Below, piece by piece: positions 1 through 64,000 of a stretch of 64,000 nucleotides of DNA. The stretch covers positions 1,612,001 to 1,676,000 of the forward strand of contig NZ_CP019607.1 in the NCBI RefSeq assembly GCF_001998865.1. Reading direction: 5' to 3'. The position numbers and the translations under genes were made by a program. The stretch's first letter is position 1; the number at the start of each line of letters is the position of its first letter. The notes below the pieces were generated by a model. That model was not told the DNA's origin. It made no database searches and was given only the letters and a program-made list of their open reading frames with translations. The stretch comes from Tessaracoccus flavescens (GTDB taxonomy: Bacteria > Actinomycetota > Actinomycetes > Propionibacteriales > Propionibacteriaceae).

Positions 1-67
1 GTTTCGCTGTGCCGCAGAGGGCGGACCCCTGCCTCAGTGACTCGAGTGGTAACCCCGTGAGCGAGGG

Positions 68-712
68 TCAGTCCAGACGGAAGACCGAGGCGAAGTCATC
101 GAGGGCGGACGGGTCCCCGTCGACGCGGACGACCCCCTCCGCGACAGCCTCCTCTGGCGTGAGGTCTCCGTCGATCAGGCGCTTGATCTGAGGCGTGGCG
201 TGCAGCACCGAGGCCGGCGTTGCTGCCCCACCGACGGTGACGTCGAGGTCGGCGCCCCGGATCGTGACCGTGAGCACGATGTCGCCCATGACGAGCCCTA
301 GCTCTCGATCCATCCCGGCGGCGCGCTCTGGCCGGAAGGTCGTGCGTAGCGCCATGGCGAGCGACTCGGCTGTGACGACCTCGCCGTCGCGTGGACCTCC
401 CATGCGCGAGCTACCCCAACGGCCGAGCTCCACCAGGGTCGGCTCGAGCGCCAGTCCGTCATCGGTCAGGGTGTAGGCCGTCCCGCGCCGCGGTGTGTGC
501 ACCGGAACGCGGGTGATCAGGCCGGCCGTCTCCAACTCTTTCAAGCGGTTGGTGAGAACACTGGTAGGGATGCCGACCAGGGACGCCTCGAGGTCGGCGA
601 ACCTGTGTGGGCCGGAGAGCAGGTCCCGGACGATGAGTAGTCCCCATCGCTCGCCCAGCAACTCCAGGGCACGAGAGAGTCCGCAGTACTGTCCGTAACC
701 CCTGGCCGCCAT
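68..712 (-). CDS. HxlR-family transcriptional regulator
   Basis: Encodes a 214-residue winged-helix regulator. Residues 1-100 carry the HxlR pattern: an N-terminal Cys in GYGQYC, then the ALELLGERWGLLIVRDLL helix and a recognition region ending in a basic wing (HTPRRGTAY). Residues 110-214 look like the extra C-terminal SCP2-like domain seen in longer HxlR proteins and might bind a ligand. The gene is divergent from the broken reductase gene at 823, a common pairing, and a 9-bp inverted repeat lies between the two. It probably controls itself and that neighbour (inference). Family assignment is firm; the signal it senses is unknown. Confidence 0.88.
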   Translation of the reverse strand: MAARGYGQYCGLSRALELLGERWGLLIVRDLLSGPHRFADLEASLVGIPTSVLTNRLKELETAGLITRVPVHTPRRGTAYTLTDDGLALEPTLVELGRWGSSRMGGPRDGEVVTAESLAMALRTTFRPERAAGMDRELGLVMGDIVLTVTIRGADLDVTVGGAATPASVLHATPQIKRLIDGDLTPEEAVAEGVVRVDGDPSALDDFASVFRLD

Positions 713-731
713 GCATTGAGCCTACCAAAAG

Positions 732-767
732 ACTTTGCTTGACAAACAAGACTTCGCAAAGCAAAGT
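732..767. promoter_or_regulatory. Inverted repeat between hxlR-type gene and reductase
   Basis: ACTTTGCTT (732-740) and AAGCAAAGT (759-767) form a perfect 9-bp inverted repeat with an 18-bp spacer. A TTGACA-like hexamer lies at 739-744. The position between divergent starts at 712 and 823 fits an operator for the HxlR-type regulator. No binding data are implied. Confidence 0.45.
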
Positions 768-1234
768 GTAAATCGTCAGACCGAACCCCCGGTCTCATGA
801 CGACGAGACGAAGGACCTCATCATGCGAAAGATCACTGCCCACCTGTTCGCGTCCGTAGACGGCGTCGTTGACGACCCGTCCGTGTTCCAGTTCGACTCC
901 TTCGGCGAGCGCGAGGGCGAGCTGATGGGTCGGGCCTTGTCCGGGGTCACGGGGGCGGTGCTCGGCCGCGTCATCTACGAGCAGTGGGCCGACTAGGGTG
1001 TGTCTCCCATATGGTCGGCGGGACTCGCGGGATGCTGAACGGATGAGATCGACGGGCTCGCGGTTTCGGGTGTTCACGGATGCGCAGTGGGAGCGGATCG
1101 AGCCGTTGCTGCCCTCGTGAGTATTCGAGCCTGACGGGACCACTGGATATTGCCTCTGGGAGCCATCGATATTGACGTTGGGGGCCGCCGGTGGCGCTGG
1201 TGGGGGCCGGGGCCGTCCACCAGCGCCGGGCTGG

Positions 1235-1978
1235 TCACTTCGTGGCGGTGTGTTCTCTCATGTTGTGGGTGCCGGTGTCGATCCAGATGGTGTTGTGGAC
1301 GATGCGGTCCATGATGGCGTCGGCGTGGACTCCTCCGCCGAGGCGCTGGTGCCAGTCCTTCTTCGCGTATTGGGTGCAGAAGACGGTGGAGGTGGTGTCG
1401 TAGCGGCGCTCGAGGAGCTCCAGGAGCATGCTGCGCATGCTTTCGTCGGGTGGGTCGAGGAGCCATTCATCGATCACGAGCAGGGTGAAGGCCGCGTACT
1501 TGCGGAGGAACTTCATCTGCCCCTGTGGCTTGTCCTTGGCGAGATGCCAGGCTTCGGCGAGGTCGGGCATTCGGATGTAGTGGGCCCGGATCCGGTGGAG
1601 GCAGGCTTGTTTCGCCAGGGCGCAGCCGAGGTAGGATTTCCCGGAGCCGGTGAAGCCTTGGAACACGACGTTGTGGGAGCGTTCGATGAACGAACAGGTC
1701 GCCAGCTGCGAGATCACGCCCCTGTCCAGACCGCGTTCCTCGACGAGGTCGATCCTGCGCAGGTCCGCTGTGGGATAGCGCAGCCCAGCGCGGCGGATGA
1801 GGCCGTCGACTTTGGAGTGGGTGAAGGCTGAGTGTGCCTCGTCCACGATGATCCGGATCCGTTCCTCGAACCCGAGACCGAGCACCAAGGCCTCGTCCTG
1901 GGTCTGGATGGCCTCCAGCAGCGGGGTGGCGCCCATCTCGCGGAGTTTGCGTTTGGTCTCGACGTCCAAGCTGCTCAT
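1235..1978 (-). CDS. istB: IS21 helper ATPase IstB
   Basis: A 247-residue AAA+ ATPase that assists IstA in IS21 transposition. The Walker A motif is GFTGSGKS (about residues 107-114) and Walker B is LLVIDEWLL (about residues 168-176). Length and order match IstB proteins. The start overlaps the istA stop by 4 bp (1975-1978), the usual translational coupling of this pair. Nothing appears broken. Confidence 0.93.
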   Translation of the reverse strand: MSSLDVETKRKLREMGATPLLEAIQTQDEALVLGLGFEERIRIIVDEAHSAFTHSKVDGLIRRAGLRYPTADLRRIDLVEERGLDRGVISQLATCSFIERSHNVVFQGFTGSGKSYLGCALAKQACLHRIRAHYIRMPDLAEAWHLAKDKPQGQMKFLRKYAAFTLLVIDEWLLDPPDESMRSMLLELLERRYDTTSTVFCTQYAKKDWHQRLGGGVHADAIMDRIVHNTIWIDTGTHNMREHTATK

Positions 1979-3525
1979 CGGCTGCTCCGCTCTGCGTAGT
2001 AGTCGGCGCCGCGGACGTAGCCACCGGCATCAACGGGCTCTGGGATGGGCTGCTTGTCTTGCCCGGTGTCCAGGATCGGTCTGAGGTGGACGTAGCGAGG
2101 CGACCTGACCCCTGCGGCCAGAGCCAGCTGGCAGGCGTCCTCCACCCGGTCGGCGGAGAACCGACGCGACAGCCGCAACACCGCCAACGCCGGGTCCAGG
2201 CCCTGCTCATCAATCGCCACGGATTCGAAGATCCGGTCGATGACCGTCTGCGCTGCCGGCCCGACCCTGGCCGCCCATTCCCGGACCCGGGCGGCGTCCC
2301 AGGGCTGATACTTCTCACCGGTGGGAAGGTCGGCCTCGGCTGTGCGCCAGCCCCCGGCGGATCCCTCCGGCAGCAGCAGGTGGCTGCTCAACCGCTGAGA
2401 CCCGGCGAAGACTTCCAAGACCCGGTCAGTGATCCGCAGGTCGACCTTAGATCCAATGTGGAGATAAGGCACCGAGTAGTGGTTCTTCTCCCAGACCACG
2501 TGCCCGCTGCGTCCGACGCGGCGCCCATAGGCCCAGCGGCTGATCTCGTAGGCGACCTGGGGCAACGGTCGCAGCAGCGGCTGCTCCTCAATCGTGAACA
2601 CACTCGCCCGTGAGCCGGGACGCTTCTGGAACGGCTCAGCGTTGTAAGCCTCGACCCGGCCCTCGATCGCGGCGGCCAGTTCGGGCAGCGACGTGAACAC
2701 CTCGTCCCTGAGGGCAGCGATCACCCAGGTCGCAACATGAGCCACGGTGTTCTCGACCGAGGCCTTGTCCTTGGGTTTCCTCACGCGTCCGGGCAGCACC
2801 GCCGCCGAGTAGTGCGCAGCCATCTCCCGATACGAGTCGTTCAACACGACCTCACCCTCCCGGGGATGCTTCACCACCCCGGTCTTCAAGTTGTCCGGCA
2901 CGATCCTGGGCACCGACCCGCTGAAGGCGGTGAACATGGCCACGTGTGCCCGCAGCCACGTGTCCTGCTTCATGTCCAGCGCGGGATAGACGAACGCGAA
3001 CCGGCTGAACGGCAAACACGCCACGAACAGATAGACCTTCGAAACCTCCCCGGTGGCCGGGTTCGTCAGTTCCATCGTCGGCCCGGACCAGTCGACCTCG
3101 ACGCTCTGCCCGGCCTTGTGACCCACCCTCGAAGCCGCACCGGTGACCAGGACGTGGCGCTGGTAGGTCTTGCAGAACCGGTCATAGCCCATCGCCGGCA
3201 CCCGCTCCGCGGCGCACGAGTCGGCGTATTCGCCGTGGAGCAGTTTCAGCGTGACCCCGACCCTGGCCATCTCCCTGTGGACCTGGTCCCAGTCCGGGGA
3301 AGCGAACACCGTGTCGTGCTCACCCCGCCCCGGGAACAACAGGCGATAGACCTCGTCGTTGCTGCGCTGGGAGACGTCGTCCCACGACACCCCCGCGGTG
3401 TCGGCGGCCTCGAACACCGCCATCACGGACTTGCGCGACATCTGCTGCGACGCGGCAATCGCCCGCCCCGACAAGCCCTCGGCGCGAAGCCGCAACACCA
3501 GCTTCGCCCTGATCTTTCGTACCAT
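1975..3525 (-). CDS. istA: IS21 transposase IstA
   Basis: A 516-residue DDE transposase. The chosen ATG at 3525 (MVRKIRAKLVLRL) has AAGGAG about 8 bases upstream; an in-frame GTG at 3561 lacks such a site. The N-terminal helix-turn-helix (GLSGRAIAASQQMSRKSVMAV) is followed by the integrase core, with Asp in VEVDWSGPTMEL, Asp in RIVPDNLKTGVV, and the downstream Glu in KASVENTVAHVATWV. A beta-barrel C-terminus (HVVWEKNHYSVPYLHIGSKVDL) completes the family architecture. It looks intact and overlaps istB by 4 bp. Confidence 0.93.
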   Translation of the reverse strand: MVRKIRAKLVLRLRAEGLSGRAIAASQQMSRKSVMAVFEAADTAGVSWDDVSQRSNDEVYRLLFPGRGEHDTVFASPDWDQVHREMARVGVTLKLLHGEYADSCAAERVPAMGYDRFCKTYQRHVLVTGAASRVGHKAGQSVEVDWSGPTMELTNPATGEVSKVYLFVACLPFSRFAFVYPALDMKQDTWLRAHVAMFTAFSGSVPRIVPDNLKTGVVKHPREGEVVLNDSYREMAAHYSAAVLPGRVRKPKDKASVENTVAHVATWVIAALRDEVFTSLPELAAAIEGRVEAYNAEPFQKRPGSRASVFTIEEQPLLRPLPQVAYEISRWAYGRRVGRSGHVVWEKNHYSVPYLHIGSKVDLRITDRVLEVFAGSQRLSSHLLLPEGSAGGWRTAEADLPTGEKYQPWDAARVREWAARVGPAAQTVIDRIFESVAIDEQGLDPALAVLRLSRRFSADRVEDACQLALAAGVRSPRYVHLRPILDTGQDKQPIPEPVDAGGYVRGADYYAERSSR

Positions 3526-4541
3526 CGAAGAATCTCCTTCCGCCGCGTGCCCTATACACACGGCGGAAGGAGCCTAGAATCCAGCGGCCCCCAACCACAC
3601 CACTGCCGGCCCCCAACGAGACGATCACCACCGCCAGCCAGTGGCCCCCAAACACACGATCAACGGCCCCCAGCGACCGCTGATATTCACTCGAACTCCG
3701 GCCGTCGCGGTCACCCGTTTGGTGATAACCGGCGGGTCGTGGAGGGCATCGCGTATCGGTTCCGTACCGGGATTCCGTGGCGTGATCTTCCCCGCGAGCA
3801 GTTCGGTCCGTGGCAGACGGTATGGAAGCGGCACCGCCGATATGCCGGTGATGGCACGTGGGATCGAGTGTTGACGCAGATCCTTGCCGGGGCCGATGCC
3901 GCCGGGAAGATCGACTGGGCCGTATCGATCGATGCGACGATCGCGCGTGCCCATCAGCACGCGACGAACACCACACGCCCTGAGCAAGACACAGGGGGCG
4001 GGATCGAATCACAAGAACCTGCCCTGGCATGAGGTTGAACCGGCTGGTCACGGTATCGGCCGCTCCCGCGGCGGGTTGACCACGAAGATCCATCAGGCCG
4101 TCGACGGGCATGGCCGCCCGCTCGCGATGATCATCACCGGCGGGCAGCGCAACGACGGCGCGATGCTGACCGAGGTGCTCGCCCAGATCCACGTTCCCCG
4201 ACTCGGCCGTGGCCGGCCACGCACACGCCCGGATGCTGTGCTTGCGGACCGCGCTTATGCGACCGGCGTGATTCGCGGCGAGCTGCGACGACGGGCCATC
4301 AAGGCGGTGATCCCCGACAAGCGCGACCAGGCCGCCGCCCGCAAACGTCGCGGCAGCCGAGGAGGCCGCCCGCCCGCGCACGATGCCGAGGCATACAAGG
4401 GAAGGAACGTCGTCGAACGGTTCTTCGCCCTCGCCAAGCAATGGCGCGGCATCGCCACCCGCTACGACAAACTCGCGATCACCTACCGCGCCGGCATCAC
4501 CCTCTGCGCCATCCTCACCTGGCTACGCGTATGACGATCGG

Positions 4542-4880
4542 TCACGCAACAGTAAGGACGCGGTGCGGGATCCATCCCTCACGGCCACCAGAGTTCCGAC
4601 ACCAGGACCAGCCGCTCTCGGCATCGTCCTCAATGACATCGACGCTCTCGCCCGCGACAGCCGGCAGCTCAGTCGTGTCGTATGCGACGCGACAGGTGCC
4701 GACGGAGCCGTCGATATCGAGGTGACGCCCGGGCACCCATCCCGTCCCCCGTGATGCTGTCACGAATATGAAAGCGGGCCACTCCGTGTCCCAATCTCCG
4801 ACCTGAACAACATCCCCGGGCTTGATCGCCAACGGTGCGCGGTCTGGGATTTCATGATCAGCAGTCAACACGTATCGCAC
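4542..4880 (-). CDS. SH3-domain passenger protein of the IS5 element
   Basis: A 112-residue protein with two SH3-like repeats: residues about 18-58 (IKPGDVVQVGDWDTEWPAFI...GWVPGRHLDI) and 74-112 (VAGESVDVIEDDAESGWSWC...EGWIPHRVLTV). The start is GTG, preceded by GGGAGAA. It lies within the element, between the transposase stop (4534) and the right repeat, on the opposite strand, and is not required by any known IS5 mechanism. It has no signal peptide, membrane span or catalytic motif. A regulatory, binding or addiction role is possible, but none can be read from the sequence. Confidence 0.7.
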   Translation of the reverse strand: MRYVLTADHEIPDRAPLAIKPGDVVQVGDWDTEWPAFIFVTASRGTGWVPGRHLDIDGSVGTCRVAYDTTELPAVAGESVDVIEDDAESGWSWCRNSGGREGWIPHRVLTVA

Positions 4881-5306
4881 AACGTCGATTCTCCCATCAG
4901 CACAGGGCCCTCACCGCCTATGGGAGACACACCCTAGTGGCCGAAGCACAACGACGACTTCGGGCTGGTCATCAACCCGTTCGAGAAGTTCGTGCCCTCC
5001 ACCACCCTGGAGGGGCCACTCGCCTGGGAGAACTCAAAGCTGATCGAGGGAGATCTCCTCGATTTCGTGCGCGAACTGCGGGGGCAGGACGGCGGCGACG
5101 TCATCGTCTGCGGCATCTCGGTGATCGCCCAGCTGCTGGACGCCGATCTTCTGGACGCTCTGACCTTGACGGTGCACCCGGTGTTCGTGGGCAAGGGTCG
5201 CCGCATCTTCGATGCGCTGGAGGCTCCCTTGCGCCTCGAACTTCTGGAAAGCGAGAGCACTTCCCTCGGCAACGCCTTCCTGACCTATCGTCGCCGACAG
5301 GGCTGA

Positions 5307-6484
5307 ATGGGATAGCCGGTGCTCAGGACGGGCGACGAGCCCGATTTCAGGCGTCTTCCTGACGGTCGGATCACGGTGTCTGAGCCGTCCGGTGCCGGAA
5401 TCCCAGAGGTTCGGCTGTGGCGCCAGCTGAGCCGGCGGGCTGAAGGACCTCCCCAAGTAAGCTGTCGGGCGATTGCGCGACCCACTCCGTGGTCTCCCTG
5501 ACCACCGCAGGTCGCCCTCCTCGCTCCCCCTTTCCGGCAAGTCACAACCGAACCATGCCTTCGGTCTGGATGGCGACCATTCCGAGGCTGGTTGCCGGGT
5601 GCGGGGAGCCTGGCAGGTCGCGGCATTCTTCGCAAGAGGCGGTTTTGGCTGTGAGTTGTGTCACGCTTCCCGGAGGCTGCGCTTGGGACCAGCCCCTCAA
5701 GGAGCCGTCAGTAGATCCTGCGCGCTTCCAGTAGGTGCCTAGGGTCAGGGGGCGCAGTTCAAAGTCTGTCGAGGAAACGTTCTCTAGGTCGAGCCTGAAT
5801 TCGACCCGCAGCCGCAGGTTGTGAGGCTCCAGGGGTCGGTTGGCCGGACCAGGCCTATGGGATCACTGACGGTCGGTGTAGTCGTGACGTTCCACGTGGA
5901 ACCCATCGAGAAACCTGCATGTCGATAAAACTGTAGGCCGACATACCTTTTTACCAATGTGCGGTTCCGGTGAGGTGATCCGGCGTGTGGAGCGTCAGGG
6001 CGCGCGTGTGACGGCCCGAACTTAGCGCCCGGGTCCGAGACGCGGGTGGGTGTATCACTGAGCGCGGGCAGACCTTAGGCTCCCTATCCCTGGTGCTCCT
6101 GGTCCGGGCCAGCGTCAGATGGTTAAGGAAGACGTGTTGGCGGCCTCCCTGATGGGCAGGCCGGCTACAAGCAGGCCGACCTCCGCCACTGCTTGGCCGC
6201 GCCCCCGGGCACCCACCTTCTCCAGCGTGCTCATCGCTCTGTCTCGCTCACGGACTCAACGCAGGCACTGCACGAAAGTAGATGCTGCCGCGCTTCCACC
6301 AGCGACCAGGAGACGGCGATACCCACTGGTGACGGCCGCAGCGAGACTGCTGTCGCCGGAGAATTGCGGTTGTGGATGGCGAACACATCGTTAGCCTCAT
6401 GGCGTACTTGAGGGATTGGCGCTACCGCTTCGTGTCGCGTGCGCGTTGTTCGGTAGAGTTTCAGACGACCACGAGGAGGGTTCA
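5307..6484. other. 1.2-kb stretch without a recognisable gene before parA
   Basis: No frame gives a family-like protein; the short open frames here are arginine- and serine-rich shadows. In many actinobacteria rsmG, jag and yidC precede parA, but no trace of them is visible, so gene order appears rearranged. The only clear signal is a ParB-site-like palindrome at 5889-5902. The stretch 5930-5960 (cgataaaactgtaggccgacatacctttttaccaatg) is locally AT-rich. Confidence 0.5.
5889..5902. promoter_or_regulatory. parS-like palindrome
   Basis: GTTCCACGTGGAAC is a perfect 14-bp palindrome. It differs from the canonical parS core GTTTCACGTGAAAC by one symmetric change in each half, and it lies about 600 bp upstream of parA. 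It may be a weaker ParB site or a chance E-box-like palindrome. Confidence 0.45.
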
Positions 6485-7456
6485 ATGGCGTTGTTCTTTC
6501 GGAAGCGGAAGCCTCGTATCGACGAGGAGGAGCCGTGGAAGGACCACAGCAGCGTTTCACGTGAAACGCTAGGTCAGCCCAGGCGTGCGGCGTCGGAGTC
6601 CAGCGTTGAGGACGAGTACGGCGATGAGATCATCGAGCCGAGCACCCTCAACCGCGTGCAACTCCCCCGACCCAAGCAACCACGCATCATCGTGGTGGCC
6701 AACCAGAAGGGCGGCGTGGGCAAGACCACCACGACGGTGAACATCGCCACCGCGCTGGCCCTCGGCGGACTGAATGTCCTGGTCGTCGACAACGACCCTC
6801 AGGGCAATGCATCGACCGCACTGGGCGTCGATCACTCCCCCGGTACGAAGGGCACCTACGAGGTGCTCATGGACCGCGTCGGGATCATCGAATATGCTCA
6901 GCCCTCGCCGCACTCTCCGAACCTCCACGTGCTCCCGGCGGCGATCGACCTTTCCGCGGCCGAGCTGGAGTTGGTCAACGAGCGCGGTCGCGAGCACCGG
7001 ATGCGCGACGCCATCATCACCTATATCGAGGAGTCCGGCGTCGACTACGTCTTCTTCGATTGCCCGCCCTCGTTGGGCCTGCTCACGTTGAACGCCCTCG
7101 TTGCGGCGACCGAGATCCTCGTGCCGATCCAAGCCGAGTACTACGCCCTAGAGGGCGTCACGCAGCTGATGCGGACGATCAACCGTGTGAAGGGCAACTT
7201 GAACGACGACCTGGAGTTGAGCACCATCCTGCTCACCATGTTCGACTCACGAACGAACCTCTCCCGTGAGGTCGCCGACGAGGTGCGGAAGCACTTCAGT
7301 GAGCAGACACTGAACAACGAGATCCCGCGATCGGTGAAGATCGCGGAAGCGCCAAGCTTTGGACTGCCGGTGATCACGTATCAACCCAAGTCAATCGGCG
7401 CCCTTGCGTACCAGGCCGCCGCCGAAGAGATCGCCAACCGTGGAGCGGAGGACTGA
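6485..7456 (+). CDS. parA: Chromosome partitioning ATPase ParA (Soj)
   Basis: A 323-residue Walker-type ATPase that moves ParB-parS complexes on the nucleoid. The ATG at 6485 follows GGAGG; an earlier in-frame start at 6416 has no such site. Residues 1-65 form a charged N-terminal extension. The deviant Walker A motif KGGVGKT is at about 75-81, with VVDNDPQGN (Walker A') and VFFDCPPSLGLLTLNAL (Walker B) after it. The C-terminal region TYQPKSIGALAYQAAAEEI is normal for the family. A parS site lies inside codons 24-28. parB follows after 2 bp, so the two are co-transcribed. Confidence 0.97.
   Translation: MALFFRKRKPRIDEEEPWKDHSSVSRETLGQPRRAASESSVEDEYGDEIIEPSTLNRVQLPRPKQPRIIVVANQKGGVGKTTTTVNIATALALGGLNVLVVDNDPQGNASTALGVDHSPGTKGTYEVLMDRVGIIEYAQPSPHSPNLHVLPAAIDLSAAELELVNERGREHRMRDAIITYIEESGVDYVFFDCPPSLGLLTLNALVAATEILVPIQAEYYALEGVTQLMRTINRVKGNLNDDLELSTILLTMFDSRTNLSREVADEVRKHFSEQTLNNEIPRSVKIAEAPSFGLPVITYQPKSIGALAYQAAAEEIANRGAED
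6554..6567. promoter_or_regulatory. parS: parS site within parA
   Basis: GTTTCACGTGAAAC matches the canonical parS core exactly, and the flanks extend the symmetry (AGC...GCT). It is translated as VSRET inside the parA reading frame. ParB should nucleate here. Placement of parS inside parA or its neighbours near the origin is common in actinobacteria. Confidence 0.92.
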
Positions 7457-7458
7457 GC

Positions 7459-8346
7459 GTGGCAACCAAGCAGAGTGGACTCGGACGAGGTCTAGGCGAC
7501 CTTTTCGCGCGGACGGACGAGGATGAGAGCCAGCCACTGAAGGACGGCTCGACCTTCGCCGAGATCCGGGTGGAGCAGATCGTTCCGAACCCGCATCAGC
7601 CGCGAACCGTCTTTGATGAGGACGATCTCGAGGAGTTGTCGGCCTCCATTGCGGAGTTCGGCGTGCTCCAGCCCGTCGTGGTGCGGAAGGCCGGTCGGAA
7701 CAAGTTTGAGCTGATCATGGGGGAACGCAGGCTGCGCGCCTCCAAGATGGCCGGAAGGGCATCCATTCCGGCCATCGTGCGCGGTACGGAGGACAGCGCC
7801 CTGCTCCGCGATGCGCTGCTGGAGAACCTGCACCGTGCGAACCTCAACCCCATTGAGGAGGCACAGGCCTACAGCCAGCTGCTGTCGGACTTCGAGTGCA
7901 CCAAGGAGGAACTCTCCTCGAAGCTCCATCGCTCGCGCCCACAGGTGTCCAACACCCTGCGGCTGCTGAACCTTTCGCCGAGGGTACAGGCGAAGGTGGC
8001 GGCGGGCGTGCTGAGCGCCGGCCATGCGCGGGCGCTGCTCGGGCTCGAGTCTGCCGAAGCGCAGGAACACCTGGCGGATCGCATTGTCGCCGAGGGCCTT
8101 TCCGTGCGCTCGACCGAGGAGATCGTGGCGCTGGGCAGGGGAGGAGGGGAACGGAAGAGCTCTGTGCAGCGGGGGCCACGGCTCCCGAGTGACCGCGAGC
8201 GCGAGATCTCTTCGCAGTTGAGTGACCACTTCGACACCCGCGTGAAGGTCAACATCGGTCGGAACAAGGGCAAGATCACCATCGAGTTCGCCTCCGGCGA
8301 CGATCTGGACCGCATCATGGCGATTCTGGATGGCAAAACCATCTAA
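7459..8346 (+). CDS. parB: Chromosome partitioning protein ParB (Spo0J)
   Basis: A 295-residue CTPase/DNA-binding protein that loads at parS. The N-terminus (SGLGRGLGDLF) binds ParA. The N-terminal nuclease-like CTP domain spans about 35-125, with the conserved ENLHRANLNPIEEA stretch near 119-132. It is followed by the helix-turn-helix (LSSKLHRSRPQVSNTLRLLNL) and a C-terminal dimerisation domain. The GTG start, 2 bp after parA, is preceded by GGAGCGGAGGA. No defects are visible. Confidence 0.97.
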   Translation: MATKQSGLGRGLGDLFARTDEDESQPLKDGSTFAEIRVEQIVPNPHQPRTVFDEDDLEELSASIAEFGVLQPVVVRKAGRNKFELIMGERRLRASKMAGRASIPAIVRGTEDSALLRDALLENLHRANLNPIEEAQAYSQLLSDFECTKEELSSKLHRSRPQVSNTLRLLNLSPRVQAKVAAGVLSAGHARALLGLESAEAQEHLADRIVAEGLSVRSTEEIVALGRGGGERKSSVQRGPRLPSDREREISSQLSDHFDTRVKVNIGRNKGKITIEFASGDDLDRIMAILDGKTI

Positions 8347-8410
8347 CGACTTACCCACATAACAATACACCGATATATCGACAAATAGATTTGATGTGGA
8401 ACGAGGGACT

Positions 8411-8797
8411 GTGACCGAGGAAGTACGTAGTCAGGAGCCGATCGTCGACCGTGAGGACATTCCTGGCGTCCGCTCCGCGTTGCTGAGGTACCGAGTGATG
8501 GCCTATGTGGTGGGCATCCTGCTGGTCGTGCTGATCTGCGTGGGACTCCCGCTCAAGTACATCTGGAGTGTGGACAAGGTCGTCGTCTGGACCGGTATCC
8601 CGCACGGCTGGCTGTACATGATCCTCCTGATCACGGCCTACGACCTCGGACGCCGAGTCGGATGGTCGATCAAGTGGTTCATCGCGATCATGCTGGCGGG
8701 CACGGTCCCGTTCCTGTCCTTCGTGGCGGAGCACTTCGCGACGAAGAACGTCCGGGCAACGCTGGCTCGCTCGGAGGCTGTCGCCGAGCAGGCCTGA
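8411..8797 (+). CDS. DUF3817 integral membrane protein
   Basis: About 128 residues from the GTG at 8411, chosen because GAGG lies just upstream; an in-frame GTG at 8396 is the alternative. There are three hydrophobic segments: about 28-50 (VMAYVVGILLVVLICVGL), 63-82 (GWLYMILLITAYDL) and 88-110 (SIKWFIAIMLAGTVPFLSFVAE). The arrangement RVMAYVVG...GIPHGWLYM...VPFLSFVAEH matches the DUF3817 family, often found near actinobacterial chromosome-maintenance genes. Its function is not established. Confidence 0.8.
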   Translation: MTEEVRSQEPIVDREDIPGVRSALLRYRVMAYVVGILLVVLICVGLPLKYIWSVDKVVVWTGIPHGWLYMILLITAYDLGRRVGWSIKWFIAIMLAGTVPFLSFVAEHFATKNVRATLARSEAVAEQA

Positions 8798-9151
8798 CCT
8801 CGTCGGGAGCAGGAAGGCGTCGTCGTCGCTGGGCCCTCGCCAGCGCCCCTCGCCCGGAGCCCCTGTCGTGGCTCGCGTCGACGTGCCGCCCTCGCCTCGC
8901 CTGCTCCTTGGGGGCGTAGCGCCTCGGCCGGTGGGCTCGTTGTTCCTTCGCGCCGACAACAGGGCCACTCGGCGCGGACCGTAGCGCCGGTCACCGAGGA
9001 GTTGTGCTGGTTGTCTGCGGTCGTGGCCAGGACCTTTCGACGACGCCTCGCGCGACTTCGTCGGCGGAGGCTGCTCAAGGAACGGGTGGGGACCTCTCGC
9101 ACGGCTCCGTGGACTGCTCCAGGAACGCCCAACGAGAGGTGCGTCTCCGGA
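8798..9151. other. Gene-free interval between DUF3817 gene and SURF1
   Basis: About 350 bp between convergent genes. Open frames here are low-complexity Arg/Ser shadows. I see GC-rich imperfect repeats but no clear hairpin followed by a T-run, tRNA or recognisable protein. Confidence 0.5.
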
Positions 9152-9940
9152 TCAGCCGGTCGACGACACCTGGTCGACCGGAGACGACGGCGTGTCTCCC
9201 GAGGGGTCATTCGACGGGTCGGTCTCGTTTTCGCGGGCGACCCGCACCTGCTTCTTCGCCTCGTCCTTGGCGAAGCCACGGGCCGCGTAGATCCCGAAGG
9301 CGATCGCGCCAGCCGCGAAGACCCACCACTGGAGGGCGTAGCCGCGGTGCGTGGCCGACCCCTCAGCTTCCGGCAGTTCCAGCGGCGCCTGTCCGAGGCC
9401 CTGCGCCGCCGAGTCGCCCTCGGCGAGCGTGACGTAGCCGGCGATCAGCGGGGAGGGCCAGGTCTGGGCCAGCTCCTGCACCCGCAGGGTCGCGTAGTCG
9501 GCGATGTCGGTCGACGAGCCGTCGTAGGGCTTGTCGGGGGCCAGGAAGATGCCCTCGACGTCCTGGGGCCCCTCCGGTGCGGCGGGAACCTCTTCGCCCT
9601 TGGGGACGGTGCCCCGCACGACGGTGACATGTCGACCGTCGTCGAGGCGGAAGGCGGTCGCCACGCGGTAGGGGGAGGCGTCGCCGACCAGTGCCTGATG
9701 ATCCCGCTCGTATTCGCCCCTGAAGGTCACCCGGTGCCCGTAGACATCGGCGACCGTCCCATCGGCGGCGACGCTCTCGGCCAGGGCGACCGGCGGCTCC
9801 GCGGCCCGCTCGGCCGACACGTCGCGCGTCGACTCCTCGTATGAGCTCATCTGCCAGAGCCCGAGCCACATCATCGCGACGGCGACCACGACGCCCGCCG
9901 CGATGGCGAGGGTCTGCTTGGTGCGCAGCGACATGGTCAT
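9152..9940 (-). CDS. SURF1 family protein
   Basis: A 262-residue membrane protein with the SURF1 layout: an N-terminal transmembrane helix (about 8-27, IAAGVVVAVAMMWLGLWQM) with the conserved LGLWQ, an extracytoplasmic domain containing TFRGEYERD and the VVRGTVP strand, and a C-terminal helix (about 203-222) that follows a family-typical GYALQWWVFA. SURF1 proteins help insert haem and copper into cytochrome c oxidase, which suggests aerobic respiration. Its start overlaps the ddl stop by 4 bp, though the two functions are unrelated. The Ser/Asp/Pro-rich tail after residue 235 is probably disordered. Confidence 0.88.
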   Translation of the reverse strand: MTMSLRTKQTLAIAAGVVVAVAMMWLGLWQMSSYEESTRDVSAERAAEPPVALAESVAADGTVADVYGHRVTFRGEYERDHQALVGDASPYRVATAFRLDDGRHVTVVRGTVPKGEEVPAAPEGPQDVEGIFLAPDKPYDGSSTDIADYATLRVQELAQTWPSPLIAGYVTLAEGDSAAQGLGQAPLELPEAEGSATHRGYALQWWVFAAGAIAFGIYAARGFAKDEAKKQVRVARENETDPSNDPSGDTPSSPVDQVSSTG

Positions 9941-10866
9941 GAGGCCGCGAGGTCGACGAGAGCGGCGAAGACCTCGCCCAGCTCCCGGCCCGAGGCCTCG
10001 ATCGCCAGGGGAGCGAGCGACGTCTCGGTCATGCCGGGTGCGACGTTGCCCTCGAAGAAGACGGGTACGCCGTCGCGCACGATCATGTCGACCCGCGAGA
10101 TGTGCCGCAGCCCGAGCGCCTCGTGCACCGCGACGGCGAGCGCACCGGCTGCCGCGAGCACGTCGTCGTCCAGTTGGGCGGGGGCGACGAAGCGGGTGGT
10201 GCCTGCCGTGTAGCGCGACTCGTAGTCGTAGACGCCGGACTCAGGACGGATCTCCACCGCGGGAAGCGCGACGGGACCGTCGCCCTCGTCCAGCACGGTG
10301 ACGGCGATCTCGGTCCCTTCCAGGTACGACTCGATGACGGCGACCGGCCCGTAGGCGTAGGCGGCGACGAGGGCGCTCGGCAGCTCGGAGGCCGACGAGA
10401 CCTTCGTCACGCCGAGGGCCGACCCGCTGCGCGACGGCTTCACCATCAGGGGGTAGCCGAGCTGGGAGCCGATCGACTCCATCAGGGCCGGCGCGCCAAG
10501 CTCGCGGAAGATGTCGTGGGGCAGCGCGATCTGGCGCGGGGCGTTCAGGCCGACGGCGCGCACGACCGACGTGGCGATCGACTTGTCGAAGGTCAGCCGA
10601 GACGAGGCTCCGTTGGCGCCCACGAAGGGGACGCCGAGCACCTCGAGCACCTCGCGCAGCGCGCCGTCCTCGCCGAGGCCTCCGTGCAGCATGGGGACGG
10701 CGACGGCGTCGGGGGTGTCACGCAACAACTGGACGAGGTCTCCGTTGACGTCGGTCTCGATCACGTCGCGACCGACGTCGCGCAGGGCCTGGGCCACACG
10801 TCGACCCGAGCGCAGCGACACGTCACGTTCGTGGCTCAGCCCTCCGGCGATCACGATGACGGTCAT
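9937..10866 (-). CDS. ddl: D-alanine--D-alanine ligase
   Basis: A 309-residue ATP-grasp ligase that makes the D-Ala-D-Ala dipeptide for peptidoglycan. Visible family parts are the N-terminal IVIAGGLSHERDVSLRSG, VPMLHGGLGEDGALREVLEVLGVPFVGA, the ATP-grasp core YPLMVKPSRSGSALGVTKV, and the C-terminal metal site (FFEGNVAPGMTETSL). The ATG at 10866 has AAGGAG upstream. Two residues differ from common versions: EGN replaces EVN, and the protein is somewhat short. It is in an operon-like row with the downstream SURF1 gene. Confidence 0.9.
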   Translation of the reverse strand: MTVIVIAGGLSHERDVSLRSGRRVAQALRDVGRDVIETDVNGDLVQLLRDTPDAVAVPMLHGGLGEDGALREVLEVLGVPFVGANGASSRLTFDKSIATSVVRAVGLNAPRQIALPHDIFRELGAPALMESIGSQLGYPLMVKPSRSGSALGVTKVSSASELPSALVAAYAYGPVAVIESYLEGTEIAVTVLDEGDGPVALPAVEIRPESGVYDYESRYTAGTTRFVAPAQLDDDVLAAAGALAVAVHEALGLRHISRVDMIVRDGVPVFFEGNVAPGMTETSLAPLAIEASGRELGEVFAALVDLAAS

Positions 10867-10888
10867 AACCAATCCACTCCTTGTCGGC

Positions 10889-12190
10889 TCAGCTGAGGTT
10901 CGGGCCGGGCCCGGGGGCGCGGCGAAGATGGGTCGGGGAGACGTGCACGCCGAATATGCTCATCACCTCGAGCTCGTTGCGGATCACGTCTGCGAAGCGT
11001 TGCACGCCGAGCCGGATGCGATCCGCTGTGGGGAAACAGTACGACAGCCGCACATTGCGTGCCCCACCGCCGTCGGCGTAGAAGGCCGCCCCCGGCACGA
11101 AGGCGACCCGGGCGTCGACCCCGCGGGGGAGCATGGCCTGCGAGTCGATGCCCTCGGGGAGCGTGACCCAGACGAAGAATCCGCCCGCGGGCTTCGTCCA
11201 GGTGGCCCCGTCAGGCATGTGTTCGGCGAGCTCCTCGAGCATCGCGTCGCGTCGCTCGCGGTACATGTCCTTGAAGACGGTGATCTGGTGCTTCCAGTCG
11301 TGGTTTGACAAGTAGTTGGAGACCGCGAACTGGCTGAACACGGGCGGGCACAGCGTGGCCGACTCCTGCGCGAGGACGAGCTTCTCGCGGACAGCGTGGG
11401 GTGCGAGCACCCAGCCGACGCGAAAGCCGGGGGCGAAGGTCTTGGAGAACGATCCTAGGTAGATCACGTTCTGGTCGAGCGAGCGCATCGCGGGCACCGG
11501 GTCGGCGTCGAGCGACAGGAGGCCGTAGGGGTTGTCCTCGACGAGGAGGATCTGCTCGGCCTCGCACACCTCCAGCACCTGGCGACGGCGCTCGAGCGGC
11601 TGCGTGACGCCGGAGGGGTTGCTGTAGTTGGGGATCGTGTAGAGGAACTTGATCCGCTTGCCCTCGGCCTTTAGCCGTCGGGAGGTCTCGCGAAGGGCTT
11701 CCGGGTCGAGCCCGTCGTCGTCTCCGGCGACGTGGACGACCTCGGCCTGGTAGCTGAGGAAGGTGCCGAGCGCGCCGACGTACGACGGCGACTCCGCGAG
11801 AATGACGTCGCCAGGGTCGCAGAAGATGCGGGTGACGAGATCGAGGCCCTGCTGGGATCCAGCGGTGATGACGATGTCGTCCGGGTGCGCCTGGATGCCC
11901 TCGAGCGCCATGACGTCGAGGATCTGCTCGCGCAGCTGCAGCTCGCCCTGGCCGGAGCCGTACTGCATGACCTGGGTGCCGTTCTCAGCGACCATCTGCC
12001 CCATGGACGAGGCGATGGACTCGAGGGGAAGGTCTTTGATGTTGGGCATGCCGCCTGCCAGGGACACGATCTCCGGTCGGTTGGCGACGGCGAACAGGGC
12101 TCGGACTGCGGAGACCCGCATGCCCTTGGTGCGCTCTGCGTAGCTGTCGACGAACCGGTCGAACCGGGTGTCGTGTCGTTGGTCACTCAC
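10889..12190 (-). CDS. PLP-dependent class I/II aminotransferase (2-aminoadipate type)
   Basis: A 433-residue fold-type I aminotransferase. Key parts are SLAGGMPNIKDLP (substrate-binding start), QYGSGQGELQLREQI, TAGSQQGLDLV, the YTIPNYSNPSGV stretch, LLVEDNPYGLL, and GSFSKTFAPGFRVGW, whose Lys forms the Schiff base with PLP. It resembles LysN/2-aminoadipate and other broad-specificity aminotransferases without the GntR domain. The substrate cannot be assigned from sequence. The GTG start lies after AAGG. It lies just upstream of ddl on the same strand. Confidence 0.9.
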   Translation of the reverse strand: MSDQRHDTRFDRFVDSYAERTKGMRVSAVRALFAVANRPEIVSLAGGMPNIKDLPLESIASSMGQMVAENGTQVMQYGSGQGELQLREQILDVMALEGIQAHPDDIVITAGSQQGLDLVTRIFCDPGDVILAESPSYVGALGTFLSYQAEVVHVAGDDDGLDPEALRETSRRLKAEGKRIKFLYTIPNYSNPSGVTQPLERRRQVLEVCEAEQILLVEDNPYGLLSLDADPVPAMRSLDQNVIYLGSFSKTFAPGFRVGWVLAPHAVREKLVLAQESATLCPPVFSQFAVSNYLSNHDWKHQITVFKDMYRERRDAMLEELAEHMPDGATWTKPAGGFFVWVTLPEGIDSQAMLPRGVDARVAFVPGAAFYADGGGARNVRLSYCFPTADRIRLGVQRFADVIRNELEVMSIFGVHVSPTHLRRAPGPGPNLS

Positions 12191-12245
12191 GTGCGTTGCC
12201 TTGTCTGGGACGGCCTGCCTGGTGCCGCCACCTTACTCCCGCGGC

Positions 12246-12905
12246 TCAGGGCGTGACGGCCTGCTCAAAGTCGGTGAGGAGACCGCGGATCTCCTCCTCT
12301 TCCTGCTCGGAGAGCGCGGCCACCATGAGGCCGGTGCCCCGGACGATGGTTCCGCAGGCGAGGGTGTCGGTGTCGATGGCCTTGCCGCACAGGACCTGAG
12401 GATCGGGGCTGGCTGACGCCGTCGGGCTTGCGCTCGGCGACCCCGTCGGAGTGGGGGTCGGCCTGGCGCTCGCCTCGACGCCCGCGTCGCTCATGAAGGT
12501 CTCGAGGTCGGACTGGGGCCACACCATCATGAAGAGCAGCGAGGCGGTGCCGTCGGAGTAGTTGGCACTGACCTGGCGGAGGCTCTCGGCCGATGCGGCA
12601 GGGTCGGCGCTGCTGACCTCACCGCGGACGTAGTCGCCCACCTGGATCGGCGCCTCCATCTTCAACTCCGGCGACGGAGTGGGGGAGGGGGTCGGCTCAG
12701 GGCGCCGGAATCCGCCACCGAGCGCGATGCCGATCACCAGCGCTGCGATGCTGAGGGCGGCGAGCAGGGCGAGGCCGCCCCACTTCACCGCGGAGGGGAG
12801 GGGAGGTTTCGGCCCGTCGCCCGAGCGGTCCACGGCCTTCCAGTCGGAGGTCGTGGGTTCCTGTCCGGGTTCTTCCGGCGCGGCGCGCCCGGGCCGATCG
12901 CTCAT
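12246..12905 (-). CDS. Single-pass membrane protein of unknown function
   Basis: A 219-residue protein. The cytoplasmic N-terminus (1-45) is rich in Pro and charge; a transmembrane helix spans about 46-68 (GLALLAALSIAALVIGIALGGGF); a Pro/Thr/Ser linker follows (PTPSPTPSPE). The outer part contains a second low-complexity Pro/Thr/Ser run (about 150-170). The ATG overlaps the trxA stop (TGATG at 12903-12907), so it is coupled to thioredoxin. No enzyme motif is visible; the extracytoplasmic region may be a small folded domain (KMEAPIQVGDYVRGEV...SLLFMMVWPQSDLETFM). Confidence 0.75.
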   Translation of the reverse strand: MSDRPGRAAPEEPGQEPTTSDWKAVDRSGDGPKPPLPSAVKWGGLALLAALSIAALVIGIALGGGFRRPEPTPSPTPSPELKMEAPIQVGDYVRGEVSSADPAASAESLRQVSANYSDGTASLLFMMVWPQSDLETFMSDAGVEASARPTPTPTGSPSASPTASASPDPQVLCGKAIDTDTLACGTIVRGTGLMVAALSEQEEEEIRGLLTDFEQAVTP

Positions 12906-13222
12906 CACCGCAGCTCGTCGATCGCCTTCTTGAGGGCGTTCTTGGTCTTGCCGCCGGACAGCGACTTGGCCACGCGTCCGCCCTGGAAGAACTGGAGCGT
13001 CGGCAGGGAGAGGATGCCCTGATCGGCGGCGAGGTTCGGGTTCGAGTTGGTGTCGACCTTCACGAACTTGACGTCGCCGTACTCGTTCGACAGCTCCTCG
13101 ATGATCGGGGAGAGCTGCTTGCACGGGGAGCACCAGTCTGCCCAGTAGTCCACGACGACAAGGCCGCCGGCCATCAGCACCTCGTCGGTGAACGTCTTCT
13201 CGGTCGCATCGGTGACTGCCAC
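12905..13222 (-). CDS. trxA: Thioredoxin
   Basis: A 105-residue thioredoxin fold. The active site reads WADWCSPCKQ, with Cys31 and Cys34. Most thioredoxins have CGPC, so Ser replaces Gly here. The cis-Pro loop is ILSLPTLQFF. It lies 94 bp downstream of trxB on the same strand, so reductase and substrate are probably made together. The ATG follows GAAGGAGAAAC. Confidence 0.95.
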   Translation of the reverse strand: MAVTDATEKTFTDEVLMAGGLVVVDYWADWCSPCKQLSPIIEELSNEYGDVKFVKVDTNSNPNLAADQGILSLPTLQFFQGGRVAKSLSGGKTKNALKKAIDELR

Positions 13223-13283
13223 GGTTGTTTCTCCTTCGTCTGGGTAGTCGAGTTTATCTCCGCCGTCATGACACGGCCAGGAA

Positions 13284-13303
13284 GCCGACCCCGGTGGGTC
13301 GGC
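13284..13303 (-). terminator. Hairpin after trxB
   Basis: GCCGACCC and GGGTCGGC form a perfect 8-bp stem with a 4-base loop, 13 bases past the trxB stop. There is no strong T-run, so it may attenuate transcription or protect the 3' end rather than stop it fully. Confidence 0.5.
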
Positions 13304-13316
13304 GAAAGGGTGAGGA

Positions 13317-14252
13317 TCAGTCCTCGAGGTCCATCAGGTAGCGCTCAGCGTCCAGGGCTGCGGAGCAGCCGGAGCCGGCGGCCGTGACGGCCTGGCGGTA
13401 ACTGTGGTCGACCAGGTCGCCGCAGGCAAAGACGCCCGGCAGGTTGGTGGCGGTGGTGCGGCCCTCGACCAGGACGTAGCCCTCGGCGTCGGTGTGCACC
13501 TGGTCCTTGACCAGCTCGGAGCGGGGTTCGTGGCCGATGGCGATGAACACGCCGTTGACCTCGACGTCGCTGTGCGTCCCGTCGACGGTGTTGCGCAGGG
13601 TCAGCGAGCTGACGGAGTTCTCGCCGTTGATCGAGTCGACGGCGGAGTTCCAGGCGAACTCGATCTTCGGATCGCGCTTGGCCCGCTCGGCCATGATCTT
13701 GGAGGCGCGCAGCTCGTCGCGCCGGTGCACCACGACGACCTTGGTGCCGAAGCGGCTGAGGAAGGTGGCCTCCTCCATGGCGGAGTCGCCGCCGCCGATG
13801 ACGGCGATCGGCTTGTCGCGGAAGAAGGCGCCATCGCAGGTGGCGCACCAGGAAACGCCACGACCCGAGAGACGCTCCTCGTCAGCGAGCCCGAGCTTGC
13901 GGTAGGCGGAGCCCATGGCGAGGATGACGGCCTTCGCGTGGTACTCGACGTCGTCGGAGTCACGCACGATCTTGACCTCCCCGTCCAGCTGGACGGAGGT
14001 GACGTCATCGGAGATGAGGACGGCGCCGAAGCGCTCGGCCTGGGCGCGCATGCTGGCCATCAGTTCAGGGCCGTCGATGCCCTCAGGGAAGCCGGGATAG
14101 TTCTCGACCTCAGTGGTGTTCATCAGGGCGCCACCCGACTCGAGCGCGCTCTCAAAGATGACGGGCTTCAGGTTCGCGCGTGCGGCGTAGATGGCGGCGG
14201 TGTAGCCGGCCGGGCCGGAGCCGATGATGATGACATCGTGGATCGTGGTCAT
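13317..14252 (-). CDS. trxB: Thioredoxin-disulfide reductase
   Basis: A 311-residue FAD/NADPH enzyme that reduces thioredoxin. FAD site [16 protein letters not shown] (about 11-26), redox motif CATC in [12 protein letters not shown] (about 137), NADP site [10 protein letters not shown] (about 156), and the C-terminal [11 protein letters not shown] contact are all present. The ATG at 14252 has GAGAGGAA upstream; the longer open frame reaching 14423 is only an extension. It forms a unit with trxA. Confidence 0.96.
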
Positions 14253-14588
14253 GGGTTCCTCTCGGTGACTCGCCCCAATAGTAGATCGTGGCGAAAGACG
14301 CGCGCACACCCGTCGGAGCGTCGCGCGGGGGCCACCGCTCGGGCGGCGGCGTCGGCCCGCCCGAGGAGTGTGGTCACCGTGTGGCGGATCGGATCGCCGC
14401 GACCCCGGCCCACAGCCCCACACCGGCGGTGGCGACGGCCGAGACGAAGCCCCACACGACGTCGAGGGTGAACTCGCCTGCGAACAGCGCGCGCTCGCCC
14501 CGCTGCTCGACGGCCTCGAGGACCGCTGAGCGGGAGAAACGAATGGGCCACCGATCGCGTGGATCGGCGGCCCCTCATCGAGCTCGGG
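14253..14588. other. Interval between trxB and the crotonase-family gene
   Basis: It contains a terminator hairpin at 14548-14577. There is also a 57-codon minus-strand frame (stop 14374-14376) reading [19 protein letters not shown] followed by one hydrophobic helix ([25 protein letters not shown]). The frame looks protein-like but has no ATG, GTG or TTG at its head, only ATT at 14544. It may be a small membrane protein with a rare start or a gene remnant. Confidence 0.4.
14548..14577 (-). terminator. Terminator hairpin after the crotonase-family gene
   Basis: On the minus strand GGGCCGCCGATC pairs with GATCGGTGGCCC (12 bp with one G-U pair) around a short CACGC loop. It begins about 12 bases past the stop of the 14589-15533 gene. 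The tail TTCGTTTC is moderately T-rich. Confidence 0.65.
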
Positions 14589-15533
14589 TCAGCGCTGCCA
14601 GCTGGACCGGTACGAGAAGACCTTGTCGACCTCCTCGACCGGCACCTCCTCGAGGGTGGCGTAGCGCCAGTGCGGGTCGTTGTCCTTGTCGATCAGCAGG
14701 GCGCGGACGCCCTCGACGAAGTCGCCCATCGGCAGCACGCCCTCGGCGAGCCGGAGATCCTGGTCGAGTACCTCGCTGAGCTGGAGCTTCTGCGCGCGGA
14801 TCAGGGCGCGCAGCGTCACGAACACCGCGAAGGGGGAGCGGGCACGCAGGTCGCGCCCGGCCTGGCGGGCGTTCTCGTCGGGGTGCGACTCGAGCGCCTT
14901 GACGATCTCGACCGGATCGTCGGAGGCGTAGCACTCTTCGATCCAGGTGTTGGAGCCGTCGAAGAGGGGGGCGGGAAGCGGGCCGTCTGCCGACTCGTCG
15001 GCCAGGTTCAGCAGCAGGGCGTCGCCTCCGGTGAAGGTGGCCGACGTCATCGCGATGTGGCGGCCGACGGCGCCAGCGCGCGAGAGCTGGTACATGATGC
15101 CGACGTCGGGGAAGAAGCCGATCTTGGTCTCGGGCATGGCCATGACGGTGTCGGAGTAGACGATCCGACGGTCGGCGTGGCCGCCGAGGCCGAGGCCGCC
15201 GCCCATGGTGATGCCGCGCATGTAGCTGGTGACGGGCTTGGGGTAGTTGGCGATCATCATGTCGAGCGCGTACTCGGTCTCGAGGAAGTGCAGCCACGGG
15301 CCGCCGTCGGCGACGAGTCCTGCGAGCGTCCTGACGTCGGCGCCGGCGCAGAAGCCACGCTCGCCGTTTCCTGCGATCTCCACAGCCGTGACGGTGTCGT
15401 CCTTGCTCCACGTGGCGAGCGCCTCGTACATGGCGTTCATCATGGAGTCGTCGAGCGCGTTGATCGCGTTGGGCCGATTCAGGGTGATCCGGGCGATGCC
15501 GTCGGTCACATCGGTCACGAGATATTCGGACAT
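14589..15533 (-). CDS. Enoyl-CoA hydratase/isomerase family, 3-hydroxyisobutyryl-CoA hydrolase-like
   Basis: A 314-residue crotonase-fold protein. Oxyanion-hole segments are FCAGADVRTLAG and MRGITMGGGLGLGGHADRRI. The stretch MPETKIGFFPDVGIMYQLSR is typical of 3-hydroxyisobutyryl-CoA hydrolases of valine breakdown rather than simple enoyl-CoA hydratases. The C-terminal ECH_2 region is present, though shorter than in mitochondrial HIBCH. The ATG at 15533 (MSEYLVTDV) marks the family start; the open frame upstream is an extension. Substrate remains a family-based inference. Confidence 0.82.
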   Translation of the reverse strand: MSEYLVTDVTDGIARITLNRPNAINALDDSMMNAMYEALATWSKDDTVTAVEIAGNGERGFCAGADVRTLAGLVADGGPWLHFLETEYALDMMIANYPKPVTSYMRGITMGGGLGLGGHADRRIVYSDTVMAMPETKIGFFPDVGIMYQLSRAGAVGRHIAMTSATFTGGDALLLNLADESADGPLPAPLFDGSNTWIEECYASDDPVEIVKALESHPDENARQAGRDLRARSPFAVFVTLRALIRAQKLQLSEVLDQDLRLAEGVLPMGDFVEGVRALLIDKDNDPHWRYATLEEVPVEEVDKVFSYRSSWQR

Positions 15534-15665
15534 GGGCGCCAGCTTAACCGCGCGATGCCGTTGATCCATACCCGGGTGGAACGGCTGAACGATCGTGTGG
15601 AGTGAACGGGCCCTGACTGCGCACTCTTGCGCGACCCGCCGCCCGGCGGCGCCGACCGAGCCGAC

Positions 15666-15692
15666 GGGGGCCGGGCGCAAAGCCCGGCCCCC
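15666..15692 (-). terminator. Strong hairpin after the large secreted protein
   Basis: GGGGGCCGGGC (15666-15676) and GCCCGGCCCCC (15682-15692) form a perfect 11-bp stem with a GCAAA loop, about 21 bases past the stop at 15714. It is followed on the minus strand by GTCGG rather than a T-run, as is usual for high-GC genomes. Confidence 0.7.
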
Positions 15693-15713
15693 GAGTGGAC
15701 CTGCGGTGGACGA

Positions 15714-18700
15714 TCAGCGGTTGAACAGCACGATCGAGTTGAACAGCTCCTGCTTCTTCCACGCGTACCCGCCGTCCCCATCCGGGGAAAGGACGGAGGC
15801 CTCGACGTAGTTGCGGCACGCCCCACGTCCCGTGCGAGCAGTGTCGCACTCGGTCCGCCAGGTGCGTCCCCCGCTCCTCCAGCTGCCTGCCGTGCCGAGG
15901 GGGTTCGAGGCCCACAGCGACCGGTCGGACTTCAGGTAGGTCAGGTTGTTGAACGCCCACCCGCTCACCTGCGCGAAGCCGGCGCTCGTCTGCTTGATCT
16001 GCGTGGCCCAGATGTTGGTGTAGCAGCGGGTGGTGCTCGAGTACGGCTCGCACACCGTCAGCCACTCGCGTCCGTTGACCGAGTGGTAGCCAGGGGTCGT
16101 GTACACGTCGACCGGGCCCGGTCGGGTGGTCGGCACTGCAGACGGTTCAGACGTGGCGGACGGCTTGGACGACGGCGAGGCCGACGGGGTGGGGGTCGGG
16201 GACGGGGAGGGCGCCGCGACCGTCACCTTTGCCGACGCCGTCTTGTCGTTGACGCTCAGCCGAAGCTCGGCCTCACCCCCACGCAGCGCGGTAATGGTCC
16301 TCGTGGCCGGGTCGAAGGCGGCGACCGCCGTCGACGGGGCGTCAGCGGCCGACCCGACGAACAGGTTCGTCGACCCCGACCAGGCAAGGCTCGAGGGCCA
16401 TGCGACGTCGAACGTGCGGTCGCCGTCCTGGGTCACGGCAGCGGTTGCCTGTCCCGAGTCCCCGACGCTGAGGTCGGCCGGAGCGGTGAGCGTGAGCTCA
16501 TCGACGCGGGTGTTGACCTCGACCCGGAGCCAGTCGGCCGTCGTCGACGACCCGTCCGTCAGACCCGAGGAAGGATCGATCCCGAGCATCGTCCAGCCGG
16601 TGAAGCCGCCATTCTGAGGGGTCGAGGCCGGGCCCTTGCCGGAGTTCCCGTTGACGACGTAGGGCACGCCGTCGACCCGGGAGACGTCGAACGCGCCGAC
16701 GTGGCCGGCGACAAGCGCGATGGACTTGCCCGAGTCGGCCCGGAACTTCTGCAGCCACGAGTCGATCATGTCGGCCTCGTTGCGGTCGGAGAGCTGGCTG
16801 CCCTTCGTCGGGAGCGGGTCGTTGGTCGGCATGTGGCTGAGTACGACGACACCCGTGATCGACGGATCGGCCTTCGCCGCGACCAGTTGGTCCTGGAGGA
16901 GTTCGATCTGCGAGAAGTCTGAGGCCAGCTTCCCGGTCGCCGAGTTGAGCCTGATGAACCTCGTGTCCTGGACGTCGAAGACGCCGGTCGCGGCACCGAA
17001 GGCCGCCTCGAAGTTGGTGATCGCGCCGCCCATGATCTCGTGGTTTCCTGGCACGTAGTAGTAGGGGAAGTCGGCGCCGGCCAGTTCCTCGTCGAGGATC
17101 CTCTTCGCGAGTTGGAAGTCCTCGGGTGAGGCCTCGTCGACGAGGTCGCCGTTGATCACCATGACGTCCGGCTCCTTGGCGACGATCTCGCGCAGCGCCT
17201 CTCGTGCTCCCAGGACCGCTCCGGACTCCGGGTCACGGGCGACGAACTGCGCGTCCGACATCACGGCGACCCTCAGCGGGGAGTCGTCGGTGGCACCGGT
17301 CTCGACGACGAGCGGATCGGTCGCCTTCTCGATGGTCGGCGCGACGATGCCCTCGGGAGGGAGGAACGCCTGGATCTGCGAGAACACGAGCTGGCCCTTG
17401 TACTGCTTGACCGCGGTGGTCTCGAGGGCGCGGATCCGTTCGAGCTTGATGGGGAACTCGAAGGTCTCTGGCACCTTGAAGTCGATCCGCTGCCAGCCCT
17501 CGTAGTTGGCGTAGACCGAGCCGTCGGCGCCGTCGAGCCAGGAACGCACGTTGTTGGCCTGGAGGACCTGGAGGCGAAGCAGCGAGCCGTTGCCGTCTCC
17601 CTTGATCCACACGGAGAGCTTCTGCGGGCGGCCGGGGATCTCGATGCCGGTGCCCGGCGCGACGGCGTACTGGCCGCGGGTGGCGGTCGACTGGGTGAAG
17701 TCGTAGGCGATCTTGAGGCCGCCGCTTCCCCCGTAGCCCTCGGTGATGGTCACGGAGCCGCCGGGGGCCCTGTCGTTGGCGGAGTACCAGCCGCCGATGT
17801 CGGAGAAGTCGTCGATCACCTTCAGCTCGAGCGGGACGGAGACGGCGACCTCGGTGCGCTTTCCCTCGGCCTCGAACGCGATGGTCGCGGTGCCCTCGCT
17901 CGCCGTCGCGACGATGTCGAACGAGCCGTCGGCCAGGGGCTCGACCTCGAAAGCGCCGGGGTTGGGGTTGTTGACGGTGAGGTCCGCGGGGTCGATCGGT
18001 GCCGTGTACCCGTCGGCATCCGCCCCGGTGATCCTGATCTTTGCGGTGCTGCCCTTCGCCTCGAGGTTGAGGACGGTTGCGCTGGCCGTTATCCGGTCGA
18101 GGTCGCCGAGGACGAGGACGTCGAGGCCGCCGTCGGAGCCCTGGGCGGTGATGGTCGAAGTGCCTCGGGCGACGCCGGTGACGACGCCGTCGGCGACAAG
18201 GGCGACCCCAGGCCGGCTGGTCTCCCACGTGGTGGGCGTTGCCTTCACCGATGAGAGGGTCTCGTCGTGGCCCTTTGCGACCATGGTGCGGCGCAGGCCC
18301 GGGAACACCCGAGCGGAGTCGTCAGCCGTGTTCGCGGTCGAGACGGTGAAGCCCGTGAGCTTCCCGGATCCGGGCTGCGAGAGGAAGAGGCCCAGCCCGT
18401 TGGCGTCGTTGCGCTCGTAGCCGTCGGAGGGCAGGCTCTGGACGGTGGTGGTGGGGTCGCCGGGGAGGCGCGTGTTGAGCTGGGACGAGCCTCCGCCGTC
18501 GAGGTTGAGGGCGTCGTCAGCCCCGAGGTCGAGCATCAGTTTGCCGAGTTCGGTCAGCGGCATGCCCACGCTGACCGCCTGTCGGCCGTCGATGACGACG
18601 AAGTACGCCGTGTCTCCGTCCTCGTCGAAGCCGACCGCGGTGCGCGGGTTGCGCAAGACGTTGTATTCGGACTGGTTGGTGGTGATCCTGCCGTCGACGA

Positions 18701-19580
18701 GCAGCGGCATCTCGTCGGTGGGCTGGCCGCCGACCGCGACCCTGAGGTCCTCGGCCTCCTGGTTGAGCGAGTAGGCCACCGTGACGGTGTCGCCGACGGC
18801 GACCTTCCGCAGCGCGTCGGAGTTGGCGCCGGGGCGCGCGACGATCGACGTCGAGCCTTCGGGCAGGCGACCGCTTCCGGGCGTGGAACTGACCGACGTG
18901 ACGACGCCGTCCGCGCCGACGATGACTTCCGAGCCGCGCTCTCCGGGAGCGAGGATCCGGGCGCGGGTGTAGTCGCCCCACGCGGAGGTGTAGAGCGAGA
19001 TGCCGCCCACGGGGGCGTCGGAGAGGTTGAGGCCAGAGACCCTCAGTTGTCCGGACGGGAGGGTGACGGTCCCGGTCAGGAACACCTGGGCGACACGACC
19101 GAGGCCCGCATCGTCGAACCCGATGACGGTGTTGCGGCCGGGGCTGCCGGACTTGAGCAGCCCTTCGGTCTCGGAGATGGCCACCCCGACGGGTGCGTAG
19201 GAGTTGTTGATGTCGAAGAAGTCTCCGTTGATGCCGGCCAGCGCGCCCGCCTCGTCTGCGAACTCGGTGACCGTTCCCCGGCCGGCGACGGCATCGGGGC
19301 CGAGGTAGCCGGCCTTGACAGTCGAGTCGCTGAGGTTGGCGCGCAGGACGTTGACCTGCATCCAGCCGGCGGAGCTCAGCCGCTCGAACTTCACGTGGTC
19401 GAGTCCGGGGGCGAGCACGGTGTGCTGCACGTCGTTGACGATCGCAGACCCGTGCGCATCGAGGACCATGCCGTCGATCTCGGTGGGGTCGTCGTACGCA
19501 TTGGCAGGCAGGACCGGTCCGACAAGGGCGAGACCAAGCAGGCCTGTGGCCACCAGTCTCCGGGGCGCGTTGATTCGCAT
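15714..19580 (-). CDS. Secreted phosphodiester glycosidase / metallophosphatase multidomain protein
   Basis: A 1288-residue exported protein. Residues 1-28 are a signal peptide (RRLVATGLLGLALVGPVLPANA). Residues about 100-390 match phosphodiester glycosidases (NAGPA-type), with GINGDFFDIN and the hallmark NLDGGGSSQL. Ig-like and carbohydrate-binding-like regions follow. At about 768-1000 lies a calcineurin-like phosphoesterase with VMSDAQF, INGDLVDEA, VPGNHEIMGG and LSHMPTND. The usual first DxH is DAQ, and the final GHxH reads GHVG. A Pro/Ser/Thr linker (about 1125-1155) leads to a C-terminal domain of about 130 residues with two Cys pairs, possibly for wall attachment. The start follows GAGGA. 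It probably processes phosphodiester-linked sugars or teichoic-acid-like polymers outside the cell (inference). Confidence 0.85.
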   Translation of the reverse strand: MRINAPRRLVATGLLGLALVGPVLPANAYDDPTEIDGMVLDAHGSAIVNDVQHTVLAPGLDHVKFERLSSAGWMQVNVLRANLSDSTVKAGYLGPDAVAGRGTVTEFADEAGALAGINGDFFDINNSYAPVGVAISETEGLLKSGSPGRNTVIGFDDAGLGRVAQVFLTGTVTLPSGQLRVSGLNLSDAPVGGISLYTSAWGDYTRARILAPGERGSEVIVGADGVVTSVSSTPGSGRLPEGSTSIVARPGANSDALRKVAVGDTVTVAYSLNQEAEDLRVAVGGQPTDEMPLLVDGRITTNQSEYNVLRNPRTAVGFDEDGDTAYFVVIDGRQAVSVGMPLTELGKLMLDLGADDALNLDGGGSSQLNTRLPGDPTTTVQSLPSDGYERNDANGLGLFLSQPGSGKLTGFTVSTANTADDSARVFPGLRRTMVAKGHDETLSSVKATPTTWETSRPGVALVADGVVTGVARGTSTITAQGSDGGLDVLVLGDLDRITASATVLNLEAKGSTAKIRITGADADGYTAPIDPADLTVNNPNPGAFEVEPLADGSFDIVATASEGTATIAFEAEGKRTEVAVSVPLELKVIDDFSDIGGWYSANDRAPGGSVTITEGYGGSGGLKIAYDFTQSTATRGQYAVAPGTGIEIPGRPQKLSVWIKGDGNGSLLRLQVLQANNVRSWLDGADGSVYANYEGWQRIDFKVPETFEFPIKLERIRALETTAVKQYKGQLVFSQIQAFLPPEGIVAPTIEKATDPLVVETGATDDSPLRVAVMSDAQFVARDPESGAVLGAREALREIVAKEPDVMVINGDLVDEASPEDFQLAKRILDEELAGADFPYYYVPGNHEIMGGAITNFEAAFGAATGVFDVQDTRFIRLNSATGKLASDFSQIELLQDQLVAAKADPSITGVVVLSHMPTNDPLPTKGSQLSDRNEADMIDSWLQKFRADSGKSIALVAGHVGAFDVSRVDGVPYVVNGNSGKGPASTPQNGGFTGWTMLGIDPSSGLTDGSSTTADWLRVEVNTRVDELTLTAPADLSVGDSGQATAAVTQDGDRTFDVAWPSSLAWSGSTNLFVGSAADAPSTAVAAFDPATRTITALRGGEAELRLSVNDKTASAKVTVAAPSPSPTPTPSASPSSKPSATSEPSAVPTTRPGPVDVYTTPGYHSVNGREWLTVCEPYSSTTRCYTNIWATQIKQTSAGFAQVSGWAFNNLTYLKSDRSLWASNPLGTAGSWRSGGRTWRTECDTARTGRGACRNYVEASVLSPDGDGGYAWKKQELFNSIVLFNR

Positions 19581-19752
19581 GTGTTCCTCACACTGGGAAG
19601 TGCCCGCGATTGCGGACGCCGTGAGGCTACGAAGGGAATGTGAACGCTCACCGGCGGCGCGGTGAACCGCCAGTGACGCACCGGTGAGATTGGTTCACCG
19701 GGTGGCGGTGAGGCTGTCACGGACGGTTAGGCCCGCCTGCACCGGGTTCCGC

Positions 19753-20727
19753 TCAGCCGAGCCGGATACCCGGCTTCATCCTCGTCAGGACGGCGCGCGC
19801 CGTCTCCTGGTCGATCACCAGGTCGGTGGCCACCCTGGCGCGGAGGGCGCCGAGGATCGGGGCCGTCTTCGCCAGGCCGGTCACGACACAGATCCGGCGC
19901 GGCACCCGCTGCAGCTCGACCGGGGTCATGCCGGTGGCCCGACGGTTGAGCTGGATGTCGCGGAAGGTGCCGTCCTCGCGCAGCATCACCGTGCACACGT
20001 CGCCGACGACCCCCTGTTCGCGCAGTAGCCGCAGGTCGGTCTCGCCGAGATAGTTCGACGCGTAGACGTGCGACTGGAGCTCGGAGTGGAGGCCTCCGAC
20101 GCCGAACAGCGCGACGCGGCAGTTGGCCCGCACGCTCAGGATGTGCTGCGTGCTCTGCTCGCGCCACATGGCGTCGCGCGTGGTCGGGTCGTCGAAGAAG
20201 GCTGGGAGGGCGAGCAGTTGCTCCTGGCCGTTGAACGCCTCCGCGAAGCGGTGCAGGATGCTGCCGACATAGGGCAGGCCGGTCGTCTGGTGGTTGGCCC
20301 CGCCGTTGAGGCCTATCACGGTGACGCCGTTGAGGTCGCGGGGGCGCAGGTGGGCCGCGATGGCGGAGGTCGTCGTGCCCCAGGCCACGCCGAGCACGTC
20401 GCCGTCCTGGACCGTCTCGGAGAGCAGGTCGGCGGCGGTGCGGGCCACCTGGTCGAGGCGGAAGACGCTGCTCGCGCCCGGCCGGACCTGGACGATGTGG
20501 GCGGTGACGTTGAAGAAGCGGTGGAAGAGGTCGGCGATTCTGCCGAGGGGGCGCTCCGGGTCGACGATGTTGACGCGCACCAGTCCGCGGTCGCGCGCCT
20601 CCTTCAGAAGCCGCGAGACCGTCGAGCGCGAAACGTTGAGATGATGTGCGATCGCGTCCATCGTCTCGCCCTGCACGTAGTACATGCGGGCGACGGTCAA
20701 CAGAGACTCACTGCTCTTGTCGGCCAT
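19753..20727 (-). CDS. SorC-family transcriptional regulator
   Basis: A 324-residue regulator. The N-terminal helix-turn-helix (ARMYYVQGETMDAIAHHLNVSRSTVSRLLKEARDRGLV) is followed by a SorC-type sugar-binding domain, with GVAWGTTTSAIAAHL, NGGANHQTTGLPY and VGDVCTVMLREDG as family marks. The ATG at 20727 is preceded by a GGAGGT site; an in-frame ATG at 20751 overlaps that site. SorC proteins sense phosphorylated sugars or polyols. It stands alone here, so its targets are unknown; glpD lies 1.8 kb away on the other strand. Confidence 0.88.
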   Translation of the reverse strand: MADKSSESLLTVARMYYVQGETMDAIAHHLNVSRSTVSRLLKEARDRGLVRVNIVDPERPLGRIADLFHRFFNVTAHIVQVRPGASSVFRLDQVARTAADLLSETVQDGDVLGVAWGTTTSAIAAHLRPRDLNGVTVIGLNGGANHQTTGLPYVGSILHRFAEAFNGQEQLLALPAFFDDPTTRDAMWREQSTQHILSVRANCRVALFGVGGLHSELQSHVYASNYLGETDLRLLREQGVVGDVCTVMLREDGTFRDIQLNRRATGMTPVELQRVPRRICVVTGLAKTAPILGALRARVATDLVIDQETARAVLTRMKPGIRLG

Positions 20728-20833
20728 GGGGGTACCTCCTACCCCCGACATCCTACGGGTGCGCTCGGGAGCAGGCCGTGGCGGCGCCTCAAACGGACAC
20801 TGCCCCGCGAACCGCGAGGCCGTGCCGTACCGG

Positions 20834-21469
20834 TCAGTAACCGCGCGACGAGTCGGCGAGGGCATCCTCGCTTGTCAGGGCGGAGGTGAACTCCTCGGTC
20901 GTCATCGGCTTGGAGAACATCGGGTAGTCGTAGGTGATCGCGTTGGCGTGCTCCTCAGGCGAGGTCGCCCCGACGGCGTCGGTGAGCGTGATCACCTCGA
21001 ACCCCTTCTCATAGGCGCTGCGCATCGTCGATTCGACGCAGCAGTTGGTGAGGAAGCCGGCGAGCACGACCGTCTCGATGCCCTTTGAACGCAGCACGAA
21101 GTCGAGGTTCGTCGAGCCGAACGCGTCGAGACCACGTTTACCCTCGATCACGATGTCGCCGTCGACGGGGGTGAGCTCCTCGCAGATCTCGGCTCCCCAG
21201 CCGCCCCGCACGAACGAGGTCGACGAGACGACGCCGGCAAGGATGCCGTAGGGATGGCTGGTGATCTCGCCGTAGCCGGGGGCGAACGAGATGGGCACGT
21301 GCAGGACGCTTCCGCCGGCCTTTCGCACGGCGTCGGCGGCCGCAACGGCGTGATCGACGGTGTCGCTCTGTTCCATGACGCTCTTGACGGCATCATGGAG
21401 GGTTCCGCCTGGGGTGGTGAAGTCGTTCTGGAACTCGATCAGGACAAGGGCTGTGTTCTCCGGTTTCAT
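20834..21469 (-). CDS. Isochorismatase-family cysteine hydrolase
   Basis: A 211-residue hydrolase. The catalytic triad is visible as Asp in LIEFQNDF, Lys in EGKRGLDAF and Cys in GFLTNCCVEST. The ATG at 21469 follows AAAGGAG. It is divergent from a TetR gene whose start lies 23 bp away, so their control regions overlap, and the TetR protein probably regulates it (inference). Family members hydrolyse amides and ureas such as N-carbamoyl compounds or nicotinamide; the substrate here is not evident. Confidence 0.9.
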   Translation of the reverse strand: MKPENTALVLIEFQNDFTTPGGTLHDAVKSVMEQSDTVDHAVAAADAVRKAGGSVLHVPISFAPGYGEITSHPYGILAGVVSSTSFVRGGWGAEICEELTPVDGDIVIEGKRGLDAFGSTNLDFVLRSKGIETVVLAGFLTNCCVESTMRSAYEKGFEVITLTDAVGATSPEEHANAITYDYPMFSKPMTTEEFTSALTSEDALADSSRGY

Positions 21470-21492
21470 GGTGCTCCTTTGCACGCGGGTGG

Positions 21493-22077
21493 ATGCCGCC
21501 AACTCTAGGCTCCGGCATCCTTCCGGTCGAGGCCCGTGAGCGCATCAACAGCGCGTCCGCCGCCCTCGTTGGCGAGCGGGGTGCCAGCGCGCTCACCCAT
21601 CGCCAGGTCGACGCCCGCGCCGGCCTTCCGATCGGCTCGACGTCCAACTACTTCCGGACGAAGGCCGCGTTGCTCAAAGGCGCCATCGAGGGCGTGATCA
21701 CCAGGGAGTCGCCCCTGCTCGAGGTCGCCAGGTCGGTCGACACCCGCGATGAGCTACAGGCAGGGCTGCTCGGGTACGTGCGGGCGGTCACCGGCGAGGA
21801 GATGCAGGCGGTGAAGGCGGCGCGAATCGCCCTCTTCCTCGAGGGCCGCCACGACCCGGAGCTGCGGGCATGGGTGGCTGAGGCACGTCGCGGCTACGCA
21901 GTCGTCCTTTCGGAGGCCCTCGAGCGGCTCGGCGCGAACGCGCCGGATGCCGGCGCGACGGCCTTGATGGCAGTGGTGGAGGGCTCGATAGTGGCCATCA
22001 CCTGTACCCCGGCAGAGGATCCGTCTCCCGGGATCTCCGTGGTCCCGGACGGCATCTTCCGCCAGTCAGGCGACTGA
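21493..22077 (+). CDS. TetR-family transcriptional regulator
   Basis: A 194-residue regulator. The helix-turn-helix is ALTHRQVDARAGLPIGSTSNYFRTKAALLKGAIEGV (about 34-68), typical of TetR proteins. The C-terminal ligand domain contains RIALFLEGRHDPELRAWV. The ATG at 21493 is the only nearby standard start; it lies 23 bp from the divergent cysteine hydrolase start, leaving little room for a leader, so transcripts may begin inside the neighbouring gene. Confidence 0.85.
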   Translation: MPPTLGSGILPVEARERINSASAALVGERGASALTHRQVDARAGLPIGSTSNYFRTKAALLKGAIEGVITRESPLLEVARSVDTRDELQAGLLGYVRAVTGEEMQAVKAARIALFLEGRHDPELRAWVAEARRGYAVVLSEALERLGANAPDAGATALMAVVEGSIVAITCTPAEDPSPGISVVPDGIFRQSGD

Positions 22078-22576
22078 TCCTCCACGGGTCCCGATCTCGC
22101 CCTTTGGGCTGATTCCGTCGAGGACCGTTGTGCAACTACGCTTGCAGTTGCCGCTGGCTAGGGGTTGATCTTTCCAGCTACCCACCGGCAAGATGGCATT
22201 TCGTCATGACAAGGGCTCAGGGGTTCTGCTGTCAACCCCCGCGCAGTACGCCGGGAGGCCATGGTCGTGACGGCGCATCGCGGCGGCACATCGCGGCCCC
22301 GGACAATCTCCCCGGGGAGGCGGCCGACACGGTGCGGCGAGCTACTCGTGAGGCTCGCGATGCTTGTCACTGCCGGATTGGCAGCTCGACTGGGGGCGAG
22401 GTCGGCGCAACGGACGTTGACTCGGTAGTGCGGGGCGGTGCCGTCATGGGCCCGCCCCGTCTTCGCGCGCGTGCAAGGAGTCCGTGTTTGTCAAGTCGGT
22501 CCGTGCACGAATGTGCACAACGGTTGCACGAAACGTGCAGGGGTACGAATCTGGTTGTAGAGCAAAGGAGCAACCA
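22078..22576. other. Upstream region of glpD
   Basis: About 500 bp without a supported gene. Its last 75 bases contain two palindromes (22503-22539) and the AAAGGAGC ribosome site for glpD. Short frames on either strand show no family likeness. Confidence 0.5.
22503..22539. promoter_or_regulatory. Tandem palindromes upstream of glpD
   Basis: TGCAC-GAAT-GTGCA (within 22503-22518) and TGCACG-AAA-CGTGCA (22525-22539) are two inverted repeats with the same half-site. Their centres are about 21 bp apart, two helical turns. They end 37 bp before the glpD start. This is the pattern of a cooperative repressor operator. Whether the binding protein is the SorC regulator at 19753 or another one is not known. 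Confidence 0.55.
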
Positions 22577-24295
22577 ATGACGACCACTGCCTTGACGCAG
22601 GAGCAGCGCGCAGAGTCGCTGCAAGCGATGTCCACCGAAACCTTCGACGTGCTCGTGATCGGAGGTGGCGTCACCGGAGCCGGCATCGCGCTCGACGCGG
22701 CCTCCCGCGGACTCAGCACCGCCGTCATCGAGTGCCAGGACTGGGCCTCGGGCACCTCGTCGCGATCCTCGCGCCTCGTCCACGGCGGACTCCGCTACCT
22801 GTACAACCTCGACTTCAAGCTCGTCGCCGAGGCGCTGAAGGAGCGCGGTCGACTGCTGACCGTCATCGCCCCCCACCTGGTCGAGGCCCAGCCCTTCCTG
22901 TGGCCGCTGAAGACCCCCGTGATCGAGCGCGCCTACTCCGCGGTCGGCGTCGGAATGTACGACGCCCTGGCCGTGATCGGAGCAGGCAAGAAGACGGTCC
23001 CGATCCAGAAGCACCACTCCAAGAAGGGCGCCCTCAAGCGCTTCCCCGAGGTGAAGCCTGACGCGCTCTGTGGCGCGATCGAGTTCTACGACGCCCGCGT
23101 CGACGACGCCCGCCTCGTGATCACCCTGATCCGCACCGCGCTGAAGTACGGCGCCCAGGCGGCAAGCCGCCTCAAGGTCACCGCGATCCTCAAGGACTCG
23201 AAGGGCCACGCGAGCGGCGTTGAGGCGAAAGACCTGGAGACCGGCGAGAAGCTGACCATCAAGGCGAAGCGGATCATCAACGCCACCGGCGTGTGGACCG
23301 AGGAGACCCAGGACATGGCCGGCGGCACCGGCGGCCTGAAGGTCCTCGCCTCGAAGGGCATCCACATCGTGATCCCGCGCGAGCGCCTCAAGGCCAAGAC
23401 CGGCCTGTTCCTGCGCACCGAGAAGTCCGTGCTGTTCATCATCCCGTGGCAGCACTACTGGGTGATCGGCACCACCGACACCGCGTGGCACGAGCAGCTC
23501 AAGCACCCCGTCCCGACGTCCGAGGACATCGACTACCTGCTCTCTCACGCCAACGAGGTGCTCGACCCGCCCCTGACCCGCGACGACATCATCGGCACCT
23601 ACGCCGGCCTGCGGCCCCTGCTGCAGCCGAAGGTGCTCGACGAGTCCAAGTCGACGAAGGTCTCCCGCGAGCACACCGTCTCCGAGGTCATCCCGGGCAT
23701 GGTCGCGATCGCAGGCGGCAAGCTCACCACCTACCGCGTGATGGCGGAGGACGCGGTCGACTTCGCGCTCGGCAAGAAGCTCGCCGAGGAGAAGCCGTCG
23801 GTCACGTTCGACCTCCCCCTCATGGGTGCTGACGGCTTCGAGGCCGCCGCGAACCAGGCCGAGCGTCTCGGCGCGAAGTACGGCTTCGACGCCGACCGCA
23901 TGCACCACCTGGTGCGCCGCTACGGTTCCGAACTGCCCGAGCTGCTCGCCACCATCGATGACGACCCGACGCTCGGCGAGCCGCTGAAGCACGCTCCGCA
24001 GTTCCTGCGTGCCGAGGTGTACCGGGCGTGCACCGTCGAGGGTGCGATGCACCTCGAGGACATCTTCGTCGCCCGCGTCCGGCTCAACTCGGAGGCGCGT
24101 GACCGTGGTGGGGCGGAGGTCGACGAGATCGCCGACATCGCCGCTGCCGCGCTGGGCTGGGACGCCGCGCGCACCGAGAAGGAGAAGAAGAACTACCGCG
24201 AGCGCATCGCCGCTGAACTTGCGGCAGAGGAGCAGACGAGTGACGCCGCTGCCTCCGCTGCCCGCATGGAAGCTCCTGACATCGTCAGCTGCTGA
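22577..24295 (+). CDS. glpD: Glycerol-3-phosphate dehydrogenase (FAD)
   Basis: A 572-residue flavoenzyme that oxidises glycerol-3-phosphate to dihydroxyacetone phosphate at the membrane, passing electrons to quinones. The FAD site VLVIGGGVTGAGIALDAASRGL is at about 22-43, followed by SSRSSRLVHGGLRYL. Also visible are IPWQHYWVIGTTDTAW and GGKLTTYRVMAEDA. The ATG at 22577 has AAAGGAGC upstream. The 3' end lies in a 79-bp tandem duplication. The present stop (24293-24295) belongs to the second repeat unit, which changes the last residues to IVSC instead of IVS. Tandem palindromes precede the gene. Confidence 0.95.
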   Translation: MTTTALTQEQRAESLQAMSTETFDVLVIGGGVTGAGIALDAASRGLSTAVIECQDWASGTSSRSSRLVHGGLRYLYNLDFKLVAEALKERGRLLTVIAPHLVEAQPFLWPLKTPVIERAYSAVGVGMYDALAVIGAGKKTVPIQKHHSKKGALKRFPEVKPDALCGAIEFYDARVDDARLVITLIRTALKYGAQAASRLKVTAILKDSKGHASGVEAKDLETGEKLTIKAKRIINATGVWTEETQDMAGGTGGLKVLASKGIHIVIPRERLKAKTGLFLRTEKSVLFIIPWQHYWVIGTTDTAWHEQLKHPVPTSEDIDYLLSHANEVLDPPLTRDDIIGTYAGLRPLLQPKVLDESKSTKVSREHTVSEVIPGMVAIAGGKLTTYRVMAEDAVDFALGKKLAEEKPSVTFDLPLMGADGFEAAANQAERLGAKYGFDADRMHHLVRRYGSELPELLATIDDDPTLGEPLKHAPQFLRAEVYRACTVEGAMHLEDIFVARVRLNSEARDRGGAEVDEIADIAAAALGWDAARTEKEKKNYRERIAAELAAEEQTSDAAASAARMEAPDIVSC

Positions 24296-24370
24296 GCTTG
24301 CGGCAGAGGAGCAGACGAGTGACGCCGCTGCCTCCGCTGCCCGCATGGAAGCTCCTGACATCGTCAGCTG
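24213..24370. repeat. 79-bp tandem duplication across the glpD stop codon
   Basis: 24213-24291 and 24292-24370 are two adjacent copies of a 79-bp unit differing at one base (24217 A, 24296 G). As 79 is not a multiple of three, the second copy is out of frame and is untranslated except for the stop. One mismatch in 79 bp points to a recent event. Confidence 0.95.
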
Positions 24371-24386
24371 AGCTTCGCTCCTGAGA

Positions 24387-24422
24387 TGGACCGCCGCCCT
24401 CGTCCGTGGGGCGGCGGTTCCA
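24387..24422. terminator. Bidirectional hairpin between glpD and a convergent gene
   Basis: TGGACCGCCGCCC and GGGCGGCGGTTCCA form a long GC-rich stem with one bulge, followed by TGTTTGT on the plus strand. It lies between the glpD 3' end and the stop of the convergent gene at 24435. Confidence 0.65.
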
Positions 24423-24434
24423 TGTTTGTCGGGA

Positions 24435-25427
24435 TCAGGTGCGCCGCAGATCGTCGACGACCCGCGTCGTCGCGGCCGCAGGGAGCGCCGTCAGGAGGAG
24501 CCAGACGGCGACTGGTTGCTCGAGGTAGACGTTCAGGTCACCGAGCAACCCGTAGGCTGCGCGCCCGTCCGAATAACCGATCGCATAGGCAGCCCAGACG
24601 AGCGCGGACACGCCTGCGCCGAGCACCCAGAACCGCCAGCCGCGCAACCGGAGAAAGGCATCGCCGAAACGGGTCACCTCTCTACGTCCCGCGACCTGGA
24701 AGAACACCATCCACAGCAGGTAGTGCATCGCCTGCATCAAGCCGAACACGACCAGGAACCGCAGCCCGAGGGCAGGGTCGGCGCCTGGCGGCGAGGCGCT
24801 GGCAAGCAGGACGGTCGGGTTGCCGAACCTGGTCACGACGGTCGGAGGGGTCGGCCCGATGAGCGGGTCGAGCCAGCCGGACAGGACCGCGGCCGGGATC
24901 GCGCTTGCCCACACCAGGTTCGCCCCGACGAAGGCGAGGCGGGCGCCGGGATGCAGCCGTCGCGCCCAGTCCCACAGGAAGATCACCGGAACGACGTTGT
25001 GTCCGTGGGTGAGGAAGAGCCAGTACCAGGGCAGCTCCAGCAGTGAGACGGCGGCGAGTGCCACGACCGCGGCGAGCCCCAGGACGCGTCGCCGCGCGTC
25101 AAGGCCCTTCCACAGGGCCCAGCCCACGACGGCGCACCCACCGATCAACTCCAGGTAGCGGCCGGGGGTCGGGACGAGGGCGGCGCCGATCCGCACCAGC
25201 ACCATCGCCGCGACGAGCAGGGCGAGGGTGCCTCCGGTGGAGCCGCCGAGCGCGGGCAGCGAGCGTCCGAGGATGTAGCGCGTCGCGAGGACGACATGCA
25301 GGGGTCCGAGCACGACCACCGCGAGGGAGGCCAGCGCGAACGGCTGGGTTACGGCGAGGGCCGTCAGCAGCAGCGCGGACCCGACCAGGAACACGCACGC
25401 GGCGACAGGGCCCCGGGCGTCAGGCAC
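24435..25427 (-). CDS. Polytopic membrane protein of unknown function
   Basis: A 330-residue protein with about eight or nine hydrophobic segments. Histidines sit near membrane segments (GPLHVVLATRYILGR, FLTHGHNVVPVIFLWDW, LMQAMHYLLWMVFF), which could bind a metal or carotenoid-like ligand, as in Brp/Blh-type proteins; the resemblance is weak and unproven. The GTG start overlaps the 42-residue gene upstream by 8 bp, so the two are co-translated. No function can be named. Confidence 0.75.
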   Translation of the reverse strand: MPDARGPVAACVFLVGSALLLTALAVTQPFALASLAVVVLGPLHVVLATRYILGRSLPALGGSTGGTLALLVAAMVLVRIGAALVPTPGRYLELIGGCAVVGWALWKGLDARRRVLGLAAVVALAAVSLLELPWYWLFLTHGHNVVPVIFLWDWARRLHPGARLAFVGANLVWASAIPAAVLSGWLDPLIGPTPPTVVTRFGNPTVLLASASPPGADPALGLRFLVVFGLMQAMHYLLWMVFFQVAGRREVTRFGDAFLRLRGWRFWVLGAGVSALVWAAYAIGYSDGRAAYGLLGDLNVYLEQPVAVWLLLTALPAAATTRVVDDLRRT

Positions 25428-25548
25428 CCGGCGGGCGCCGCCGGAAGGCCCACAGGGCGAGCCCGACCAGGATCAGCGCGATCACCACGATGACGATGAC
25501 GGTCAGGGGTGAGCCGGCATCAAAGGAGCCGGGGACGTCGAGGGGCAT
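25420..25548 (-). CDS. Small single-span membrane protein
   Basis: A 42-residue protein: short N-terminus (MPLDVPGSFDAGS), one transmembrane helix (PLTVIVIVVIALILVGLALWAF), and a basic RRRPPGA tail that would remain in the cytoplasm. It overlaps the start of the following polytopic gene by 8 bp. It may be a partner of that protein. It is supported by overlap and composition only. Confidence 0.6.
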   Translation of the reverse strand: MPLDVPGSFDAGSPLTVIVIVVIALILVGLALWAFRRRPPGA

Positions 25549-25604
25549 GCCGCCATCGTAGATTCCGGCCAGGTCGGCGGTGCGCTCCGCGATACTCTCG
25601 TCCG

Positions 25605-25973
25605 GTGCTGGACTGGCTGGTCGCCTATCTCCTGACGTGCGCGGTGGAGATCCCGCTCGTCGTGGCCCTGGTGCGTCGGCTCGGCTGGGCGCCCGGGAGC
25701 GCACGCCCGCTCGCCGAGACGGTGGCGATCGCATGGGCGCTCCAGCTGACGCACCCGCTCCTGTGGCTCGTCGGCACGCCGGACGTGGCCCGGCTCGTCG
25801 CCGCGGAGGTCGCGGTCACCGTCGTCGAGGGGACCGCTCTGGCGGCCTGGGCGACCGGACCGTGTGGCGCCGACCGGTCCCGAAAGACGTGGGACCGGGC
25901 GATGCTGGTCGCCGTCGTCGCGAACGGATCGTCGCTGGCGCTCGGCCTTCTGCTGCGCCTTCTCCTCGCCTGA
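25605..25973 (+). CDS. Small polytopic membrane protein
   Basis: About 122 residues from a GTG at 25605. Four hydrophobic segments are visible (WLVAYLLTCAVEIPLVVALV, ETVAIAWALQLTHPLLWLVG, LVAAEVAVTVVEGTALAAW, AMLVAVVANGSSLALGLLLRLLL). There is no clear ribosome site, but TACTCT lies about 12 bases before the GTG, so it may be a near-leaderless mRNA. It is divergent from the two small membrane genes before it. A copy of its 3' end occurs near 27058. Function unknown. Confidence 0.65.
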   Translation: MLDWLVAYLLTCAVEIPLVVALVRRLGWAPGSARPLAETVAIAWALQLTHPLLWLVGTPDVARLVAAEVAVTVVEGTALAAWATGPCGADRSRKTWDRAMLVAVVANGSSLALGLLLRLLLA

Positions 25974-25980
25974 GCCTGCC

Positions 25981-26655
25981 TCAGATGTAGTCGGTGGGCG
26001 GCTGGCCAGGGTACTGAGGACGCCTTCCGTGCTCCGGTGCTGAGGGCTGCGGAGCCGGGGACGGCGAGGGGCGGGCACCGGTGTTCCAGGCGCCCTGCTG
26101 CTGGAACGGTGCCTGGTGCGGGAACTGGGGCCGGTTCTGGGGCCACCCTTGCGGGGCGGGCGCTGCGGGGGTCGGCTTGCGCCGTGAACGGAGCGCGGTG
26201 ACGAGGGAGATGATCGCCGACCCGGCGAGATGGGCCGCGGCACCGAGCCCGAAGATCACCAGCAACGACTCGATCCGTCGGTCCTTCATCTCCCAGCGCC
26301 ACTGATCCTGCTCCAGCGCGACGGCGGCGTCGTGCGTCGTCTGTGCGACCCGGAGCCGCTCGAGCAGTTCCGAGTTCTGGTGGCCGATGATCTCCAGTTG
26401 GTCGTTGGTGAGCCAGCCGTTGACCACCTGCTGCTGCGGGGCTCCCTTGGCGAGCTTCTCGTTGCTGTCGGCCATCGAACGCGCCTCGGCCAGGGCCTCG
26501 TAGTAGTTGATCCCCGAGTTGATGGCGGGGGCCGCCTCCGCCTCCGGGAAGGGTGGAAATGGCCGCGTGATCACGAGCACGACCGCGGCCGTGACGGCCA
26601 GCCAGACGATGAGGCGGTAGACGGGAAGGGCGATCCCGGAACGGGGCTCGGACAT
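25981..26655 (-). CDS. Membrane protein with Pro/Gln-rich tail
   Basis: A 224-residue protein from the ATG at 26655, preceded by AGGAGC. Transmembrane segments are about 11-30 (LIVWLAVTAAVVLVITRPF) and 134-158 (SLLVIFGLGAAAHLAGSAIISLVTAL); the region between is helical and charged, probably outside the cell. The cytoplasmic tail is rich in Pro, Gln and Ala. It shares no recognisable domain. The last bases of this gene are copied near 27105-27140. Confidence 0.72.
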   Translation of the reverse strand: MSEPRSGIALPVYRLIVWLAVTAAVVLVITRPFPPFPEAEAAPAINSGINYYEALAEARSMADSNEKLAKGAPQQQVVNGWLTNDQLEIIGHQNSELLERLRVAQTTHDAAVALEQDQWRWEMKDRRIESLLVIFGLGAAAHLAGSAIISLVTALRSRRKPTPAAPAPQGWPQNRPQFPHQAPFQQQGAWNTGARPSPSPAPQPSAPEHGRRPQYPGQPPTDYI

Positions 26656-26835
26656 GGGGTGCTCCTGGTTGCGACGGTGCAGGCTGAGGCCGATCGTAGC
26701 CACCATGTCTGGATCCTCTCGTGCGGGGAGAGGGGAGCGCGTCCGTGCATCGTCGGGTGGGGCAGTGATGTGCGGCGTCGGACGTGGCACGCGGTCAGTG
26801 GTGGGTTCTGACGCCGAGCGCCTCTGGGCGTCTTC

Positions 26836-27140
26836 CTACCGGTTGTAGGCCGCGGGCTCTGCGTCCGGGTACTGCGCGTCGAGTTCGTTGAAGTACGCCA
26901 GCGCCGAGGACAGGGCGTTGGTGATGTGCAGGGTGAGCTGGTCGTCTGTCGCTCCGTGCTGGAAGTCGCCCGGGTGCCTGGTGGAGACGCGCAGTCCGCC
27001 GTCGCCCTGTTCGACGGAGATATGCGGATAGAGCCTGCTGGCGTGGACGTCGTTTGCGCTCGGCCTCTGCTGCCCCTTTCCTCGCCTGAGGCCCTGCCTC
27101 AGACGTAGTCGGTGGGTGGTTGGCCCGGGGACTGGGGACG
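26836..27140 (-). pseudogene. Chimeric duplicate: YbjN 3' end fused to copied neighbour DNA
   Basis: 26836-27054 repeats, with few changes, the 3' part of the YbjN-family gene at 29019-29241 (NDVHASRLYPHISVEQGDGG...AYNR and stop). From about 27055 to 27140 the sequence instead matches 25936-26020, the convergent 3' ends of the two membrane genes. The resulting 109-codon open frame has an unrelated basic N-terminus (GPTTHRLRLRQGLRRGKGQQRP). It is best read as a by-product of segmental duplication rather than a working gene. Confidence 0.75.
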
Positions 27141-27204
27141 GCGTGCGGGGTCGTTCGTGGGGCATCTACCCAGGAGCGGTTGGCTTCAGGTAACCGTCCG
27201 AGCG

Positions 27205-28980
27205 TCAGGACCGCGCCACTCGCAAGATCGACTCGCGGACCTCGGTGACGATGCGGGCGACGATGCCCCGGAGTGGGCCCGGGACGGTGAACCTGTCGGT
27301 GCCGGTGCTCCGAAGCAGCCCGATCGTGGCCAACTCACGCAGGTGTTCGATGCCGACCTGGCGGAATGGTTCCAGCAACTCGCGCGAGGGGACGGAACCA
27401 TGGGCGAGAAGCAGTTGGGTTCCGGGTAGCTCGGCGAGTTCCGCGGCGAGCGCCTGCCCGCCTTCGATGTCCTCGAGGAGTGTGGACATGAGCAGTTCGA
27501 GGGCGCTCATCGTCATGGTGAGAGTCGCGATGTGATCGTCCAGCCCGTAGCCACCCAAGGCGAGCACCCCCAGGTCAACGACGAAGCCCGCCCGCAGGTC
27601 GGCCTCGTTGAACGCGCCAGATTCTGCCTCGTCGCCGGGCAGCACGCGGGTGCCCTTGACCTCGATCAGGCGGCTGTCCAGCAGTGCTTCCCACCATATG
27701 GCCAGCGTGGGGATCTCAGTCATGCTGCGAACGCGGAGGATGTGGTCGGTGGGGCGGTGAGACCGGCTGTTCACGCCTTTCGCTGCGATACCGATGAAAC
27801 CCGCGACCCGCTCGATGTCGGCACGACGCAGCGATCCTTTGTCAGTGAGTGGTTGTCCCTTCCCGATCCAGTCGAGGAGCGGTCCGATGCCCTTCACGAC
27901 GGGCAGGTCGGTGACAGCGACCGTCTCCTCGTCGGTCCCGGACGGCGACATCGCGAGATACAGCAGTTCCCCCAGTTCATCACCCAGGAGATTCGTGACG
28001 GTCGCATTGGCGACTGTCCACAAGTCTGTGGCCACTCCAAGCGAAATCCGGAAGCGCGTGTAGGCCTCAAGCGTGTAGAGGTAGGCGTCGACGTCCAGTT
28101 CATCCTCGAGTTCCAGTACCCGATCGACGATGGATGCCATGTGCGTCGGCTTCCTGAGGTCGAGCTTTGCCTCACCGGCGAGATCGATCAGGTCCCGAAA
28201 GGCGATCATGGCCCCGTCCAAGGCCTCGGATGGCGTGCCCTCTTTCTCAAGGAAGCCCTGGAAGCCCTTGACCATGCGTCGTGCCGACGAGGACAGTCGC
28301 GGCGAAGCAGGCTGCCTGCGTAGCCCGGCCCGGTGGGCTCCCAGGATCCGCGAGGCCATGGACTCAATGCTGACTCCCTCGTCCTCGGCGGCCGCGATGA
28401 GGTAGGAACAGACAGCTAGCGCAGCCCCGTGCAGCACGGCCTTGCCCGCATGAACGCGGATCAGGACGGTGGTGCCGTTGAAGGCCTCGCCGGCGCGCGC
28501 GAACTTGAGTGCGTCCTGCGCTGCGGCGTAGGCCGCCTTGTCGGGGTACCACTCGGCGATGAACTCGAGCTGGCGTCGATTGAGGCACCAGGAGTCGAGC
28601 AGCCCGAGCGAGACGCCGATCACCTGAGCCACCGTCGGCAGCCCCGGTAGGGGATCGGAGGGCACAACGGTCAGGAACTGCTGGGCCGCTTCGGCTCCCT
28701 CGAGACTGAACACCCTCGTGAATTCGGAGAGCACCGCGAGTGCCAGCTCCCGGTCCGGACCAACCGGTGTGCTGAGTTCGAGGTTGTGACGTTCAACAGC
28801 CAGGCCCAACGCTTCGTTGGCCCTGTCGAGGTCGAGGTCAGGATCGTCGAAGTCAACGCCCTCAGCGAGGAGCAGCGGCATGAGCTGTTCCAGCATCTGC
28901 TCTGCCTGTCCAGGTCGGTGGACGATACCTGCCGCCTTCATGGCCGCCTGCACCTCAGGGTCTGCGAACGGATCGTTCAT
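27205..28980 (-). CDS. Large hypothetical protein, 591 residues
   Basis: A mostly helical, acidic, cytoplasmic protein without a signal or membrane segment. No catalytic motif is recognised. The C-terminal 90 residues (LLEPFRQVGIEHLRELATIGLLRSTGTDRFTVPGPLRGIVARIV) look like a winged-helix or helical regulatory module. Its base composition is like that of its neighbours, and the gene is intact. It sits exactly between two copies of a YbjN-family 3' end, so it entered or was bracketed by duplication. Function unknown. Confidence 0.7.
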   Translation of the reverse strand: MNDPFADPEVQAAMKAAGIVHRPGQAEQMLEQLMPLLLAEGVDFDDPDLDLDRANEALGLAVERHNLELSTPVGPDRELALAVLSEFTRVFSLEGAEAAQQFLTVVPSDPLPGLPTVAQVIGVSLGLLDSWCLNRRQLEFIAEWYPDKAAYAAAQDALKFARAGEAFNGTTVLIRVHAGKAVLHGAALAVCSYLIAAAEDEGVSIESMASRILGAHRAGLRRQPASPRLSSSARRMVKGFQGFLEKEGTPSEALDGAMIAFRDLIDLAGEAKLDLRKPTHMASIVDRVLELEDELDVDAYLYTLEAYTRFRISLGVATDLWTVANATVTNLLGDELGELLYLAMSPSGTDEETVAVTDLPVVKGIGPLLDWIGKGQPLTDKGSLRRADIERVAGFIGIAAKGVNSRSHRPTDHILRVRSMTEIPTLAIWWEALLDSRLIEVKGTRVLPGDEAESGAFNEADLRAGFVVDLGVLALGGYGLDDHIATLTMTMSALELLMSTLLEDIEGGQALAAELAELPGTQLLLAHGSVPSRELLEPFRQVGIEHLRELATIGLLRSTGTDRFTVPGPLRGIVARIVTEVRESILRVARS

Positions 28981-29018
28981 GATGCAATTCTACGAGGCCG
29001 GGCCTCGCGTCGAGCTGG

Positions 29019-29462
29019 CTACCGGTTGTAGGCCGCGGGCTCTGCGTTCGGATACTGCGCGTCGAGCTCGTTGAAGTAGGCGAGCGCCGAGGACAGGGCG
29101 TTGGTGATGTGCAGGGTGAGCTGGTCGTCTGTCGCTCCGTGCTGGAAGTCGCCGGGGTGCCTGGTGGAGACGCGCAGCCCGCCGTCGCCCTGTTCGACGG
29201 AGATGTGCGGATAGAGCCGGCTGGCGTGGACGTCGTTGGCTCCGAGCAGGATCTTCTCGAACTCGGTGTTGGGCACGATCCGGCCCCACGAGCCGAGGAC
29301 CTGCAGGATGTCGCCCTCTCCCAGGAGGTAGATGTAGAACGCGTTGCCGTCCCAGATGGAGAGGAGGTCGCCGTCGCTGTCGACGGTGTAGCCGGCGCCC
29401 ATGCGGTCAAGCGTGGCGAGCACGCGCTCGTGGGTGAGGGGTGTGACGCGGTTCGAGGCCAT
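29019..29462 (-). CDS. YbjN-domain protein
   Basis: A 147-residue protein of the YbjN/sensory-transduction-regulator type: LTHERVLATLDRMGAGYTVDSDGDLLSIWDGNAFYIYLLGE and later VSTRHPGDFQHGATDDQLTLHITNALSSALAYFNELDAQYP. The fold resembles type III secretion chaperones and is common in actinobacteria. The exact role is not known. Its last 220 bp are duplicated at 26836-27054. A 28-bp repeat lies just upstream of its start. Confidence 0.82.
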   Translation of the reverse strand: MASNRVTPLTHERVLATLDRMGAGYTVDSDGDLLSIWDGNAFYIYLLGEGDILQVLGSWGRIVPNTEFEKILLGANDVHASRLYPHISVEQGDGGLRVSTRHPGDFQHGATDDQLTLHITNALSSALAYFNELDAQYPNAEPAAYNR

Positions 29463-29464
29463 GA

Positions 29465-29553
29465 CCCAACCCTAGGTGGGGGCGGATCAGGTCTGCCAGC
29501 TGCTGCGACACGCGCACACCAACCCCCCAACCCTAGGTGGGGGCGGATCAGGT
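29465..29553. repeat. 28-bp direct repeat, 61 bp apart
   Basis: CCCAACCCTAGGTGGGGG followed by CGGATCAGGT occurs at 29465-29492 and again at 29526-29553. The second copy supplies the last codon and stop (ACC TGA) of the scramblase-like gene. The first copy is immediately upstream of the YbjN start. Confidence 0.85.
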
Positions 29554-30126
29554 GCTGCTGCCGCTGCCCTTCATCCGGATCAGGTCGAGCGCGACCGCGG
29601 TGCCGAGGATGAGCAGCCGGCTCGGCCTGTTGACCCGCGGGTCGATCGACAGCACGTAGCGGCTGTGCCCCATGAACGCCCGGCTGAACCCGGCCCACTC
29701 CTTGGTGACGCGAGCGACCTCGAAGCCGTTGTCGAGGATCTGGTAGTCGTAGTCGAAGAACCCGCCCTCGAAGCTGAGCAGGGTTCCGTCGACGCTCTGC
29801 GCCTCCACGACGGTGCGGAAGAACGTCAGCTTCTGCCTGACGGTGCCGACGGGGTTGCCGACCGGGTCGCTCAGCTCGTAGGTGTCCATGCCCCAGTTGT
29901 GCACGTCGTTGAGCCCGAGCAGGGGCGAGCCGTCGGCCTCGTAGAGTGCGAACACGCGCGGGCCGGCGAGGAACCGCGACATCCCGGAGTCCAGGCCCGC
30001 GAACTGCCCGACGACGCCGCCGTTGGCGTCGAGGATCTCGAAGTCGTTGGCCATGAACGAGGTGATCTGCTGCAGCACGAGGACGTCGTGGTCGAGGATG
30101 CTGGTCGGATATGGCTGTTCATCCAT
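29548..30126 (-). CDS. LURP-one-related / phospholipid scramblase-like protein
   Basis: A 192-residue protein with the tubby-like barrel pattern of the LURP-one/scramblase group: ITSFMANDFEILDANGGVVGQF, SRFLAGPRVFALYEADGSPLLGL, KLTFFRTVVEAQSVDGTLLSFEGGFFDYDYQIL, and a hydrophobic C-terminal segment. Bacterial members are often annotated this way, but scramblase activity has not been shown. It is followed by the YbjN gene on the same strand. Confidence 0.78.
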   Translation of the reverse strand: MDEQPYPTSILDHDVLVLQQITSFMANDFEILDANGGVVGQFAGLDSGMSRFLAGPRVFALYEADGSPLLGLNDVHNWGMDTYELSDPVGNPVGTVRQKLTFFRTVVEAQSVDGTLLSFEGGFFDYDYQILDNGFEVARVTKEWAGFSRAFMGHSRYVLSIDPRVNRPSRLLILGTAVALDLIRMKGSGSST

Positions 30127-30266
30127 GCGGTTCAGTATGAACCGGCCGTAGGTCGGCGGGCGGCGCGGAGGAGTGCTGCGGGCCGGGATCGCCGTCGGAG
30201 GAGGGTGGGTCGCGCCCGGCGTTTGTGGGATCTCGCGGCTCCTGCCCTATACTCATCGTCGTCTCG

Positions 30267-30338
30267 GGGCATTAACTCAATTGGTAGAGTGCCACCTTTG
30301 CAAGGTGGAAGTTAGGGGTTCGAGTCCCCTATGCTCCA
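30267..30338 (+). tRNA. tRNA-Ala (anticodon UGC)
   Basis: The cloverleaf can be folded by eye. The acceptor stem is GGGGCAT/ATGCTCC (one G-U pair) with discriminator A; the anticodon stem is CCACC/GGTGG with loop TTTGCAA, so the anticodon is TGC; the T arm is AGGGG-TTCGAGT-CCCCT. The CCA end is not encoded. A strong hairpin at 30384-30415 may end the transcript. The tRNA borders the accessory region to its right. Confidence 0.96.
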
Positions 30339-30383
30339 CGGCGGGTGTCACAAAGAATGTGGCCCCATCGAAGCAGTAAATGG

Positions 30384-30415
30384 CTGGCCAGAGGTCCATC
30401 GGGGCCTCTGGCCAG
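30384..30415. terminator. Terminator hairpin after tRNA-Ala
   Basis: CTGGCCAGAGG (30384-30394) and CCTCTGGCCAG (30405-30415) make a perfect 11-bp stem with a 10-base loop. It stands between the tRNA and the 3' end of the leftward transposase gene (30515), so it could serve both. Confidence 0.7.
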
Positions 30416-30514
30416 ACCTATCTCACTACTTCTGTACCTCGGCAGCCGGGCTGGGCCTCCGCGCGGCCTGTTTCGAGGGCCCTTCGCCGCTCGAAGACGC
30501 CATCGCCGTGGGTG

Positions 30515-32260
30515 CTACTTCGTCTGGACGCTTCTCTTGCCGGGGGACTTGGCTGTCCGCTTCACCGTGACCCAGGGCGTCGTCGTGGGCCCGGTGCGCT
30601 CAGAACCGGGTGGTGCCTGAGCGCGTCGCGGCCTGGTGAACTTGCGTTGGCGGTGCAGCGCCTTGGTGGGCCGTGCCTGAGGCAGGGGCTCGATCAGGGC
30701 GTCATCTGCGATCTGGGGCGGAGTGCCCACGTCGTAGCCATAGCGCGTCATCAGCAAGGAGGCGTTGACCGCAGCGAGGATGAACGACAGCAGGATGCCG
30801 TTGCGCTCAGTGCCCCGCACACGGGTCGAGTGTCGCATCAGTCGGGCGTGGTGCGTCTTGACGCAGGCGTTGGTCGACTCCACGGCGGAGCGGCGACCGT
30901 AGGACGCCTTCCACTTCGTGGTGCCGTAGAGCAGCCGCTGACGGAGGTTGAGCAGGTCGTCGGGACCGAGCGTCACCGTCGTGCCGCACGAACAGGAGGT
31001 TCCCCTGACACATTGCGTCGTCGGATAGCGGGAGGGATCGAGACGCATCGACTTGGAGTGGTTGGCGCAACGCATCGTGCCTGAGAGCACGGGGTCTCGG
31101 TAACGCTGTGTGCCCCGCTCGTAGTTCGGCGCTCCCATGGGAGTGAAGGCGTGGTACTTGCGCCGGTCGTACTGCTCGGCCAAGAGTGCCTTGGCTTCGG
31201 CGCTCATGCCGAGTGCATAGCCGCCCAAGGTCCGCAGGTCAGCGGGCAGGGTGTCCTTGTACAGGCCACCGTCCACGAAGACCGTGCCGGGAATGGGGCC
31301 TGGCCTCCGGGTGCGCTGGTTCTTGTGGAGATCAAGGACCTGCTCGACGCCCCGGGACCACACCTCGCGTGCCCACTGCTCGGTGTCGAGGTAGGTGTAT
31401 CCACGGTCGACCAGGACCGTGGTGGGTTTGCGGTCGGCAGCGATCATGGCGTCGATGAGCGCCAGCCCACCCTCCGCCTTGTAGGTGCCAGCAGGGAAGA
31501 GGGATGCGCCCCGGATCAGTCCCGGTCTAGCCTGCCCGCCGACCTCGGGAACATCCACCGAGAGGTGCAGGTCCCACCCGCAGAAGACACCCTTGCGGTT
31601 CCGGTTCTTCCCTGCCCGGTATCCGTCACGGGCGTCGGGGTCGACGGTGTGCTGATGCCGCCCGTCAGCACCTTGAAGGGGCCAGCCCGGCTCGTTCTTG
31701 GGTGCGTCGCCTTCCAGCGCGTCCAACTCGGGCAGGGAGTCTTCGGGGATGTCGGCCTTCATGAGATGCTTCCACGACCGTCTCCGGGCATGGGCCTCGT
31801 AGTCGGTGGAGTCCACAGCCTGAGCGTCAGTCTGGGCGATCTGGGGCGGGATGAAGTCGCTGGCCAGGGAGGTCATGAACTCCGCCAGACCCATCCCCAA
31901 GCGGGCGTCGGTGACTTCGCCCGTCCCCTCGTCGATGCGTTCCTTCATGGCAGTGCTCAGTTCGGTAACCGCCTGCTCGATAAGGGCGTAGGACCACAAT
32001 CGTTCGATCCCGAGCACCTCCCGTTGAGCCGGGGTGAGTCGAACGACCACCTGCGCGGCATCAGAGAGCAGGAGTTCCCCGAAACCTTCGAGGGCCGCGA
32101 TCTGGAGCACGGTGAAGAGGGCCTCATAGGTGTAGGACCGCTTGCGTCCTCGGTGAGCGGTCATGTCCTGTTGGCACTGCTGGGTCACCCGCGAGGCTCG
32201 GACGATGGCCAGCGCGCGATTGAACGTCGAGGTGTCGACGGGTCCGGTACGCCACCTCAT
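30515..32260 (-). CDS. DDE transposase
   Basis: A 581-residue transposase related to the IS4/IS1182 type. Likely catalytic residues: Asp in AVDSTDYEAHARRR, Asp in TTVLVDRGYTYLD, and Glu in SYGRRSAVESTNACVK. A Cys cluster (MRCANHSKS...QCVRGTSCSCG) lies before the Glu. The basic C-terminal 60 residues may bind DNA. Its ATG overlaps the stop of the upstream recombinase-like gene (ATGA at 32257-32260). That pairing, and the lack of nearby inverted repeats, is unusual for a simple insertion sequence. It appears full length. Confidence 0.82.
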   Translation of the reverse strand: MRWRTGPVDTSTFNRALAIVRASRVTQQCQQDMTAHRGRKRSYTYEALFTVLQIAALEGFGELLLSDAAQVVVRLTPAQREVLGIERLWSYALIEQAVTELSTAMKERIDEGTGEVTDARLGMGLAEFMTSLASDFIPPQIAQTDAQAVDSTDYEAHARRRSWKHLMKADIPEDSLPELDALEGDAPKNEPGWPLQGADGRHQHTVDPDARDGYRAGKNRNRKGVFCGWDLHLSVDVPEVGGQARPGLIRGASLFPAGTYKAEGGLALIDAMIAADRKPTTVLVDRGYTYLDTEQWAREVWSRGVEQVLDLHKNQRTRRPGPIPGTVFVDGGLYKDTLPADLRTLGGYALGMSAEAKALLAEQYDRRKYHAFTPMGAPNYERGTQRYRDPVLSGTMRCANHSKSMRLDPSRYPTTQCVRGTSCSCGTTVTLGPDDLLNLRQRLLYGTTKWKASYGRRSAVESTNACVKTHHARLMRHSTRVRGTERNGILLSFILAAVNASLLMTRYGYDVGTPPQIADDALIEPLPQARPTKALHRQRKFTRPRRAQAPPGSERTGPTTTPWVTVKRTAKSPGKRSVQTK

Positions 32261-33216
32261 CGACGCACCAGCCCGGCAGCCGCGAACAGGTATTCGTCGT
32301 GCTCGATGCGCTGTGCCACGTAGGGAGCGATGACTTCCAGCGACTTGGAGGACACGGTGCCCGCGATGGTCATGAACTCACTGATCCGCAGGTTCTGGGC
32401 GAGGACGTCTGCCATCCAGGTCGTCCGGAGCCGCGCAGGGCGGAAGGCCAGCCACTCGGGCCACTGCACGTTCTGGCGCAGTGCCCCCAGCGGGTCCTTG
32501 GCCGTCTCCTTGTGCACCCCGACCAAGGGCTCCTCCGGGTAGCGGTCGCACAGGTCGAGCAGGTGCTCGACGTACTGGCTGCGTACGGGCACCACTCGGT
32601 CCTCCAGGAGGATCACGACCAGTCGTGGGTCCTGGGGATGCGCCTTGACCGTCTCGGCGGTAACAGCCAGCATCTCGCCGGGCTTCACACCCGCACCCAG
32701 GCCCAGCGTCAGCATCGCCGTGGCCACGCGCTCGCGGTGGTCCGTGGCCTGAGACTTCGCTGCGGCCCAGAGCGCCTCCACCTCCTCGGCACCGTAGGGC
32801 GGCTGGATCGTGTGGTTGGTGGCGAACGGCTTGGGCGGCGGAGGCCAAGGGGCCTTCTTGGTGCAAGCCGCACCGACACGACGGAGATAGCCACGGCGCG
32901 TCGATTGGGTCTCGGTGGCCAGGTGCCTCAGCGCCGTCGCGCAGTATCGCTCAACGTAGTCGGGCACGAAGATGCTCTCCAGGTCGAGAGAGAGCCCCTC
33001 GCGGTGAGCCCACGCCAGGAAGTGGGCCACAGTGCCCAGACAGTGGTGAGCCGAGGCCACCGATACGTAGTCAGCCGCCCTGGAGGCCGTGATCGCGACC
33101 GGGCGCACGATCTCCCAGACCTCGGCAGGCATAAGGTGCGCAGCCGGGCGATAGTTGGCGAACACGCCTTCGGGGGTCGTCACGACGACGCCTCCGATGA
33201 CGCGATGCTTGGGCAC
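32257..33216 (-). CDS. Degenerate tyrosine-recombinase-like protein
   Basis: A 319-residue protein with the overall phage-integrase plan. The N-terminal SAM-like helical domain spans about 60-130. The catalytic half begins with TLGLGAGVKPGEMLAVTAETV, where the first catalytic Arg appears as Lys (GVKPGE rather than GxRxGE). Near the end, RPARLRTTWMADVLAQNLRISEFMTIAG matches the HxxR box without its His, and the nucleophile region is SLEVIAPYVAQR with a possible Tyr. The protein may bind or bend DNA rather than cut it. The GTG start at 33216 follows GGAGGT. It is coupled to the DDE transposase. Confidence 0.7.
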   Translation of the reverse strand: MPKHRVIGGVVVTTPEGVFANYRPAAHLMPAEVWEIVRPVAITASRAADYVSVASAHHCLGTVAHFLAWAHREGLSLDLESIFVPDYVERYCATALRHLATETQSTRRGYLRRVGAACTKKAPWPPPPKPFATNHTIQPPYGAEEVEALWAAAKSQATDHRERVATAMLTLGLGAGVKPGEMLAVTAETVKAHPQDPRLVVILLEDRVVPVRSQYVEHLLDLCDRYPEEPLVGVHKETAKDPLGALRQNVQWPEWLAFRPARLRTTWMADVLAQNLRISEFMTIAGTVSSKSLEVIAPYVAQRIEHDEYLFAAAGLVRR

Positions 33217-33323
33217 GGCCTACCTCCGTTGTGTTTTTGGGGCCTATAAGACCCATCGGCACAACTATAGTAAGGAACCCCGACAATCCTGGAATCGAGA
33301 GCGGCTGGCTCTAGGCTGAGGAC

Positions 33324-33656
33324 ATGCCCAGGTCCGGAGGAGACGCCGCCCCGCGTGAGTACGTCGCGCGTGGTCAGTGGCCCACGGGCAGGCTCCGCAA
33401 GGACGCTCCCGCCAGCGCGGTCTACGCGCAGGAGTTCGTGAACCGGCTGCTGAAGGCGTTGGAGGCCAGGGGCAATCCGTCGCTGCGCAGCATCGAGCGT
33501 GAGGCCAGGGTGAGCAGGCGGACCGTGGAGCGGGTGCTCGCAGGTGAGGTGCTGCCGGACTTCGGAGCCCTTGCCCGCTTGGAGCAGTGGCTGGAGGCCG
33601 ACCTGTGGCCGGGGCAGGACCTGAGGGAACACGGACGCACGGATCACCCATCCTGA
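33324..33656 (+). CDS. Small helix-turn-helix regulator
   Basis: A 110-residue protein with a helix-turn-helix of the Cro/XRE kind: NPSLRSIEREARVSRRTVERVLAGEVLPDFGALARLEQWL. It diverges from the recombinase-transposase pair with a gap of about 107 bp, as a regulator would. A TAGGCT hexamer lies 8 bases before the ATG and no strong ribosome site is visible, so the message may be short-leadered. Confidence 0.72.
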   Translation: MPRSGGDAAPREYVARGQWPTGRLRKDAPASAVYAQEFVNRLLKALEARGNPSLRSIEREARVSRRTVERVLAGEVLPDFGALARLEQWLEADLWPGQDLREHGRTDHPS

Positions 33657-33706
33657 TCCTCTCGCGGTCAGGTGGTCGATCTCGCGCGCCCAGATTGGGC
33701 GCGCGG

Positions 33707-33952
33707 TCATCGGGGCCGACGCCCCCGCATCGTGTCGGTGGGCTGGTAGATGCCCCGTCGCACCGTGCGCAGTTCGCCGCGCGCCACGAGCCGGGTGATG
33801 GCGTCCTGGACCTGCTTGGGGGTCACGTGAGGGTGGTCTCGCTGGACAGCCTGGACGGCTTTGTAGGTTGGGAACTCGGTGCTGTCCCCCAGGAGGTCGC
33901 GGAGCAGTTGGGTGAGGTTCGGGACTCCCGCTGCCCGGAGGCGCTCGTTCAT
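33707..33952 (-). CDS. Small winged-helix-like protein
   Basis: An 81-residue basic protein: LTQLLRDLLGDSTEFPTYKAVQAVQRDHPHVTPKQVQDAITRLVARGELRTVRRGIYQP. The pattern of three helices followed by an arginine-rich wing suggests DNA binding. The start overlaps the stop of the 188-residue gene upstream (ATGA, 33949-33952), so they are made together. It is a possible accessory regulator of the mobile region. Confidence 0.6.
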   Translation of the reverse strand: MNERLRAAGVPNLTQLLRDLLGDSTEFPTYKAVQAVQRDHPHVTPKQVQDAITRLVARGELRTVRRGIYQPTDTMRGRRPR

Positions 33953-34515
33953 GCACCCGGCGTCGTCTTGGGCACCGGGTCAGGGCCGATCAGTGAGCGC
34001 ACCCGCCCCCAGTTCGCCGTCCCTGCCCGGCGCTGCTGCCGTGCCGCCAGTTGCTGGGTCCAGTCGAGCCGGGCCACGTCAGTCCGCACGCGCTCTTCGA
34101 GTTCGGGAACTTCCTTCATTGCTGCCTCCAGGGTGTCGGTCGATGGACCGACTCTGTTGGAGGCAAGGGAAGATTTCGGCATTCGACCAGGAACCTGGTC
34201 CTTGTGTAGCACCTGCTCCACAAGCGCAAGGAGATGGCCCCGGAAGTGCTCTCCGGTGAGGGGGCTCGCCTCGATCCCGGCGATCTCATCGGCTTGGGCC
34301 CAGCGAGCGCCTTGCGAGGTCAATCGGAGTGTCTCGCGAGCCATCCCTGCCGAACGGGCCACTAGGTCATAGCCCCGCCGACGCTGCCCGGGCAGGTTCT
34401 CACCCGCCGCCTGCGCGAGTACCTCGTCGTTGCCCAGGGCCGACTCGACCGCGTAGGTCAGGGCCATCTGGATCACATCCGCCAGATCAAGAGGGACGAA
34501 CCGAGCGGAGAGCAC
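33949..34515 (-). CDS. Hypothetical protein, 188 residues, start uncertain
   Basis: No known family is recognised. The sequence is hydrophilic and helical (LDLADVIQMALTYAVESALGNDEVLAQAAGE...). The frame stays open upstream of the GTG at 34515, and that DNA reads protein-like (RNWDEWING), but no standard start with a ribosome site is found before the ISL3 element at 34785. The gene may begin at 34515 or may have lost its natural 5' end. It is coupled to the 81-residue gene. Confidence 0.5.
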   Translation of the reverse strand: MLSARFVPLDLADVIQMALTYAVESALGNDEVLAQAAGENLPGQRRRGYDLVARSAGMARETLRLTSQGARWAQADEIAGIEASPLTGEHFRGHLLALVEQVLHKDQVPGRMPKSSLASNRVGPSTDTLEAAMKEVPELEERVRTDVARLDWTQQLAARQQRRAGTANWGRVRSLIGPDPVPKTTPGA

Positions 34516-34784
34516 GCCGTTGATCCACTCGTCCCAGTTCCGGGCCCGGTGGCGCTCGCGTGGGGCTGGCCGATCTCTCTCTATGGGAGCAACGTAGCGG
34601 AGGAGGAGGTGATGGGTGAGCCTGGCCGGCGATCTGAAACACGCCGATCCGCGTACTCATGCCGAATCATTTTCTCGGACTCCCTCGGCTCGCAAAGCGG
34701 CAATCCAGGTTGGAGGAATCGCTTAGTGAAGCACCATCGAAAGACAAGCGCGAGCCCATTCCTGGCTGGAAAGAGCGTCAAACT

Positions 34785-36223
34785 GGCTCTTCACAATGCA
34801 GGGTGTAGGTGGGGTTTGAATCCTCCGGTTTCGAGGAGGCTTCTGGCTATGTAGTGGGTCAGGTTCCTAAATCCCAAGGCGATCCCGCGGAGGTGTTCGA
34901 GGCGTCCGTTGATCGCTTCGGTTGGGCCGTTGCTGGTGCCTGGGCGGTCGAAGAAGGCGAGCACGTCGGCCGCCCGTCGGTGGAGGGTCCGGCCCAGGCT
35001 GACGAGCTCGACGAGGTCTCTCGGGACGCCGGTGCTGACCGAGTCGATCACGCCTTGAAGGAGGAACCGTCCAAGTTGCTTGTCGGGATTCCGGTAAGCC
35101 ACGACGAGTCGTTGGTAGATACTCCATGTCGCGTAGACCTCGGTGTGCTGTTCGTCGGCGAACAGTGCCTCCAGTCGGGCGACTTGCTTGTCGGTGAGTA
35201 GATCGACGCCGGTGAGCAGGGTGCGGCGGGCGCGGTAGAGCGGGTCACCGGCGCGGCCAGCCCCGATGCCCGCAGGTGTCTTGCTGGACGCGCTGGCGGC
35301 AGCGGGTGAGCGCTTCGCCGGCGAGCCGGACGACGTGGAACGGGTCCATCACCGTGGTGGCGTTGCCGAGTTCCTCGACCGCCGCGGTCTTGTAGCCGGT
35401 GAATCCGTCCATCGCGACGACCTCGATCCCCTTGCGCCAGGCTCGGGGGCGGGCGGCGAGCCACGTCTTGAACACCTGTTTCGAGCGTCCCTCGACCATG
35501 TCCAACAAGCGCGCCGGACCGGTGCCGTCCCTGGTGGGGGTGAGGTCGATGATCACGGTGACGTATTTCTCACCACGGCGGGTATGGCGCCAGCAATGCT
35601 CGTCGACCCCGATCACCTTGACCCCGTCGAACCGGGCCAGGTCGCTGATGAGGACGCGCTGTCCTTCTGCCAGCACGGCGTCGTTGGCGGTGTTCCACGC
35701 GACGTCGAGACCGGCGGCGATCCTGGACATGCTCAGGTGTTGGACCACAAGTCCTTCCAGTCCCCAACGCAGCGCCGCGCGCGACAGCTTCGAACGCGGC
35801 TCGGCTGCGGCACTGGTGTCTTGACGCCACACCCGCCCGCACTCGATGCACCGATAGCGCCGGAGCCGCACGTGCAGCACGGTAGGGCGCCACCCCAGCG
35901 GGACATGCGACAAGAGTCGCACCACCGAGCCCCGGATGAGGCCCTGGCCGCCGCAGTCTCGGCACCAGTCGTCGGCGTCGACCGGGCGGCAGGCCAGGAT
36001 CGCACGGTCGGGTTCGATGCGCTGGCCGGTGACTTCCAACCCGAGGCCGTCGAGACGGCAGAAACTAGTCAGATCAGGGCACGTGAAGGTAGCGTCGGAC
36101 ACGTCGAGGTCTTCCAGATGGGGAGCGTGAGAACTTCCATCTTCGGAGGGCCTCGACCCCTTCAGCCAGCCGCCACGCCGCAACCCCGAACAGCGCTACC
36201 TACACCCTCGATTGTGAAGAGCC
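34785..36223. mobile_element. ISL3-family insertion sequence (frameshifted)
   Basis: Terminal inverted repeats are GGCTCTTCACAAT at 34785-34797 and its complement ending at 36223, continuing as AGGGTGTAG after two differing bases. Length is 1439 bp. The 8 bases on either side (GTCAAACT and GTATTTCC) do not match, so no target duplication remains. Such loss occurs when elements recombine or age. Confidence 0.85.
34791..36183 (-). pseudogene. ISL3-family transposase, frameshifted
   Basis: The upstream frame (from about 36183 to 35245) has the ISL3 zinc-finger-like start (ACRPVDADDWCRDCGGQG...YRCIECGRVW), a helix-turn-helix, and DDE parts VIGVDEHCWRHTR and VVAMDGFTGYK. After QQDTCGHRG it shifts frame near 35258. 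The other frame then gives the expected GRAGDPLYRARRTLLTG... through NGPTEAINGRLEHLRGIALGFRNLTHYIARSLL to the stop at 34791. A single indel explains the break. Transposase should be inactive unless the shift is a sequencing error. Confidence 0.85.
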
Positions 36224-36397
36224 GTATTTCCAAGGCTGTTCTGGCATGGTCCCCCTCTTCCAAGTGCCCTCAGCCTCCTGACCCAGCGGCGTTCACTACC
36301 GAAGGTGCGAGCGAGCAGGTGGATCGGTGGATCGGACACGTGTCCGCCTACTCTCGATAGCACCGACAAGCACAAGCCCGATCTCGGAGGGACCGTC

Positions 36398-36586
36398 ATG
36401 ACCCAGCACAACCCCAAGGACACCCTCCAAGCCGACCTGGAGGCGCTGGCTGAGGTCTTCGAGGCCGAGGACCGAGAAGACCGCCGCCGCGAGGCCCAGC
36501 GCCGTCGTGACGGCCTTCCCGAGCCCAAGCGGGACATCCGCACGTTCGACGGCTTTGCAGACGGCGGGGCGGCTCCCCGCGACTGA
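36398..36586 (+). CDS. Small acidic hypothetical protein
   Basis: A 62-residue protein from the ATG at 36398 after GGAGGG. Residues 8-45 (DTLQADLEALAEVFEAEDREDRRREAQRRRDG) are strongly helical and charged, like a coiled coil. No family recognised. It faces the 53-residue gene on the opposite strand; their stops are 18 bp apart. Confidence 0.5.
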   Translation: MTQHNPKDTLQADLEALAEVFEAEDREDRRREAQRRRDGLPEPKRDIRTFDGFADGGAAPRD

Positions 36587-36604
36587 CCGCCTGGTCCCGG
36601 GCCG

Positions 36605-36766
36605 CTACCTCTTCGTGACCCACGCCTCCTCCAGAAGCACGCTTGCAAGCGCGTACTCGCAACGGTCCCGGTCGAGATCGGGGACGAGGTGGGTGAGGTC
36701 CTGCGTGGCGCGCTCCGCTGCCCCGAAGACGGCGGAGATCAGGGTCTGCTGGTTGGTCGCTCTCAT
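36605..36766 (-). CDS. Small hypothetical protein, 53 residues
   Basis: Reads MRATNQQTLISAVFGAAERA then TQDLTHLVPDLDRDRCEYA and LASVLLEEAWVTKR. The composition is protein-like and amphipathic. A weak CAGG ribosome site lies before the ATG. It follows the HEPN-motif gene region on the same strand, but 87 bp separate it from that gene's stop side. No known family. Confidence 0.5.
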   Translation of the reverse strand: MRATNQQTLISAVFGAAERATQDLTHLVPDLDRDRCEYALASVLLEEAWVTKR

Positions 36767-36853
36767 GCGCCTGGACTGTAGCCAGGCTGACCGACAACTT
36801 CAGCCACTCCAGCCGACGTTCCCTTGCTTTAACCGCCATCTAGGGTGTGCGCT

Positions 36854-38095
36854 TCATGCCCAGTCGGGAGGAGACTCCCACGGAAGCGACCAGCCGTCTG
36901 ATGTGAACCCTTCTGGCGGAACTGAAGCGGCCCAGTAGCGCTCGAAGAACGCCTCGTCCTCCCATCGCAATGCGATGCCAAGCACCCAGCCCGAGATGGT
37001 CTTTCGCCAGTACATGACCTCTGCGCCATCAGACCGTACGGCTTGGTGAACTCCGTGCGATCCGGGCAGGCCACGCTTGATGAAGTCCCTCTCCCGATAC
37101 ACGCCACCCACGAGATCATCGCGGAAGTGTCCGCGCTGTCGGTGATGCCCCATGGCCGAGTTGCTCAGCAGGCGCAGCACTTCGCGCGTCTCAAAGAACT
37201 CCCGATCATCGACCCGTTTGCCGTCACCATTCACAGAATCGCTCCCAGCGTTCTCCGCTTGACGCTCGGCCTTTCGCTGATCCACGAGTTCATGTGCCTT
37301 GGGTAGAGCCCACTCAACGAGAGCGTCCATCACCGACCAGGTCTTGGCTGAGTTCACCCGGGTGTCGTAGGCCAACTCCCGCCCGTGCGCGACCCCGTGC
37401 CGGGAAAGACTTCCCGCTGCCTGGGTCTGCCTCACGTCCTCACCGTAGGTCGCTTGCAGCGCCGCCAGCCCAGCCTCGATGCTGACGAGGCGTTGTGGGT
37501 CCACCAGATCGGCTTTCGCGCTGCCCTTCGTGAAGAACTTCTTGCCCGAGGTCACGTCCATGACGATCCCCTCCAACTGCGCCTGGAGCAGCGGGATTGA
37601 GGCGTCGTAGCGACCCGCCTCGTGATGTCCCTTGGCTAGCCACAGCAGACGCGCACGATGCTCGAACAAGAGGCGCAACTCAGGGTCGGGCACCCCCATG
37701 ACCCGAACGCGGTTGCAGACCCGCTTTGTCCGCCAGGCTCCTTCGCCCTCCCACTGGTCCGAGAGGAGGTCGTCAGCCTCACTACCGCGTCCCTCCCTGA
37801 CTAGACCCACGGCTCGTTCAAGCGCGTCGGTCTGCATGGCCATGACCGCCCACCCGCGCGGCACGAGTGTCGTCAGCGACGCCTCGATGCCTTCGACGGT
37901 CCTGCGGTACTCAGCCCCCTCTGTGGCCAGCCGCTTCCAGTCAGCCTCAATGCCCACTCCGAGCCGAGACATCCACTCTGTGGAGTCGCTGTTGTGGATG
38001 GCAGCGTTGATCATGGCGCGGGTGCCTCCGGAGGGGTCGACAGCGCCCCACACCTGATTACGTACGGCTCGGGAGGCGGCATCGGAGTTGGTCAC
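36854..38095 (-). CDS. Protein with a HEPN-like RHGVAH motif
   Basis: A 413-residue protein starting at GTG 38095. Residues about 60-270 are helical and include LSRHGVAHGRELAYDTRVNSAKTWSVMDALVEWAL, where Arg232 and His237 form the Rx4H pattern of HEPN ribonuclease domains found in toxin-antitoxin and abortive-infection systems. Residues about 300-413 form a separate region rich in Arg, His and Trp (HHRQRGHFRDDLVGGVYRERDF...). No helicase or nucleotidyltransferase partner is adjacent. A defence role is possible from motif and location, but similar HEPN-like folds also occur in other proteins. Confidence 0.55.
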   Translation of the reverse strand: MTNSDAASRAVRNQVWGAVDPSGGTRAMINAAIHNSDSTEWMSRLGVGIEADWKRLATEGAEYRRTVEGIEASLTTLVPRGWAVMAMQTDALERAVGLVREGRGSEADDLLSDQWEGEGAWRTKRVCNRVRVMGVPDPELRLLFEHRARLLWLAKGHHEAGRYDASIPLLQAQLEGIVMDVTSGKKFFTKGSAKADLVDPQRLVSIEAGLAALQATYGEDVRQTQAAGSLSRHGVAHGRELAYDTRVNSAKTWSVMDALVEWALPKAHELVDQRKAERQAENAGSDSVNGDGKRVDDREFFETREVLRLLSNSAMGHHRQRGHFRDDLVGGVYRERDFIKRGLPGSHGVHQAVRSDGAEVMYWRKTISGWVLGIALRWEDEAFFERYWAASVPPEGFTSDGWSLPWESPPDWA

Positions 38096-38426
38096 GACCC
38101 CATCGTGTCAGGAGGATCAGACACTCCGCTTCCCCCGGTCGGCGGGCGATGTCTCTGAGCGGGTGCCCCTGTGGACAGCCCCCACCCCAGCGCCTGTACG
38201 GTTTCCGGAAACTACCGCGTACGTCCTCCCACCGGAGGGGATGCGTAGCCCCCTGTCTGCGCATTGACTGTGACACCCACGGCCTAACTCCCTAGTCAAA
38301 CGCCCTTGAGTAGGGAGTTTGTATGTTTCAGGTTGGACTCAAGTGCCCTCAGAGGGACCGAAAAGGACTCGCTAACAGCACGTTCACAGCACGCGCGGCA
38401 CGGCTCGGCGCGGGGTTCTAAGGGTC
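38096..38426. other. Gene-free interval with an inverted repeat before the integrase
   Basis: About 330 bp without a supported gene. AACTCCCTA (38286-38294) and TAGGGAGTT (38311-38319) form a perfect 9-bp inverted repeat with a 16-base spacer, about 110 bp before the integrase start. It could be a terminator for leftward traffic, an operator, or an integrase arm site. Confidence 0.5.
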
Positions 38427-39622
38427 ATGAGACGTGGATTTGGTTGGGTCCGGAAGCTGCCCAGCAACAGGTACCAGGCTTCCTTCCCTCATCCCCTGAC
38501 GCCAGGGGAGAGGATCAAGGCACCCTCGACGTTTTCGCACAAGGGCGACGCTGAGCATTGGCTCAGGATGCAGGAGCGGGCCATTGAGTGAGAGAGGGGA
38601 GTGGCTTTCCCCCGAGGAAGTCGAGGCCCGACGGCCGAAGCTGCGAACGCTTCAGGAGACCTATGACCGGTTCCTGGCCCAGCGCCCGCGGCCGCTGGCC
38701 CTGTCCACGCTTACCGCGTATGAGCAGGACTGGCGGCTGCGGATCGTTCCCCACTGGGGCGCCGAGCGTGACGTGAAGACCATCACCCACGACGACGTGT
38801 GGCAATGGCGCCAGGGCCCGCTGGGTGCTGAGCGACGCCGTGATCGGTCGACGTTGGCCTTGTTCAGCGAGTTGCTGGCGAAGGCGGCGCATTGGGGATG
38901 GATCGACAAGAACCCCGCCGCCGGCGTGGGCATCCCGCGACAGACGAAGGCGATGGAGCAGCGTCACGTGTTCGACCTGGACGATGTACGATGCTATCTG
39001 CAGGCCGCCGAACCCCAGCACGTGGCGATGTTGGCCACGGTGGCATTGGGCGGGTTGAGATCGGGTGAAGTCCGAGGTCTGCGGCGGATGGACCTCGACC
39101 TCGAGGGGCGGCGGATCCTCGTGCGCCAGGCGATCGAGCATGGCAAGGACGGCGATGCCTACCGCGTGGGTGTGAAGGTTCCCAAGACGTCGGCCTGCAT
39201 CCGCTCGCTGCCCATGTCGTCCACCTTGGTGACGATCCTGCAGGATCACCTGGCGCTGCATCCACGGTCGCCGGAGCAGCTCGTGTTCACCGTCGCGGAT
39301 GGCAAGCCGATGGGGCCGGCGGCATAACAGGGCGCTGGCCAACATGGGGTTGCGGACCCCGGAGGCGGAGCGGCGCCGATTGTGGCGGAAGGGTCTTCCT
39401 GTGCCGAAGGAGGACCACATCACGCTGCACGATCTGCGTGCTTCGTACGCCGCGTGGCTCTTCAGCGAGGGATACACGATCGCGGAAGTCATGCTGCTGC
39501 TGGGGTGGAGCGACTCGCGGATGGCGCTTGAGGTCTATAGCCGCGTCTTTCCACGACGAGTCGAGAGCGTCGGCCCCAAGCAGGATGAAGCCCTCAAGGG
39601 CCTTACAGTGGTCGTGGCCTGA
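38427..39622 (+). pseudogene. Tyrosine integrase with two frameshifts
   Basis: Three frames together give one integrase. Part 1 is 38427-38591 (MRRGFGWVRKLPSNRYQASF...RAIE then TGA). Part 2 is from about 38590 to 39327 (RGEWLSPEEVEARRPKLRT..., SAM-like domain, GLRSGEVRGL with the first Arg). Part 3 is from about 39310 to 39622 (ALANMGLRTPEAE...LHDLRASYAAWLF...LGWSD...ALEVYSRVF, with HxxR and the Tyr). The first break is a TGAG TGAG tandem repeat at 38585-38592; removing one copy restores the frame. The second is near 39310-39327. The island it once moved should be immobile on its own. Confidence 0.85.
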
Positions 39623-39702
39623 AACATGGCCGCGCACCAGCGTGAATCACCGCTCCTAGCTAGATCTGGAGGGCCGGCTGCGCCGACACGCGCCCGGATG
39701 AA

Positions 39703-39897
39703 TCAATACGTATCCAGATGAGTCGATCTGAGGACGGATTGTTTCACCAGGTCTTGGGGTGTCCCACGGGGACGTTTGGGGGGCCGGGGCGGGGCAGTCA
39801 TCGCCGCGGACCTCCGGTGTGTCGTGACGGACGTCGTAGTGTTCGGGCCGCGGCCGGGAGATGGCTGATCGACGTGCGGCCGACGGCGTGGCGTGGG
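39703..39897 (-). pseudogene. Relic of MobF relaxase tail and a downstream small gene (copy 1)
   Basis: About 39798-39897 reads ...LRRPSRHTGGPRR and stop, matching the relaxase C-terminus at 42384 (LRGPSRATGSPRR and stop). It is followed, with an ATGA overlap, by a 32-codon frame MTAPPRPPKRPRGTPQDLVK...THLDTY and stop (39703-39801). That frame resembles the N-terminus of ribbon-helix-helix proteins and is cut off. The same pair occurs at 42288-42480. Confidence 0.6.
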
Positions 39898-39901
39898 TCG
39901 T

Positions 39902-41152
39902 TCAGGTGGTCGACTGCCAGAGTGCGGCTGCGGGGAGTCCGTAGAGGCGGTTGGCGAACTGGTAGCCGGTGTCCGACATGCCGACGACGACGCCTGCAAG
40001 GAACCGGTCGCCGAGTTTTTCCTTGAGGAATCGCAGGCCTGCGAAGTGTTCCGCCCGATAGGTCGAGGAGGCCTTGACTTCGATGGCGATGATCCGTCCG
40101 TCGTCGAGTTCTAGGACGAGGTCCACTTCTACGCCGTCGCGATCGCGGAAGTGGAACATTTGGTAGTCGCTTTCACTCCAGGATTGTTGTTTGAGCAGCT
40201 CGCTGGCGATGAACGCTTCGAAGAGGCCCCCGATGGAGTCCGAGGTGAGTGGCAGGAGTTGTTGCTCGGTCTGCCGATTCAGCCGGAGGGCGAGCGCCGA
40301 GTCGCTGACGAACGCTTTCTGTCGACCTATCTCGCGTTTGGTCAGGTTGGGAGTCCATGGGGGAAGTTCATCGACCAGGTACAGCGAGCGCAGGACGTCG
40401 AGGTAGGCGGTGATGGTGTTGGGAGGGATGTCGGCACCGTCGGCGATGCGGGCCTTGACCAGTTCTCCGCCTTGATTCGCGGCCAGCAGCGACATCACTG
40501 AGCGCAACCGTCGGGTCTGGCCGCCGGATGGAAGCAGTGTCGCGTCACGTTCCAGGACGCGGTCGAGGTAGCTGTCGAGCCAGGCGTGTCGTAGCTGCGG
40601 GCGGAGTCCGCGGGTGTCGGGGTAGCCGCCCTGGGCGATGGCTGCGACGTAGTTGCCCCGGGTCCATGGGGTGGAGAACCGATGGGGTTGTGTCCGGACC
40701 CGGAGGGAGGTGACGAAGTCTTCCGGGTGGCCGGCCAGTTCTCCCTGGCTCAATCCGCGCAGGCGGAGGGTGGCTGCCCGGCCGGCCAGGCTGTCGGTGC
40801 GACCTTTGACCGTGAGCAGGTCGGCCGATCCGGTGAGTAGGAACCGGCCGGGCTGCCGGTTGCGGTCAATGCTGGCTTTGATCGCGAGCAAGAGTTCGGG
40901 TTCGCGTTGCACCTCGTCGATGACCAGTATTCCGTCGGGGCATTGCTCAACGAACGCGGTCTCGTCGGCGACGGCGGCGTCTCGGGTGCGCCGATCATCG
41001 AGTGTGACCACGACGGCGTTGCGTCCCTCGACCAGCTGCCGGGCAAGCGTGCTCTTGCCGACCTGGCGGGAGCCTTGGATGACCACTGCCGGGAACGCTG
41101 ACAGCAGGTCGCGGCCGACTGCGACGGTCTTGCGCGGGAGGAGAAGGTCCAT
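39902..41152 (-). CDS. AAA ATPase with DUF4143
   Basis: A 416-residue protein. The N-terminal ATPase has Walker A GSRQVGKST (about 27-35) and Walker B ILVIDEVQREPELL; sensor-like FLLTGSADLL follows. The C-terminal DUF4143 half includes a PD-(D/E)XK-like stretch, DGVEVDLVLELDDGRIIAIEVKASSTY. These proteins are abundant and poorly understood; the nuclease-like core suggests DNA work. It is intact and flanked by relaxase relics, so it probably travels with mobile DNA. Confidence 0.88.
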   Translation of the reverse strand: MDLLLPRKTVAVGRDLLSAFPAVVIQGSRQVGKSTLARQLVEGRNAVVVTLDDRRTRDAAVADETAFVEQCPDGILVIDEVQREPELLLAIKASIDRNRQPGRFLLTGSADLLTVKGRTDSLAGRAATLRLRGLSQGELAGHPEDFVTSLRVRTQPHRFSTPWTRGNYVAAIAQGGYPDTRGLRPQLRHAWLDSYLDRVLERDATLLPSGGQTRRLRSVMSLLAANQGGELVKARIADGADIPPNTITAYLDVLRSLYLVDELPPWTPNLTKREIGRQKAFVSDSALALRLNRQTEQQLLPLTSDSIGGLFEAFIASELLKQQSWSESDYQMFHFRDRDGVEVDLVLELDDGRIIAIEVKASSTYRAEHFAGLRFLKEKLGDRFLAGVVVGMSDTGYQFANRLYGLPAAALWQSTT

Positions 41153-41345
41153 GGCGCGACCCTAGCCGCACATCGGCGATATTGCGGCCTTGGATCCGTA
41201 GATTCGCGATCACGCTTTCGTACTTTCGCGAAGCTCGGCCTCCGCCTGTCCCAGTCCAATCGAAGAACCGCCGCAGTCAGATGGCCCCTCTCACGCTGGG
41301 TGTCGGTCGTGGGGGTTCATAGGGGTATGAACGAGAGGATCCTTG

Positions 41346-41576
41346 ATGAGCACTCGTAACACCTCAGCCCCTACACCGAAGGCGGGCGCGCGACGGTGGG
41401 CCTCCCTGAATGAAGCTGCTGAGTACCTTCGTGCTCATCCCAAGACCTTGGCCCGACGCTTCAGCGACGGTTTGTTGATTCGGTACCGGGTGGGACGCCG
41501 GGTGATGGTCGACTTGGATGAATTGGACGAGCTCGTGGTCGCGAGCGCTGGCGGCCTCAAGACACTGACCGGTTGA
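41346..41576 (+). CDS. Excisionase-like helix-turn-helix protein
   Basis: A 76-residue protein with the MerR/excisionase fold (HTH_17): RWASLNEAAEYLRAHPKTLARRFSDGLLIRYRVGRRVMVDLDELDELV. The ATG at 41346 follows GAGAGGA. Such proteins set the direction of integrase reactions or act as small regulators. No functional integrase is adjacent. Confidence 0.75.
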   Translation: MSTRNTSAPTPKAGARRWASLNEAAEYLRAHPKTLARRFSDGLLIRYRVGRRVMVDLDELDELVVASAGGLKTLTG

Positions 41577-41701
41577 CTGTTGCCCTGGCGTGGCGAGCGC
41601 GGCGCTCGGGCTCGGTCTCAGGTGGCCGCTTGACGACGTGACCTGACGGACGGAGCGACAGACCGATGCCGCGGTGGTCCTCAAGGGCTGACTGATGGGC
41701 G

Positions 41702-42259
41702 TCATGTCAGCGTCTCCAAGGCCGCGATGAGGGGACCCTGCGAGCGGGGGAGTTGCCTCGCGAGTGCGATGAGGCGGTTGGGCTCGCCTCCGCGGCGGAG
41801 CCACTCTTTGAGGGCCTCGAGAGGGAGTTCGTAACCGATCGTGCCCCTCAGCCGGAAAGCGTCGACGATGGATCGCTCGGGGGTGTAGAGCCCGATCGTC
41901 TGGTCAGTGCCGGGGATGGGGACCTCTTTGCGTCCCAGATCGAAGGTTGCCGTGTGGAAGCGGTGCCAGCTGATTGCTGAGGTGCCAGCTGGGATGCGTG
42001 CTTCTCGGTGGATGGCCACATTAAGCGTGGCGGGGATTTCGTCGGTGAGGTCATGGAGGGCCAAGGCAGAGGTCAGACAGATCGTGGCTTCTGGGCGCCG
42101 GCTGGCGGCTTCGATCCATTCCCAGTCCGCGGTGTTGGCGTCGGCGGGCAGGTAGATTCCACGTGCGATGCGTTCCAGTTTGCCGTCGCGGGCGGCACGG
42201 TGGAGGGTGCTTCGGGACATCCCCTGCTGCCGCGCGGTGGCGGGTGTGAGTGGTGCCAT
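41702..42259 (-). CDS. AbiEi-like type IV antitoxin, toxin partner absent
   Basis: A 185-residue protein. The N-terminal winged helix (ATARQQGMSRSTLHRAARDGKLERIARGIYLP) is followed by the AbiEi C-terminal region (ICLTSALALHDLTDEIPATLNVAIHRE...VDAFRLRG...ALKEWLRRGG). In intact systems the AbiEii nucleotidyltransferase toxin follows with overlapping codons. Here an ATGA overlap is present (ATG ACG CCC ATC AGT) but only about 125 bp separate the stop from the oppositely oriented excisionase-like gene, and no toxin frame is found. Confidence 0.8.
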   Translation of the reverse strand: MAPLTPATARQQGMSRSTLHRAARDGKLERIARGIYLPADANTADWEWIEAASRRPEATICLTSALALHDLTDEIPATLNVAIHREARIPAGTSAISWHRFHTATFDLGRKEVPIPGTDQTIGLYTPERSIVDAFRLRGTIGYELPLEALKEWLRRGGEPNRLIALARQLPRSQGPLIAALETLT

Positions 42260-42287
42260 GCCCCCGGTGCCCTCCTTGTCTGAAACA

Positions 42288-42387
42288 AAACGTATCCCGA
42301 TAAGTCTATCTGAAGACGGTTTGTTTCACCACGTCCAGGGGTGCCCCACGGCAAAGTGTGGGCGCTCTGACGGGGCGGGGCGGTCAT
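42288..42387 (-). pseudogene. Remnant small gene after the relaxase (copy 2)
   Basis: ATG at 42385-42387 overlaps the relaxase stop. The first codons (MTAPPR) and the nucleotide sequence match the copy at 39703-39801, but an indel shifts the frame. Homology between the two copies ends at the same point, near the ACGTA(T/A) stretch. The stretch 42283-42330 also holds GAAACAAA and TTTGTTTC as an 8-bp inverted repeat just upstream of the AbiEi-like gene. Confidence 0.5.
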
Positions 42388-43127
42388 CGCCGGGGACTTC
42401 CGGTGGCTCGTGACGGACCGCGTAGGTGTTCGGGCCGCGGTCGGAAGGGCGGCTGATCTGTGCGTGGCTCGACGGCGTTGGTGCCCGCCGGTGCGGCATT
42501 GGGCGTGTGCTGATTGATCCGCCAGTAGAGGGCGGCCGCGGGTCGTTCTGCGGGTAGTGGTCCCTCAGCGAGCGCTCTTGCTACGAGGGCCCAAGTCGGG
42601 GTCCCAGAATCTTCGAGGAGGGCGAGGTGTCTGGCCAGCCCGGGGACACCAGGGTCGTGGTCGAGTCCCTGACCGAGGGCCCGCAGTTGCGCGATGTCGA
42701 GGCTCGGCGTCGCGGTGAGGAGGTCCCTGTCGAGCTGGTCCTGGTAGTGCCGCGCGGCCCCGGCCTGCGCCCGACCTCCTGTGGGGTGGCGGTCCTCGGG
42801 CGCGACGTCGGTGGCGGCTCGCCACACCGCCACATCGCCGAGCAGTCGGTCTGGGAGTGCCGTGTCGCTGGGTGCCCAGCTTGGGGGCGGGGCCTGCAGC
42901 GTGTCGAGGCGTACCTGGTTGGCGAGGTTGGTCACGTGCTGGGCGCGTGCTGTGAGGTAGGGACCCCAGCGTGCGTCGTCGGCTATGGAGGCTGGGATGC
43001 GGGGGAGCCACGGGAGGGGGCCGCCGGTGGGGTCGGGGATGAGTGTGGCCAGGAGGGCTGCAGGGTCGGCGATGTCGTCGAAGCGGTGACCCGCGGCGAC
43101 CTCACACAACTTTTCGAGCAGGCTAGC

Positions 43128-44228
43128 TGTACTGACCACGGAGGTTAGGTACATGGGGATCGGCGGGTTGGCTGGACAAGGGTGAAGACCCCCGATGGGG
43201 TGTGGAACTACCACAGAACCGCACCACCAAAACAGAGGTCTTCATGTCCCACACTAACGCTGTCTTGACTCCGACGGGTCGTCTCCGTCTCGCCAGGCTC
43301 GTGGTCGACGACGGCTGGGTCCTGCGACGGGCGGCTGAACGCTTCGGTGTCTCGGTCACCACCGCCCGTCGTTGGTCCGAGCGCTACCGCCTCCACGGCC
43401 GCGCCGGGATGGTCGACAGGTCATCGCGGCCCCGTTCCAACCCCAACCAGCTGCCGCAGCGCACCGAACGACGCATCGTGGGGTTGCGGGTCACCCACCG
43501 GTGGGGGCCGGCGCGGATCGCCTACCGGCTCGGCCTGAACCCGTCGACCGTGCACAAGGTCTTGCGCCGCTACGGTTGTCCACCGTTGCGTTGGGTCGAC
43601 CCGGCAACTGGATGCCGGATCAAGACCTCACGAGCAGACAAACGCCACTACCAGCATCCGGCCCCGGGCGATCTGGTCCATGTCGACATCAAGAAGTTGG
43701 GACGGATCCCAGACGGTGGCGGCCACCGCGCTCTGGGCCGCGCTGGCGGGGTCCGCAACAAGGTCGCTACCGAAGCGAACCGCCGGCCCGGCTACGCCTT
43801 CCTCCACAACGCCGTTGATGACCATTCCAGACTCGCCTACAGTGAGATCCTCACCGATGAGCGCAAGGACACCGCCGCAGGGTTCTGGAAGCGAGCCAAC
43901 GCCTGGTTCAACTCCATGGGAATCACCGTTAATCGAGTCCTGACCGACAACGGCTCCTGCTGCCGCTCAAACGCCTTCAAGACCGCTCTCGGTGAGGACA
44001 TCAGCCACAAACGCACTCGACCGTATCGGCCACAGACCAACGGTAAGGTCGAACGGTTCAACCGCACCATGCTCGAGGAATGGGCCTACGCCCGGCCCTA
44101 CAAGTCAGAAACCGAACGCGTCGAGGCCTTCCCCGAGTGGCTGCACCATTACAATCACCACCGAGGCCACACCTCACTCAAGGGCCAACCGCCAGCCGCG
44201 CGTGTGCCCAACCTCTCCGGGCAGAACA
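43128..44228. mobile_element. IS481-family insertion sequence
   Basis: A complete 1101-bp element flanked by a perfect 6-bp duplication GCTAGC (43122-43127 and 44229-44234). Ends are TGTACTGACC... and, on the complement, TGTTCTGCCC... with further matches (GGTTAGG/GGTTGGG). IS481 elements are known to use NCTAGN targets. The transposase stop codon TAG is formed by the duplicated target itself. Confidence 0.92.
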
Positions 44229-44233
44229 GCTAG
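43244..44233 (+). CDS. IS481-family transposase
   Basis: A 329-residue DDE transposase from the ATG at 43244 (MSHTNAVLTPTGRLRLARLV). It has two helix-turn-helix motifs (WVLRRAAERFGVSVTTARRWSERY; WGPARIAYRLGLNPSTVHKVLRRYG) and catalytic Asp in LVHVDIKKL, Asp in RVLTDNGSCC and Glu in GKVERFNRTM. It ends QNS followed by TAG, whose bases lie in the flanking GCTAGC. Intact. Confidence 0.93.
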   Translation: MSHTNAVLTPTGRLRLARLVVDDGWVLRRAAERFGVSVTTARRWSERYRLHGRAGMVDRSSRPRSNPNQLPQRTERRIVGLRVTHRWGPARIAYRLGLNPSTVHKVLRRYGCPPLRWVDPATGCRIKTSRADKRHYQHPAPGDLVHVDIKKLGRIPDGGGHRALGRAGGVRNKVATEANRRPGYAFLHNAVDDHSRLAYSEILTDERKDTAAGFWKRANAWFNSMGITVNRVLTDNGSCCRSNAFKTALGEDISHKRTRPYRPQTNGKVERFNRTMLEEWAYARPYKSETERVEAFPEWLHHYNHHRGHTSLKGQPPAARVPNLSGQNS

Positions 44234-44490
44234 CGCCGTCGGTGGCCGCGAGGAGCCGTTGCCGCAGAGTTGGCCAGGCGTTGGTGTCGGTGAGGCCGGG
44301 TGCGACGTCGTCGGCTCGGTGGTCGAGGTTCTCCAGCTTGGGGGCGTGGCGGTGTTCGAGGGCGATGGTTAGGGCGTCGCGGTATCGGTTGACTGCGTCA
44401 GCGAGCCGTACGGTCGGGTCGTGGGCGTGCGCGATGTCGCTGGTGGCGGAGCGGGCGGCGCCGTCGCGGGCTAGGACGGTTTCGAGGATC

Positions 44491-44615
44491 TAGTGGCTCG
44501 GCGGTGAGGTCATTTTACGTTTGCGGTCGATTTTGGTGAGGATTTCCTCTGGTGTCTTGGTCCAGATGAATGGGTGCTCGCGGGTGTTCCAACCGTTGAT
44601 GAAGCCCCGGTGTCG
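44491..44615 (-). mobile_element. IS630-family remnant
   Basis: The minus strand reads FINGWNTREHPFIWTKTPEEILTKIDRKRK and stop at 44490-44492, the typical C-terminus of IS630/Tc1-mariner transposases. It starts at a TA dinucleotide inside the relaxase gene, as these elements do. The rest is missing beyond the IS256 element. Confidence 0.75.
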
Positions 44616-46076
44616 GAGGGTGTCAGATGGTTTGTGTAAGGGGTGGCTCCTGATTAGGAAGCAGACACACTGATGTCCATGATTGATAAGCAGTCTCGTG
44701 ATGAACGGCGCCGTGCTCAGAGGGCGGGCGTGGAGGCGTTGGAGGCCTCTGGAGCGTTGGATGATCTCTATGCCCGTATCGATGTCGGCGAGGTCCAGTT
44801 CGATGGCAGGGATGGCCTGATCCAGCAGTTGATCAAGGCCGGCCTTGAACGCGGACTCCAGGCCGAACTGAGCGAGCACCTCGGATACGACAAGGGCGAT
44901 CCCGATGCGGCGGCGTTCCCGAACTCACGTAACGGCTCCTCAGCCAAGACGGTGGCCACCAGCGTCGGTGACGTGGATCTGGCGATCCCCAGGGACCGTG
45001 ACGGGACCTTCACCCCGATGCTGGTCCCGAAGGGCTCCCGCCGGGTCGGCGGGTTGGATGACATGATCGTGTCCCTTTATGCGGGCGGGATGACGGTTCG
45101 CGATATCGAGCATCATCTGGTCTCCACGGTCGGCACTGAGATCAGCCGGGAGACGATCTCCAAGATCACTGACGAGGTCGCCGATGAGGTCCTGGCCTGG
45201 CAGCAGCGCCCGTTGGACTCGTTCTATCCGGTGATCTACCTCGACGCGATCATGGTGAAGATCCGCGACGGGGCCCATGTCCGGAACAAGGCCGCCCATA
45301 TCGCTGTCGGGGTCGACATGGACGGCATCAAGCACGTGTTGGGGATCTGGATCCAGGCCACCGAGGGTGCCCGTTTCTGGGCCGGGGTCTGCGCGCAGCT
45401 CGCGAACCGGGGCGTCAAGGACGTGCTGATCGTGTGTGTCGATGGGCTCAGCGGGTTCCCCGAAGCGGTCGAGGCCACCTGGCCCGAATCGACGGTCCAG
45501 ACCTGCGTGGTCCACCTGATCCGCGCGGCGATGCGGTTCGTGTCCTACAAGGACCGCAAGGCCATGGCGGCGGCGTTGAAGCCGATCTACCAGGCCGTCG
45601 ACGCGGACGCCGCCAGAGCCGCTCTGGACGCGTTCGCGGCCTCGGAGCTTGGGAAGGCGAATCCCCACTCGATCCGCGTGTTCGAGGATGCCTGGACGAA
45701 GTTCGTGCCGTTCCTGGCGTTCCCGCCGATGCTGCGTCGCGTGATCTACACCACCAACGCGATCGAGTCGTTGAACTACCAACTGCGCAAGGTCACCAAG
45801 AACCGGGGCCACTTCCCCTCCGACGATGCCGCGGTCAAACTCCTCTGGCTGGCGATCTGCAACATCGAGGACAAGAGGGCACGTGACCGGGCCAAGGAAC
45901 GCGGCCGAGGCCGAGGCGAGAAACGCGTCGCCGAGGGACGCCTCGTCGAAGGACAAATCACCACGAACTGGAAACAGGCCCTGGCCCAACTCGCCATCGC
46001 TTACCCCGACCGCATCAACCCCTACCTCTAAACCACCCCCGGAGACCACCACTTACACAAACAACTTGACAAGCTC
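44616..46076. mobile_element. IS256-family insertion sequence
   Basis: A 1461-bp element with imperfect terminal repeats: GAGGGTGTCAGATGGTTTGT on the left, and on the complement of the right end GAGCTTGTCAAGTTGTTTGT. The flanks are CGGTGTCG (44608-44615) and CGGTGTCA (46077-46084), an 8-bp duplication with one change. The DNA beyond the right flank does not continue the IS630 gene, so the surroundings were rearranged before or after. Confidence 0.8.
44673..46031 (+). CDS. IS256-family (mutator-type) transposase
   Basis: A 452-residue transposase. Family landmarks: LSEHLGYDKGD, SRNGSSAKTV, catalytic Asp in VIYLDAIMVKIRDG, Asp in VCVDGLSGFPEAV, CVVHLIRAAMRFVSYKDRK, and Glu in YTTNAIESLNYQLRKVTKNRGHFP. 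Length and order are standard. Intact. Confidence 0.95.
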   Translation: MSMIDKQSRDERRRAQRAGVEALEASGALDDLYARIDVGEVQFDGRDGLIQQLIKAGLERGLQAELSEHLGYDKGDPDAAAFPNSRNGSSAKTVATSVGDVDLAIPRDRDGTFTPMLVPKGSRRVGGLDDMIVSLYAGGMTVRDIEHHLVSTVGTEISRETISKITDEVADEVLAWQQRPLDSFYPVIYLDAIMVKIRDGAHVRNKAAHIAVGVDMDGIKHVLGIWIQATEGARFWAGVCAQLANRGVKDVLIVCVDGLSGFPEAVEATWPESTVQTCVVHLIRAAMRFVSYKDRKAMAAALKPIYQAVDADAARAALDAFAASELGKANPHSIRVFEDAWTKFVPFLAFPPMLRRVIYTTNAIESLNYQLRKVTKNRGHFPSDDAAVKLLWLAICNIEDKRARDRAKERGRGRGEKRVAEGRLVEGQITTNWKQALAQLAIAYPDRINPYL

Positions 46077-46116
46077 CGGTGTCAACGCCGGGCCAAAACT
46101 GACCCCCCTGTGCTGA

Positions 46117-46576
46117 TTGAAAATTGACCCTGTCCCGCACCGACGTCGTAGGCATCTTCCCCGACCGCGACGCCATCCTCCGCCTCGTCGGCGCCGTCCT
46201 CGCCGAACAACACGACGAATGGGCCGAAGGCCGCCGCTACCTCGCCCTCGACGTCCTCACCCGAGCCCGCACCAAGACCCCCGCCGACCCGCAGGCCGCC
46301 GCCACGGCCCTGCCCGAACTGGAGCCCGCAGCATGACCCGACTCACCGACATCTACGGACCCGGCCACTCCCAGGCCGCCCTCGCCGCCGGCCACGAAAC
46401 CGGCTGGTGGGACGAACACGGCGTCCCCGCCCCCTGGCCCGAGGACCTCCTCGATCCCAACAACGGCTGGCGCCCAGGCACCGGCCTGCCCGTCACCCTC
46501 GAACCCGGCCAACCACCCTTCTGACCGCCCCAAACGAAGGATCAGCCGTTACACCACCTCCAGGGACTTGACCGAC
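46117..46576 (+). mobile_element. Remnant of a second IS256-type element
   Basis: Begins with DNA reading [45 protein letters not shown] (stop 46334-46336), the usual C-terminus of another actinobacterial IS256 transposase type. It ends with GGATCAGCCGTTACACCACC and the following CTCCAGGGACTTGACC, which looks like the right terminal repeat. Just left of it (46085-46135) are repeats AAAACTGACCCCC and AAAATTGACCC, reminiscent of IS21 ends. The N-terminal part and left end are lost. Confidence 0.65.
46333..46524 (+). CDS. Small protein coupled to the IS256 remnant
   Basis: A 63-residue protein ([20 protein letters not shown]...[30 protein letters not shown]). Its ATG overlaps the transposase-remnant stop by 4 bp (ATGA). 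It is acidic and rich in Pro, Gly and Trp and has no known motif. It is probably an accessory frame of that element. Confidence 0.5.
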
Positions 46577-47320
46577 CTGGCGGAGTTCCGCGTGGACTTC
46601 CGAGCCGAGGGCAGCTTCGGGGTGCAGCATCCCGACGTCCGTCGTCGCGCGATGGCCGGGTAGAACGGCTCCATCACCCACATTGACTTCTAGGTCAACC
46701 GCCTCATGGAGGTGCTGAGCGATCTCGGACTCCGCGAGAACACGGCGGTGCTCTTCGTCTCCGACCACGGCGACATGATGGGCGACCCCCATTTCTACCG
46801 CAGGACGGTCGGGTACGAGGGCAGCGCCCGCGTGCCGTTCCTCGTCCGCCTGCCCGGGGGCCGAGCGGTTCGTCCGAGGGTGGATGAGGTGGTCGAGTTA
46901 CGAGACATCATGCCCACGGTCCTCGACATCGCTGGGGTGCCCATCCCTGCAGGCGTTGACGGCGTCAGCGTGCTGCCGCTGATGCAGGACGCAGAAGTGA
47001 CGTGGCGCTCGGAAATCCACGGTGAACACGTCGCGGAGGTCTTAAGCAACCAGTCGATGCATTGGGTCACAGACGGCAGGAGGAAGTTCATCTGGTTCTC
47101 CGGCTCCGGCATGGAGCAGTTCTTCGACCTGGACGGCGATCCCACGGAATCGCGGAACCTGATCCACCAGCCGGACCGGTTCGAAGAGGTCGCGGGCTGG
47201 AGGAACAGGCTCGTGGCGCATCTGGATGGCTGGGAGGAGGGGTTCGTCAGCGACGGCAGACTCGTCGCCGACCGGCCGGTCCAGACCGAGATGTCGTGGG
47301 TCCGGGCACTGCTGGGCTGA
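46577..47320 (+). pseudogene. Sulfatase, truncated and with two in-frame stops
   Basis: Only the C-terminal half is present. It begins at the IS256 remnant's right end (DLAEFRVDFRAEGSFGVQHPDVRRRAMAG), then TAG at 46661-46663, NGSITHIDF, TAG at 46691-46693, and VNRLMEVLSDLGLRENTAVLFVSDHGDMMGD onward. Comparison within the family suggests that the stops replaced a Tyr and a Gln codon. The formylglycine site and N-terminus are gone. The intact stretch (46706-47320) ends QTEMSWVRALLG. A second, complete sulfatase lies at 53842. Confidence 0.85.
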
Positions 47321-47331
47321 GGCGTCGGGGC

Positions 47332-49821
47332 TCAGGCCACAGTCCAGCCGTGCTCCCTCTTGGACGCGAACCTTTCTTCGAGCGATCTGCCTCCCACGGT
47401 GGGGGCGGCACCCTGCCCCCAGGACTCCACGCGGATAGGTTGATCAGGCGTGCCGTATCCCCAAAGCACGACGTCGGCGTCGGGGGTGTCGGTGCCGGAG
47501 CGGAACCGCAGCACGGCGCCGGTTGCCAGTTCCACGTCCCGGAGCTGCTCCATCGAGGCGATCGGACGTTCAACCGAGCCGTCTCCCGCGTGGCTCACCG
47601 ATCCGTCGATGTGGACCTCCCGTGCCTTGCCCGGGTCTGATGCCAACTGCTCCCACAGGTGGATCGCCGCAATCGTGTAGCTGCCGCGCGACGATGTCAC
47701 GCGGACCCGCCAGCGTTGGGCCGTCACGGGCTCGTCGAGTGTGACGATGCGGTGCGCCCCGATGGTGCCCCCCCGTGCCACCTCGCGCCAGCCGTCCCCC
47801 TCATCGCACTCCACGATGAACAGGCGCACCGTCTGTCCTGCCCCGAGGATCTCCTCGCTCAGCCCGACGCGGCTGATCTGTCTGGGCTCGCCGAGGTCGA
47901 GTTCGATCCAGGGGTGCTCGTCGGCCGTGAAGGAGTGGCCTTTCCTGAGGTTGCCGTTGGTCATCGTCGCGACCACGGAGCCCTCCACGATGGCGTCGCG
48001 ACCCAACGCGTGGTCCAGCGTGAATGCCTTGCGCCGCTCCGCCGCGAAGCCCTCCACGCTCGCCACCACGTCGGCGGAGAACTGTCCCGAGTCGGTTGGG
48101 GGCACGTTCAACAGCGTCACCGAATTGCGACCGTACGTCTGTTCGTAGTGCCGCAGCAACGTCAGTGGGGCCTTGGGGACGTCGTCGGGGTGCGCGAACC
48201 ACCCGGCAGTGATGCGCATGTCGGACTCCGTCGGCCACCAGTGCAGCCTGTCAGCGCCGCCCGAGCGGGCGGCGTCGACGAGTTGCTGGTCGGATCCGAG
48301 ATCCGCGGAGAAGTGACCCTGCTGGACCGGCGAGATGGCCCCCCCGTCGCCGGCGTCGGTGATCGCGACGCTGGCCCATTCGTCCTGGCGTGCCACCCCG
48401 CTCTCGTTGCCGACCCAGCGGATGTCGCGCCCTCCGACGGCGATGTTGGCGCCCGGCTGGAGTTGGTGGATCATGTCGTAGAACGCGGCGTGGTCGTAGT
48501 GTTCGGTAGCGCCTGTGTTGCCTTGGGCGCCATCGAACCAGACCTCGTGCACAGTGCCGTACTCGGTGAGGATCTCGTAGAGGGTGTTGAGGAAAAGCGC
48601 GCCGTAGTCGGTGGCATGGTACTCGAACGTCTGCAACTCCTGACCGGCCCGGTCGTCGTCGGCCGTGAGCGTGGGGATGGTCCGAGGACTGCGCTGCGAC
48701 CCGTTGCCGAACGTGCCCTGCAACTCCGCGTTGGAGTCGGCGGGGGACAGGTAGAAGCCCACCTTCATGCCGTAGCGATGGGCCGCTTCGACGAACAGGC
48801 GCGCGATGTCGCCGCCACCGGAGGCCCAGGAGCTCGCCTTTACGGAGTGGTCGGTGTATCGGCTCGGCCACAGGCAGAAGCCGTCATGGTGCTTGAGCGT
48901 GATCACTGTGGTGCGGAAGCCCGCGTCGCGCAGCACCCTTACCCAGGCGTCGGGGTCGATGTCGGAGGGGAGGAACCGGCCCGGGTCCTCGGTGCCGTGG
49001 CCCCACTCCTGGTCGTAGAACGTGTTGATGCCGAAGTGGATGAAGGCGGTCAGACCCTCCTGTTGCCAGACGGCCTGCTCGGGTGTCGGTCTCAGCAGTG
49101 ATGCCTTGTGGATGATGGCGGCGGGGGAGTCGCTCGGGCTCACGTTCTGGTAGTTGGCCGGGTGGAGTCCGGCAAGGTCGGCGGCCTCCGTGGCAGTGAG
49201 CTCGGTCTCGACGTCGATGACCGGAGTCGTAGGTTGCCAGCGCCACTCGGAGGACGCGACGGCCACGCGTACACCGTGGACCTCGCCGACGAGCCCTGAA
49301 GCGCCCTCGAAGTCGCTGCCGAAGCTGAACAGCGCCTGATCCGAAACCGGGCCGAACTCCAGGTACCCCATGTCCCGGCCGTCGAGACGGGCCTCCATCT
49401 GCACGGAACCTTCGTCGCTCCGGATCCGCACCGACAGCGTGTGGTGGGTATCGACGCCGAACACGTCCTCGCCGCCGGGCCAGCCGTGCCATTCGCCGCG
49501 GGCCCAGAGCATCAGGTTCAGGTGATGCACACCCAGCGTCACTCCGGAGCTTGTGATCAGGACCGCAGGGCTGACCGTCGGCTGGTCAAGTGCGAAGCGC
49601 AGTTCAACGGTCGAACCCTCGGGCTGCGCAGCGGCAGGCTCAAAAAGCAGACCCCCGTCGCCGGCCAGCCTCACGCCGGACACGGACTGCTCCTCGGCTC
49701 CGGTGATGGGGCGCAGCGTGCCCCGCATCACCTCCCCGGCCTGGGTGGTGTATTGCTTGCCCTTCACCAGCGAACCGGCGAACTCCACCTGCAACAGGTC
49801 CGGCTGTTCCCATCTTTCCAT
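47332..49821 (-). CDS. Alpha-L-fucosidase, GH29
   Basis: An 829-residue enzyme. Residues about 1-190 form a beta-sandwich (lectin/LamG-like). The GH29 barrel covers about 230-610, with GLTAFIHFGINTFYDQEWGHGTEDP, VITLKHHDGFCLWPS, GMKVGFYLSPAD and the nucleophile Asp in HEVWFDGAQG. Residues about 610-745 resemble a discoidin domain (HPWIELDLGEPRQISRVGLSEEI). A shorter beta-rich tail follows. No signal peptide is present, so it should act in the cytoplasm on imported fucosylated glycans. It is divergent from the ABC importer. Confidence 0.9.
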   Translation of the reverse strand: MERWEQPDLLQVEFAGSLVKGKQYTTQAGEVMRGTLRPITGAEEQSVSGVRLAGDGGLLFEPAAAQPEGSTVELRFALDQPTVSPAVLITSSGVTLGVHHLNLMLWARGEWHGWPGGEDVFGVDTHHTLSVRIRSDEGSVQMEARLDGRDMGYLEFGPVSDQALFSFGSDFEGASGLVGEVHGVRVAVASSEWRWQPTTPVIDVETELTATEAADLAGLHPANYQNVSPSDSPAAIIHKASLLRPTPEQAVWQQEGLTAFIHFGINTFYDQEWGHGTEDPGRFLPSDIDPDAWVRVLRDAGFRTTVITLKHHDGFCLWPSRYTDHSVKASSWASGGGDIARLFVEAAHRYGMKVGFYLSPADSNAELQGTFGNGSQRSPRTIPTLTADDDRAGQELQTFEYHATDYGALFLNTLYEILTEYGTVHEVWFDGAQGNTGATEHYDHAAFYDMIHQLQPGANIAVGGRDIRWVGNESGVARQDEWASVAITDAGDGGAISPVQQGHFSADLGSDQQLVDAARSGGADRLHWWPTESDMRITAGWFAHPDDVPKAPLTLLRHYEQTYGRNSVTLLNVPPTDSGQFSADVVASVEGFAAERRKAFTLDHALGRDAIVEGSVVATMTNGNLRKGHSFTADEHPWIELDLGEPRQISRVGLSEEILGAGQTVRLFIVECDEGDGWREVARGGTIGAHRIVTLDEPVTAQRWRVRVTSSRGSYTIAAIHLWEQLASDPGKAREVHIDGSVSHAGDGSVERPIASMEQLRDVELATGAVLRFRSGTDTPDADVVLWGYGTPDQPIRVESWGQGAAPTVGGRSLEERFASKREHGWTVA

Positions 49822-49869
49822 CTCGGCTCTTTCGGTTTTGGGGCTTCCTCGGCCTCATTTGTAGCGACT

Positions 49870-49916
49870 ATAGTGGGCCGTGGCGAGACGTCACACCACT
49901 TGTGTTAGCGTTAGCA
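49870..49916 (+). promoter_or_regulatory. Promoter and LacI-type operator between GH29 and the importer
   Basis: TATAGT at 49870-49875 is a candidate -10 element for the rightward operon. TGTTAGCGTTAGCA at 49903-49916 fits the TGnTAnCGnTAnCA palindrome bound by LacI-family repressors. It lies just downstream of the expected transcript start and could also affect the divergent GH29 gene. No LacI-family gene is visible within the window. Confidence 0.5.
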
Positions 49917-50017
49917 CCCTTGGCCGCAGGCCTCGCCGGGACGACCGAAGTTGTGAGTCCCGAAGAACGATCGATGACGGTGGGTCAAGGACCAGCCCCG
50001 CCGGGAGAGGAGTCGAG

Positions 50018-50935
50018 TTGGCCGCCAAGAGCCGAACGGCAAACCGCATCACCGAGACCAGAGGGGACAAGCGCCTCAACATCACGCTTCTGGTAGTCCT
50101 CGGGGCATTCTCGGTGTCAGTGTTGTACCCGCTGATCTACGTCATGAGCGCGTCCCTGTCGGAGACGTCGGCGGTCACCTCTGGCGAGGTCTGGCTGTTC
50201 CCAATCGGATTCTCGACGAACGCGTACACGGCGGTCTTCGAGTCGCCGCTGCTGTTTCGTAGCATCCTGAACTCGTTGTTTTACGCCGGGATGGTGATCG
50301 CCATCGGCACGTTCGCGACGATGGCGGGGGGCTACGCGCTGTCGCGGCGCGACCTGCCTGGCAGGAACCTCCTCACGTTCGCGTTCATGATCACCATGCT
50401 GTTCAGCGGCGGCATGATTCCCACCTACTTGGTCGTGCGCGATCTCGGGCTGCTCAACACCGTGTGGTCCATGATCCTTCCGGGCGCGGTCAGCGTGTGG
50501 CAGTTGATCATCTCGCGTGCGTTCTTCTCCCAGACCATCCCGCATGAGCTCTTGGAGAGCGCCAAGATGGACGGCGCCTCCGACTTCACGTTCTTCTTCA
50601 AGGTCGTGTTGCCGCTCTCGGTGCCAGTCATTGCCGTCAACATGCTGCTCTACGGCGTCACCACCTGGAACGCCTTCTTTAACGGCCTGATCTACTTGAC
50701 CGACGAGGAGTTGTACCCGCTGCAGCTGGCCATGCGAAACATCCTCGTCCAGAACACCTTCGACCCGGCGAAGATGGCGGGCGTGGACCCGACGAAGATC
50801 GCCGAGATGCAGGCCATCGCCGGCAAGCTCAAGTACGCGCTGATCGTGATCGCGTCGATCCCGCCGCTGTTGGCATACCCGTTCGTCCAGAAGCACTTCG
50901 TCAAGGGCATGATGATCGGCTCGGTGAAGGGATGA
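50018..50935 (+). CDS. Carbohydrate ABC transporter permease (LplC/YtcP type)
   Basis: A 305-residue inner-membrane protein. The TTG at 50018 is chosen because GGAGAGGAG lies 5 bases upstream; the longer frame from 49880 reads unlike the family. Six transmembrane segments are expected; the ATPase-docking EAA loop is HELLESAKMDGASDFTFFFKVVLPLS. Family-typical MLFSGGMIPTYLVVRDLGLLNTVWSMILPGA and WNAFFNGLIYL are present. The stop overlaps the next permease start. No ATPase gene is nearby; CUT1 importers of this type often share one. Confidence 0.9.
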   Translation: MAAKSRTANRITETRGDKRLNITLLVVLGAFSVSVLYPLIYVMSASLSETSAVTSGEVWLFPIGFSTNAYTAVFESPLLFRSILNSLFYAGMVIAIGTFATMAGGYALSRRDLPGRNLLTFAFMITMLFSGGMIPTYLVVRDLGLLNTVWSMILPGAVSVWQLIISRAFFSQTIPHELLESAKMDGASDFTFFFKVVLPLSVPVIAVNMLLYGVTTWNAFFNGLIYLTDEELYPLQLAMRNILVQNTFDPAKMAGVDPTKIAEMQAIAGKLKYALIVIASIPPLLAYPFVQKHFVKGMMIGSVKG

Positions 50936-51939
50936 CCCAGATGTTAAACACCAACGACGGCACCGCATCCACGGACAGCGCGCACAAGGGAGGAGCCGCC
51001 TCCGAGAGCACCATCCGGAGCAACAGGCCGGTTCCCCTCCTGAAGCGGATGGCCAGAAGCTGGCAGCTGTACGTCCTGTTGTTGCCGAGCCTGATCTGGC
51101 TCGTCGTGTTTGCCTACCTGCCGATGTACGGCCTGCAGATCGCCTTCAGGGAGTTCAACCCCATGCAGGGCATCATCGACAGCCCATGGGTGGGCCTTGC
51201 CCAGTTCGAGAGGTTCTTCGAGTCCAACAACTTCGTGCCGCTGTTGTGGAACACGATCGCGCTGGCGCTCTACGAACTGATCGCGGGATTCCCGATTCCG
51301 ATCGTCCTGGCACTCGCACTGAACGCCCTTCGCCAGAAGTACCTCAGCCGTTCAGTGCAGCTGATCACCTATGCACCGAACTTCCTGTCCGTGGTCGTCG
51401 TGGTCGGCATCCTCATGATGATCCTGGACCCCCAGATCGGCGTGGTGCACCAAGTGCTCGGCGCGCTCGGAATCGATGCGCCGCAGTTCCTCACGGATCC
51501 GGGATGGTTCCGCCACGTCTTCGTCTGGTCCGGCATCTGGCAGACCGCCGGGTTCTCCGCCATCATGTACCTCGCCGCTCTCAGTTCCGTACCCCCGGAA
51601 CTCCACGAGGCTGCCAAGGTCGACGGCGCGTCCCTGTTCCGCCGCATGGTCCACATCGACCTGCCCTCGATCATGCCCATCGCCGTGATCCTCCTGATCC
51701 TCAGCGTCGGCAACATTCTCAACACCGGTTTCGAGAAGGTCCTGCTCCTGCAGAACCCCCTGAACCTCACCGTGTCGCAGGTGATCGACACCTACGTCTA
51801 CGAGGTGGGCCTGAAGTCACCCATACCCCAGTTCAGTTATGCCACGGCGATCGGGCTGTTCAAGTCAATCGTCGGCCTCATCCTGCTGTTGGCGGTCAAC
51901 TTCTTCGCCAACAAGACCACCAAGAGCGGTCTCTTCTGA
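50932..51939 (+). CDS. Carbohydrate ABC transporter permease (LplB/YteP type)
   Basis: A 335-residue permease with a cytoplasmic N-terminus of about 40 residues and six membrane segments. Landmarks: LLLPSLIWLVVFAYLPMYGLQIAFREFNP and the EAA loop PELHEAAKVDGASLFRRMVHIDLPSIMP. It pairs with the preceding permease (4-bp overlap) to form the channel. Members of this group import large oligosaccharides such as oligogalacturonides, which fits the glycan genes around. Confidence 0.92.
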   Translation: MTQMLNTNDGTASTDSAHKGGAASESTIRSNRPVPLLKRMARSWQLYVLLLPSLIWLVVFAYLPMYGLQIAFREFNPMQGIIDSPWVGLAQFERFFESNNFVPLLWNTIALALYELIAGFPIPIVLALALNALRQKYLSRSVQLITYAPNFLSVVVVVGILMMILDPQIGVVHQVLGALGIDAPQFLTDPGWFRHVFVWSGIWQTAGFSAIMYLAALSSVPPELHEAAKVDGASLFRRMVHIDLPSIMPIAVILLILSVGNILNTGFEKVLLLQNPLNLTVSQVIDTYVYEVGLKSPIPQFSYATAIGLFKSIVGLILLLAVNFFANKTTKSGLF

Positions 51940-51994
51940 GTCAGCACACCCAGCCTGCTCCCAAGTCTGTATCCCAACGAAAGGTTTGAAGTCC

Positions 51995-53749
51995 ATGACC
52001 GAGCACATTCTGCCCAAGGCGGCAGTATCCAGGCGCTCCCTCCTGACGGGCGGGCTTGGCGTCACAGCCATGGTCGGCCTGTCCGCCTGTGGTTCAGGCA
52101 GCTCCAACACCCCCACCGCCGGAGCGCCCACTGGTGGTGGTTACGTCCCGGGGAGCGCACAACTGAAGGTCGAACTCGGCAAGGAGTTGACCGGTGTCCT
52201 CTATCCCGACGGCTACGTCGGGCCCAGGGCCCGCGCTGCCGAGAAGTTCGCCGACGGCCAGACCACATACAGGGTCGTCACGCGTAGCTTCGTCGGTCAG
52301 GACGTCGCCGGCGACAACACCTTCTCCAAGCATCTGGAGAACGCCACCGGTGTCAAGGTCAAGTATGAAATCGTTCCAGCGGGCGACGACGGCGCGCCCA
52401 AGTTGAACGCCATGATGTCCTCGGGTGACCTTCCCGATGCGTTCATGACGGGTGCTCCGTGGATGGGCGGCTTCACACGCTCACAGCTCTGGACCTACGG
52501 GCAGCAGGGGATGTTCATCGCCTTGGACGAACTGATCGACCAGTACGCCCCCGAGCTGGTGAACCTCTTCAGTCAGTTCCCGGAATTGCGCAAGGTCATG
52601 ACCGCCCCCGACGGGAAGATGTATGCGTTCCCATCGATCAACCAGTGCTACCACTGCTCCTCGAGCGGGCAGCGCACCTGGATCCACACCCCCTCGGCCG
52701 AGGCCGTCGGCGCCACGGGGGAGAGCGCCTCCACCCTTGAGGAGTTCGAGGCCTTGCTCAGGGAGTTCAAGGCCATGGGCATGATCCCCATGAGCGGTTA
52801 CATCGAGTTCCCCCCGATGTCGCTCATCGAGGCGGCATACCTCAACGTCGGCGATGATCGGCTGCGGCGCAAGGACGGCCAGATCTCGTACACCCCGATC
52901 GAGGAGGGGTGGCGCGAGGCGATGATCACGACGAACCGGCTGGTCAAGGAGGGGTTGTTGGACCCCAACGGTTTCAGCCAGACCATCGACCAGTTCAAGC
53001 GGCTGGCCATGGACCCGGCGGGCACGCGGGTGGCCGTCCTGCCCGGTCAGTCCCAGGGCGAGTTCGCCGAGATCAACTTCAGCGACCCGAACGCGAGGTT
53101 CCGCGAGTTCCAGCCGCTGAAGCCCTTCACCGGGCCCGATGGCGATGCCCACGTCGCGTGGGGCTACAATCCCGGTCACAACGTGGGTCTGGTCCTGACC
53201 AGCAAGACGCGCAACCCAGAGGAACTCATCCGTTGGGCCGACTACCAGACGGGCCTTGTCTCGACGCTCAGCATGCGTCTGGGCGAACTCGACGAGCACT
53301 GGGGCTGGGCGGTCGAGGGCGACACGGGCATTGACGACCGCCAGGCTGTCTACAAGAAGACGGGGACCCCCAGCGACGAAAACGATGCCTGGTGGGAGAT
53401 GGGTCCGTACAACCTCGTGATGGACGTCCGACACGGGGAGTCCGTCGACGACAACACCTCGATCGAGCCCAACCTGTACCGCGCCGGCAAGATGTACGAG
53501 CCCTTCGCCGCACCGGAGGAGGAGTATTTCCTGGAGCCGTTCTTCACGATCGAGCAGGCCGCCCAGGTGGGCGAGTTGAAGGTGAACCTCGACAATGCGT
53601 TCAAACAGGGCCGGGCCAACCTCGCCCTCGGCAACGCAGACCCGGCCAACGACAAGGACTGGGAGAACTACGTGAACTCGCTGAAGGGTGCAGGTCTCGA
53701 CCGCTATCTCGAGATCCTCAAGGCCGCGGACGACGCCACCAACGGCTGA
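51995..53749 (+). CDS. Extracellular solute-binding lipoprotein (LplA type)
   Basis: A 584-residue lipoprotein. Twin arginines (SRRSLLTGG, 13-14) and the lipobox LSAC with Cys32 give export and lipid anchoring. The mature part is a family 1 binding protein: KLNAMMSSGDLPDAFMTG, GQQGMFIALDELIDQYAPEL, DGKMYAFPSI, AVLPGQSQGEFAEI, SKTRNPEELIRWADY. It delivers an oligosaccharide to the two permeases upstream. The ATG at 51995 is 55 bp after the second permease. Confidence 0.92.
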   Translation: MTEHILPKAAVSRRSLLTGGLGVTAMVGLSACGSGSSNTPTAGAPTGGGYVPGSAQLKVELGKELTGVLYPDGYVGPRARAAEKFADGQTTYRVVTRSFVGQDVAGDNTFSKHLENATGVKVKYEIVPAGDDGAPKLNAMMSSGDLPDAFMTGAPWMGGFTRSQLWTYGQQGMFIALDELIDQYAPELVNLFSQFPELRKVMTAPDGKMYAFPSINQCYHCSSSGQRTWIHTPSAEAVGATGESASTLEEFEALLREFKAMGMIPMSGYIEFPPMSLIEAAYLNVGDDRLRRKDGQISYTPIEEGWREAMITTNRLVKEGLLDPNGFSQTIDQFKRLAMDPAGTRVAVLPGQSQGEFAEINFSDPNARFREFQPLKPFTGPDGDAHVAWGYNPGHNVGLVLTSKTRNPEELIRWADYQTGLVSTLSMRLGELDEHWGWAVEGDTGIDDRQAVYKKTGTPSDENDAWWEMGPYNLVMDVRHGESVDDNTSIEPNLYRAGKMYEPFAAPEEEYFLEPFFTIEQAAQVGELKVNLDNAFKQGRANLALGNADPANDKDWENYVNSLKGAGLDRYLEILKAADDATNG

Positions 53750-53768
53750 TCCGGCACGCACTCACCCT

Positions 53769-53803
53769 GCACCCACAGGCGCCACGCGGGCGTCTGTGGG
53801 TGC
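53769..53803 (+). terminator. Hairpin between binding protein and sulfatase
   Basis: GCACCCACAGGCGCC pairs with GGCGTCTGTGGGTGC with one G-U pair. It may lower read-through into the sulfatase and favour high levels of the binding protein, a common pattern in ABC operons. Confidence 0.6.
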
Positions 53804-53841
53804 TAACACTTCCAACGCCGACCGCGTCACAAGGAGTCACC

Positions 53842-55302
53842 GTGTCCACCGCCACCGCCAGGCCCAACCTGCTGTTCGTGATGTCCGACGACCATGCGGC
53901 CCACGCGATCAGCGCCTACGGCAGCGCGGTGAACCAGACACCCAACATCGATCGGATTGCCCAGGAGGGTGCGCGTCTCGACAGGGTGTTCTGCACCAAC
54001 TCAATCTGCACGCCGTCGAGAGCGACCATCCTCACCGGCACCTACAGCCACGTCAACGGCGCCTGCTCCATCTACTCGGAGCTGGACTACCGGGTGCCGC
54101 CGTACTCCCAGGTGCTGCGGGCTGCGGGGTACCAGACCGCGATCTTCGGGAAGTGGCACCTGGGCGTCTCGCCGCAGGCCAGACCTCGGGGGTTCGATGA
54201 CTGGCGCATCTTTCCTGGTCAGGGGGCCTACGTGGACCCCGTCATGTACGGTCCGGACGGCGAGGGTGTTGTCGAGGGCTATGCCACCGACATCATCACC
54301 GACCTGAGCCTCGAGTGGCTCCAGGTCAGGAACCGGGACCGGCCCTTCTGCCTCATGGTGCACCACAAGGCTCCGCACCGCCCATGGGTGCCGCATGAGC
54401 GACACCGGGACCTCTACCCCGCCGGCTCGATCCCCGAGCCTCTGACCATGTGGGACGACCACAGCGGTCGTGCAAGCGTTGTGCAAGCGGTTCGGATGAC
54501 GATCGCCGACGACCTGACCGATGCCGACATCAAGGAGACCGTTCCGGCGGAGTTGTTGGGAGCCGAGAACACACGGGAGCGGGCAGCGTGGAAGTACCAG
54601 CGCTACATGCGTGATTACCTGCAGACCGTCCAGGCCGTCGACGACGGGGTCGGCCGACTTCTCGACTGGCTCGATGCTGAAGGCTTGGCCGAGAACACCA
54701 TCGTGGTCTACACCTCGGACCAAGGCTTCTTCCTCGGAGACCACGGCTGGTTCGACAAGCGCCTGATGTACGAGCAGTCCCTTGGCATGCCGCTGGTCAT
54801 CAGGTGGCCCGCGGAGATCACCGCCGGAACCCGGTGCCAGGAGATGATCACCAACGTGGACTTCGCGGCCACGTTCCTGGACATGTGCGGGCTGGACCCC
54901 GACGTTGCGCTGCCCCACCAGCAGGGCCGGAGCTTCCGTGTCCTCCTTCGGGGAACGGACGTGCCCGACTGGCCATCAGCTGTCTACTACCGCTACTGGG
55001 AGCACGACGACCCGGAGCACCTCGCCCCAGCGCACTACGGCGTCCGCAGCGAGGACTTCAAGTACATCGTCTACTACAACGACGGACTGGGGACGCCCGG
55101 GTCGTCCGAGCGGGTCCTGCCGACCGAGTACGAACTGTTCGACCTCCGCAGGGATCCCGCCGAACTGCACAACGTCGTCGATGACCCGGACTACGCCGCC
55201 GTGAGGCTGGAGCTGGAGGCGGAGTTGGGCCGGCTGCAGGACAAGTACGCAGACGAGCCATACCAGGGACCGCAGACCCCGCGTCTGCACTGGAGCACCT
55301 GA
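53842..55302 (+). CDS. Sulfatase (formylglycine type)
   Basis: A 486-residue hydrolase of the alkaline-phosphatase superfamily. N-terminal metal site: NLLFVMSDDHAAHA. Modification motif CTPSR with Cys56, to be converted to formylglycine. Then GKWHLGV, VHHKAPHRPWVPHERHRD, and the second metal site YTSDQGFFLGDHGWFDKRLMYEQS. No signal peptide, so it is cytoplasmic. The GTG start follows AAGGAG. It probably removes sulfate from imported host-type glycans. A formylglycine-generating enzyme is not in the window. Confidence 0.92.
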   Translation: MSTATARPNLLFVMSDDHAAHAISAYGSAVNQTPNIDRIAQEGARLDRVFCTNSICTPSRATILTGTYSHVNGACSIYSELDYRVPPYSQVLRAAGYQTAIFGKWHLGVSPQARPRGFDDWRIFPGQGAYVDPVMYGPDGEGVVEGYATDIITDLSLEWLQVRNRDRPFCLMVHHKAPHRPWVPHERHRDLYPAGSIPEPLTMWDDHSGRASVVQAVRMTIADDLTDADIKETVPAELLGAENTRERAAWKYQRYMRDYLQTVQAVDDGVGRLLDWLDAEGLAENTIVVYTSDQGFFLGDHGWFDKRLMYEQSLGMPLVIRWPAEITAGTRCQEMITNVDFAATFLDMCGLDPDVALPHQQGRSFRVLLRGTDVPDWPSAVYYRYWEHDDPEHLAPAHYGVRSEDFKYIVYYNDGLGTPGSSERVLPTEYELFDLRRDPAELHNVVDDPDYAAVRLELEAELGRLQDKYADEPYQGPQTPRLHWST

Positions 55303-55314
55303 GACCGGGCGGGG

Positions 55315-57513
55315 TCAGGAAGCACGGAGCAACACACAGCGGTAAAGCCGCTTCGAGACGCCAACGGGAGCCTCGACCTCACACTCCACCACCGTCGCCC
55401 CGGACTCCAGGGTCACGGCCAGCCAGCCGTCGGCGTCGGGCTCGACGGGGATGCCGTGGACTGCCAACCGCACCGGGTGGCCGTCGACGGGCTTGAACCT
55501 GATGCGGATCCGGGCCAGGTCGTCGGGCACCCGGACCACGACGCTGTCCGCGGGCCAGGGAAGCGGTGGCACCGACAGACCTTCCGTTTCCACCGACTCC
55601 AGCGCTGCGAGGGGGGCCTGCGGGGGCTCCAGCCGGACGAAGCCCTCGACGATCAGGTCATCGGCCGCCATGGCATGGTAGGTCAACTCCTGGTTCACGC
55701 CCTGACCAGTGGCGTTACCGCGGAACTGCACTGCTGTGCAACCGCGAACGATCGCGAGCGGGCCGGAGGGGGTGGGCTCCCCCAGCGGATCAGGCCCGTA
55801 GCGGACGATCGTGTTGCCGGTGAAACTGATCCCCGAGACGGATCTGGCGTCCAGGACGGGGATGTCGGCCGACAGGAAGACGTTGTCCCGAATCACGATG
55901 CCTGAGTGCGCCGCCTTGGACGGGTCCTCGCCGGCCGCCGTGGGCTCCACGAGGATCTCGGCCTTGGCCCTGGTCGAGGTGGCGGGCCTGACGAAGACGT
56001 TGTTCCGGATCACCAGGTCCCGCACCACACTGGACTCGTACCACTGGGAGGCGTCTGCGGAGACGTAGATGGAGGCCATCTCGACGCGCTCGAAGCGGTT
56101 GTCTTCGATGACCACGGAGCCTCGGGTGGTCACGAGCATGCCCCGGGTGGCGATGGATTGGAAGCGGTTGCGACGCACCGCCACCGCCGGGTTGTAGGTG
56201 AGGTTCTCTGCGACGACTCGGCCGGGAATGGCCGCGTCGGGAAGTGGCTCGTCGAAGGTCAGGTTGACGTTCTCCAGATCAACGGAGTGGTCCTGTCCTG
56301 AGGGGCCGTGCACGTCAATGACGGTGCCAGCCCAGGGCAGGTCCAGCATCGTGTCGCGGTCCACGAGCGCCACTGTGTCGCCGGGGTGGAACAGTGGGAA
56401 CCCGCTGGTTTCGTGGTGCATGAATCTGAACGTAGCGACGGGACCGTCGACCGCCACCAGCTGGACGTAGGTGTTGTGGATGTTGATGGCGTCGTCGTGA
56501 GAGAACCCGAAGTCGTTGTCCTCTATCACGACGGTGCCTTTGTCTCCGGAGATCTGCACCAGGTCCGCGAACCCGACGGTCGTACGCCTGGACCCCGCGG
56601 GCGCGCGGAAACGCACCCCCCGCACGGTGACGGAGTCTGTCATCTGTGCGATCATCCCAAATCCGTGGAGGTAGCCGATGTCCATGTCGGCTATGACCGA
56701 GTCCTTCGCCTCCCAGAGGAGAGCGCCGGGCGTGTCGCGCATGGTGCGACGGAGCTGGAAGACCGTACCCAACGCGCTCGGGGAGCCGCCCTCGCCGTAG
56801 GTGTGGCGCAGCACACCGGGCGCGATCTCGCGCACCGAGACCAGACCGCTGCGCAGCGGGTTGGGCAAGTCCAGCATGGTGCCGCCGTGGGCCCTCCCCG
56901 TTTGCAGGTCGGTGATCTGCATGAAGTCGTAGCCGAGGTCGGGCAGCGGTACGTCCAGGGGTTCTGGGCGGTGGTAGACCCAGTGGGGCTGACCCGAGGA
57001 GCTGTCCTCGGACAGCCAGGTGACCTCCGTGCCGCAGATCTGGTAGCGGTACCCCGCGGGCACGAGCAGGTCGTGGTGGTCTGGGCCTGAGTGGATCACG
57101 GTCAGGTCGATCGCGCGGGGCGTGACCCAGTCCACTGCGAAGCCCCGGATGGAGGCGCGGCGGGTGCGGATCATCGCGAACAGTGTCTGCTGCCCGTGCA
57201 TCACCAAGGTGGCGCCTTCGCCGTCAATGGTCACGTCGCACAAGTCCTCCAGCAGGACGGCGATCCGCTTGTGGCGGTGCTCTTCGCGGCTGCCGACAGT
57301 GTTGGACACGTAGAACTCCCGCACCGGGGCATGGTCCGGGTGGACGTGGTAGACGCCCGGCGGGACGACCACGCGCTTGGGGCCGGGAACGGAGCGGGCG
57401 TGTTCGAGCGCTCGTGCGAGGGCTGGCGTGAGGTCTCCCGGATCCAGCGAGAAATCCGAGACGTCGATGAGTGTCTCATCCGGGTGGCTCGCCTCATCCA
57501 AGGGACGGTTCAC
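55315..57513 (-). CDS. Right-handed beta-helix protein, GH110-like alpha-galactosidase
   Basis: A 732-residue cytoplasmic protein (no signal). The N-terminus ([35 protein letters not shown]) is pectate-lyase-like. The central part ([27 protein letters not shown]) resembles the DDAxNIHGTY region of GH110 alpha-1,3-galactosidases, which act on blood-group B structures. Repeated short strands ([39 protein letters not shown]) show the helix coils. The GTG start overlaps the GH95 stop (GTGA), so it is the last gene of that operon. The GH110 label is recognition by pattern; other beta-helix families cannot be excluded. Confidence 0.7.
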
Positions 57514-60197
57514 CTGGCTATCCGCTTCTGACGGCGTGACTGTTCTGCCGGGGCCACGGCCATCTCCCGGACGCTCGGCTGGTGCGACGTCACCACGCCG
57601 TTGACACTCACGTCCACCGGGGTGTCGCTTGCGCCGCGGTCCGCGACGACGTCGAAGTCCACCACCTTGCCGTCGCGCCAGCGGCAGTTGACCTGGTAGC
57701 CGCCTCGGGCGCGCAGGCCGGTGAAGGAGCCGGTGGCCCAGGCCTGGGGCAGGGCTGGTAGGAGATCGATGGTCCCGTCGTGGCTCTGGAGCAGCATTTC
57801 ACTGATCGCCCCGGTGATGCCGCAGTTCCCGTCCAGCTGGAAGGGTGGGTGGCTGGTGAACAGGTTGTCGAGGGTGTTGAAGGTCAACAACCCTCGCAGC
57901 ATGGTGCGGGCGCGTTCGGCGTCGCCGAGCCTGGCGAACAGGGCGGCGCGCCAAGGCCAGGTCCAGGAGCGGCGGCTGTCTCCGGTGACGGTGGCTGCGG
58001 TGAACGGCTCTCCGTCTATCTCGCCGGACCGGGCCTTGAGGGATACCAGCGCGGCGGTGGCGAATTCACGGTCTGCGCGAGTGATCTGCCGGCCGGGGTA
58101 GACGGCGAACAGGTGGGAGGTGTGGCGGTGGAAGTTGTGGGGATCGTCGCGGTCGTCCTGCCATTCCTGCAGTTGGCCCCAGCTCCCGACCTTGTTCGGC
58201 GCGAGGCGCTGTTGCAGACCGGCGACGATGTCCTGGTACTGGCGGTCGACGTCGAGGGCCCGGGCGCAGTCGAGATAATTCTGGAACAGGTCCCAGACGA
58301 TCTGCTGGTCGTACATGACGCCGTCCTCGCGGGGCCCGTGCTCGGGGGACCAGCCGTCGGGGGAGTAGAGCAGACCGTCGTCATGCTCGACGAGGCGATC
58401 CTCCCAGAACTCGCAGATCTCCTTGACCACCGGGTAGATGGTCCCGCGCAGGAGGTCGGCGTCCTGGTTGAAGGCCCAGTGCTCGTAGAGGTGCTGGGCG
58501 TACCAAGCGCTGGCGACCTTATTCCACTCCCACGAGTTGCCGCCGAAGATTGACTGGCTGGTGCGAGTGGTCCAGCCGCGGACGTCCTCGCCAAAGGCGT
58601 TGCGGGTGGCCACTCGCGACGGCACGGCCACTTCCTTGACGAACTCCACCAACGAGCGGTGACTCTCCGGCAGGTCGGTGGTCTCCGCAGCCCAGTAGTT
58701 CATCTGGATGTTGATGTTGGTGTGGTAGTCAGCCCCCCAGATGGGCTCATTGCTGTCGTTCCAGAGCCCCTGCAGGTTCGCGGGGAGGCCATCGGCGCGG
58801 GATGCGGAGAACGTGAGATATCGGCCGTAGTCGAACAGCAGCTGCTCGAGCGACGGATCCTCCGCCCCGTCGGCGTAGCGCCGGAGCCGCGCATCGACGG
58901 GCAACGCCAGGACTGCGGGATCAGTGGCACCCCAGTCCACCGCCACTCCGTCCATCAGCGACTTCACCCGGTCCACATGGTCAGACCGCAGCCGCTCGTG
59001 ACCGAGAGACTCGGCGGCCGCGACGGCCACAGCCGGGTCCGGGACGGCGCCGGTCCGCCAATCGGCGGAAGCGTCCAGCTTGTAGTCAGTGCGAGCGTCC
59101 AGCACCAGCGTCACCTGGCTGCAGCCCTCGAACCGCAAGGAGCTGCCATCCCGCGCCAGAGAACCACCGACCGGCAGGACACGCAGCTCGGCCCCGAACC
59201 GCAGGTCATTGGCCAGCACCGACGCGAACCGTAGCGCAGCCTCGGACTCGTCGACCTCGACGTCAACGCCCTCCTGAGCCGAGGTGAGGGCGACGGTGCC
59301 GGAGAGTCGTTCACCGGTGTAGTGCACGACGACGACGTCGGCGTCCCGGCTGGCGAAAGCCTCCCGGGTCACCGGGCCCGTCACGCCAGAAAAGCTCGTG
59401 GTGTGCACCCCCCGCTCCAGGTCCAGGACCCGGCGATAATCCACCACCGGGGTGAGGGTGCGGCTGTCCATGCCGTCAGCAATAAGGAACACCCCCGCGA
59501 GCGAAATCGCTTGGCCAGGGGTGAAACTCATCCGGTAGGACGAGTACGCGCGGCCCGCGTCCACGGGGAAGGTGTGGGAATCCCCGCGCCCGGCGAAGCT
59601 AGTCCCGGATTGGGTGTCAAGCGTGTCCCAGCTGAGGCCGTCCACAGTCGCTTCAAGGCTCCACCCCATGGGATCGCCGCCGGGGCGAAGCGAGGAGACC
59701 ACACCGTATGCGGTGACGGCGCCCGGTCTCACCAGATCGGCCTGCCACACCACCGGCTCACCGTTCCCGGTGGCTTCCCAATCAGTCTCGCGGTCGCCGT
59801 CGGCGGTGAACTCGATGCCCGCGGAGTGCCCGCTGGGGGAGTGGAGGTAGAGGTGCTCGGGCTCCGATGACCCCAGAATGGGCTCCTCGCCGAACGAGAC
59901 CACGACGTCCCCGAAGTTGAGATACGAACCGAAGCCGGTGACGCTGAGGTCGTAGCCGCTTTCGGGCTGACCGGCCAGCGCGTTGTCGTAGCCGTTCAGG
60001 CCACCCCAGAGGCTCTGCTCGTTGAACTGGATGCGATCGACGAAGGGACCGCCGAACAGCATCGCTCCGAGTCGGCCGTTGCCGATCGGCAGCGCCTGCG
60101 TCTCCCAGTCCTGCGCTGGCAGCCGGTACCACAGCGCCCTTCGCCACAGGGCCGGCTGTCCTGGGATAATTTGCTGCTCTGGGTGTGCTTCGCGCAT
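57510..60197 (-). CDS. Alpha-L-fucosidase, GH95
   Basis: An 895-residue enzyme that removes alpha-1,2-linked fucose. Start at ATG 60197 after GAAGGACG. The GH95 N-terminal domain begins [29 protein letters not shown]...FNEQSLWGG. It is interrupted at about 115-245 by a discoidin-like insert, then resumes [19 protein letters not shown]. The barrel has [66 protein letters not shown] and [23 protein letters not shown], covering the usual Asn, Glu and Asp positions. No signal peptide. It sits 26 bp after GH2. Confidence 0.93.
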
Positions 60198-60223
60198 CGG
60201 GGCGTCCTTCACGGGTTGGGTTC

Positions 60224-63217
60224 TCAAAGGCTCGGGCGGGGCTCTCCAGTGCGGAACTCGAGTGCCCATTGCGCCATCCTGGGCCGAAGCATGTACTCGG
60301 GGCGTACGTCTGGGCCGCAGGAGCGCGACCCGAGGCCCTGCTGCTGCACGTCCAGCCACAGATAAGTGGCCTTGGACGGCGGCAACTCGTGGGGGTGGCG
60401 GGCCTCAGCAACCTCAGGGACCGAGTGAGCCCGGAGCGTGAAGCCTGGCCGCTCCCCACCGGCCTTGAACGCGCGCATTTCGAGTCCCAGCTCCGGCAGG
60501 CGCAACTCGCGCATCCCACCCCGGTGACCGCTCTCCTGCGGAACCGCATACTGGGTGATGAGGTCCTCGATCGCTGACTCGTAGCGGCCGACGCGGGCTG
60601 CGATAGCGGAGTCGGCGTAGTTGTCGGAGGGTCCCGTGCCGAACCAGGCCGCCTGCGTGAGACCCGCTGGCAGGTCGAACCGCAGTCCGATACGCGCCCA
60701 AGTGCCTGGCCAATTCTCGGAGGGGACGGCGGTGGCGCTCATGCGGAGGCCCTCCTCGCCCAGACTCCACGTCAGTTCGACGGTAACAGCCTGACTGATG
60801 GCGGCAGGGGCGTAGCGATGGCGCACCGTGAGCAGCCCTGGGCCGGCGGTAACCGAGATGACGCGACGGTGGAGCCTGTCCAGGCCGACTTGGCGCCATT
60901 GCTCATCCCATGACGGTGCGGGCTTGCCGCCGTTCGGGTGGGTGGAGGGCTCTGCGTCGACGTAGGAGGGGAAGGCGGACAACGAGTCATTCTCGGTTGG
61001 TGCGCGGAACAGTTCCAGATGCGGTCCCGCCATCTGAACCGATCCCAACTGGATCAGGTCGCCCGAGACCGCGTCGAAACGCGCGTCGCCCAACACCCAT
61101 GCACCCTCGACCAGATCGGGTGTCTCGCCCACGGCGGCGCGCCCGAGGGGAGTGGGGTTGTCCTGCAGCAATTGCTGCGTGCTGCTGACGACGTGACCGG
61201 CGACCGCCCACGGCTCGTCCCGAGCCGAAACACATTCGAAGGTGCGCCACAGTTCACCTTGGTCCGGACGAGTGAACCCAGGGAGGGGGACGGTGCGTTG
61301 TTCCCCGGCAGGGACCGGCGGCACGTCCAGCTTCCCGGAGGCTACCTCCCTGCCATCGAGCTCATCCCGCCAGCGGAACCGAAGGTCTGCCGTGTCCCCG
61401 GCGTGTCGTCTGTTGTCCACTTCCAGCCGCCCGTCCTTCACGCGGAGCTTGATGGGAGTCACCACGGCCGCGTACTCGGTCAGCATGGGTGTGGGAGTGA
61501 AGTCCGAGAGCACCATTCCGTCGCAGACGAACGATCCGTCGTGGAGTTCCTCGCCGAAGTCGCCTCCGTAGCCGTAGAACTCCTGACCATTTTGGGTGGA
61601 GGTCCGCAATCCGTGATCGCGCCACTCCCACACGAAACCGCCGTGCCATTGCGGGAGCGTGTCGAACAGCTCCTCGTAATCGGCGACAGCGCCCGCGCCG
61701 TTGCCCATGGCGTGGAGGTACTCACACAGAATCATGGGACGCTGCGCCAGCTTTGCCGTGCGGCCTGGAGTAGCAATGTCATTTTGGCCCAAGCCGGCGG
61801 ACATCGCCCGCAGTTGTTCGAGCGTTGAGTACATGCGCGAGACGATGTCGCTGTAGCGGCCTTCGTAGTCTGACTCGTAATGCACCGGCCGTTCGGGATC
61901 GCGTGCTTTCAGCCAAGCAGCCATCGCAGCCAGGTTTTCTCCGCTGCCCGACTCGTTGCCGAGCGACCAGCTCACTATGCAGGGATGGTTCTTGTCCCGC
62001 TCGAACTGACGCTCGACCCTGTCGAGATAGGAGTCTCGCCACAGTGGATCGTCCGAGGGGTTGCCCACCCAGTTGTCGTAGACGAAACCATGGGTCTCGA
62101 GATCGCCTTCGTTGATGACCCAGAATCCCAGCTCGTCGGCAAGGTCGAAGAACTCGGGGTGAGGGGGGTAGTGGGAGGTGCGGATGGCATTGATGTTGGA
62201 TCGCTTCATCAAGAGCATCGCTTCGCGGGTCTGCTCGCGGTCGAACACGCGCCCGTGATCCGGGTCATACTCGTGCTTGTTCACCCCCCGGAGTCGGAGC
62301 TTGCGGCCGTTCACCCGCCACTCGTGGCCGACGATCTCCACGCGGCGGAACCCGACCCTGAGGTCAAGTGTTTCGACGGCGTTCGTGACCTCTGCCCGGT
62401 ACAGACGAGGCACGTCGGCGCTCCACGGCTCCACCGGCCCGACGTCGATGGGCCCCACTTCCCGGGAACTGGCGAAAGTCTGCTCCACGCCCAGCTCTTC
62501 CAACCGGACCGTGATGGGGAAGGCAGACTCGGTGGCTCGGACTTCAGGCAGGAGGCGACCCCGCTCAGCCACGGTGTCATAGTCTGCCCTCAGCCACACA
62601 TCCTCGATCCCGTGCTCGGGGCGGGAGATGAGGGTGACCGCCCGGAAGATACCGGGGAGCCACCACTGGTCCTGGTTCTCCAGGTAAGTGGCGGCGGACC
62701 ACTGATGCACCCGCACGTGCAGCACGTTCCTGCCGGGCCGCGCCTCGCTTGTGATGTCCAGCTCCTGCGCCAGCCGGCTTCCCCTGACCACACCCACACG
62801 GGTCCCGTTCAGGGAGGCGATCGCGACGGACTCGACACCATCGAAGCGCAGGTACAACTGATGGTCCAGCATCTCGTCGGAGAGCTCGAAGGTGACGCGG
62901 TAGTCGCCGGTGGGGTTGTCGTCCGGGACGTGGGGCGCATCCATCGGGAAGGGATACGACACGTTGGTGTAGATGGGTTGGCCCCATTCGGGGCGGCCCT
63001 GCAACACCCAGTGGGCCGGCACCTCGATGTCATCCCAGGCGGAGTCGTCAAACTCGACCGCCGCCACACCTTCTCCCGGCGCCGGTGGCCGCGGGGAGAA
63101 GCGGAACCGCCACGTTCCGCTCAGGTCAAGCTGGGGCGCGGTGGTGGCGACCCTCGCGCGCGGAGGAACCCGACGCCCGGACCCTGGACTCAACGAAATG
63201 ATCTCTGACATCGCCAT
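60224..63217 (-). CDS. Beta-galactosidase, GH2
   Basis: A 997-residue LacZ-type enzyme. Domains in order: sugar-binding jelly roll ([14 protein letters not shown]...), immunoglobulin-like, barrel with [17 protein letters not shown] and acid/base Glu in [14 protein letters not shown], nucleophile Glu in [16 protein letters not shown], then [11 protein letters not shown] and the C-terminal beta-galactosidase small-chain domain ([14 protein letters not shown]). Cytoplasmic. It should cut terminal beta-galactose left after fucose and alpha-galactose removal. Start ATG at 63217 after GAAGAGAG. Confidence 0.95.
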
Positions 63218-63442
63218 GACTCTCTTCTCATCACCTTGAGTGGACCGGCAGCCAGACGGGTCTGCCAGCCGCGTTGCGGGAACCGTAACCGTACCATCGG
63301 GGGAACGGCGCCGAGCAGCGGACCGACCCTCGGCGGCCTTGCTGTGCTGGCTCTGGTGAGCCGCGGCGCCCCGGGTGCCGGCAGCTTACCGAACAGCCGT
63401 CTTGCCGAACCCAGCAGCACCGCTTTCGTGACGGTCGCTCCC
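63218..63442. other. Gap between GH20 and GH2
   Basis: About 225 bp without a gene. On the minus strand it contains short direct repeats around GGTACGGTTACGGTT (about 63280-63300), which might be part of a control site. No clear terminator is seen. Confidence 0.35.
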
Positions 63443-64000
63443 CTAGTAATTCGCCAGATCGGCGATTTGGGCGGCAGTGAGCGCCGGCCCGTGACCGTCT
63501 GGCCGCCGCCGTCTGCCCTCGCCACCGCGCTGCCAGGGGTGTGGACCCTCGAGCGGGCGGTGGTTGACGCCAGCGGCCTCCAGCCGTCGCAGGTGCGCGC
63601 GCAGTCGGGGTTCCAGTTCCGATGGCTCCACAGGTCCGCTCCAAGCCACCTCTGCAAGGACGCAGGTCCGGGGGAAGGCCATGTACTCCACCTCGGCGGG
63701 CGTGGTCATGAACTCCGTCCACACCTGGCCCTGGATCCCGAGCAGGTTCGGCAGGTGCTCATCGGCCACCCCGGCCACGGGGTCGAAGGAGGCCACGTCC
63801 TGCCAGCTGGACGGGGCCGGCTGGGCGAACGGTTCGTCGGGTGAGTCGGACTGGTAGTAGTCGAAGTAGTAGGGGACGTTCGACGCCATCACCACCTGGT
63901 GTCCGGCCGCCAGCGCCCGTCGGCCGGGTTCCCGACCGTGCCAAGACATGACGACCGCTTCCGGCATGTCGCCGTGGTCGACGATCTCATCCCAGCCAAC
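63443..64000 (-). CDS. Beta-N-acetylhexosaminidase, GH20 (C-terminal part, cut by window edge)
   Basis: The window contains the last 185 residues. They begin VGWDEIVDHGDMPEAVVMSWHGREPGRRALAAGHQVVMASNVPYYFDYYQ, the end of a GH20 barrel, with the family Trp and Tyr residues, then GIQGQVWTEFMTTPAEVEYMAFPRTCVLAEVAWS. The catalytic Asp-Glu pair would lie upstream, outside the window. It would release GlcNAc or GalNAc from glycans. It is probably the first or an early gene of the leftward glycosidase operon. Confidence 0.9.
   Translation of the reverse strand, partial: VGWDEIVDHGDMPEAVVMSWHGREPGRRALAAGHQVVMASNVPYYFDYYQSDSPDEPFAQPAPSSWQDVASFDPVAGVADEHLPNLLGIQGQVWTEFMTTPAEVEYMAFPRTCVLAEVAWSGPVEPSELEPRLRAHLRRLEAAGVNHRPLEGPHPWQRGGEGRRRRPDGHGPALTAAQIADLANY

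What the first reader, a model, noticed from the sequence alone, without database searches (positions are those of the whole stretch)
46577..64000. Actinobacterial locus for fucosylated, galactosylated, sulfated glycans
GH29 and GH95 fucosidases, a GH110-like beta-helix enzyme, GH2 beta-galactosidase, GH20 hexosaminidase, two sulfatases (one broken) and a CUT1 importer lie together. The set matches mucin O-glycan or blood-group A/B/H structures. No intact hydrolase shows a signal peptide, so the logic would be import first, cytoplasmic cleavage later, unlike Bacteroidetes loci with surface enzymes. Domain calls are from motifs; the substrate is inference.
Basis: partly seen in the sequence, partly recalled or inferred. 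Interest (0 to 1): 0.8.

Follow-up and report, generated by a model that had tools for sequence, protein, structure and literature searches.

The report
Mobile gene island for host sugars
An actinobacterium carries a 20-kb block of genes, recently shared with another species of its genus, that most likely imports fucose-, galactose- and sulfate-decorated glycans of the animal type and takes them apart inside the cell; it is a tidy new version of a known kind of feeding locus rather than a new kind of system.

Summary
The gene calls hold: GH29, a CUT1 permease pair, a lipoprotein binding protein, one intact S1 sulfatase, GH110, GH95, GH2 and, running past the window end, GH20 and a Gfo/Idh/MocA oxidoreductase. 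The beta-helix protein is GH110 by Pfam, catalytic residues and predicted fold; its nearest solved structure is the blood-group-B galactosidase AgaBb. The sulfatase is closest to GlcNAc-6-sulfatases. I see no signal peptide on the intact hydrolases.

New: (1) the block (46686-67163, extended coordinates) is 98.2% identical in another Tessaracoccus species whose rpo region is 88.4% identical, so it moved recently; there IS110-family genes flank it. (2) The transporter promoter carries a LacI-type palindrome; in 565 kb of own DNA examined its only match within 2 mismatches is the promoter of the host's fucose operon. (3) GH110 proteins without signal-like segments tend to lie near CUT1 permeases. 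(4) The genome has fucose isomerase, GH112 and a formylglycine-generating enzyme.

Substrate remains inference: B-type, Lewis-fucosylated, 6-sulfated N-acetyllactosamine glycans fit best. Blood group A is not supported.

The parts
44673..46031 (+). Mutator-family transposase gene at the left edge of the block
   Evidence: Pfam PF00872 E 3.2e-115
46706..47320 (+). C-terminal fragment of a second S1 sulfatase (pseudogene; similarity reaches upstream to 46547)
   Evidence: Pfam PF16347 and the C-terminal part of PF00884; tblastn 46547-47284; 2 TAG inside the match; a 204-aa fragment ORF is also in G016
47332..49821 (-). GH29 alpha-L-fucosidase, GH29-B-like (alpha-1,3/4 type), with F5/8 type C domain; no signal peptide seen
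   Evidence: Pfam PF01120 5.9e-27; best PDB matches 4zrx 3.9e-89 and alpha-1,3/4-fucosidase 3mo4/3ues about 3e-73; FDG and DEW motifs
49880..50935 (+). CUT1-type ABC permease (start codon uncertain, probably downstream of 49916)
   Evidence: Pfam PF00528 3.9e-08; NCBIfam GlcU/UgpE matches, below their cut-offs
49903..49916 (+). LacI-type operator-like palindrome TGTTAGCGTTAGCA
   Evidence: control in 380 kb of own genome: no match within 2 mismatches, 4 with 3 mismatches
50932..51939 (+). CUT1-type ABC permease
   Evidence: Pfam PF00528 3.2e-18
51995..53749 (+). ABC solute-binding lipoprotein; the most divergent gene between the two island copies
   Evidence: Pfam PF01547 9.2e-07; lipobox seen in the translation; nearest PDB 5g62 7.6e-21, then AlgQ2 2.2e-14; 132 of 298 coding mismatches
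53842..55302 (+). Intact S1 sulfatase with CTPSR formylglycine motif; closest to GlcNAc-6-sulfatases (S1_11-like); no signal peptide seen
   Evidence: Pfam PF00884 3.9e-53 and PF16347 7e-45; PDB 5g2v 2.1e-121, 7p24 2e-107
55315..57513 (-). GH110 alpha-1,3-galactosidase, nearest to blood-group-B enzyme AgaBb; no signal peptide seen
   Evidence: Pfam PF23764 5.2e-08; PDB 8yk1 7.1e-109; D317, D340, D341 invariant in 18 of 18 sequences; AF2 model pLDDT 86.9, Foldseek 8yk1 TMq 0.87
57510..60197 (-). GH95 alpha-1,2-fucosidase with a galactose-binding-like domain between two parts of its N-terminal domain; start at 60197 preferred over the long ORF (60359)
   Evidence: Pfam PF22124 8.4e-130; PDB FucOB 7znz 2e-173; [21 protein letters not shown] motifs; a 98% relative is 895 aa
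60224..63217 (-). GH2 LacZ-type beta-galactosidase
   Evidence: Pfam PF02836 1.6e-88, PF02929 3e-46
63443..64000 (-). GH20 beta-N-acetylhexosaminidase; in-window part, continues to 65242
   Evidence: Pfam PF00728 6.1e-104 on L003:4443-6242

Best explanation
The block is a horizontally mobile, import-first catabolic island for host-type (or host-like) fucosylated oligosaccharides that carry alpha-1,3-galactose and 6-sulfated GlcNAc. A lipoprotein binding protein and CUT1 permease pair (ATPase presumably supplied elsewhere in the genome) import free oligosaccharides. In the cytoplasm the enzymes then act from the non-reducing end: GH110 removes the B-type alpha-Gal, GH95 the alpha-1,2-fucose, GH29-B the Lewis alpha-1,3/4-fucose, GH2 the beta-Gal, the formylglycine sulfatase the 6-sulfate of the exposed GlcNAc, GH20 the GlcNAc. 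Released fucose enters the host's fucose isomerase route, and a shared LacI-type operator probably puts the island under the same repressor as the host's fucose operon. Shown: gene families, predicted fold and catalytic residues of GH110, absence of obvious signal peptides, recent transfer between species, the two operator-like sites. Inferred: substrate, order of steps, co-regulation, ATPase.
For: Families. GH110 is closest to AgaBb in sequence (368 bits, against 129 for PdGH110B of the carrageenan clade) and in predicted fold (TMq 0.87 for the long AgaBb construct, 0.75-0.76 for its shorter ones, 0.65-0.68 for PdGH110B). GH95 closest to FucOB, with His where an L-galactosidase has Thr370. 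Sulfatase closest to GlcNAc-6-sulfatases; formylglycine-generating enzyme in the genome; of 3 sulfatase-family matches genome-wide only the island's is an intact gene with the formylglycine motif. FucI with an FGGY kinase next to it; complete GH112. 98.2% identity over 20.5 kb with G016 against 88.4% for the rpo region. Operator: 0 matches within 2 mismatches in 380 kb sampled; in 185 kb of targeted own DNA the only one besides the island's own lies upstream of the fucose operon. Among 80 GH110 loci, 20 of 24 with a CUT1 permease pair nearby lack a signal-like segment, against 14 of 56 others.
Against: No activity data. No secreted endo-enzyme identified, so the island may only scavenge free oligosaccharides. 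The nearest solved relatives of the binding protein bind other sugars as far as I know (recalled). GH110 with both permeases and GH95 occurs in 8 of the 16 Paenibacillus loci and both Microbacterium loci examined, so the ancestral substrate need not be mucin. The loose LacI consensus alone is not significant in the window (2 found, 0.77 expected), and the strict motif was defined after seeing the sites. Sites with 3 mismatches occur elsewhere (4 in 380 kb sampled, 3 in 185 kb targeted). No regulator gene was identified in the window's genome.
Confidence: 0.6

Rival explanations
1. The island targets blood-group-B-like or fucosylated sulfated glycans that are not mammalian mucin: bacterial O-antigens or exopolysaccharides, invertebrate mucus, or other environmental glycans; the enzymes and import logic are the same.
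For: Transporter-linked GH110 loci occur in genera that I know as soil and plant bacteria (Paenibacillus, Microbacterium, Planotetraspora, Lederbergia). A survey of sialic-acid catabolism counts Tessaracoccus among its non-animal-associated genera (passages of PMC8754123).
Against: GlcNAc-6-sulfatase-like S1, GH29-B, GH20 and the genomic GH112 together point to animal LacNAc/GNB-type glycans.
Confidence: 0.2
2. It is mainly a locus for milk-type or Lewis-type fucosylated oligosaccharides, with GH110 acting on linear alpha-Gal epitopes rather than on the fucosylated B antigen.
For: GH20, GH29 and GH95 also mark bifidobacteria that use milk oligosaccharides, and B. breve cleaves imported fucosyllactose with an intracellular GH95 (passages of PMC10187079). 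GH110 members split into B-specific, mixed and linear-only classes (Discussion of PMC7939477).
Against: The GH110 scores far higher with AgaBb than with the linear-only PdGH110B and its database relatives include the Peterkaempfera griseoplana alpha-1,3-galactosidase A (38% identity); no tree was built and the fucose-pocket residues were not mapped. The sulfatase would have no evident role.
Confidence: 0.12
3. Algal sulfated galactan locus (lambda-carrageenan or porphyran), with an L-galactose-6-sulfatase and alpha-galactosidase.
For: GH110 has a carrageenan branch (PMC7939477); an exo-L-galactose-6-sulfatase (7lha) matches the sulfatase at 2.6e-95; about half of S1_11, especially aquatic members, lack the N-acetyl-recognising region (passages of PMC10154612).
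Against: GH110 and GH95 sit nearest to host-glycan enzymes; GH20 and GH29-B have no role that I know in these polymers; none of the genes scanned in the block matched a lyase or carrageenase family.
Confidence: 0.04
4. The island is a decaying passenger: flanked by mobile elements, with one sulfatase already dead, and no longer functional.
For: Broken sulfatase with stops; mobile elements on both sides; reading frames of several genes are interrupted in the G016 copy.
Against: Every other gene is open in the window's copy, catalytic residues are kept, and the operator is intact in both copies. Most G016 gaps inside genes are single bases, as long-read assembly errors would give, but I cannot tell errors from real changes.
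Confidence: 0.04

Closest known systems
Alternative (CUT1) fucose operon of some Streptococcus pneumoniae strains, e.g. G54
   Same: CUT1 importer whose binding protein recognises the terminal trisaccharides of A and B, without its own ATPase, with an alpha-L-fucosidase and fucose genes in one operon (passages of PMC3302838)
   Different: [quoted passage not shown] none was found here (not searched genome-wide), and GH110, GH29-B, GH2, GH20 and a sulfatase are present. The fucose isomerase lies elsewhere in this genome
Bifidobacterium bifidum mucin system (GH110 AgaBb, GH95 AfcA and others)
   Same: Same glycosidase families; AgaBb is the nearest solved GH110; GH112 in both (passages of PMC7232152)
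   Different: AgaBb and related B. bifidum enzymes act outside the cell (recalled); here all look cytoplasmic, and 6-sulfated GlcNAc would be met by a sulfatase where B. bifidum has the sulfoglycosidase BbhII
Intracellular fucosyllactose/HMO use in Bifidobacterium breve and B. kashiwanohense
   Same: ABC import, then fucosidase cleavage, shown as intracellular GH95 in B. breve (abstract and passages of PMC10187079)
   Different: The passages read name GH110 only for B. bifidum and mention no sulfatase; the rest of the paper was not read
GH110-GH95-CUT1 loci of Paenibacillus, Lederbergia and Microbacterium
   Same: GH110 without signal-like segment near CUT1 permeases, and often a binding protein and GH95; Lederbergia also has a Gfo/Idh/MocA gene and a GH35 beta-galactosidase
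   Different: None of these shows the GH29, GH20 and S1 set as a whole by tblastn with the window's own proteins; their mobility was not examined

Membership tests
GH110 | Sequence-family signature and relation to characterised members | tested here: met
   PF23764 33.4 bits against cut-off 28; nine distinct GH110 chain sequences from 3.9e-28 to 7.1e-109
GH110 | Catalytic triad (Asp344 acid, Asp321 and Asp345 in PdGH110B; passages) | tested here: met
   D340, D341, D317 invariant in 18 of 18 aligned sequences, with the same distance of 23 residues. The +1 Arg is probably R457, also invariant, but was not aligned to PdGH110B
GH110 | Right-handed parallel beta-helix fold | tested here: met
   AF2 pLDDT 86.9, pTM 0.90; first 15 Foldseek rows are GH110 structures
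GH110 | Inverting alpha-1,3-galactosidase activity, B-antigen specificity | not testable with these tools
   needs enzyme assay
GH95 alpha-1,2-fucosidase | Catalytic Glu, two Asn, and His (not Thr) at the Fuc/L-Gal position | tested here: met
   [10 protein letters not shown] and HTNIN motifs; Thr370, Asn372, Asn374 of BACOVA_03438 from passages of PMC4491172, which itself calls the Thr/His difference suggestive, not proven
GH29-B alpha-1,3/4-fucosidase | Closest to known GH29-B enzymes, with nucleophile Asp and acid/base Glu | tested here: met
   3mo4/3ues about 3e-73 against 2.2e-12 for 2wvv; motifs; the GH29-A/B names are recalled
S1 formylglycine sulfatase, S1_11 (GlcNAc-6-sulfatase) | C-x-P-x-R motif and maturation enzyme | tested here: met
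   CTPSRA at residue 206 of the ORF; PF03781 at C1:1193946, 9.8e-74
S1 formylglycine sulfatase, S1_11 (GlcNAc-6-sulfatase) | GlcNAc recognition, not L-galactose | tested here: inconclusive
   5g2v and 7p24 are among the three best chains but an L-galactose-6-sulfatase is sixth; SulfAtlas not available and the recognition residues not mapped
GH109 (blood group A) | GH109 similarity on a Gfo/Idh/MocA protein | tested here: not met
   only general GFO/IDH/MocA domains; GH109 chain 6t2b at 4.8e-06 is 48th of 49 rows, below general dehydrogenases
IS110 composite element | Block flanked by two copies of the same IS | tested here: inconclusive
   met in G016 (left copy truncated), not in the window, where a mutator transposase and tyrosine recombinases flank it
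Pneumococcal-type A/B-antigen import operon | Binding protein specific for A/B trisaccharide; extracellular endo-enzyme | not tested
   binding needs experiment; GH98 was not searched; GH101 search negative but its controls found nothing

The most novel reading that the evidence does not exclude
A self-contained, mobile 'plug-in' diet module: a 20-kb island that moves between Tessaracoccus species, brings importer and exo-enzymes for B-type, Lewis-fucosylated, 6-sulfated LacNAc glycans as a wholly cytoplasmic pathway, and carries an operator that wires it at once into the recipient's own fucose regulon, while its binding-protein gene is exchanged separately to retune what is imported.
Probability: 0.3. 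Interest if true: 0.62.

Novelty: new variant of a known kind. Interest (0 to 1): 0.46.

Why it matters
It places GH110, best known from enzymes that act outside the cytoplasm (recalled), inside an import-first pathway, and suggests that signal-less GH110 with a CUT1 importer is a recurrent layout in Gram-positive bacteria. It is also a clear recent transfer of a whole glycan pathway between species, with a testable idea of how such an island is connected to the recipient's regulation. The GH110 and GH95 are possible tools for removing B and H antigens.

Tried and rejected
GH109 for the Gfo/Idh/MocA gene: rejected. GH95 as L-galactosidase: less likely (His instead of Thr; FucOB 582 bits against 328 for 4ufc). 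Algal locus: rejected as best reading. Plasmid carriage: none of 72,556 plasmid records holds the block (one match of 43 bases). NCBIfam gave no match for GH29, GH110, GH95, GH20 or the binding protein. Palindromes other than the LacI-type one in the intergenic stretches looked unremarkable. The other sulfatase-family protein of the genome (C1:290590) has a long hydrophobic N-terminal half and lacks the C/S-x-P/A-x-R motif; I take it for an LtaS-type membrane protein. The GH95 inserted domain looked unusual, but 60-62% relatives, mostly Streptomyces, also carry F5/8 type C domains (best 120 of 678 listed); whether these sit at the same place was not checked. GH101 search was negative, but nothing rang in the controls, so it says nothing. 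The transporter search among relatives found the same kind of importer beside a GH29 gene in G023 (and by tblastn in G034), which supports a fucosylated substrate but not this exact set.

Literature searches: GH110 with blood group and galactosidase, 21 papers; Tessaracoccus with mucin, 17 papers, 15 listed; AgaBb, 1; pneumococcal fucose terms, 22, 10 listed; GH110 with ABC transporter, intracellular and fucosidase, 5; a five-term search, 5; S1_11 terms, 22, 8 listed; Tessaracoccus with fucosidase, 3; GH110 with Paenibacillus and transporter, 2. By the titles and abstract starts shown, none describes this locus. Of papers I saw passages (PMC8754123, PMC4491172, PMC10187079, PMC7232152, PMC3302838, PMC10154612) and, of PMC7939477, passages and the Discussion; no paper was read whole.

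Weak points of the signal-peptide count: crude hydrophobicity rule (11-residue window, cut 1.9), longest ORF starts, neighbours anywhere in up to 10 kb, only 80 of 572 confirmed loci held; 10 of the 20 signal-less, transporter-linked loci are Paenibacillus. Of the 4 exceptions two (L037, L059) look to me like over-long starts. An 81st locus (L095, the G016 copy) was dropped because of its strand.

Full report
What was checked. The window is G000:C1:1612001-1676000 of a 3.65-Mb, two-contig genome. I fetched its continuation and scanned the main ORFs of the stretch with Pfam. The locus is longer than the finding says: GH20 runs to 65242 and a Gfo/Idh/MocA gene to 66997 (extended coordinates). 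Beyond lie four tyrosine recombinase genes, a mutator transposase and a reverse transcriptase gene; to the left lie mutator, IS481-type and ISL3-type transposase genes and an AbiEi-like gene.

Organism. G011, a same-genus genome, has its GH110 on a contig of 39,960 bases, the length of the Tessaracoccus bendigoensis contig that holds locus L030. The genus is therefore most likely Tessaracoccus; one of the nearest relatives of the binding protein (66%) is also named Tessaracoccus. The species and habitat are not known.

Gene layout. Three units can be read from strand and spacing: a rightward unit permease-permease-binding protein-sulfatase; a leftward unit Gfo-GH20-GH2-GH95-GH110, in which GH95 and GH110 overlap by 4 bases; and GH29 leftward, divergent from the permeases with 58 bases between the ORFs as called. 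The GH95 ORF opens at 60359, but a 98% relative is 895 aa, which puts the start near 60197. Intact hydrolases show no hydrophobic leader in their translations; the binding protein has a lipobox. No dedicated predictor was run.

GH110. PF23764 is matched above its cut-off, though only at 5.2e-8. AgaBb of Bifidobacterium bifidum is the best sequence match (8yk1, 368 bits), with PdGH110B far lower (7jw4, 129 bits). PdGH110B uses Asp344 as acid and Asp321 and/or Asp345 for the water (passages of PMC7939477). D340/D341 and D317 here are invariant in 18 of 18 aligned sequences, at the same spacing. An AlphaFold2 model (pLDDT 86.9) matches the long AgaBb construct over 844 alignment columns (TMq 0.87, rmsd 5.7), the shorter constructs at TMq 0.75-0.76 and PdGH110B at 0.65-0.68; the first 15 Foldseek rows are GH110 structures. 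PdGH110B cannot take the fucose of the B antigen, while blood-group enzymes likely open that pocket (Discussion); I did not map those pocket residues and built no tree.

Other enzymes. GH95: best match FucOB, an alpha-1,2-fucosidase (7znz, 2e-173); catalytic Glu and the two Asn are kept, and His stands where the L-galactosidase BACOVA_03438 has Thr370. A galactose-binding-like domain lies between two parts of its N-terminal domain. GH29: best matches are of GH29-B type, including alpha-1,3/4-fucosidases 3mo4/3ues. Sulfatase: CTPSR motif; best match GlcNAc-6-sulfatase 5g2v, third the mucin-desulfating sulfatase 7p24, sixth an L-galactose-6-sulfatase 7lha. A review (passages of PMC10154612) says the mucin S1_11 enzymes are exo-acting on GlcNAc-6-sulfate, and that many aquatic members use the same residues for L-galactose. 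Such an exo-enzyme fits between GH2 and GH20 in the order of removal. The genome has one formylglycine-generating-enzyme match. Of its 3 sulfatase-family matches one is this gene, one the broken fragment, and one a protein lacking the motif.

Genome background. L-fucose isomerase and a neighbouring FGGY kinase follow an ABC sugar importer. A complete GH112 galacto/lacto-N-biose phosphorylase is present; GH112 occurs in 18 of 39 genomes of the genus, this one included. One BNR_2 (sialidase-type) protein was found. These support the idea that the cell can use host-type glycans, but GH112 is not confined to island carriers.

Mobility. Of 60 genomes searched (the window's own included) 8 have a GH110 match, two of them weak or partial; among the 35 genus-mates two have strong ones, G016 at 97% and G011 at 41%, and one a weak one. 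The set holds one genome per species, so G016 is another species. Its block matches 46686-67163 at 98.2% over 20,507 columns in one piece, and the similarity stops at both ends. The rpo regions of the two genomes are 88.4% identical over the four aligned pieces, rpoB with flanks 90.1%, and another chromosomal stretch 79-84% in the three listed pieces. This is recent transfer. In the DNA search of 198 genomes of the family only G016, besides the window's own, holds the block; the other listed matches are parts at 64-80% (list cut), so sulfatase, GH2, GH29 and transporter have relatives in the genus while GH110 is rare. In G016 the block lies between a truncated and a full IS110-family transposase gene, both in one orientation, and between hsdS- and hsdM-type genes. 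The window's copy has other neighbours, so the vehicle is not settled. The sulfatase fragment is present in both copies. G016 has 98% completeness and 5% contamination, and several island genes are interrupted there.

An uneven gene. Of 298 coding mismatches between the copies, 132 lie in the binding-protein gene, which makes up 585 of 6,235 codons. The excess runs from about 51,600 to 53,750; a smaller one covers the end of GH110 (55,200-56,000). Separate recombination of the binding-protein gene is the simplest explanation; diversifying selection is not excluded.

Operator. TGTTAGCGTTAGCA at 49903 fits the LacI-type consensus TGNNANCGNTNNCA (consensus recalled). By itself that is not significant: 2 matches in the window, 0.77 expected. 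But the promoter of the host's fucose operon has TGCTAGCGTTAACA (L128:1786), and a GH29 ORF of another species, G027, has TGTTAGCGCTAACA just upstream (L109:5680). In 19 spaced stretches of own genome (380 kb; one of the 20 fetched was left out because it overlaps a targeted one) there is no site within 2 mismatches of the island's, and 4 with 3 mismatches; in 185 kb of targeted own DNA the fucose site is the only one within 2 besides itself, with 3 more at 3 mismatches. Related transporter loci in G023 and G034 carry other LacI-type palindromes just upstream of the permease gene (the only such site in the G023 stretch, one of three in the G034 stretch). The G016 copy keeps the site. I read this as likely co-regulation with fucose catabolism; the regulator is not identified and the strict motif was defined after the fact.

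Import-first GH110 elsewhere. With tblastn of the window's proteins, 24 of 80 have both permeases nearby; 20 of these 24 GH110 proteins lack a signal-like segment, against 14 of 56 without the pair (Fisher p 1.5e-6, not corrected for kinship). By the titles the 20 fall in ten genera, ten of the loci in Paenibacillus. So a cytoplasmic GH110 with a CUT1 importer is a recurrent layout. By this test, which uses the window's own proteins and so favours it, the window has the fullest enzyme set; a Micromonospora locus (L024) combines GH110 with GH95, GH29 and GH20 without an importer found.

Comparison. Import-first treatment of A/B sugars is known: one allelic form of the pneumococcal fucose operon has a CUT1 importer defined as specific for A and B trisaccharides, with an alpha-L-fucosidase (passages of PMC3302838). 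Bifidobacterium bifidum has a counterpart with GH110 (passages of PMC7232152; secretion recalled). Transfer of a sugar-catabolic cluster between Tessaracoccus species is also on record for sialic acid (passages of PMC8754123). Hence: new variant of a known kind.

Verdict. Observation confirmed; interpretation mostly right on families and layout, not on blood group A, and open on the true substrate.

Noticed in passing
window 51600-53750: The binding-protein gene is far more divergent between the two island copies than the rest (132 of 298 coding mismatches), suggesting separate exchange of the substrate-recognition gene.
   Followed up: partly
L003:8629-15328 (extended 67629-74328): Two tandem, slightly overlapping pairs of tyrosine recombinase genes (363+549 aa and 367+616 aa); the corresponding members of the two pairs are 34-37% alike.
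   Followed up: partly
L003:18004-18924: Reverse transcriptase gene (RVT_1), possibly of a group II intron or defence element.
   Followed up: no
window 35245-44233: Stretch rich in mobile and defence-like genes: ISL3-type and IS481-type transposases, AbiEi-like antitoxin, AAA_14/DUF4143 ATPase.
   Followed up: no
L094:8947-10155 and L095:13395-15014 (G016): In G016 the island lies between an hsdS-type and an hsdM-type gene, as if it had split a type I restriction locus; a gene with a LacI-type sugar-binding domain lies at L095:16717-17754.
   Followed up: partly
window 47332-49821: The GH29 protein has about 230 N-terminal residues and about 100 C-terminal residues without a Pfam match.
   Followed up: no
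L056:11925-13085, L055, L082: Relatives of the island's Gfo/Idh/MocA gene (35-37%) also lie near GH110 in Lederbergia, a Roseburia and a Paenibacillus, hinting at a role in handling one of the released sugars.
   Followed up: partly
G000:C1:1351603-1351692 (locus L002): A second, very short match to the GH29 family in the same genome (30 profile positions, 114-aa frame), perhaps a gene remnant.
   Followed up: no
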